IMG/VR virus record: IMGVR_UViG_3300030106_003321
Span: 1 to 26,569 of that record
Source of the DNA: a virus
Direction: 5' to 3' (one strand)
DNA length: 26,569 nt
The position numbers and the translations under genes are program-made. Under the pieces are notes generated by a model that made no database searches, was not told the DNA's origin, and worked only from the letters and a program-made list of their open reading frames with translations. Shown here in pieces: positions 1 to 26,569 of the stretch (within the stretch, counting starts at the first letter, position 1; the number at the start of each line of letters is the position of its first letter).

Positions 1-2
1 TT

Positions 3-1352
3 ACAAAGAATAAAGTCGAGGAGTGGATGAACGAAACAGGTTATGGAGCCAAGTTTCGTCAGGCACAAGAGGCTCTCGAAAACTACTCTTCTGAAATGGA
101 TAGGAAATGGTTGTCCTCTTTTGTTAAACAAAACCCGAAAGAACTTGCTGATTATGTTTTAAACTCTTCTCCTAAAAATATTACTAAGCTATTTGAAGAA
201 CTATATAGGTCTCCCGAATCTGTTATTAAGCAACAAAATATACGAGAGTTGGTTCTAAGGAATATTGCAAGAGAACTAGGGGACGGTGATACACTCTCAA
301 AAAACAAAAACTGGAAACGCTATATCAAGAAATATGAGGATCAACTAGAAGTTATTTTTCCTGCAAGTAAGTTCAAGCAGTTTAAATCGTATGATAATTT
401 CCTAGAAACTACGCAAGCCAGACTAGCAGAACTAGATGGGGAATTTAAAGCACTAGAAAAAAAGATAAACAAACCCGTTCTGAACTTTGTTAGTGACTTT
501 ATAGACGCCTCTGCTAGTAAAATACGAAGCCAAGATAATGCCGCTTTAGATCAAGTGGCAGATATTTTAAAAGAATACCCAGAACTACAACCTATGATAA
601 CTGGGATCTTTAAAGATCGTCTTAAAGCTCGGTTTGAAAGACAAAGTTTACAACAAACAGGGACTCAAGGACGCGAAGGAGAATTCTTAAAAGGAGCTTT
701 TGATTACGATGCGTTTGAGCAATGGGTTAGTGGAGCCTATTCATCCGGTCCAACAGGAACGAATGACCTAGGACGGAACTTGGGTAAACTTTTAGGAAAA
801 GAACAAGGAAATTTGTACGCAAAAGATCTTAGGCTCTTTAATGTGGCTCTTCAAAGAGCTCAAGATCGTAGACCAAAAGGCCCTCTTCCTCAGGGGGCTA
901 CCGCTACTGGGGTACGTGATGAGATCATGAATCTATTTGCCACGATTCAAAGAGTGGTTTTTTCTCCATTAAGTCTAATTAGTAGACGAGTTACTGTAGG
1001 TAAAGAGAAGGTGGGAGAAAGGGCTGTAGACAATTTACTAGAAATATTAGTTGACCCAAGTAAACTGCGAAGACTAATGATGGCCACAAAAACAAGAGCT
1101 ACAGCAAGTGAGTGGTTGGTATTTTTAGCGGCGGTGGCTGAATCACGCAGCGTGGATATAGGATCAGAGAAAAACAGAAACTCTGTTGATCGTGATGCTA
1201 GAAGAATATTAAAGTTGGTTGGTGAAGAACCTGATCCTATAGGAAAAATGCTTGAAGATATTCATATAACTTCGCCTATTGTAGGACCCATTTCACGAGT
1301 TCCAAACCGTATAGACGAGCTTTGGGGCGAACTTAGTTGGGGAGAAGAATAA
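3..1352 (+). CDS. C-terminal part of a large phage protein, likely virion-associated (5' partial)
   Basis: The frame is open to the left edge of the window with no stop before the first Met at 27, so this is most likely the 3' part of a longer gene. The visible 440-odd residues are charged and mostly helical, with no signal peptide, membrane segment or catalytic motif that I recognise. The C-terminal third (about residues 300-380 counted from Met 27) has a hydrophobic-basic pattern around VFSPLSLISRRVTVGKEKVG and LVDPSKLRRLMMATKTRA. That pattern resembles the C-terminal region of very large phage internal or ejected virion proteins, but the likeness is weak. The next gene starts in its stop codon (ATG at 1352), as in a translationally coupled late operon. 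Virion role is inferred from the two structural-looking neighbours and from position opposite the early region. Confidence 0.6.
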   Translation, partial: TKNKVEEWMNETGYGAKFRQAQEALENYSSEMDRKWLSSFVKQNPKELADYVLNSSPKNITKLFEELYRSPESVIKQQNIRELVLRNIARELGDGDTLSKNKNWKRYIKKYEDQLEVIFPASKFKQFKSYDNFLETTQARLAELDGEFKALEKKINKPVLNFVSDFIDASASKIRSQDNAALDQVADILKEYPELQPMITGIFKDRLKARFERQSLQQTGTQGREGEFLKGAFDYDAFEQWVSGAYSSGPTGTNDLGRNLGKLLGKEQGNLYAKDLRLFNVALQRAQDRRPKGPLPQGATATGVRDEIMNLFATIQRVVFSPLSLISRRVTVGKEKVGERAVDNLLEILVDPSKLRRLMMATKTRATASEWLVFLAAVAESRSVDIGSEKNRNSVDRDARRILKLVGEEPDPIGKMLEDIHITSPIVGPISRVPNRIDELWGELSWGEE

Positions 1353-3403
1353 TGGCTAGGCGTTACTCAGGTATGGGTTCAGGTATAGGTAGCTTTGGTC
1401 CTGGTCCTGCTTCAGGAACCTCTGGGTATGGGGGATCTCCAAGCTATGGAGACCAACAAACCGATCTATCGGGCTACGTTCGTGACGAAGACCTCGTTGA
1501 TTATACAACTCAGGCTGACCTAGACGCAGCTACCCAAGGGTTTGCAACTCAAGACGATATTGATGCGGCTGTTGCGGGTTCAGCAATTGATCGTGATGCA
1601 TTAATCCAGGATATCTTAGATCAGGTTTTTGCAGGCGGTGACATGGGGGCGTTTGATGACCCCATGGGTATGGGAGGTATGGGTCAAAGCGAAATCACTC
1701 AGATTGTTGAGGATTGGATTGCTAATAATGCAGACACCCTCACTGATCAACAGATGCGTGATTATGTGGATGCCCAGCTTATTTCAGAAGATCGTATCCA
1801 GCAGTTAGTTGCTGACGGAACTCTTTCACAAGACCAAGTAGACCAGTGGATAGGAGAAGCTACTGAAGATATCTTAAGCGAAGTGGAACAAGATATTGAA
1901 GACGCCACTTCCGAGTTTATGACCGCAGAGGAAATTGATGAAGCGATTGCTAATGGCACGCTTACTGCCGAGGACGTACAACAGCTTATAGATGATGGGT
2001 TACTTGACGATGAGCATATTCAAAATCTTATTGCTCAAGAAATGCTCTCGGAAGACCAGATTGCTGGGTTAATTCAAGATCAGGTCATTACGCAAGAACA
2101 AGTAGATCAATGGATTGCAGATGCCACAAGTGAATTTTTAACCCCTGAAGAAATAGATGATCTAATTGCTAATGGCACACTAACCCCTGAACAAATCCAA
2201 GACCTCATAGATAATGGTTTGTTAGACGAACAGCAAATCCAAGAGCTTATTGCTCAAGAAATGCTTTCGGAAGACCAGATCTCTAGGTTAATTCAAGATC
2301 AGGTCATTACCCAAGATCAAGTAGATCAATGGATTGCGGATGCTACGGGTGAGTTTTTAACCCCAGAACAAATAGATGAAATGATTGCTTCGGGAACCTT
2401 AACCCCTGAAGAAATACAAAATCTTTTAGATACTCAAGTCTTAAGTGAAGAACAGATTCTCGAACTGGTTCGTACGGAACAGTTAAGTGAAGACCAAGTA
2501 GCCGCGCTGGTTGAAGCAGGAACTATAACTCAAGAAGATATAGATCAGATTCTAAGTACTACGTTAGATGATTATACTACTCTTGCTGAATTAGAAGAAC
2601 GACTGGCCGGTTACTTAACCCCAGAACAACTTGCCGAGTATGGTTATCTAACCCCAGAACAACTTGCCGAGTACGGATACCTAACTCAAGAAGAGTTCCA
2701 AGCGGGACTCCCTAATATGGAGGACTACGATCAAGTGATCGGGGATCTCCAAACGCAGCTGGGTTCTTTAGAAGATAAATATGCAAATGCTCAAACTCAA
2801 TATGAAGCAGATGCCGCGCAAGCACAAATTGAACAAACCAGAGGTGAGCTAGATTCTTATTTCGATGCAGCACAACCTTCGGGTCCTCGTACAGGAAGCA
2901 CTTCAGAATTTGAAGCAGTCGAAGGTTCAAGTCCTATGTCTAATTTAATAGGACAACAACGTGCGAGTGCTGGTCAAGATCCATATACTAGTTACCTACA
3001 GAGTTTCACACCAACATACAGTGATTGGGAACAGCCCATGAGCATGGACGATCTTCGTTCGATGCGAGGTCCTGGTCCACAATTCGATTATCCGAACCCT
3101 TTCTTCGATCAAGCCCCCGACTACACTACATTTGATCCTTGGAGTGGTAGCACAGTTGGTGGCGCAGGGGGTGGTGGAGCAATAGGTGGCGCGGGACAAG
3201 GAACCCCAATTGGGGGAGTGGGCTCTTATAATCAAGGAGGAGCCGTTAATCAGCCACAGCAATCTACTATGTTAAATGGAAATTCTTTAGTAGATCAACG
3301 GCCTAATCAAAATAATCAAGGTATCATGGGGGCATTAAATTTTCAAACAAATGTAGCGCCTTTTCAAAATGCCTTTCGACCTAACGTAAAGAGGAACCGA
3401 TAA
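1352..3403 (+). CDS. Helical-repeat phage protein with 14-residue LTPEqI repeats (683 aa)
   Basis: I chose ATG 1352 because it shares its A with the preceding TAA and has GGGGAGAAG upstream; an in-frame TTG at 1337 is less likely. The N-terminus (about residues 1-110) is Gly/Ser/Met-rich and looks disordered. Residues about 143-401 consist of repeats of about 14 residues with the pattern L-[TS]-[PE]-E-[QE]-I-x-x-L-I-x-x-G/Q-x, for example LTPEEIDDLIANGT. Four such units plus a 17-residue unit (ITQ..VDQWIADATxEF) form a 73-residue higher-order repeat. Two LTPEQLAEYGY copies follow at residues 422-443. The C-terminal 200 residues are Gln/Pro/Gly-rich. Composition is very acidic. No known enzyme fold is apparent. 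It is probably a virion or scaffold-like protein by position between two structural-looking genes; function is unknown. Confidence 0.8.
   Translation: MARRYSGMGSGIGSFGPGPASGTSGYGGSPSYGDQQTDLSGYVRDEDLVDYTTQADLDAATQGFATQDDIDAAVAGSAIDRDALIQDILDQVFAGGDMGAFDDPMGMGGMGQSEITQIVEDWIANNADTLTDQQMRDYVDAQLISEDRIQQLVADGTLSQDQVDQWIGEATEDILSEVEQDIEDATSEFMTAEEIDEAIANGTLTAEDVQQLIDDGLLDDEHIQNLIAQEMLSEDQIAGLIQDQVITQEQVDQWIADATSEFLTPEEIDDLIANGTLTPEQIQDLIDNGLLDEQQIQELIAQEMLSEDQISRLIQDQVITQDQVDQWIADATGEFLTPEQIDEMIASGTLTPEEIQNLLDTQVLSEEQILELVRTEQLSEDQVAALVEAGTITQEDIDQILSTTLDDYTTLAELEERLAGYLTPEQLAEYGYLTPEQLAEYGYLTQEEFQAGLPNMEDYDQVIGDLQTQLGSLEDKYANAQTQYEADAAQAQIEQTRGELDSYFDAAQPSGPRTGSTSEFEAVEGSSPMSNLIGQQRASAGQDPYTSYLQSFTPTYSDWEQPMSMDDLRSMRGPGPQFDYPNPFFDQAPDYTTFDPWSGSTVGGAGGGGAIGGAGQGTPIGGVGSYNQGGAVNQPQQSTMLNGNSLVDQRPNQNNQGIMGALNFQTNVAPFQNAFRPNVKRNR
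1778..2554 (+). repeat. Coding repeats: 14-residue units within a 219-bp (73-aa) superrepeat
   Basis: The DNA is repetitive as well as the protein. CTTATTGCTCAAGAAATGCT occurs at 2027 and again at 2246, exactly 219 bp apart and in frame, and the flanking sequence is nearly identical for over 100 bp. A more diverged copy lies upstream (from 1778). The near identity of two copies suggests recent duplication or ongoing homogenisation by recombination. Confidence 0.85.
2615..2680 (+). repeat. Tandem 33-bp direct repeat (2 copies)
   Basis: Two adjacent 33-bp units (2615-2647 and 2648-2680) each encode LTPEQLAEYGY and differ at only a few positions. This is the least diverged part of the repeat domain and probably the most recent slippage duplication. 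Confidence 0.85.
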
Positions 3404-4452
3404 TGCCTTTAAATACACGAATACCATCAGGTGCAATGTCAAGGGGTCTCGGTTCCTTAAGAAGAAGAAGAGGGACACCTCGAGGAAGGGGGCTTCCTCC
3501 TTCTGAGACTCGGAGAGGTGGCAGAAGTACAAGAATGGGATCACCACCTAGACGTTCAGGAGGACTAGCTAGTTTAAGTCGCGGCCAACAAAGTTTGTTA
3601 CGAGGTGCTCAAGAGCACGCAAGAAACACAGGTCAAAATCCTGCGGCTCTACAAGAGCTAACTGCACGGCATGGGAATATGCTTCCAAGCCGCCCACCAC
3701 CGCCACCAAGACAAATGCCTTCGCAAATGATGCGGAATGGAGGTTCTATGGCTAACGCCGTAGACCCCGCAAATTTGTCTCCCGAAATTCTGGAAATGAT
3801 AGAAGAACTTATCGCTTCTGGGGAATTGGGAGAAGATTTAAATCTTAGTGTCTTGCCCGATAAAGTAAGTAGAGCAAGACTTGAAAATGATGCAATCGAA
3901 GCGAGTGCTCTCGTAAGAGACCGAGATACAAAAAGCAGATTAGAGAACCTTCGAAACCGTCAAGGAAGGAACAATCAATTTGTACCCCGTCTATCGCGAG
4001 GCGGTGTTCCTATGTTAGCTAATGGTCAAGCGGTTCCCCCACAAATAGCAAAAACGGGGGGTGCTCGTTTAGATGCTATGCGTGGAGCGGGAGGACCACC
4101 AATGGGAGGACCACCAATGGGAGGACCACCAATGGGAGGACCACCTCCACCACCAATGGCCCCACCACCAATGGCCCCACCACCACAATTAGCGGGTGGA
4201 ATGCCTCCTATGATGCCCCGAGAAGAAGAACCTATTGAAGAGGAAGGGGGTATTTCTGGGTTGCCTACGGCAATAGTTGACACTCTAGTCAGTAACACCT
4301 CTGGTGTAGATGAAGCTCTAGCGGTTCTTGATGAAGCGCGGAATGAACTGATCAGTATTGCTGGAGAAGAAGACGTTGCTATGGAAGATGAAGGAATGCT
4401 AATGGGAGAAGAGGAAGAGATTGGTGGAATGCTAGAAGCAATGTTAGGGTAG
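3403..4452 (+). CDS. Low-complexity phage protein: basic N-terminus, Pro/Gly/Met tract, acidic C-terminus (349 aa)
   Basis: The ATG overlaps the previous stop by one base (TAATG), so translation is probably coupled. Residues 1-100 are rich in Arg, Gly, Ser and Pro with a strong positive charge (SLRRRRGTPRGRGLPP) and could bind nucleic acid. Around residues 130-190 is a helical segment beginning LSPEILEMIEELIASGELGE. Its L-x-P-E-I-L-E-M-I-E-E-L-I pattern is close to the repeat unit of the upstream protein. Residues about 226-270 are GGPPMGGPPMGG and PPPMAPPP tracts, and the last 60 residues are strongly acidic with many Met and Glu. I recognise no domain. The position at the end of the virion-like block suggests a structural or internal protein; this is inference. 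Confidence 0.75.
   Translation: MPLNTRIPSGAMSRGLGSLRRRRGTPRGRGLPPSETRRGGRSTRMGSPPRRSGGLASLSRGQQSLLRGAQEHARNTGQNPAALQELTARHGNMLPSRPPPPPRQMPSQMMRNGGSMANAVDPANLSPEILEMIEELIASGELGEDLNLSVLPDKVSRARLENDAIEASALVRDRDTKSRLENLRNRQGRNNQFVPRLSRGGVPMLANGQAVPPQIAKTGGARLDAMRGAGGPPMGGPPMGGPPMGGPPPPPMAPPPMAPPPQLAGGMPPMMPREEEPIEEEGGISGLPTAIVDTLVSNTSGVDEALAVLDEARNELISIAGEEDVAMEDEGMLMGEEEEIGGMLEAMLG
4090..4145 (+). repeat. 15-bp tandem repeat GGAGGACCACCAATG (3 full copies plus 11 bp)
   Basis: Perfect tandem units start at 4090, 4105 and 4120, with a partial copy at 4135, and encode the GGPPM tract. A related CCACCACCAATGGCC repeat follows to about 4190. Such tracts change length easily by slippage. Confidence 0.9.
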
Positions 4453-4454
4453 AG

Positions 4455-5897
4455 TTACGTAATCCACTCTTTCCATTTCTCGTCACCAAGCACTTCTTGG
4501 GCTAGGTTTAATTTGTTTCGGAGGGCCTTGACGATCTTTTCGTCAACGGTGTCCTTCGATACAAGATCCACATACGTTACTTTATTTGCCTGACCTATTC
4601 GGTGGGCGCGGTCTTCAGACTGAAGCCGCTTCTCTAAATCAAAGTTATTAGAGTAGTAAATTACGTTCTGGGCTTCCGTTAATGTGATTCCATAACCCCC
4701 TGTCTGGGTGTTACCCACAAAATACATAAGATCAGAGTCAGGATCTTGAAACCTTCGAATAACTTGTTCTCGTTCCTCGTCCGAAGTGTCTCCAAAATAC
4801 GCAGCTACTGAAGCTGCTCCAAATAATTCCTGAAGGGTGCGTACAATCTCCCGAATATTGTGCCGATAGTTAGCCCAAATAATAACCTTCCCTTGCATCT
4901 CTCCTAAGACGTTAATTAATTCATCCATTCGATTGTTTTCAATCTCAGATTCAACCCCTTCGTCGGTCTTTACAAAACCACAAACGACTTGGTGTAACCG
5001 CAACATCTGCGTTAAGACATTATTAGCAGAGATTAGTTCTGTGTTCTGTAGCTCCGTGATGGCATACTCTTTTAACTCTTTGTACATTTTACGTTGCTGA
5101 GGAGTCAGTTCTACGTCCCTACGTTCATAGACCTTACTAGGTAAGTCTAAGCACTCCTTCTTTAACACTCGAAACGAAAATCCGTCAACCTTATCGGATA
5201 ACTCATCCAGGTTTTGATACCCCACTACTTGTCTAAACGAACGCGCTCCAAAAGAACGGTTAATAATCTGGGCATAGTGGTTCTGGAACGAATAGAAAGA
5301 AGAGAAACCAAATAGCTCTGGGGCTAAGACTTCAGATTGACTGTAGAGATCCAAAGGGGATTGTGTAATAGGAAATCCTGTCAAGATACGACGATATGCT
5401 GTTTGTCGGGATAGTTTAATAAGAGCCTTGGTCCTTGCTGCTTTGTGGTTTTTAATCGTGGTGGATTCATCAATCACTAGTAGGGTTTTGTGGCTTAAGA
5501 TGAACTTTTCTGCAAAGGCAACTCCTTTACCCGTGCTAAAGGCTTCTACGTTCATCACAAGTATTTTTAATTCATCACAGATATCAAACAGACTAACTAG
5601 CTTATCTTTTTCCTTTTTTCGAGGTGCAGGACTCCATACCCCAATACGTGTGGGTACAGTTTCCGGTAAGTGTGTTGGTATTTCCCGTTCAGACCAGTTT
5701 CTATAGACCCCTTTGGGAGCAACGATGACAGCACCGTTAATTGCCCCTTTCCCATAGAGGATAGCCATGTTATCGATCAATACTTTCGACTTACCTGTCC
5801 CCATCTCCATGAAAAGAGCGTACTCTCGCTGGTTCCAGCTTTTTAGCAATGCCTCTTTTTGATGGGCGTAGGGTTCCGTTTTGAACTCGTATTTCAC
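4455..5897 (-). CDS. SNF2-type superfamily 2 helicase/ATPase
   Basis: This is a 480-aa SF2 motor with both RecA-like lobes. Motif I (Walker A) is MGTGKSKVL with GTGKS at 33-37, motif II is a DExx box in the form DEST at 143-146, and motif III is LTGFPIT. The C-terminal lobe carries GGYGITLTEAQNVIYYS and the SNF2 signature RLQSEDRAHRIGQ, followed by TYVDLVSKDTVDEKI. This arrangement is typical of compact phage SNF2-like helicases used in replication or recombination; chromatin-type accessory domains are absent. The start is GTG (MKYEF) with AGAAAGGA about 8 nt upstream. It is the only - strand gene here and its stop is 2 bp from the stop of the converging gene. Its upstream region is homologous to that of the terminase small subunit gene. 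Confidence 0.92.
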   Translation of the reverse strand: MKYEFKTEPYAHQKEALLKSWNQREYALFMEMGTGKSKVLIDNMAILYGKGAINGAVIVAPKGVYRNWSEREIPTHLPETVPTRIGVWSPAPRKKEKDKLVSLFDICDELKILVMNVEAFSTGKGVAFAEKFILSHKTLLVIDESTTIKNHKAARTKALIKLSRQTAYRRILTGFPITQSPLDLYSQSEVLAPELFGFSSFYSFQNHYAQIINRSFGARSFRQVVGYQNLDELSDKVDGFSFRVLKKECLDLPSKVYERRDVELTPQQRKMYKELKEYAITELQNTELISANNVLTQMLRLHQVVCGFVKTDEGVESEIENNRMDELINVLGEMQGKVIIWANYRHNIREIVRTLQELFGAASVAAYFGDTSDEEREQVIRRFQDPDSDLMYFVGNTQTGGYGITLTEAQNVIYYSNNFDLEKRLQSEDRAHRIGQANKVTYVDLVSKDTVDEKIVKALRNKLNLAQEVLGDEKWKEWIT

Positions 5898-6130
5898 CCG
5901 TGATCCTTTCTAAGCTCTCCGCGTATAATACTTTATAGAGAATATAAGAATAAATGCTTTTAATAATTTCTCTCGTGTCCTCATTATCTTACTAATAACT
6001 AATACGTTTTCTATTACTTCCTAGAAACCCACAGACTCTAGTAGTTTCGAGAGGTAGAGAACGATATTATTATTTCTATTACTCTATTAGCCTTCTAAGT
6101 TAGTTTTTTTAAAAAATTTTTATTTTTAAA
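5898..6130 (-). promoter_or_regulatory. Upstream region of the helicase gene; copy A of a diverged duplicated regulatory region
   Basis: This gene-free AT-rich stretch is homologous in reverse orientation to 25410-25656. A 25-bp block at 5991-6015 is identical to the complement of 25522-25546 (core on the - strand AACGTATTAGTTATTAGT). A second identical block, TTCTATTACTCTATT at 6074-6088, matches the complement of 25450-25464. The spacing between blocks is 58 bp here and 57 bp there. A long A/T tract lies at 6103-6128. Read in the helicase direction, the order is A/T tract, block 2, block 1, ATTTATTCT segment, Shine-Dalgarno, start. A promoter or operator is the simplest reading. An origin with an A/T unwinding tract is an alternative. 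Confidence 0.65.
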
Positions 6131-6215
6131 ATAGACTAATACGAAATAGGAGAAACCTACTGCTACGTTTCGTAACTACAGGTTTTCAAAATACAGCTAT
6201 AGGTTACTAAAGTCC

Positions 6216-6245
6216 TTTACTTTGCAAAGAAGCGTAGGCTAAGAT
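6216..6245 (+). promoter_or_regulatory. Promoter-like TTTACTTT element P1
   Basis: TTTACT at 6216-6221 is followed after 18 nt by TAAGAT at 6240-6245, and the first early gene starts 28 nt further on. The CCTTTACTTT box recurs before six other operons or positions in the window, which makes it more credible than a single sigma70-like match. From 6131 to 6215 I see no gene; a small TACG-TTT-CGTA inverted repeat lies near 6163. Confidence 0.6.
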
Positions 6246-6273
6246 AGTTCGGGTTATAAAGGAGAAAGTATAT

Positions 6274-6615
6274 ATGACCGTTTTTATTGTCCAAGAAGTG
6301 TCTGGACGTAATGTAATTCCAGCCAAGAAGTATGGCGATTTAAAACTGCTTCTCCCTGAAAGGACGAATCTTATGCTTTCTACTGCCCCGACAGTACGGA
6401 AGTTGCGTCGTGAGCTATCTGAATATAGTGATGAGGATTACCTACTCTTAATGGGGGATCCTGCTGCTATTGGTTTAGCCTGTGCGGTTGCGGCGTCTAC
6501 TAATCAGGGTAGGTTTAAGATTCTTAAATGGGATAGGCAAGAATCCGTGTATTATCCCGTCAATATTAACCTCTTTGAGAAAGGGGAGACAGAGTTAGGA
6601 GAACTACATGTCTGA
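6274..6615 (+). CDS. Small conserved-looking early phage protein, unknown function (113 aa)
   Basis: First gene of the rightward early region, preceded by ATAAAGGAGAAAG. The protein is a compact alpha/beta chain: MTVFIVQEVSGRNVIPAKKYG at the N-terminus, a strand with LLPERTNLMLS, a helix with PTVRKLRRELSEYSDEDYLLLMGDPAAIGLACAVAA, and an aromatic C-terminus with FKILKWDRQESVYYPV. The GDPAAIGLA segment followed by GRFKILKWDRQ has the look of a conserved phage family that sits at the head of replication operons, but I cannot name it or a reaction. It overlaps the next gene by 8 bp. Confidence 0.8.
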   Translation: MTVFIVQEVSGRNVIPAKKYGDLKLLLPERTNLMLSTAPTVRKLRRELSEYSDEDYLLLMGDPAAIGLACAVAASTNQGRFKILKWDRQESVYYPVNINLFEKGETELGELHV

Positions 6616-7183
6616 CTTGACATTTGAAGAACTAACAGGGACAGCTTCGGTAGAAGAGTGGACGGAGCAGTCCTCGAATGAGGAACTCGCTTCCATATCC
6701 GGTCTAGCGCAACAGCTCTTAGTTGTTCAAAAGGATATAGAAGAAAAGAAATTAGAGTTAAAGGAACTAGAGAACCAGTTTCGACAGATTTCTGAAAGCT
6801 CTTTACCAGAAGCATTGCAGTCGGCAAATTTATCTGAGATCGTTTTAAGTGATGGAACCAAACTTAGCGTATCTCCCTTTTATAAGGGACATATCTCGGA
6901 GAAAAACCGACCCGCTGCATTAGATTGGCTTATGCAAAATGGCCACGGGGGGCTTATTAAGAACGAGATTTCATTAAAGTTCGGTAGAGATGAGGACGAA
7001 CGTGCTCAGGATACTATCGCCTCGTTACAACAACGAGGTCTTTCACCGAGCGTTAAGCAAGGAGTTCATGCACAGACACTTAATGCGTTTGTGAAGGAGC
7101 AGCTCACGAACGGAAAGGATCTTCCTTCCGAAATATTCGGGATATACGTGGGGTCCCGCGCCAAAATAGAGAGAAAGAGGTAA
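6608..7183 (+). CDS. Phage replication-operon protein with N-terminal coiled coil (191 aa)
   Basis: Starts inside the end of the previous gene. Residues about 30-60 form a probable coiled coil (QQLLVVQKDIEEKKLELKEL), followed by a domain around LSDGTKLSVSPFYKGHI and then RPAALDWLMQNGHGGLIKNE. The C-terminus contains VHAQTLNAFVKEQLTNGKDLP and IFGIYVGSRAKI. This layout is familiar from small phage proteins encoded next to an SSB-like gene, which suggests a DNA-binding or replication accessory role. No catalytic motif is visible and the function is unassigned. It lies 5 bp upstream of the SSB-like gene. Confidence 0.75.
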   Translation: MSDLTFEELTGTASVEEWTEQSSNEELASISGLAQQLLVVQKDIEEKKLELKELENQFRQISESSLPEALQSANLSEIVLSDGTKLSVSPFYKGHISEKNRPAALDWLMQNGHGGLIKNEISLKFGRDEDERAQDTIASLQQRGLSPSVKQGVHAQTLNAFVKEQLTNGKDLPSEIFGIYVGSRAKIERKR

Positions 7184-7188
7184 CTCAT

Positions 7189-7977
7189 ATGGCTACGAAA
7201 GAAGTAGCGAAAGCTACAGCAGGAGAGGTACTTGTCTTAGATGATGATGACCTTTTATCTGAAGGAACTGGTTTAGAGTCGGTTGGTACTGAAGACTATG
7301 CTCTACCTTTCCTCCGGATAATTCAGTCGGGTTCGCCACAGTTAAAAAAGAGCGATCCGAATAAATATATTGACGGTGCTGAAGAGGGAATGTTGTTTAA
7401 CACTCTTACGAACGAGTACTACAAGGGTGACGAAGGGGTGGCCGTGATCCCCTGTGCTTATACCAAGAAGTACATCGAATGGGTTCCGATTAATAAGGGA
7501 GGAGGATTCGTACGAGACGATCATTCTGCCACGGTTATGAACCAGACTAAGAAGAGCGAAAATGGAAAGTTTCTATTACCTAATGAGAATGAGATTGTAG
7601 AAACATCTCAGTACTTTCTTATACTGGTAGAAGACGAAGAGAATCCTCAACAGATTCTCCTTAGTTGCACGTCGACCCAATTAACGTTTGCTAGACGTTG
7701 GAACACCATGCTGCGCACTGCACAGGTAAAAAATAAAGAAGGCACTTCGGTTCTCGCACCTATGTTTTCTTACATTTACCGTTTAAAGACGGCAGCACAG
7801 TCAAATAACTTCGGGACTTGGCATGGATTATCCATTGAACGAGAACGACCAACCCCATTGCCTATAGCACGAATAGCGAAAGACTTCATGGTAGCCGCAA
7901 GAGCTGGTGAAGTAGAAGTAAAACAAGAGGGTGCTCTCGACGAAGTTGAGGATGAGAATTCGAAAATACCATTTTAA
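7189..7977 (+). CDS. Putative single-stranded DNA-binding protein with SSB-like acidic IPF tail
   Basis: The 262-aa protein has an acidic N-terminal linker (LVLDDDDLLSEG), a central beta-rich region (about residues 30-220) that could be an OB-like fold, and an acidic C-terminus ending DEVEDENSKIPF. Bacterial SSB proteins end in a closely similar acidic tip (DDDIPF in E. coli), which docks onto partner proteins, so the tail supports an SSB role. Motifs in the core include EDYALPFLRIIQSGSPQLK, GVAVIPCAYTKKYIEW and LLSCTSTQLTFARRWNTML. It sits directly before the primase and helicase genes. The core fold was not confirmed, so SSB is inferred from tail, size and context. Confidence 0.7.
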   Translation: MATKEVAKATAGEVLVLDDDDLLSEGTGLESVGTEDYALPFLRIIQSGSPQLKKSDPNKYIDGAEEGMLFNTLTNEYYKGDEGVAVIPCAYTKKYIEWVPINKGGGFVRDDHSATVMNQTKKSENGKFLLPNENEIVETSQYFLILVEDEENPQQILLSCTSTQLTFARRWNTMLRTAQVKNKEGTSVLAPMFSYIYRLKTAAQSNNFGTWHGLSIERERPTPLPIARIAKDFMVAARAGEVEVKQEGALDEVEDENSKIPF

Positions 7978-7996
7978 TAAAGTAGAAAGGTGATAG

Positions 7997-9520
7997 ATGT
8001 CGTTACAAGAAGAATTTGCCCAGCGTTTTGCTGGGCTACGACACGCATACAGTATCTTCACCCCTACTAAGGAGACACGAGAAGACGGCAAGGCCAAAGG
8101 TAAAAATGTAACTATTGCTCAAACGCTCAATAAGGATGAGTTATTAGAGTTATGGAAAAAACACCTAGAAGGCACACAGAGTATTGGAATCGTACCGATT
8201 GATGAAGATAACTGCTGTGTATGGGGAGCCATAGATGTTGATGAGTATCCACTGGATCTAAAGGGTCTAGCGAAGAAGCTCAAAAAATTTAAACTCCCTC
8301 TTGTCGTTTGTCGCTCTAAAAGTGGGGGAGCACACATATTTCTGTTTGTGTTCGATCCTGTTCCTGCTTCCACGATGCAGCGCAAACTACGTCAAGTAGC
8401 TGCTGCAATCGGCTTTGGACAAGCTGAGATTTTTCCTAAACAAACAAAGCTGTTACTCGAGAGAGGAGATCGAGGCAGCACTCTCAACATGCCTTTCTTT
8501 GGAGGCGAAAACTCCACTCGATATGCCTTTAGTCCAACGGGTAATGTCTTTAGTCCACGTGAGTTTTTAGATTACGTTGAAACACTTGTTTTAACTGAGG
8601 ATGAACTAGATAAGTTAGAAACCGCACCAGTATTAAAAGAAATGGAATGGCTTGACTCTTCACCACCCTGTTTAGAGCATCTAGTAGCACAGGGGTTTCC
8701 TAAAGGAATGAGAAACTCAGGGCTGTTTAACGTGGGAGTGTTCTTACGTAAAAAGTTTCCTGACGATTGGGAAAACCGCCTAGAGCAAGTAAACCATGAG
8801 CACATGCAACCGACACTTAGCTCTCAAGAAGTTTTAGGAGTGGCTAAACAGTTAAAGAAGAAGGACTACTTCTATCGCTGTAATGACCAACCGATTGCGA
8901 GTCATTGTAATAGTCCTCTTTGTCGTACCCGTAAATATGGCATTGGAGCCTCCGGTGGTACACCTCTCTTCAGTAACCTAACGAAACAGAACAGTGATCC
9001 ACCTATCTGGTTTCTTGATGTGGAAGGTGGGCGTCTTGAATTGGAGACAGAGGAGTTACTTAACCAGACACGGTTCCAACGTAAGTGTATGGATGTAATG
9101 AATTTAATCCCACCTAAAGTAAGGGATAACGTTTGGAGACAGATCATTCAACAGCTGTTGGACACACTTACTATTATTGAAGTTCCTAAAGATGCGTCTA
9201 CCACGGGGCATTTTAATGAGTTACTAGAAACTTTTTGCACCGAGCGTCCTGCACGAGAACGCGATGAACTTTTACTTGGTAAGCCGTGGTCGGATAAAGG
9301 AAGAACGTACTTTCGATTAGCTGATTTAATGGACTATCTCTACCGGAAGAACTTTCGTGACTATCCCCGCAACAAACTCACCGCTCGATTACGTGAGCTT
9401 GGGGGCGAGTCTTTTTTCTTTAACATTAAAGGGAAGGGTACAAATGTATGGCATATCTCTGAGTATGAAACTCAGATTGAACCACACGACCTCCCCGAAT
9501 TTAATGAAAACCCAATCTAA
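7997..9520 (+). CDS. Archaeo-eukaryotic-type (AEP) DNA primase
   Basis: This would make the primers for phage DNA replication. The N-terminal 200 residues carry AEP catalytic motifs: AIDVDEY with D80 and D82 as metal ligands, the basic SxH-type motif CRSKSGGAHIFLF (S109, H113), and AEIFPKQ (K148). The pattern resembles the AEP family described in TOTE-type systems and many phages. A helical C-terminal part (about 230-290) is followed by a Cys cluster in YRCNDQPIASHCNSPLCR, likely a Zn or Fe-S site. The last 170 residues may be a winged-helix-like tail. The ATG has GAAAGGTG upstream. It is followed, with a 1-bp overlap, by the UvrD-like helicase. No DnaG-type zinc/Toprim primase was seen in the window. 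Confidence 0.85.
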   Translation: MSLQEEFAQRFAGLRHAYSIFTPTKETREDGKAKGKNVTIAQTLNKDELLELWKKHLEGTQSIGIVPIDEDNCCVWGAIDVDEYPLDLKGLAKKLKKFKLPLVVCRSKSGGAHIFLFVFDPVPASTMQRKLRQVAAAIGFGQAEIFPKQTKLLLERGDRGSTLNMPFFGGENSTRYAFSPTGNVFSPREFLDYVETLVLTEDELDKLETAPVLKEMEWLDSSPPCLEHLVAQGFPKGMRNSGLFNVGVFLRKKFPDDWENRLEQVNHEHMQPTLSSQEVLGVAKQLKKKDYFYRCNDQPIASHCNSPLCRTRKYGIGASGGTPLFSNLTKQNSDPPIWFLDVEGGRLELETEELLNQTRFQRKCMDVMNLIPPKVRDNVWRQIIQQLLDTLTIIEVPKDASTTGHFNELLETFCTERPARERDELLLGKPWSDKGRTYFRLADLMDYLYRKNFRDYPRNKLTARLRELGGESFFFNIKGKGTNVWHISEYETQIEPHDLPEFNENPI

Positions 9521-11013
9521 TGCTTACTTCAAGAGCACAGATCATATTAGGACCACCAGGAACAGGTAAAACCAGTACCCTGTTGGGGTTATTAGAAGAG
9601 GAACTGTCCAGAGGAACAGAACCAGAACGCATCGGGTTTTTTACGTTTACAAAACAAGCGGTTAAGGAAGGAAAGACACGAGCCATGGATCGGTTCGACG
9701 TGTCGCAACGAGACCTTCGATATTTTCGCACACTCCATTCGCTATGCTTTTTACAACTAGGGCTTTCTAAAGAAAGTGTCTTAGGTGCTTCTGATTTAAG
9801 AGAGCTTAACGATAAGTTGAACCTAAGACTTTCTGGTTCACTCGGCTCAGATGACGGACATATTTCAGGTATTTCTAAAGATGACCGATTACTTTTTATT
9901 GAGAACCTTGCACGTATGCGGCAGGTCCCTCTTGAAACACAGTGGCAAGACGTTGATGACGTTGTTGGATGGTTTGAACTAGAGCGGTTCTCTCGAGGAC
10001 TAAAGCTCTTTAAGAATGACCGACTATTAATTGACTACACGGACATGCTTCAGGTCTTTTTGGAGAAAGGGGTCGCGCCAAAGTTAGATGTTATGTTCGT
10101 TGACGAAGCTCAAGACTTATCTCCACTTCAATGGGCCGTGGTGCGTAAGCTGTGTGACAACGCAGACCGTATCTATATTGCAGGTGATGATGACCAAGCA
10201 ATCTATCGTTGGGCGGGAGCGGATGTAGAGTACCTTATTAGAAATGCAAAAGATGCGATGATTCTTAAACAGTCGTACCGCATTCCTTCTTCCGTTCATG
10301 AGGTGGCCAGTCAATGTATTAAACAAATCGGTTCTCGTGTGCATAAGACTTGGCTTCCTCGAAACCACCCAGGATTGGTACAGTGGGAGGCTTCTTATGA
10401 GTCCGTCAACATGGAAGAAGGGGATTGGTTGGTACTTGCTAGGACTAATTATCTATTAGAAGGACTAGAAGAGTATTGTCGATCGGAAGGATGGTTCTTT
10501 CAGAATAAACAACGTCCTAGTATTTCGGAGAAAAAGGTTAGAGCCGTGCGTTCTTGGGAACTGCTACGGAGCGGTTCTTCTATCCCCGTGTCGGAACTAG
10601 TCAATGTCTTACTTTATATAAAAGTTCGCGTACCTACCTCTCTCGATAAAAGCGACTTTGACTCTTATATCTCCTTCGAAGAGGCTCAGAAACATGTACC
10701 TTCGCTAACCAATCAGTATTGGTACGATATTTTCGATGGGCTATCCGTAAAGGAACGAAGTTACATCCGAGCAATGCTTCGCCGAGGTGAAAAAATTACA
10801 AAGAACCCTAGAATTCGTCTCTCGACTATTCATGCAGCGAAAGGAGGAGAAGCTACCAACGTTATTTTACTAACAGATCTTTCGACTCGAATCTATAACT
10901 CTTACCAAGAAAATCCTGATGATGAATCCAGGGTTTTTTACGTAGGGTTAACTCGAGCAAAGGAGAATTTGTATTTGATAGAACCCCAAACTCAAAAATA
11001 CTACCCACTCTAA
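9520..11013 (+). CDS. UvrD/Rep-family superfamily 1 DNA helicase
   Basis: All expected SF1A motifs are present in 497 aa: Walker A GPPGTGKTS at 11-19, motif Ia near GFFTFTKQAVKEG, Walker B/motif II FVDEAQDLSPLQ near residue 195, motif III AGDDDQAIYRWAGAD near 222-236, motif IV QSYRIPSSVHEVA, motif V STIHAAKGGEA near 437-447, and motif VI VFYVGLTRAKENLYL near 473-487. It is shorter than UvrD or Rep (about 670-720 aa), mostly through reduced 1B/2B insertions. It would be an ATP-driven 3'-5' DNA translocase acting in replication or recombination. The ATG overlaps the primase stop by one base, so the pair is probably co-translated and may work together. Confidence 0.93.
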   Translation: MLTSRAQIILGPPGTGKTSTLLGLLEEELSRGTEPERIGFFTFTKQAVKEGKTRAMDRFDVSQRDLRYFRTLHSLCFLQLGLSKESVLGASDLRELNDKLNLRLSGSLGSDDGHISGISKDDRLLFIENLARMRQVPLETQWQDVDDVVGWFELERFSRGLKLFKNDRLLIDYTDMLQVFLEKGVAPKLDVMFVDEAQDLSPLQWAVVRKLCDNADRIYIAGDDDQAIYRWAGADVEYLIRNAKDAMILKQSYRIPSSVHEVASQCIKQIGSRVHKTWLPRNHPGLVQWEASYESVNMEEGDWLVLARTNYLLEGLEEYCRSEGWFFQNKQRPSISEKKVRAVRSWELLRSGSSIPVSELVNVLLYIKVRVPTSLDKSDFDSYISFEEAQKHVPSLTNQYWYDIFDGLSVKERSYIRAMLRRGEKITKNPRIRLSTIHAAKGGEATNVILLTDLSTRIYNSYQENPDDESRVFYVGLTRAKENLYLIEPQTQKYYPL

Positions 11014-11020
11014 AAACTCC

Positions 11021-11050
11021 TTTACTTTGGCTTTAAACCTAAAGTAAACT
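11021..11050 (+). promoter_or_regulatory. Promoter-like TTTACTTT element P2 with perfect dyad
   Basis: TTTACT at 11021-11026 is followed after 18 nt by TAAACT at 11045-11050. TTTACTTT and AAAGTAAA form a perfect 8-bp dyad separated by 12 bp, so the site could also be an operator. It precedes the modification cassette, whose first gene has a TAGAAAGGAG ribosome-binding site. Confidence 0.6.
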
Positions 11051-11075
11051 AGTTCTAATTTAGAAAGGAGAAATA

Positions 11076-11972
11076 ATGGCCTCAATTAGAAAGACCTTAG
11101 ATATCAATGTGAACGATAGTAAAAATACTCGCATGGATATTGCCAATGGCAACATGCTAGGAAACTGGCGTCCTGATGAAATAGCTCACATGACGCGCTA
11201 CGATAAAATATCTTCGCTGTGCATAGAAGAAGCTGCTCGATTAAACCGTCCTATTGACACTCTCGAAGCAGGATGCGGGGAACTCTGGGTTTTACGCAAT
11301 TTATATAAAGCGTACACCGTAAAGAAGTCGGACATTATCAACTCTTATGTGGGAGTGGATATCGATCCTGCTGTCTTACAAGAGAAGAACGGGTATCACA
11401 GTCCAACTGGACTGGTTAGGGATTCACAATGGTTTGCAAACTTTAATGGATCCCTCTACATCCAAGATCTCACGACCCATTCGGAATTTAAAGTACCCGA
11501 CGAAAGTATTGATTTCTTTTGGAGTACTGAAGTAATAGAACATATGCGACCTGAATTTGTTTCTGGTTGGTTAGATGACGTACACCGTACCTTACGTCCT
11601 GGTGGTCTAATTTATATTTCTACTCCTAACAGTGATGGTTCTAATAAGAAACTTCCAAAGGACCATATATACGAGTGGGGATTTGAAGAGCTTCAGTATG
11701 AGCTTATTGCGCCTCCTCGGAACTGGGTTCTCAAGTCAGTGGTGGGTACGTTTTGCCAGCTTCCTCGTTTAAGGAAAGCAATGGAACATGACCTTAAACC
11801 GTCGGTAACTATGGGAGAAGAGGAGGAATATCCAGGACAACCCCGCTGGTATGACGATCAGTTTGAGTTACTGGAAGAACGATTTGGAAGACATTTTCTT
11901 CGTGTGGTTGGGGCAACCTTCTTCCCAGAAATATCTAATAACTGTGCTTGGACGCTAAGAAAAAGGTCATGA
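11076..11972 (+). CDS. Class I SAM-dependent methyltransferase
   Basis: This 298-aa protein has a Rossmann-type SAM-binding core. Motif I is TLEAGCGELWVLRNLY near residue 62, motif II is YVGVDIDPAVL with an acidic residue for the ribose, and motif IV is SIDFFWSTEVIEHM. The segment DVHRTLRPGGLIYISTPNSD is typical of the UbiE/small-molecule-type core. It lacks the DPPY/NPPY motif of N6-adenine or N4-cytosine DNA methyltransferases and the PC motif of 5-methylcytosine enzymes, so a restriction-type DNA methylase is unlikely. It heads the operon that continues with the hmdU kinase helical-domain protein and the thymidylate synthase homologue. A role in modifying a nucleotide, or a tailored base or its precursor, is therefore possible but unproven. 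The preceding TAGAAAGGAG is a strong ribosome-binding site. Confidence 0.85.
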   Translation: MASIRKTLDINVNDSKNTRMDIANGNMLGNWRPDEIAHMTRYDKISSLCIEEAARLNRPIDTLEAGCGELWVLRNLYKAYTVKKSDIINSYVGVDIDPAVLQEKNGYHSPTGLVRDSQWFANFNGSLYIQDLTTHSEFKVPDESIDFFWSTEVIEHMRPEFVSGWLDDVHRTLRPGGLIYISTPNSDGSNKKLPKDHIYEWGFEELQYELIAPPRNWVLKSVVGTFCQLPRLRKAMEHDLKPSVTMGEEEEYPGQPRWYDDQFELLEERFGRHFLRVVGATFFPEISNNCAWTLRKRS

Positions 11973-12922
11973 AGTTTATTGAACAAGAACTTTCCCGTTA
12001 TCTTTATTGGATAGAGGAGCGAGAAAGAATACGTATTGTAAAAGAAGATAAAAAGGAACCACCCCCTTGGACAAGGGACCCTATCCTTAAAGAATTTAAA
12101 TTCTGTCAAGTTTTTCGCGAGGATGATCGAACCACGCGTTGGTTTCGGGCTCACATACGGAATCCCCTTTCGGCCAGTCCGGAGGTCATCATGGCCACGA
12201 TCATCTTTCGCTTTTTTAATCTTATAGAAACGGGGCGTACTCTACTAGAACACAATCTCCACTTAGAGTGGGATCGAGAGAAAGCAATCGAAGAAGTGTT
12301 CAAACAACCCAAGTGGGTTACAGGTGCTTATATAGTTAAGACACCTAATCGAATGAATAAAGTGACGGGGGTTGCTGAGTGTATCTCTCATATCTGGGCT
12401 GATAGACAACGTTTAATTTTGGCTTTAGAAGAAATCTCTACTCTACAAGAAGCGTGGAAATATCTTTTACCGTATCCCTACATCGGTCCCTTTGTTGCTT
12501 ACGAACTGGTAACTGATTTAAGACACACCTATGTACTAGATGAAGCTACAGATATTCTTACATGGGGAAATCCTGGACCAGGAGCCATGAGAGGGTTGAA
12601 TCGACTGACAGGTAGACCCCTTACGTTTACAAGAAAGACGCATGACTGGAACAGTGAAATGAATTGTCTTTATCAGATTTGTAGGAACCGATTATGTCTT
12701 CCTGGAATGACTGTACAGGATAAACATTACCGGATGCCTTTTGAAATGCGAGAGGTTGAAGGTGGGCTGTGTGAATTTGATAAGTACTCTAGGATCTTGA
12801 AAGGAGAAGGTCGAACACGAAGTGTGTATAACTATAAAGAAGCAGATAGGCCGCTTATTGAGGATTTAGAAAGAGGAGAAAGTAGATGGGCCAACTCAAG
12901 CAGCATTGCCAAAACGCCCTAG
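11969..12922 (+). CDS. 5-hmdU DNA kinase helical-domain (HMUDK_hel / aGPT-PPlase-like) protein
   Basis: I chose ATG 11969, which overlaps the methyltransferase stop as ATGA; an upstream in-frame TTG at 11948 is less likely. The 317-aa protein contains PPWTRDPIL at 32-40, FCQVFREDDRTTRW at 45-58, GNPGPGAMRGLNRL (a helix-hairpin-helix-like GPG turn) near residue 200, and LCEFDKYSRILKGEGRTR near the C-terminus. I recognise this series as the helical domain, related to DNA glycosylase HhH folds, found in phage thymine-hypermodification enzymes. In such pathways 5-hydroxymethyl-dU in DNA is phosphorylated and then derivatised. No P-loop (GxxxxGKS/T) kinase motif is present here, so it may be a stand-alone subunit or act at another step. 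Its neighbour, the dUMP hydroxymethylase-like gene, supports the pathway. Confidence 0.78.
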   Translation: MKFIEQELSRYLYWIEERERIRIVKEDKKEPPPWTRDPILKEFKFCQVFREDDRTTRWFRAHIRNPLSASPEVIMATIIFRFFNLIETGRTLLEHNLHLEWDREKAIEEVFKQPKWVTGAYIVKTPNRMNKVTGVAECISHIWADRQRLILALEEISTLQEAWKYLLPYPYIGPFVAYELVTDLRHTYVLDEATDILTWGNPGPGAMRGLNRLTGRPLTFTRKTHDWNSEMNCLYQICRNRLCLPGMTVQDKHYRMPFEMREVEGGLCEFDKYSRILKGEGRTRSVYNYKEADRPLIEDLERGESRWANSSSIAKTP

Positions 12923-13107
12923 AACATAGGGGGGATGAAGTAATGAACTGCTATGGAGATTTTTTACAGGGGGTTATGAAAAACCACTCTGTTCCTCATT
13001 CTTACGAGGATGCACTGAAGCATGTAGCGAACACATTGGGAATGTACTTGTTTGAAGTGCGTTATGTGATTGAGCAAAGAACGGAGAATTTTTATGACGA
13101 CTATTAA
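12886..13107 (+). CDS. Small helical protein of the modification operon, unknown (73 aa)
   Basis: It overlaps the previous gene by 37 bp and the next by 14 bp, and GAGGAGAAAG precedes its ATG, which together support translation. The sequence is helical with LKHVANTLGMYLFEVRYVIEQ near the C-terminus and no recognisable motif. A later internal Met (MNCYGDFLQG, residue 20) is an alternative start. Function is unknown; context suggests an accessory to base modification. Confidence 0.6.
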   Translation: MGQLKQHCQNALEHRGDEVMNCYGDFLQGVMKNHSVPHSYEDALKHVANTLGMYLFEVRYVIEQRTENFYDDY

Positions 13108-14140
13108 AGTTAACAATGTCAATGACGCCTTACGGTTAGGGGTGGATTTCTTCCAATGGGAAGGAAACTACCGAGAACAAGACAGCCGTAATGGGATTAC
13201 GTTGGAAGCTCTTGAACCTGTAATAACTACGTACTCTAAACCATGGGAAAGGGTCTTGTTATTCCCAGCACGAGACGCTAACCCTTTCTTTCATTTAATA
13301 GAATCTATTTGGATGCTTGGAGGATCTCAACGGGTAGGGCAACTATCACATTTTAATTCAGGTATGCAACAGTTTTCTGATAATGGGCACACTTTAAATG
13401 GGGCTTATGGTTTTCGTTGGTATCACCAGTTTAAAGGACGGGATCAAGTACGAGCATTGATTAAGGTATTAAAATCTCACCCTGAGAGCCGTCGAGCTGT
13501 TCTGCAAATGTGGGACCCCTTGGTGGACTTAGGAAGCAGCAGTAAAGATATTCCTTGCAACACCAATATCTTCTTTAAAGTTCGAGACAATAAGTTGCAG
13601 ATGACTGTATGCAATCGGTCTAATGACATGGTATGGGGAGCGTATGGTGCTAACGCAGTACATATGTCAGTCCTACAAGAATACATTGCTAAATCACTAG
13701 ACGTTGAAATAGGACCATATCACCAGATTAGTGACAGTTTCCATGTGTACAAGAATAAGCAGTGGAAAACCTTATGTAACACGCACCTTTCTAAATTGAA
13801 GTACCCAGAAAACCTCGTTCCTGTTGTAAAGAACGCAACTACCTTCATTATGGATTGTCATATGTTTTTAGCTCACCTACCCGTAGGGATAGAGCTCCAA
13901 TTAGATTTCGAAAACAAGGTAGATTGGAATCAATTTGATAACCCTATTTTTCCTACAGTGCTGCGACCTATGGTCAGAGCCTTTATAGAACATAAACATA
14001 GAGAGTACACCAAAGCCTATGAAAGTATTCGACAAATTGAAGCAGAAGATTGGCAGGAAGCCGCCTTCTTCTGGATTAAAAAACGACAGCTCGCCCGAGA
14101 AAATAAACCAGATTCTGGAACAGCCAATGACTACAACTAA
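13094..14140 (+). CDS. Thymidylate synthase-family enzyme, probable dUMP hydroxymethylase
   Basis: The ATG at 13094 has ACGGAGAA upstream; an in-frame TTG at 13070 lacks a comparable site. The 348-aa protein is clearly ThyA-fold. E70 in HLIESIW corresponds to the general-acid region, RR 133-134 in ESRRAVLQMWDP to the phosphate-binding pair, C155 in IPCN to the catalytic Cys, and R175-S176 in CNRSND to the phosphate site. N187 sits where the uracil-binding Asn lies, and H217/Y219 in SFHVYK bind the nucleoside. Retention of Asn at 187 favours dUMP over dCMP. Phage members of this family next to hmdU kinase-type genes usually make 5-hydroxymethyl-dUMP. Plain thymidylate synthase activity cannot be excluded. 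It works on free nucleotides in the cytoplasm and would supply hmdU for incorporation into phage DNA. Confidence 0.85.
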   Translation: MTTIKVNNVNDALRLGVDFFQWEGNYREQDSRNGITLEALEPVITTYSKPWERVLLFPARDANPFFHLIESIWMLGGSQRVGQLSHFNSGMQQFSDNGHTLNGAYGFRWYHQFKGRDQVRALIKVLKSHPESRRAVLQMWDPLVDLGSSSKDIPCNTNIFFKVRDNKLQMTVCNRSNDMVWGAYGANAVHMSVLQEYIAKSLDVEIGPYHQISDSFHVYKNKQWKTLCNTHLSKLKYPENLVPVVKNATTFIMDCHMFLAHLPVGIELQLDFENKVDWNQFDNPIFPTVLRPMVRAFIEHKHREYTKAYESIRQIEAEDWQEAAFFWIKKRQLARENKPDSGTANDYN

Positions 14141-14465
14141 ATGGGAAGAGATGAAAGAGATAGCTCAGGGAGACCTATTGCAGCTTATTAAAGCGGAGAA
14201 GTCTTACGGAGATTCCTGGAAACAGCGCGGAGGCACAGGAGCGTTTATGATGCTCGCCCGTAAATTCGACCGGATTGAGAAACAATCTAAAAGTGTCAAC
14301 TGGGATATTTTCGAAGCTGCTCAGATGTATAACGGGGAGGAAGGGGTGCTTGATGATATAGGTGATTTACGACGGTATCTATTATTAGTAGAGCACGAAA
14401 TACGAGTTCAAACTCGAGAACGCACACAGGAGTCCATAGAATGGAAAGAAGAAAAGACCGAGTAG
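14127..14465 (+). CDS. Nucleotide modification associated domain 1 (Nmad1)-like protein (112 aa)
   Basis: ATG 14127 (MTTTKWEEM) overlaps the end of the thymidylate synthase homologue by 14 bp; the frame is open further upstream but only inside that gene. The sequence SYGDSWKQRGGTGAFMMLA followed by RKFDRIEKQ, and then the acidic GVLDDIGDLRRYLLLVEHE, matches what I know of the small phage domain named Nmad1 from its repeated association with base-modification operons. It is all-alpha and has acidic residues reminiscent of MazG-like nucleotide-binding helices, but no reaction is established. Its place after the hmdU genes fits the family's usual company. Confidence 0.72.
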   Translation: MTTTKWEEMKEIAQGDLLQLIKAEKSYGDSWKQRGGTGAFMMLARKFDRIEKQSKSVNWDIFEAAQMYNGEEGVLDDIGDLRRYLLLVEHEIRVQTRERTQESIEWKEEKTE

Positions 14466-14647
14466 AGAAAGAAAAGGACAAATCAAAGAAGAAAGAGGAA
14501 CCTACACCACCACCTGGGTGGAATGACCCCTTAGACCTTCCCAAGTGGAAAGGATATGGAGCAAAGGATTACACCAGGGCCTCTATTGGTTTCGACTTTT
14601 TAGGAAAGGCGTATACCCTTAGATGGAAAGAGGAATCAAAATCCTGA
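14441..14647 (+). CDS. Small Lys-rich protein with PPPGW...PKWKGYG motif (68 aa)
   Basis: The ATG follows CAGGAG and overlaps the previous gene by 25 bp; the stop lies 25 bp inside the polymerase gene. Residues 1-22 are nearly all Lys, Glu, Arg and Asp. The rest contains PTPPPGWNDPLDLPKWKGYG and ends in an aromatic beta-like stretch. The tight overlaps argue for a real gene; no function can be assigned. Confidence 0.55.
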   Translation: MERRKDRVEKEKDKSKKKEEPTPPPGWNDPLDLPKWKGYGAKDYTRASIGFDFLGKAYTLRWKEESKS

Positions 14648-16503
14648 CACAACAACTACCTTTAATCACACCGGAGAGTGACTGGGCAGCACCAGAACTT
14701 CTCCCACAGTTTAGTGATAATGAGCTACTCGCCATTGACCTAGAGACCTGTGACCCTTCCCTCATGAACCGAGGACCAGGATGGGCCACCGGAGACGGGT
14801 TCGTAGTAGGGATTGCAATCGCCTCGGATAAATGGAGCGGTTATCTACCGATTCGGCACGAAGGTGGTGGGAATCTTGAGACGGAACTGGTGTTGCGGTG
14901 GTTTAAGCGCATGATCTCTACTCACCGAGGACCATTAGTATTTCACAACGCACTCTATGATGTAGGTTGGCTTAAACGAGAAGGGGTTGACATCAAGTGT
15001 CCTATCTACGACACCATGTTTGCGGCTCCTCTTCTTGATGAGAATCGACACGGCTACTCACTCAACGCCCTCGGAAAAGATTACTGTGCTTCCGAAAAAG
15101 ATGAGTCCTTGTTGGAAGAAGCCGCGAAAGCCTGGGGAGTCAACACAAAGTCTGGGTTGTACCAATTGCCTGCCAAATATGTAGGACCCTATGCTGAACA
15201 AGACGCCGTTCTCACTCTACAGCTTTGGAAACAGCTCTACCCTCGACTTCAAGAAGAAGCCCTAGATAAAATTTTCAAGCTCGAATGCGACTTAATCCCT
15301 TTACTTATAGAAATGCGATGGAAAGGGGTTCGCATTGATACTAGTCGAGCGGAGCAAGTAGGTATCGAACTTTCTAAGAAAGAACAACAGATCATGGTTG
15401 AGTTTCGACGGAAGTTTGGAACGACAGTAGAGATGTGGTCGAACGCCTCGATTCAAAAAGCCTTTGATTCTAATGGGATTTGGTATCCCAAGACAGAGAA
15501 GGGTATGGCGAGTTTTCAAGCCCCTTGGTTAGAGGCTCACGAACACGAACTGCCAAAGATGATCGTGCAAGCCCGTAAGTTAAACAAAGCTCGGACCACG
15601 TTCATCGATAAGATGATCTTGGAGCATAGTGTGGACGGTCGTATCCACGCAGAAGCCCACCCCCTACGGAACGATGGTGGGGGCACGGTGAGTGGACGGT
15701 TCAGCTATACGAATCCTAATCTACAGCAAGTTCCTGCACGAGACCCAGAGTTAGGACGTTTGATTCGTTCGCTGTTTCTACCAGAAGAAGGAGCCGAGTG
15801 GGGTATTTTCGACTACTCGCAACAAGAGCCAAGACTCACGGTTCACTATGCTTCTCAAATGGGATTGCAAGGAGCGGATGAAGCGGTTCGTGCCTATTCC
15901 GAGGACGGTGCTGACTTTCATCAGATTGTAGCAGACATGGCTAATATTCCACGCAAACAGGCTAAGAATATCAACCTAGGATTAACGTATGGAATGGGTC
16001 GGACCAAGCTCTTAAAAGAATTGGGAGTAGAAGAATCAGCAGCGGGGGAGCTGTTGGAACAATACCATAAAAAGGTTCCATTTATTCGTGCACTACAGGA
16101 CCAGTGCGCAAGAGTCGCGGTCGAGCGGGGCTATATCAAAACACTTGGAGGACGCCGTTGTCGTTTTGATTATTGGGAGCCTTCCTTTGGAGAAGGTTCA
16201 CCGCTACGGGAAGATGAGGCAAGAGAACGATACGGGGATGGAGTGAAACGTTCCTATACATATAAGGCACTCAATCGACTGATCCAAGGATCGGCAGCAG
16301 ACATGACTAAACTCGCTATGCGAGATCTATGGAAAGAGGGCTACGTACCACACTTACAAATACACGACGAGCTAGATTATTCGATAAGCTCAAAGCAAGA
16401 GGGCAAGTTGATTATGGATATGATGTCAAATTGTGTGGAACTTTTAGTTCCATTAGTAGTGGACGCCGAGTATGGAGAAACATGGGGGGATGCAGCAGAA
16501 TGA
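14623..16503 (+). CDS. polA: Family A DNA polymerase (PolA type) with 3'-5' exonuclease domain
   Basis: This is the replicative polymerase candidate, 626 aa, without the 5'-3' exonuclease domain of bacterial Pol I. The proofreading domain shows Exo I AIDLETCDP (D39, E41), Exo II VFHNALYDVGWL and Exo III-like GPYAEQDAVLTLQLW. The polymerase domain shows SGRFSYTNPNLQQVPAR, motif A FDYSQQEPR (D397), motif B RKQAKNINLGLTYG (R444, K448) and motif C QIHDELDYS (H581, D582). The position equal to E. coli Phe762 is Leu452. The ATG overlaps the previous gene, and the following HTH gene starts in its TGA. Polymerases in such operons must accept modified thymidine triphosphates if the upstream pathway acts at the nucleotide level. 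Confidence 0.95.
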   Translation: MERGIKILTQQLPLITPESDWAAPELLPQFSDNELLAIDLETCDPSLMNRGPGWATGDGFVVGIAIASDKWSGYLPIRHEGGGNLETELVLRWFKRMISTHRGPLVFHNALYDVGWLKREGVDIKCPIYDTMFAAPLLDENRHGYSLNALGKDYCASEKDESLLEEAAKAWGVNTKSGLYQLPAKYVGPYAEQDAVLTLQLWKQLYPRLQEEALDKIFKLECDLIPLLIEMRWKGVRIDTSRAEQVGIELSKKEQQIMVEFRRKFGTTVEMWSNASIQKAFDSNGIWYPKTEKGMASFQAPWLEAHEHELPKMIVQARKLNKARTTFIDKMILEHSVDGRIHAEAHPLRNDGGGTVSGRFSYTNPNLQQVPARDPELGRLIRSLFLPEEGAEWGIFDYSQQEPRLTVHYASQMGLQGADEAVRAYSEDGADFHQIVADMANIPRKQAKNINLGLTYGMGRTKLLKELGVEESAAGELLEQYHKKVPFIRALQDQCARVAVERGYIKTLGGRRCRFDYWEPSFGEGSPLREDEARERYGDGVKRSYTYKALNRLIQGSAADMTKLAMRDLWKEGYVPHLQIHDELDYSISSKQEGKLIMDMMSNCVELLVPLVVDAEYGETWGDAAE

Positions 16504-16877
16504 AAGGTATCAGTGACCAGCGAGCACAAGAGATGCGAGAGAAGTACCGCAAAATGTACGCACTCTACTCTACAGGAGACTTCACTCTAGCTGCCATTGG
16601 AGATAAGTTCGGTCTCACGAGACAACGCACATGGCAAATCATTACGCGCTGCAAGCTCGGAGAAGGAAACTATTATTTCGGAGAGCAGGCAGCTCGAGTG
16701 ACTTGGCGATTATTAAAGAAACAATTTGAAGACCCCGAAGAAGCTGAAGAAAAATTCATGGAGTGGCTTCAGGAGAATGATGTTCGGGTTATTCGAAACA
16801 ATCGACGCGCAGCACCACACACAGGTTGGAAAGACGATGCCCAAAGAGTCGCTTCTCTGGAAACAACTAAGGGATAA
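16500..16877 (+). CDS. Helix-turn-helix DNA-binding protein (125 aa)
   Basis: ATG 16500 overlaps the polymerase stop as ATGA, which fixes the start; upstream in-frame extension lies inside the polymerase gene. Residues 28-50, FTLAAIGDKFGLTRQRTWQI followed by ITR, read as a sigma-70 region 4-type HTH (A-x-x-G-x-x-x-G-L-T-R-x-R). The C-terminal half contains a helix with DPEEAEEKFMEWLQENDVRV. It may be a phage transcription regulator or an adaptor of host RNA polymerase, but no other sigma domains are present. It is coupled to the polymerase and overlaps the nuclease gene by 41 bp. Confidence 0.8.
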   Translation: MKGISDQRAQEMREKYRKMYALYSTGDFTLAAIGDKFGLTRQRTWQIITRCKLGEGNYYFGEQAARVTWRLLKKQFEDPEEAEEKFMEWLQENDVRVIRNNRRAAPHTGWKDDAQRVASLETTKG

Positions 16878-17214
16878 TCTACCCAAGGTTCATTGGCAAC
16901 GCATCGAGACAGGAATCACAGGCGCAGGGGTTCCTGATGTAAACGGATGCTTAGACGGTAAAGAAGTCTGGGTTGAATTGAAACGAGTCAAGGGTCGTCA
17001 GATCGGTCTACGGCCTATGCAAATTGCGTGGTTGGCTACTCGGACCAAGTATGGGGGCCGGTGCTATGTTCTGGCTAAAAAAGATAAAACAATCAAGCTC
17101 TATTCTGTTGATGGTCTTGAACAAATCAAATCCCTTACGTGGGATAGCTCTCCTTTGGTGGAGCTTCAATCTCCTTTCAAATGGGATCGGTTATTGCAAA
17201 TGTTCGAAGGGTAG
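16837..17214 (+). CDS. VRR-NUC-type nuclease (125 aa)
   Basis: I placed the start at ATG 16837 (MPKESLLW), which gives a compact domain of normal size; the frame is open upstream only within the HTH gene. The PD-(D/E)xK-type motif series is clear: a helix with WKQLRDN, E24, TGAGVPDVNG with D34, VWVELKRVKG with E47 and K49, and LRPMQIAWL with Q62. Small stand-alone VRR-NUC proteins are common in phage replication operons and are thought to be structure-specific endonucleases such as Holliday junction resolvases. Here it follows the polymerase and HTH genes, which fits a role in processing replication intermediates. Confidence 0.85.
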   Translation: MPKESLLWKQLRDNLPKVHWQRIETGITGAGVPDVNGCLDGKEVWVELKRVKGRQIGLRPMQIAWLATRTKYGGRCYVLAKKDKTIKLYSVDGLEQIKSLTWDSSPLVELQSPFKWDRLLQMFEG

Positions 17215-17226
17215 TGGGCGTAGTGC

Positions 17227-17286
17227 TTTACTTTCGCGTTTTGGGCGCGTACCTTATATAAAGGTAGCGCGGCCACCGCGTTTACC
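17227..17286 (+). promoter_or_regulatory. Promoter-like TTTACTTT element P3 with leader hairpin
   Basis: TTTACT at 17227-17232 is followed after 17 nt by TACCTT (17250-17255), with TATATA at 17255-17260 as a better -10 at longer spacing. Immediately downstream, 17263-17286 can form a hairpin: GGTAG/TTACC outer stem, a one-base bulge and CGCGG/CCGCG inner stem with a CCA loop. It precedes the DUF932 operon, whose first gene has AATAAGGAG. Confidence 0.55.
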
Positions 17287-17336
17287 AAAGGACCCCGAAG
17301 TTAGGGGATTAGAAAGCAGAAATAAGGAGCAACCGA

Positions 17337-18359
17337 ATGGCTGCTGCAGTAGAAACGATGGCTTGGACAGGCAAGGAGCCTTGGCACGGTGAAGGTGTCA
17401 AAGTGAATCCTGATCTATCGCCAGAAGAGATGATGATAGCCGCAGAGCTTGACTGGACCGTCAGCAAGCGTCCTGGCTACACTATCGACACACCCACGTA
17501 TGGAGAGGATTCTGGCTTAGTTCAGACCCCCGACACCTACCACATAGTGCGAGACAGCGACAACAAGATACTTTCATCTTGTGGCCCTGTTTACACACCA
17601 ACACAGAACAGTCAAATATTTGACTTCTTCTCACGGTTCGCAAACGCCGCAAACTTTACTATGGAAACAGCGGGAAGTTTACGGGGTGGTAAAAGCATCT
17701 GGGCACTAGCAAAAGTACCCCTTGGGTTTGAGTTTGCTGGTGGGGACGAGAGCCAAGGCTATTTACTTTTTCACCAACCGCACGAAGCAGGTTATGCACT
17801 TACCGCTCGATATACTGTGATTCGAGTCGTGTGTGCCAACACCTTGCAGATGGCGTTCAAAAATGGACCAGCGAACTTTCGAATGACACATATTCACGAG
17901 TTCGACACCCGCATGGCAGAAGAAGCCGCCAAGGTGTTAGGTCTAAGTGAAGAAGTTCACGCTACCTTTAAGGAAGCCGGTGAGTTCTTGTCCAAGAAAA
18001 AAGCGAAGCACTCAGAGGTGCTTGAATTCGTTACACAAATCTACCAGCCCACCGTACTAGCCGACTACCGAAAGGACCGCGAGCTAAGGGCCGCAGGGAA
18101 GAAGGTAGGGGAGGAAACGCCTTTAATAGAAGAGTTTACCCGCTACCCGAAACTAGTGGTAGAAGCCCTAGAGAAGGCTCCTGGAGCACGGTTAAAATCA
18201 GCCGAGGGAACTTGGTGGGGCGCACTAAACGCTGTGACTTACGTAGAAGACCATATGCGTAGTGGAGAGAACGCAGTTTACAACTCTTTGCTGGGCGGGG
18301 GATCAAAGCGTAAATCTCAAGCCTTAGACTTGGCTCTTGAATACGCTAAAGCAGCGTAA
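17337..18359 (+). CDS. DUF932 family (phage/plasmid-like TIGR03299-type) protein
   Basis: The 340-aa protein starts with MAWTGKEPWHGEGVKV and then EEMMIAAELDWTVSKRP, followed by YHIVRDSDNKILSSCGPVYT and FDFFSRFANAANFTMETAGS. Further on come YTVIRVVCANTLQMAF and, near the end, WWGALNAVTYVEDHMRS. This order is characteristic of DUF932 proteins carried by phages and plasmids. Their biochemical role is not established; they are often found near replication or early genes. The start follows AATAAGGAGCAACCG. It is the first gene after element P3 and is followed after 3 bp by the next gene. Confidence 0.9.
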   Translation: MAAAVETMAWTGKEPWHGEGVKVNPDLSPEEMMIAAELDWTVSKRPGYTIDTPTYGEDSGLVQTPDTYHIVRDSDNKILSSCGPVYTPTQNSQIFDFFSRFANAANFTMETAGSLRGGKSIWALAKVPLGFEFAGGDESQGYLLFHQPHEAGYALTARYTVIRVVCANTLQMAFKNGPANFRMTHIHEFDTRMAEEAAKVLGLSEEVHATFKEAGEFLSKKKAKHSEVLEFVTQIYQPTVLADYRKDRELRAAGKKVGEETPLIEEFTRYPKLVVEALEKAPGARLKSAEGTWWGALNAVTYVEDHMRSGENAVYNSLLGGGSKRKSQALDLALEYAKAA

Positions 18360-18362
18360 CGG

Positions 18363-18668
18363 ATGGCTGAAGTAAAGAAAATGTTCAATGCAGTTACCTT
18401 AGATCAGGAGTTTGCGAGCGATGTTTGGTTTGCGTTATATGACGCTGCACAAAATTGCGACGCAACTGGGGTTGATCATGGGTTTATGGAACTAGCTGAC
18501 CGCCTAGCTTTGAAGATGTACGACCAAGACTGTGGTCTTTCTTCGAAGCTAGAGGCAGCAGATTTATTAGGCCCTTGGATGAAGCCAATCGTCGACAGGA
18601 TAACTGACAGGACAAATGCCTTCACAGCCACACTAAAAGCACGCTCAGAAGAGGAGAAAGAAGAATAA
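18363..18668 (+). CDS. Hypothetical helical early protein (101 aa)
   Basis: It begins 3 bp after the DUF932 gene and ends one base into the next start codon, so it is an operon member. The sequence is mostly helical and acidic: ADVWFALYDAAQNC-like N-terminal helices (read FASDVWFALYDAAQ) and ADLLGPWMKPIVDRITDRT near the C-terminus. No domain is recognised. Co-expression with DUF932 is the only functional hint. Confidence 0.75.
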   Translation: MAEVKKMFNAVTLDQEFASDVWFALYDAAQNCDATGVDHGFMELADRLALKMYDQDCGLSSKLEAADLLGPWMKPIVDRITDRTNAFTATLKARSEEEKEE

Positions 18669-18946
18669 TGGAAGATCCATGGAAGAACTTGGTTCTGACA
18701 AAAAATGTCCCAGTTCCCGAACACGTTCGAAGAACTACCTATCCTTGGGAACGATTTGAAGTAGGTGACTCAGCCTTCTTTGAACCGGACTCTACATCAG
18801 AACACGATACCGCTGCGCGATTAAAGAATCGTTTGGACCAATCGGCTCGGACTTTTTCTAATAAACAAGCACCCGCTTGGAAATTTGTGATGCGCGTCAC
18901 TCTTGAAGAAGAGAAGAGCGGGGTTCGTGTGTGGAGACTTGAGTAA
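18668..18946 (+). CDS. Small phage protein with VGDSFF...GVRVWR signature (92 aa)
   Basis: The ATG overlaps the previous TAA and is preceded by GAGGAGAAAGAAG. It shows YPWERFEVGDSAFFEP in the first half and ends SGVRVWRLE. The same two anchor motifs occur in the protein at 19724-20083 (FPFRELKEVGDSFF and GVRVWRIA), so they are paralogues. Small proteins with this pattern recur in many phages; I know of no established function. A basic middle section with ARLKNRLDQSARTF may bind nucleic acid. Confidence 0.78.
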   Translation: MEDPWKNLVLTKNVPVPEHVRRTTYPWERFEVGDSAFFEPDSTSEHDTAARLKNRLDQSARTFSNKQAPAWKFVMRVTLEEEKSGVRVWRLE

Positions 18947-18955
18947 GGATTACCC

Positions 18956-19243
18956 ATGTGTGAAGATCGATTAAAAGCACGCTATCGAGCGTTTAAAACC
19001 GCTTTACAATATATGGGTGAAAATAAAATAGCCGAAGCTATTCGGAAGGAGGTGACTGACTACGAAGAAGAAAATGCAACGGACCAAGAACTTGATAACC
19101 TAGTCGATAGGGTCTTGGACTCTCTGTTTGAGCTGTCTGAGGCCGTTAAGGACTTGAAAAAAGTTATTGAGAAAATGGGGCCGTATGCAGATAGTGGAGA
19201 ACCCGGTCCTGGTTATGTCAACCAGGATCCTGATCTTCGCTAA
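18956..19243 (+). CDS. Hypothetical helical protein (95 aa)
   Basis: The ATG lies 9 bp after the previous gene with TAAGGAT upstream. The protein is almost fully helical and charged, with a likely coiled coil at ELDNLVDRVLDSLFELSEAV and LKKVIEKMG. It ends in a Gly/Pro-rich tail whose codons form the hairpin at 19207-19227. Function is unknown. It is the last gene before element P4. Confidence 0.75.
   Translation: MCEDRLKARYRAFKTALQYMGENKIAEAIRKEVTDYEEENATDQELDNLVDRVLDSLFELSEAVKDLKKVIEKMGPYADSGEPGPGYVNQDPDLR
19207..19227 (+). terminator. Hairpin at operon end, possible terminator or RNA-processing site
   Basis: TCCTGGTT-ATGTC-AACCAGGA is a perfect 8-bp stem with a 5-nt loop, overlapping the last codons of the preceding gene. 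There is no U-run after it, so it is not a standard intrinsic terminator. It sits 25 nt before element P4. Confidence 0.35.
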
Positions 19244-19250
19244 TAGGGTG

Positions 19251-19300
19251 CTTTACTTTCTAAGTAAAGTACGCTAGGGTTAGTGGTCCTACTTTAGTAG
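19251..19300 (+). promoter_or_regulatory. Promoter-like TTTACTTT element P4
   Basis: TTTACT at 19252-19257 is followed after 17 nt by TAGGGT at 19275-19280. CTTTACTT and AAGTAAAG form a perfect 8-bp dyad here with only a 3-nt spacer. A weak hairpin CTAC-TTTA-GTAG lies at 19289-19300, about where a transcript would start. The next gene begins at 19345 with AAGAAAGGAG. Confidence 0.55.
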
Positions 19301-19344
19301 TATAGAAAGTAGAAATTTAGAAATTTAAGAAAGGAGAATACGAC

Positions 19345-19737
19345 ATGGCAGAAGCCATTGTGTCTAAATCGACGGCGACCCCGCGAAAGCGAGTGGCTGC
19401 CAAAAAGAAGGGCAACAATGTGAAGGAGTTAAAAATTCCAGCACCTGTTGAAAAAGGAAGAGGCCGTAGTGCCCACCGATATTCCTACACAGGAAAGTCG
19501 GCTGCGGAAACAAAGCCTCAAACGCCACAATACGTGGCTATGATTAACGGAATGCAGGACATCGAAGATGCTTCGTTTGACCGAAAAAACTTTGACCTGT
19601 ACGAGTTAGTCGACCTTTGTGTTAAAGAAGGTCATCTCGATATGCCCCATACCAAGAACCCTGAGAAACAGAAAAAGCGGATTGTAGCTTGCTACAAAAT
19701 GCGATTGGCGTCCGAGGGTTACATTGAACGGGCGTAG
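19345..19737 (+). CDS. Hypothetical basic protein with possible winged-helix C-terminus (130 aa)
   Basis: Residues 1-35 are Lys/Arg/Ala-rich and probably disordered (TPRKRVAAKKKGNNVKELK). The C-terminal 70 residues, with QYVAMINGMQDIE and FDLYELVDLCVKEGHLDM followed by KKRIVACYKMRLASEGYIE, could form a small winged-helix-like unit. The basic tail plus this module suggests nucleic-acid binding, but I do not recognise the family. The start has AAGAAAGGAGAATACGAC upstream. It is first after element P4 and overlaps the next gene by 14 bp. Confidence 0.72.
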   Translation: MAEAIVSKSTATPRKRVAAKKKGNNVKELKIPAPVEKGRGRSAHRYSYTGKSAAETKPQTPQYVAMINGMQDIEDASFDRKNFDLYELVDLCVKEGHLDMPHTKNPEKQKKRIVACYKMRLASEGYIERA

Positions 19738-20083
19738 GTCAAGGAAAGAAACAGCAGCTGAGGCTGCTGTTGCTTTTCCCGCACCCATCGAAAAAGGAAT
19801 AGCGATACCGCCAGTTGGCACTACGACTAATGCTGGTAGAAAACCTTTTTTCCCATTTAGGGAGCTAAAAGAGGTAGGGGATTCTTTTTTCATTAACTTG
19901 GACGAGTGGTCGGATTGGCGTCAAAAAAAGGGGATAGCTAGGACGACCCTTAAACGCTTACAAGCCAGCTGTCACTCAGCGTCAGCTCAGTACAAGCGTG
20001 GCAAAGGTAATGAAGGGAAAAACTTTACTACTCGAAGGTATCTGTCTCCAGAAAAAGGGGTGCGAGTATGGCGAATCGCTTAG
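19724..20083 (+). CDS. Paralogue of the VGDSFF...GVRVWR protein (119 aa)
   Basis: The likely start is TTG 19724, with GAGGG upstream, inside the end of the previous gene; the unusual start lowers confidence in the exact N-terminus. After an Ala-rich N-terminal stretch the protein has PFFPFRELKEVGDSFFIN, a basic middle LKRLQASCHSASAQYKRG, and RRYLSPEKGVRVWRIA at the end. These anchors match the protein at 18668-18946. Function is unknown. It overlaps the next gene by 16 bp. Confidence 0.72.
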   Translation: MNGRRSRKETAAEAAVAFPAPIEKGIAIPPVGTTTNAGRKPFFPFRELKEVGDSFFINLDEWSDWRQKKGIARTTLKRLQASCHSASAQYKRGKGNEGKNFTTRRYLSPEKGVRVWRIA

Positions 20084-20298
20084 AAGTGCGCAAGGCTGCA
20101 GTAAAAAGAGCCTTGAATCGCTCAAAAAGTGACTGGGCTATAAAGTATTGGAGCAGGGTATACCAGAAATTAAAAACGAGTACACTAGATGCTCGGACTC
20201 CCGTGGCACCGACCCTTCCAAACGCCTTCCCTAGGCAAAAAACCCAGCAGTCACGGGAGTCCACCAATGATTTCCCTCTCGACCAGAGGGGAAAATAG
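20068..20298 (+). CDS. Hypothetical small basic protein (76 aa)
   Basis: ATG 20068 lies inside the end of the previous gene, and GGGGTGCGAG upstream is a weak ribosome-binding site. Residues 1-40 are a basic helix (MANRLEVRKAAVKRALNRSK), which could bind nucleic acid. The C-terminal half is Pro/Thr/Gln-rich and is encoded over the inverted repeat at 20195-20262, so the DNA there may be constrained as structure rather than protein. Moderate confidence that it is translated. Confidence 0.5.
   Translation: MANRLEVRKAAVKRALNRSKSDWAIKYWSRVYQKLKTSTLDARTPVAPTLPNAFPRQKTQQSRESTNDFPLDQRGK
20195..20262 (+). repeat. Perfect 11-bp inverted repeat (GGACTCCCGTG / CACGGGAGTCC)
   Basis: The arms are at 20195-20205 and 20252-20262 with a 46-nt loop. 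The right arm contains GGGAG, which would be the ribosome-binding site of the gene starting at ATG 20267. Pairing would hide that site, so a translation switch is possible. Confidence 0.6.
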
Positions 20299-20407
20299 CA
20301 CGTGGTCTTTCATTACGGGTCAGCGGTGGGATCACGTCAATAGGTACTATGTTGGGCGGGACCATGTGCTCTTGTGGTACGCACAAGTAGGCAGAAACCG
20401 TGAATAG
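20267..20407 (+). CDS. Very small hypothetical protein (46 aa)
   Basis: ATG 20267 follows GGGAGTCCACCA; the frame is open upstream, but no good start is seen there. The product (MISLSTRGENSTWSFITGQR at the start) is rich in Trp, Tyr and Arg and looks like a short beta-type peptide. It overlaps the previous gene by 32 bp. Real but low-confidence. Confidence 0.45.
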   Translation: MISLSTRGENSTWSFITGQRWDHVNRYYVGRDHVLLWYAQVGRNRE

Positions 20408-20438
20408 TACCGACCACCGCAACTAGAAAGGAGGTTGT

Positions 20439-20567
20439 ATGGAAGAACTATACGGGTTCTTGTTATTCGGGATGGGTTACTACTTAGGACCACTCGGATG
20501 GGTTCTAGCAATAGCCATCCCTCTTTGTTTTTGGTTTTTATATTATTTAGAAAGGAGAAAGAAGTGA
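20439..20567 (+). CDS. Small single-pass membrane protein (42 aa)
   Basis: ATG 20439 has the perfect CTAGAAAGGAGG site 6 nt upstream. The product begins MEELYGFLLFGMGYYLGPLG, continues with a hydrophobic WVLAIAIPLCFWFLYYL membrane segment, and ends in the basic ERRKK. It is thus predicted to sit in the inner membrane with a cytoplasmic C-terminus. The TGA overlaps the GTG start of the next gene (GTGA). Size, membrane segment and position in the early accessory cluster fit a host-envelope-directed small protein; this is inference. Confidence 0.75.
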   Translation: MEELYGFLLFGMGYYLGPLGWVLAIAIPLCFWFLYYLERRKK

Positions 20568-20782
20568 ACGAATGCATAATTTGTAAAGGTCCCATCGACG
20601 AACACAAAACCCCCGATGGCAAAGTCTTTTGGACGAAGGGTCATAACGCCAGACCCGTGGCAGAAGGACAATGCTGCACACTCTGCAACAATTCGACCGT
20701 TATACCAACGCGGATACAAGGGACAAATTGGGTGCTGCTAGGACCGGCCGGTCCTATAGGACCGGGGTCTACCGATGCCTAG
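20564..20782 (+). CDS. Small zinc-binding-type phage protein with CxxC and CCxxC (72 aa)
   Basis: GTG 20564 is preceded by TAGAAAGGAGAAAGAA, which decides this start over an upstream out-of-context TTG. The product has CIIC at 4-7 and CCTLC at 37-41, spaced as a small zinc knuckle, with PDGKVFWTKGHNARPVAEGQ between them and VIPTRIQ after. I recognise this arrangement as a small protein family frequent in tailed phages, function unknown. The C-terminal GPAGPIGPG is encoded by the palindromic DNA at 20739-20756. Confidence 0.78.
   Translation: MNECIICKGPIDEHKTPDGKVFWTKGHNARPVAEGQCCTLCNNSTVIPTRIQGTNWVLLGPAGPIGPGSTDA
20739..20756. repeat. Perfect 18-bp palindrome (TAGGACCGGCCGGTCCTA)
   Basis: The 18 bases equal their own reverse complement, and the half-site TAGGACCGG occurs again at 20757-20765 in direct orientation. 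It lies at the 3' end of the zinc-knuckle gene, just ahead of the start at 20775. Confidence 0.85.
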
Positions 20783-21095
20783 AGAAGTAATATATTGGAG
20801 CTGGGAAGAAGCCTTCAGTAAGTTCGGGTTCGGAGACGGGGAGAGCTGGAACGGAACACATCTTGTAGCCGACTTCCTCTCGAGCCACGGCTATGAAGTC
20901 CAGTGCGATCATTGGGGATCCCACAACTACATGATCTTCATGGTTCGGGATTTAACAGAAGAGAATAGGGTTCCACTCTACGTTGATTCTGCTGAAGATC
21001 GTGAGCACAAGAAGGCGGTTCGAGTAGGCTACGATGATCCTCGAAAATATCTACCAAGAGATCTGGTACGTAAACTTGACGAGGAATTTTCATGA
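20775..21095 (+). CDS. Hypothetical early protein (106 aa)
   Basis: The ATG lies inside the end of the previous gene; GGGGTC is the nearest, weak ribosome-binding site. The product starts MPREVIYWSWEEAFSKFGFG and contains GTHLVADFLSSHGYEVQCDH, MIFMVRDLTEEN and RVGYDDPRKYLPRDLVRKL. It looks like a compact acidic alpha/beta protein. No family recognised. Its first five residues (MPREV) match the start of the gene at 22201 although the rest does not. Its stop overlaps the next start as ATGA. Confidence 0.72.
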   Translation: MPREVIYWSWEEAFSKFGFGDGESWNGTHLVADFLSSHGYEVQCDHWGSHNYMIFMVRDLTEENRVPLYVDSAEDREHKKAVRVGYDDPRKYLPRDLVRKLDEEFS

Positions 21096-21247
21096 GTGAG
21101 CGATGCCCCGAGTGTGAAAAAGGTACTTTACTCTACCAACCCGCCGAGGATGAAACCTTGGCGGGACGGGACACCCGCAGACAGTACGAAGAACTCTGGT
21201 TCTGCAACCATTGTGACGCAACCTTCAAACCTTTCGAGCTTTGTTAA
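21092..21247 (+). CDS. Small zinc-ribbon protein (51 aa)
   Basis: ATG 21092 overlaps the previous TGA (ATGA). The product has CPEC at 5-8 and CNHC near residues 39-42, a CxxC-x30-CxxC spacing typical of a zinc ribbon, with RRQYEELWFCNHCDATFKPF at the C-terminal side. Such mini zinc ribbons often contact nucleic acid or RNA polymerase, but no target can be named. A longer overlapping frame at 21096-21278 is a shadow of this gene. It is the last gene of this operon, before element P5. Confidence 0.78.
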   Translation: MSERCPECEKGTLLYQPAEDETLAGRDTRRQYEELWFCNHCDATFKPFELC

Positions 21248-21262
21248 GCCTCGGCGTACTGC

Positions 21263-21312
21263 TTTACTTTCGCCTTAGTCTTAAGTAAGCTATTAATACG
21301 GGTACGCCCGTA
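21263..21312 (+). promoter_or_regulatory. Promoter-like TTTACTTT element P5 with 5'-end hairpin
   Basis: TTTACT at 21263-21268 is followed after 17 nt by TAAGCT at 21286-21291. Transcription should start near 21297, exactly where a hairpin begins: TACGGG (21297-21302), loop TACG, CCCGTA (307-312 of the same thousand). The leader then reads GATTTTACCGAAAATTAG before AAAGGAG. The same arrangement occurs at P6. Confidence 0.65.
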
Positions 21313-21346
21313 GATTTTACCGAAAATTAGAAAGAAAGGAGAACTA

Positions 21347-22129
21347 ATGCTTAAGGTAACAAAACTTTACCAAAACGAAGACAGAGGCTTGCCGTTCGTA
21401 CGCAATGAGCTAGGAAAAGCTCTCGAACCAATAGCCGGAATTTTTTCAGTATTGAAACACGCGAGAGGAAAAGAGTTCCTGAACGTGTGGAAATCCGAAT
21501 TTACTCACGACAATATTACCGATTGCTGGGTTGGAAAGACATACCCGGATATGAAAGGTCAGGTCAGCTACGGAGTTGACGACGGTGCTTGGTTCGAAAA
21601 TCTCGCCACTTACGACCGTGTATACAACATGAATGACGAAGACTGGAAAACTGTTAATGACGGTGCGTTGCGAGTCGAACTACAGTACCAAGAGACAGTT
21701 GGGAGAGGAATGGTGATAATGAGTCCTCAAGGCTTACGAAAGCTACGCGATAGCGAATCTCAAGCCCATCAAGACTTGTATCGTGGATTAACGCGGTTAG
21801 CTGACGGTTCGATAGACGAGCGGTTCGAAATAAGGGATACAGTCATTAATAAAGAATTCGTAGGATACGAGGATGGTGACTTCAAAAAGAAAGAGTTCAA
21901 AAAAGTAACGAAGCCAAATTACTATATTTGGAACTACATCACCGACGAAAGCGGTACGTTCCTAACATACCAAAAATGGTACTACTACGACGAGGAAGGC
22001 GAAATACACTGGAGCGAGAACGATAGGATGTGGGTAGACAACCATGAATGCAGTCAGCAACCAGTAGAGCTTATCGAGTTGTTAATAGAAGACTTACTAT
22101 CGGAGATCAGAGCAAACTTTCTGATCTGA
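21347..22129 (+). CDS. Hypothetical early protein (260 aa)
   Basis: The largest of the right-hand accessory genes, first after element P5, with AGAAAGAAAGGAG upstream. The sequence is rich in Asp, Glu, Lys and Tyr. Recognisable landmarks are GRGMVIMSPQGLRKLRDSES, FVGYEDGDFKKKEFKKVTKP and YLTYQKWYYYDEEGEIHWSE-like aromatic strands (read TFLTYQKWYYYDEEGEI). No transmembrane segment, signal peptide or catalytic motif is seen. Codon use looks like that of its neighbours. Function is unknown; timing is probably early. Confidence 0.78.
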   Translation: MLKVTKLYQNEDRGLPFVRNELGKALEPIAGIFSVLKHARGKEFLNVWKSEFTHDNITDCWVGKTYPDMKGQVSYGVDDGAWFENLATYDRVYNMNDEDWKTVNDGALRVELQYQETVGRGMVIMSPQGLRKLRDSESQAHQDLYRGLTRLADGSIDERFEIRDTVINKEFVGYEDGDFKKKEFKKVTKPNYYIWNYITDESGTFLTYQKWYYYDEEGEIHWSENDRMWVDNHECSQQPVELIELLIEDLLSEIRANFLI

Positions 22130-22172
22130 GTGGTTCTCCGAGCGGCCTTACGAGGCCGCTTCTGGAACTACT
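22104..22172 (+). promoter_or_regulatory. Two consecutive RNA hairpins in an intergenic leader
   Basis: Hairpin 1 is AGATCAGA (22104-22111) with TCTGATCT (22120-22127), at the end of the upstream gene. Hairpin 2 has an 8-bp outer stem AGTGGTTC/GAACTACT (22129-22136 with 22165-22172, one G-U), an internal loop, and a 9-bp inner stem AGCGGCCT/AGGCCGCT plus a G-U, capped by TACG. The leader CCGAAACTAGAAAGGAG follows, as after the P5 and P6 hairpins. No TTTACTTT box precedes it, so it may be a processing or attenuation site rather than a promoter. Confidence 0.65.
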
Positions 22173-22200
22173 TAACCGAAACTAGAAAGGAGAAATAACA

Positions 22201-22542
22201 GTGCCTAGAGAAGTATCAATTAGATTTAATTCAGCGGATAAACTGACTTGGGAACCTGTCAGCGATGGCCACATGGATCAAGCAATGGACGACACGATTG
22301 ATCTTGCACTAGTTGTAGAGAGGGCGATAAGCGATCACATAGAAACTGAAGAAGCCCTCCTGGATTGGTCGGGGATAGATGGAATGCACGCGGGGGATGT
22401 AGAAGGAGTTCACGAACCCGTTGCGCTATTTCTTTATTCGATGGAAGACGACGAGTGGGTATATATAGCTCATTTTATATATGAAGTAACGCATCAGTGT
22501 TTTTTGTTTCGCCATAGAAAGGAGAAAGTAAATGCGGGATAA
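22201..22542 (+). CDS. Hypothetical acidic early protein (113 aa)
   Basis: Start is GTG 22201 with CTAGAAAGGAGAAATAACA upstream. The product starts MPREVSIRFNSADKLTWEPV and has DQAMDDTIDLALVVERAISD, then VALFLYSMEDDEWVYIAHFI with alternating hydrophobic residues. It is acidic throughout, of the kind that can mimic DNA or bind host proteins, but this is speculative. No family is recognised. It overlaps the next gene by 11 bp. Confidence 0.7.
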   Translation: MPREVSIRFNSADKLTWEPVSDGHMDQAMDDTIDLALVVERAISDHIETEEALLDWSGIDGMHAGDVEGVHEPVALFLYSMEDDEWVYIAHFIYEVTHQCFLFRHRKEKVNAG

Positions 22543-22906
22543 AACTATAGAAAAGTTAAACGAAGAAGCGAGAACGAAAAAATCGCAAGAGTTAGCACGA
22601 CAATACTACGAAAAACTGTTTGATAGAATAGATAAATATCATTCCATTACGGGTCTCTCAGAAGAATTGGACTCTAATTCACCGTTCTGGGAAGATAAGA
22701 CCCTCGTTCCTAACGAGGTCGGACCTTATATGATCAAACACAAGAGCCTGCCCTATTGGCAAGACGGCATAACAACACTTGTCTATATGGATGACAATTA
22801 TACCTATGTGGCCAACTATGTGGTTTGTTACGACGGACACGCCGCACCGCCGCAAATGTGCTCAGTCCTTAGACTCGATAAAAAAGTAGAAGAAGAGAAA
22901 AACTAG
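22532..22906 (+). CDS. Hypothetical early protein (124 aa)
   Basis: ATG 22532 follows TAGAAAGGAGAAAGTAA, inside the end of the previous gene. A charged N-terminal helix (MRDKTIEKLNEEARTKKSQE) precedes ARQYYEKLFDRIDKYHSITG and a beta-rich C-terminal half with TTLVYMDDNYTYVANYVVCY. No family recognised. Its first bases, TGCGGGAT after the initial A, match those of the following gene. Confidence 0.7.
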   Translation: MRDKTIEKLNEEARTKKSQELARQYYEKLFDRIDKYHSITGLSEELDSNSPFWEDKTLVPNEVGPYMIKHKSLPYWQDGITTLVYMDDNYTYVANYVVCYDGHAAPPQMCSVLRLDKKVEEEKN

Positions 22907-22921
22907 AAAGGAGAAACATCA

Positions 22922-23311
22922 GTGCGGGATTTAAAAATACCGGAAGAGTTGGGACGGCTATACAAAGTCTATTTTGAATATAGGCACGAGCTGCAACCGA
23001 AGGATGATGTGTTCGTGTGTATTTGCCGAGCGGAGCAAATAGGGAAAATTGAGGAACATTATTCAAACCTTTGGTCAGAGATTGTCGAAGGCAATCTCTA
23101 CTCGCTTGACGGGTTTACTCTTGAACAAATAACACCTGACCCCGTATTACAGGGTTGGGAGTCTTTCGATGGAGTGATACTCGAGGATATTAAAACGGGT
23201 GAGCGAGTCTACCATGAAGACCGTAGGGGAGAAACTGTGATGAAGGCTTTCGAACCTATGGAAGAATCGGTCCAGCTTTTGAAAGACCTGACCATAAGAA
23301 AAGAGAGCTAG
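22922..23311 (+). CDS. Hypothetical early protein (129 aa)
   Basis: Start GTG 22922 is preceded by CTAGAAAGGAGAAACATCA. The product has YKVYFEYRHELQPKDDVFVC, ICRAEQIGKIEEHYSNLW, and FDGVILEDIKTGERVYHEDR. It looks like a mixed alpha/beta protein without membrane segments. No function can be assigned. It ends 1 bp before the next start. Confidence 0.7.
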   Translation: MRDLKIPEELGRLYKVYFEYRHELQPKDDVFVCICRAEQIGKIEEHYSNLWSEIVEGNLYSLDGFTLEQITPDPVLQGWESFDGVILEDIKTGERVYHEDRRGETVMKAFEPMEESVQLLKDLTIRKES

Positions 23312-23312
23312 G

Positions 23313-23492
23313 GTGAGTAATACAGAGGAAATCCCAAAAGATCACCTCTATGAGGCGATCTGCTCTATACGGCAGATGAGCAACAACCCAGATCTATCTG
23401 TAGATATTGCTGTGGAATTAACCGAAATTACGGATAGACTTAGGGCCATTCACGATAACCTACTTGAGGGACAGCAAAAATATAAAGAATAG
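23313..23492 (+). CDS. Small hypothetical protein, GTG start (59 aa)
   Basis: An uninterrupted 60-codon frame begins with GTG 23313, with AAGAGAG about 5 nt upstream and one base after the previous stop. The product (starting VSNTEEIPKDHLYEAICSIR) continues with LSVDIAVELTEITDRLRAIH and ends QQKYKE; it would be an all-alpha, acidic peptide. Codon use and tight packing support translation. Its last base is the first base of the structured RNA described next. Confidence 0.6.
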   Translation: MSNTEEIPKDHLYEAICSIRQMSNNPDLSVDIAVELTEITDRLRAIHDNLLEGQQKYKE

Positions 23493-23646
23493 GGTCTTGG
23501 ACTAGGTAAACGGCAGCCCAAGCGCCGGTGAAATTGTCTCAATTGTTCAAGACTCTTATCCTTAGTTGAGGCAAACTTGGGACCGTTCTCAGTCGGCCAG
23601 ATTAGAAGGAGCGCAAACACCCCTGGCAAACTGGTCGGCTGAGGAC
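23492..23646 (+). ncRNA. Candidate structured RNA or structured leader (about 155 nt)
   Basis: The stretch has no convincing gene but folds well by hand. Domain 1: GGGTCTTGGA (23492-23501) pairs with TTCAAGACTC (23546-23555), 10 bp with two G-U pairs, enclosing CGGC/GCCG and AATTG-TCT-CAATT hairpins. A short CCTT/GAGG hairpin follows. Domain 2: 23585-23600 pairs with 23631-23646 in an unbroken 16-bp stem with three G-U pairs and a 30-nt loop. G-U pairs work in RNA but not as DNA cruciform pairs, which favours RNA-level function. It lies 25 nt before the next start and could be an sRNA, a riboregulatory leader or an unusual terminator. Confidence 0.5.
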
Positions 23647-23671
23647 ACTTATTTTATAGAAAGGAGATAGT

Positions 23672-24112
23672 ATGAAAGAAGAAACGATAGCATTTATGGT
23701 GGGCGACCACATAGACACCGAGTATACGAGCTTATGTGGCTACGTTCATTGCGACTACCGAGATCTAGTGCGAGTCTTCGGACCTCCCCTCGAAGAAAAT
23801 TGGGACTTTAAGAGTACTCACCACTGGTTCATAAAAATCGTACCACACGGACCCGTGATGCATATCTACAACTGGATGAACGGACCCGTGATAGGTACTC
23901 CAATCACCTCCATTACCCGTTGGAATGTTGGGGGAAAAGAAGAAGCCCCACTCGAGTACTTAGAGAAAATACTCGACTTCTACGACACCGATGCTCAAGT
24001 CATTCCCTACTCGATAGGCAAGCTAGACACGTCGGACAAATTCTTTAAACTAGAACTAAGCGAAAAAGACCAACGCATACAAAAAGCAATATCCGCAATG
24101 CTTAGAGACTAG
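23672..24112 (+). CDS. Hypothetical early protein (146 aa)
   Basis: The ATG follows TATAGAAAGGAGATAGT and a 179-nt untranslated structured region. The product contains MVGDHIDTEYTSLCGYVHCD, the pattern YRDLVRVFGPPLEENWDFKS and THHWFIKIVPHGPVMHIYNW. The FGPP...STHHWFI order recalls small phage proteins with a beta core, but I cannot name a family. The C-terminal 30 residues are a charged helix (SDKFFKLELSEKDQRIQKAI). It is the last gene before element P6. Confidence 0.75.
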   Translation: MKEETIAFMVGDHIDTEYTSLCGYVHCDYRDLVRVFGPPLEENWDFKSTHHWFIKIVPHGPVMHIYNWMNGPVIGTPITSITRWNVGGKEEAPLEYLEKILDFYDTDAQVIPYSIGKLDTSDKFFKLELSEKDQRIQKAISAMLRD

Positions 24113-24119
24113 ACCCAAA

Positions 24120-24145
24120 GCCACTCGGCTTCTTCGCGGGGTGGC
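24120..24145 (+). terminator. Hairpin before element P6, possible terminator
   Basis: GCCACTC (24120-24126) pairs with GGGTGGC (24139-24145), 7 bp with one G-U, and a 12-nt loop. No clear U-run follows. It ends 7 nt before the TTTACTTT box, so it may separate two transcripts. Confidence 0.3.
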
Positions 24146-24152
24146 GTACTCC

Positions 24153-24203
24153 TTTACTTTCGGGTTATGGCTAAGTAAGCTAATACTACGGCTAACGCCG
24201 TAG
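24153..24203 (+). promoter_or_regulatory. Promoter-like TTTACTTT element P6 with 5'-end hairpin
   Basis: TTTACT at 24153-24158 is followed after 17 nt by TAAGCT at 24176-24181. The expected start near 24187 coincides with a perfect hairpin, CTACGGC (24186-24192), loop TAAC, GCCGTAG (24197-24203). The leader ATTTTTACGAAAACTAG and AAAGGAG follow. Together with P5 this is the best conserved promoter-plus-leader pair. Confidence 0.65.
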
Positions 24204-24232
24204 ATTTTTACGAAAACTAGAAAGGAGCAAGA

Positions 24233-24625
24233 ATGAACGATCTGAAAGATATTACCATGGAACAAATGGCGACTACTGGGAAACTGGAAACGCGCCAAAT
24301 GTCCACCGAGCTAGTAGATGTTCTGAGCCGAGTGACTAACCCTCTCCCCGAGGGAGAGTTAGATGGCCCCGATATGTCTATGGAATTATTGGCCCTGACC
24401 GATATGGAACCAGAAGAAAACATTTGGGGATTGCCTGGTAACGAAGAACACCAGAAAACACCCGCCGCAACGGTTCCAGTCAGCGAGTGGCGGCAAAGAG
24501 GGGGCGAAGCAGATCCTGGTGAATGGACTATCCTGATGTACCGACACCCCTCAACGGGTAGTACGAAAATCACAGGCTTGATTTACGATAGCCATTGCTA
24601 CCCATACCTAGTAAAGATTATCTAA
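24233..24625 (+). CDS. Hypothetical early protein (130 aa)
   Basis: First gene after element P6, with CTAGAAAGGAGCAAGA upstream. The N-terminal two thirds is acidic and Met-rich with low predicted structure (MSTELVDVLSRVTNPLPEGE). The C-terminus, GEWTILMYRHPSTGSTKITG then LIYDSHCYPYLVKII, reads as a small beta sheet. No family recognised. Confidence 0.7.
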   Translation: MNDLKDITMEQMATTGKLETRQMSTELVDVLSRVTNPLPEGELDGPDMSMELLALTDMEPEENIWGLPGNEEHQKTPAATVPVSEWRQRGGEADPGEWTILMYRHPSTGSTKITGLIYDSHCYPYLVKII

Positions 24626-24639
24626 GAAAGGAGAACGAA

Positions 24640-24744
24640 ATGACCCAGTACGAAAAGAGAAAACAACTTGAAGCCCAACTCGCCGTGCACAAATACATTT
24701 GCTGCGCGGTTCTTGGATTTATTGTTGGATACCTCGTAGGATAA
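24640..24744 (+). CDS. Micro-membrane protein (34 aa)
   Basis: ATG 24640 follows TAAGAAAGGAGAACGAA. The 34-residue product has a charged N-terminal helix (MTQYEKRKQLEAQLAVHKY) and a C-terminal hydrophobic segment ICCAVLGFIVGYLVG with a small-residue GxxxGxxxG pattern typical of packed transmembrane helices. It is probably a tail-anchored inner-membrane peptide. The strong ribosome-binding site is the main evidence for translation. Confidence 0.6.
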   Translation: MTQYEKRKQLEAQLAVHKYICCAVLGFIVGYLVG

Positions 24745-24752
24745 GGATCGAC

Positions 24753-24995
24753 ATGAGAGTTTGTATAGAAACAAAACAAGGAGAGATAATGGAAATCTGT
24801 ACTTGTGCGAACGAAGAGAATGTTGTTCGAGCAATTATAGAGTCATACGAAACAATATGGCAGAACACCATTAACTCAAACGATCCTTCCAAAGGAACGT
24901 ACACGTCAAAAGACCCAATAGTAAATAATTGGGAGGGGAGCACTACACTTGTAGAAAACGTAGCAACCCCTGGAGAGTTTGATATATTTGAATAA
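24753..24995 (+). CDS. Hypothetical small protein (80 aa)
   Basis: ATG 24753, 8 bp after the previous stop with ATAAGGATCGAC upstream, is preferred over extension further upstream inside the micro-protein gene. The product begins MRVCIETKQGEIMEICTCAN, a beta-hairpin-like start, then NVVRAIIESYETIWQ and an acidic tail. No family recognised. Confidence 0.65.
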   Translation: MRVCIETKQGEIMEICTCANEENVVRAIIESYETIWQNTINSNDPSKGTYTSKDPIVNNWEGSTTLVENVATPGEFDIFE

Positions 24996-25011
24996 TAGAA
25001 AGGAGAGCCAT

Positions 25012-25374
25012 GTGAAAGATGAAAGTGACATGGACTACGGAATTTGGGCCTCGATGGATGAGGATGAGAAAGCGGAATGGGAAAAAGATAGCCCTGACCC
25101 ACTCCGAGCCCAGTTTTGGATCAAAAAGCAAGACATCCCGAAAACAGACCTCCTCCTATTTCAAGCAAATGGAGGATGTGGGGCCGATAACGAAGGCTGG
25201 ATGCTTGAATACCTTAACGAACACAGCGGCAACACCTCAGGGATTGCCAAAATAACCTTCGACCTGAACATATGGGAACTCTGCGAAGTTGAGTTCAACG
25301 ACGGGGAACGCTACAAGTGTAGCTACCAACGAATCGGGGATGGCTATGACTTAGGGGAGAAACTCAAACCCTGA
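25012..25374 (+). CDS. Hypothetical early protein, GTG start (120 aa)
   Basis: GTG 25012 follows ATAGAAAGGAGAGCCAT and fixes the start; the ATG at 25010 is followed directly by TGA in its frame. The product is acidic (DMDYGIWASMDEDEKAEWEK), with FWIKKQDIPKTDLLLFQANG and WELCEVEFNDGERYKCSYQR. It is the last gene of the early region, before an AT-rich gap of 282 bp. Function unknown. Confidence 0.7.
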   Translation: MKDESDMDYGIWASMDEDEKAEWEKDSPDPLRAQFWIKKQDIPKTDLLLFQANGGCGADNEGWMLEYLNEHSGNTSGIAKITFDLNIWELCEVEFNDGERYKCSYQRIGDGYDLGEKLKP

Positions 25375-25409
25375 AACAAGGCCATTTATTGAATGTATAT
25401 GTTTATCTG

Positions 25410-25656
25410 AGAAATAAAACTTTTTTTATTTTTTTCAACAGAATAGACCAATAGAGTAATAGAAGTAATAGAATCGAGCTGTGAGTCTCAAGGAGCTTGG
25501 ATCGTGGGTTTTTCAGGAAAGAATAGAAAACGTATTAGTTATTAGTTCTGAAAGAGAGAAAAGGAAAGAGAGGGTACGAGCAGAATCTTTTTAAACATAA
25601 AAAAGATATTTATTCTAAAATATACTTGTCGCTGAACACAGCCCTCGGATTCTGGA
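25410..25656 (+). promoter_or_regulatory. Upstream region of the terminase gene; copy B of the duplicated regulatory region
   Basis: This gene-free stretch matches the helicase upstream region (5898-6130) in reverse orientation. Shared blocks include 25450-25464 (AATAGAGTAATAGAA), 25522-25546 (core AACGTATTAGTTATTAGT, 25 of 25 identical), a GTGGGTTT segment before it, and an ATTTATTCT segment near 25609. Order and spacing relative to the downstream gene are alike (block 1 ends 110 bp before the start here, 93 bp before the helicase start). It likely holds a late-type promoter distinct from the TTTACTTT class. Confidence 0.65.
25412..25435 (+). terminator. AT-rich hairpin with T-run, candidate intrinsic terminator of the early region
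   Basis: AAATAAAA (25412-25419), loop CTTT, TTTTATTT (25424-25431), then TTTT. An 8-bp A/T stem is weak, but the T-run and the position 37 nt after the last early gene fit termination. The same place corresponds to the A/T tract of the duplicated upstream region, so it may have another role. Confidence 0.35.
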
Positions 25657-26190
25657 ATGAAAGACTTTAAGTACACTCAGATGGTTCCCGCTGAAGACGG
25701 GAATGGCTATCTCGATCCTGATGGTAAGAGGTGGCAGGAACTCAACCCGAAACAAAAGAAGTTTGTTCGTGAGTACATCAAGGGGCAAAACGCCACCGAA
25801 GCCGCTGTTCGCGCTGGCTACACTAAAAATAGGAATGCTGCGAAACGACAGGGCAGCGTCTTACTCAACCACAACCCACTCATTCGAAACTACCTCATAG
25901 ACCAGGAGATCAAGGGGCAAGAGAGGGAAAGGATTTCTATGGAATCTCACCTCTCCTCACTCCATGATCTCCGAGAAGAAGCAAGGGACCAAGGGCAGTT
26001 GAACGCAGCTATCACTGCCGAGATCCACCGAGGGAAGGTCGGAGGACTTTACATCGACCGACGAGAAATATTGACTGCAAAGATTGACGGATTGAGCAAG
26101 GACCAGCTGATCGACCGACTAAGTGCATTAATCAGTAAGCGAGTACCTCAGACTATCGAGGGCGAGGTGATTAGTTCAAGTTCCAGTTAA
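25657..26190 (+). CDS. terS: Terminase small subunit
   Basis: The 177-aa protein would recognise phage DNA and recruit the large terminase for packaging. Its N-terminal part has the classical pattern LNPKQKKFVREYIKGQNATE followed by AAVRAGYTKNRNAAKRQGSV and LIRNYL, an HTH-like DNA-binding region of the Terminase_2 type. The central helices (SLHDLREEARDQGQLNAAIT) are probably for oligomerisation. The C-terminus (LIDRLSALISKRVPQTIEGE) would contact the large subunit. The ATG is preceded by a poor ribosome-binding site (GATTCTGGA). The large subunit is expected beyond the right edge. The adjacent GACGG array is a natural candidate for its binding site. Confidence 0.88.
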   Translation: MKDFKYTQMVPAEDGNGYLDPDGKRWQELNPKQKKFVREYIKGQNATEAAVRAGYTKNRNAAKRQGSVLLNHNPLIRNYLIDQEIKGQERERISMESHLSSLHDLREEARDQGQLNAAITAEIHRGKVGGLYIDRREILTAKIDGLSKDQLIDRLSALISKRVPQTIEGEVISSSSS

Positions 26191-26217
26191 ACCAAAACCC
26201 AAAACCGAGACCCGTAG

Positions 26218-26434
26218 CTCTACTCTACTCGGTCTACTCTACTCTACTCGGTCTACTCTATCCGTGCATCCGTCTGTCTGTGCATCCGTCCATCCGTCAT
26301 GACCCACCGAGCGACGGGCGAGCGACGGACCAGGCGAGCGACGGACCAGACGGAGAGACCGACGGTTAGACGGTTAGACGGTTAGACGGTTAGACGGCCA
26401 GAGAGACCGACGACCAGACGGAGAGACCGAAAGA
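26218..26434. repeat. Repeat-dense noncoding region with CCGTC/GACGG motif arrays
   Basis: After the terminase gene no gene is seen to the window end. First come TCTACTCTACTCGG direct repeats (about 26218-26260). Then CCGTC occurs three times (26270, 26286, 26294), followed by its complement GACGG ten times (26313, 26324, 26340, 26349, 26361, 26369, 26377, 26385, 26393, 26417). Five of these have an exact 8-bp period (GACGGTTA). An 18-bp direct repeat ACCAGACGGAGAGACCGA occurs at 26346 and 26414. The layout suits a packaging initiation site or an origin with iterons. Confidence 0.75.
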
Positions 26435-26506
26435 CCCGACGACTTGTTAGAAAAACCATTTTTAGGAGAAAAAAGCACGGAAATTATTTTTAATTATTTT
26501 TAGTAC

Positions 26507-26567
26507 TTTACTTGCCACCTAGGTTAATAGATGCCATACTTAGTCCCATGGTTAGATAACTAACCAT
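26507..26567 (+). promoter_or_regulatory. Promoter-like TTTACTT element P7 with downstream hairpin
   Basis: ACTTTACTT ends at 26513; a clear -10 at 17 nt is missing, but CATACT lies at 26535-26540. A perfect hairpin follows, ATGGTTAG (26548-26555), loop ATAA, CTAACCAT (26560-26567), in the same relative place as the P5 and P6 hairpins. The gene it would serve lies beyond the window. From 26435 to 26506 there is only AT-rich sequence. Confidence 0.45.
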
Positions 26568-26569
26568 AT

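Follow-up and report, generated by a model that had tools for sequence, protein, structure and literature searches.

The closest described systems to the locus analysed here are found in phages SPP1 and Mu. The SPP1 origins oriL and oriR lie about 13 kb apart, with oriL inside gene 38, and are bound by gp38 (PMC6316719). Late transcription in the same phage needs an unidentified early phage factor, and its late promoter PL1 has a canonical -10 and an atypical -35 (PMC6316719). In Mu, Pm is an activator-needing promoter, and the binding site of Mor is a single 16-bp dyad with its centre at -43.5 (PMC4390567). Here we compare with these systems two related upstream regions in the window, by which we mean the whole 26.6-kb stretch of DNA analysed (IMGVR_UViG_3300030106_003321), a genome fragment of a tailed, uncultured marine phage. 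The preliminary description of this DNA knew of no described example of such an arrangement, a statement that was too strong, since SPP1 oriL/oriR, with their paired direct repeats and AT-rich tract, are a precedent.

The left part of the window holds the end of the late block on the plus strand, and then a lone minus-strand gene for an SNF2-type helicase (5897-4455). Rightward runs a replication block encoding Pam3 gp32/33/34-like proteins, an AEP primase, a UvrD helicase and a cassette of methyltransferase, 5-hmdU DNA kinase and thymidylate-synthase-like genes; PolA comes next, followed by a small HTH protein, a nuclease, DUF932 and several small ORFs, until the gene for the small terminase subunit, terS, starts at 25657; the labels early and late are taken from gene content and not from transcripts. 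The nearest protein relatives among named phages are 023Pt_psg01, DSL-LC04 and the HTVC023P-type marine podoviruses HTVC027P and HTVC023P, and for this reason membership of the Pseudomonas Yuavirus group, taken from the first DNA matches, was dropped. A cassette at 11076-14465, composed of the methyltransferase, the 5-hmdU DNA kinase (PF18723), a dUMP-hydroxymethyltransferase-like thymidylate synthase and one further gene, is present in five of five long clade contigs and in none of four outgroup phages, which suggests hypermodified thymidine in the DNA of the window phage. ORF 1337-3403, probably a virion protein, contains a 219-bp tandem duplication (1881-2318, 76% identical) plus several shorter repeats, and the C-terminal part of ORF 3403-4452 contains 15-bp GGGAGGACCACCAAT direct repeats (4089-4184).

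When the regions upstream of the helicase and of the terminase were compared by gapped local alignment, they reached a score of 89, against a mean of 21.4 (sd 2.7) and a maximum of 36 in 500 dinucleotide shuffles. This was the top score among ten intergenic regions compared (from the window's ORF list), the runner-up pair being a promoter/RBS repeat at 21279/24113 with a score of 64. Moreover, an independent search recovered the same pair as arms of 40 and 45 nt, and another search found it with an E of 6e-15. The main elements of the preliminary description were borne out, namely an identical block of 25 bp (5991-6015 on the minus strand, 25522-25546 on the plus strand), an identical block of 15 bp (6074-6088, minus; 25450-25464, plus), their spacing of 58 versus 57 bp, and the same orientation of each copy relative to its own gene. 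The similarity covers about 150 bp (about 25394-25546 and 5991-6142); 5898-5990 and 25547-25656 have only short pieces in common. Neither of the outcomes that the preliminary description had set as refuting was seen: chance similarity of A/T-rich DNA was ruled out both by the shuffles, which score far below 89, and by conservation across the clade, where related phages carry the element at both sites, helicase and terminase.

Table 1. Positions of the parts of the two elements and of neighbouring features in the window
Feature	Position	Strand	Basis or remark
Helicase-side A/T tract TTTTAAAAATAAAAATTTTTTAAAAAAACTAAC	6099..6131	-	within the window's least stable 80-bp duplex (start 6063)
Helicase-side array I CTAATAGAGTAATAGAAATAATAATA, three TAATAGA-type repeats, 8/9-bp steps	6065..6090	-	sequence
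Helicase-side array II GTAATAGAAAACGTATTAGTTATTAG, one direct repeat and two inverted TATTAG half-copies	5992..6017	-	sequence
Helicase-side AGGACACGAG box, with weak conservation among helicase copies	5972..5981	-	sequence
Helicase-side -10-like GTATTATACG (TATTAT)	5922..5931	-	inferred promoter
Terminase-side A/T tract	25412..25439	+	within the window's second least stable 80-bp duplex (start 25396)
Terminase-side array I CCAATAGAGTAATAGAAGTAATAGAA	25448..25473	+	sequence
Terminase-side array II GAATAGAAAACGTATTAGTTATTAG	25521..25545	+	sequence
AGGGTACGAG box, clade consensus AGGCCnYGAG	25571..25580	+	in most terminase copies it lies 49-50 bp before TATAnT
Terminase-side -10-like AATATACTTG (TATACT), no -35 match	25619..25628	+	inferred promoter
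SNF2-type helicase, downstream of the helicase-side element	4455..5897	-	only convincing minus-strand gene of the window
Terminase small subunit (terS), opens the late block	25657..26190	+	protein matches
Divergent early promoter, CTTTACTT family (TTTACT..TAAGAT), facing the replication genes	6215..6246	+	repeated promoter family
Small sigma-region-4/Mor-like helix-turn-helix protein, candidate activator	16500..16877	+	family matches

Read towards its gene, each copy presents the same order of parts (Table 1): an A/T tract (about 35 bp long), array I, a spacer, array II and a TATAnT box without a -35. Across the clade, array I consists of three TAATAGA repeats and array II of one TAATAGA with inverted TATTAG copies. 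The steps of 8 and 9 bp within array I were found in 36/36 helicase copies and 41/44 terminase copies, and three further terminase copies have an array I too degenerate to be scored by the script. From the third repeat of array I to array II the distance is 54-57 bp in helicase copies and either 55-56 or 66-67 bp in terminase copies, the longer class being longer by one helical turn; this class may stem from a single insertion, so that its members do not count as independent events. The length of the spacer is fixed while its sequence drifts, with an identity of 43-46% compared with 73-84% for array I (non-redundant copies with a 55/56-bp gap). Such distances put the two arrays on roughly the same side of the DNA helix, and units bound to them could thus touch across the spacer; a helix-phased protein assembly is open to direct test through the fixed-length, drifting spacer and its jump of one turn to 66-67 bp. 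Closer to the gene, most copies have TATAnT some 31-40 nt ahead of the start codon: it is usually at -36/-37 in terminase copies and near -34 in helicase copies, for which the automatic -10 calls are less reliable than for the terminase copies.

Among the loci fetched around 44 helicase and 80 terminase relatives, the element is found upstream of the helicase in about 40 copies and upstream of terS in about 50, all in a clade of uncultured marine phages. The two regions align, each facing its own gene, in 12/12 of the compared genomes that have both sites (the window included), with scores of 52-144 compared with null maxima of 28-35, and five contigs of 52-62 kb have clusters of TAATAGA at exactly two places each, in opposite orientation. 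Furthermore, when 2.9 million viral contigs were scanned for the exact triple repeat, 63 stretches matched: all those that reach a downstream gene lead into the helicase or terS, two stop at the edge of the stretch, and array I starts 181-192 nt before the helicase and 208-220 nt before terS. With all the classifiable ones among these 63 falling in the clade, the triple repeat is specific enough to serve as a binning marker. The same pattern has seven matches in bacterial and archaeal genomes (257 Gb), six of them without helicase or terminase downstream and the seventh ending before the downstream gene. Assigning a host from bacterial genomes with the triple repeat was rejected on these seven matches. 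The outgroup genomes searched, including ones with the same replication genes, have no TAATAGA arrays.

The pair of elements forms an inverted repeat because the helicase lies on the opposite strand and each copy faces its own gene. It had been proposed that such a repeat might let the early region flip by recombination, and in the window the inverted copies do match exactly over 25 bp and are similar over about 150 bp. Elsewhere in the clade, however, the arms have only short exact matches in common, and the divergent gp32-like neighbour is kept in 40/40 helicase loci and present in 0/80 terminase loci, with no inverted isomer seen at any of those 40 helicase loci in assemblies, which show the majority form only. 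The mean similarity within a site is 114 and 161, compared with 74 between the helicase and terminase copies of one genome and 62 across genomes, so that a copy is much closer to those at the same site in other genomes than to the second copy in its own, and the arms have not been homogenised. Constant gene order and stronger within-site similarity together mean that recombination between the arms leaves no trace, and we regard a flipping early region as hardly credible. No site-specific recombinase was recognised in Pfam and PHROG scans of the larger proteins of the window, a partial genome. The two copies within a genome show a weak co-evolution (mean 73.6 vs 61.6, permutation p 0.006) which a few genomes drive and which falls short of what gene conversion would need.

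Directly observed are the element itself, its conservation, its spacing, its gene context and its uniqueness, and they make it probable, in our judgement, that a single cis-regulatory element is present here in two copies, each upstream of its own promoter, and serves an activator-dependent second transcription programme of helicase and terminase/late genes. The preliminary description had suggested a shared promoter/operator for a second programme, and this is the best-supported reading, with position, orientation and repeat spacing conserved; further support comes from a terminator before most terminase copies, from early genes having promoters of another family and from a sigma4/Mor-like factor that is specific to the clade and encoded in the early region. 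In terminase copies TATAnT is preceded at about 50 bp by AGGCCnYGAG and lacks a -35, helicase copies have TATAnT and a weaker box, and no sigma70-type pair with a good -35 was seen at this TATAnT. Promoters with a -10 and no -35 usually require an activator. A strong intrinsic terminator lies directly before 37/50 terminase copies, where it would close the early operon; it is absent before the terminase copy of the window. At the same time, early genes are preceded by promoters of a CTTTACTTTCG..TAARGT family (window 6215, 11020, 17226, 19251, 21262 and 24152), which is common to the relatives. Some features sit less easily with a promoter element: the distance from the arrays to the -10 is about 100 bp in terminase copies versus 73-86 bp in helicase copies, so that a tight protein-promoter geometry does not follow, the arrays, at about -100 and -170, are much more distant than is usual for activator sites of phages, and the A/T tracts are the weakest duplexes of the genome, a feature that a promoter does not need.

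For the activator itself, we propose from the sequence that a sigma4-like protein, or another early factor, may bind the arrays and turn on the helicase and the late genes. This candidate is encoded just after PolA in 6/6 clade genomes examined and was not found in four outgroup phages without TAATAGA arrays (HTVC027P being searched in part). The proposal is drawn from this co-occurrence with the arrays, from matches to activator families and from its HTH, whose consensus TLxEIGExFGxTKQRxWQIV closely resembles sigma70 region 4.2 (in the PDB alignment, TLEEVGKQFDVTRERIRQI). Matches to Sigma70_r4 were obtained for 21/23 members of the family (best 2.5e-8) and to the Mor Pfam family for 16/23 (best 3.7e-6), the protein being hardly larger than the HTH, and members also match PHROGs labelled late transcriptional activator. 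AlphaFold predicts confident helices, for which Foldseek gave no significant or confident fold match. The link to the arrays is one of co-occurrence, which several other clade-specific genes show likewise. If the reading of one shared, activator-dependent element is right, a DNA-binding phage factor encoded in the early region would occupy the TAATAGA repeats of arrays I and II and would recruit or activate the host RNA polymerase at the TATAnT promoter lacking a -35; the helicase and late genes would then switch on together, after the early genes under their own CTTTACTT..TAARGT promoters. Promoter function, late action, activation rather than repression and the identity of the binding protein are the parts of this scheme that we infer. 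A phage repressor that sits on the arrays and silences the helicase and the late genes during early infection would also fit the repeats and the gene context, as any sequence-specific regulator would, and KORA/MarR-type HTH families match some members of the sigma4-like family. Yet the Sigma70_r4 and Mor activator matches are stronger, the arrays lie well upstream of the -10 and do not overlap it, and the -35 is missing as in activated promoters, which leaves repression improbable.

The A/T tracts bring replication into consideration. According to the idea of two origins, already voiced in the preliminary description, the elements would be paired origins, or an origin and a fork-stalling site, with an initiator on the TAATAGA repeats and melting of the A/T tract. 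In favour of this idea, repeats beside an A/T tract are the anatomy of SPP1 oriL/oriR, each genome has exactly two elements, which flank the replication genes, and in 6/6 contigs tested the two 80-bp duplexes of lowest stability are those of their A/T tracts. On the other hand, both copies hold their orientation and distance to a gene start, which origins do not require, and the arrays are missing from outgroup phages that have the same replication genes. Moreover, scans of window proteins revealed no initiator-like or gp38-type family, with several small ORFs left unmatched, and the third-position skew has no consistent sign change at either site. On this analysis we hold paired origins to be unlikely, though the main rival. 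More doubtfully, the element might do both, with an array-bound factor that melts the A/T tract for replication and activates the adjacent promoter; if so, late transcription and the supply of helicase would be tied to replication at two sites bracketing the replication genes. The pair offers a case for asking whether paired repeat and A/T elements that flank phage replication genes are promoters, origins or both.

Among the nearest named relatives, HTVC023P, HTVC027P, 023Pt_psg01 and DSL-LC04 resemble the clade in their related primase, UvrD helicase, PolA and SNF2 helicase, the last of these encoded on the opposite strand, and differ from it in that they have no TAATAGA arrays and a short or no gap upstream of the helicase, and that the sigma4-like protein was not found in them (HTVC027P being searched in part). 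The cultured pelagiphage HTVC023P has five CTAGGAAA repeats (11680-11771), 95-186 nt upstream of terS, and no second cluster in its genome, hinting that arrays before terS may recur in related phages. Just downstream of terS, the window has tandem CTCTACTCTACTCGGTCTA and GACGGTTA repeats (26218-26255 and 26345-26435), and in contig 3300030331_000798, from a relative, five copies of CTCTACTC follow closely on the same gene (15421-15474); such repeats could be a packaging or regulatory site.

The comparison with SPP1 shows likeness in two respects. Its oriL/oriR also occur as two copies per genome, with direct repeats and an AT-rich tract, and PL1 is also a late promoter directly before terS, as the terminase-side element would be. 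Unlike oriL/oriR, the copies in the window belong to upstream regions that face a gene and have promoter-like sequences, and a gp38-like protein was not recognised; unlike our element, PL1 has no related second copy that we found elsewhere in SPP1. Since the SPP1 pac overlaps late promoters upstream of terS (PMC6316719), the terminase-side element might be thought to serve packaging, as a pac/cos signal that is duplicated at the helicase. A second pac 19 kb away is unexpected, however, and the conserved distance to the helicase start would stay unexplained, so we judge this highly unlikely.

Under the preferred reading of a shared activator-dependent element, the analysis offers a regulatory map for a clade of uncultured marine phages, with one element, two target genes, a candidate activator and a separate early promoter family. 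Against Mu, there is no activator dyad over the -35 position (centre about -43.5), the only proximal block being AGGCCnYGAG at about -60; the repeats form two arrays far upstream, at about -100 and -170, with the A/T tract further upstream, so that the geometry is not strictly that of Mor. In having short repeats, conserved spacing and few arrays per genome, the element is of the phage iteron type. It has in common with the middle and late promoters of Mu, which depend on Mor and C, a TATAnT-type -10 and the lack of a -35, shared by co-regulated later genes; and where Mu has a small phage-encoded HTH activator, the clade has a candidate family with Mor matches in 16/23 members.
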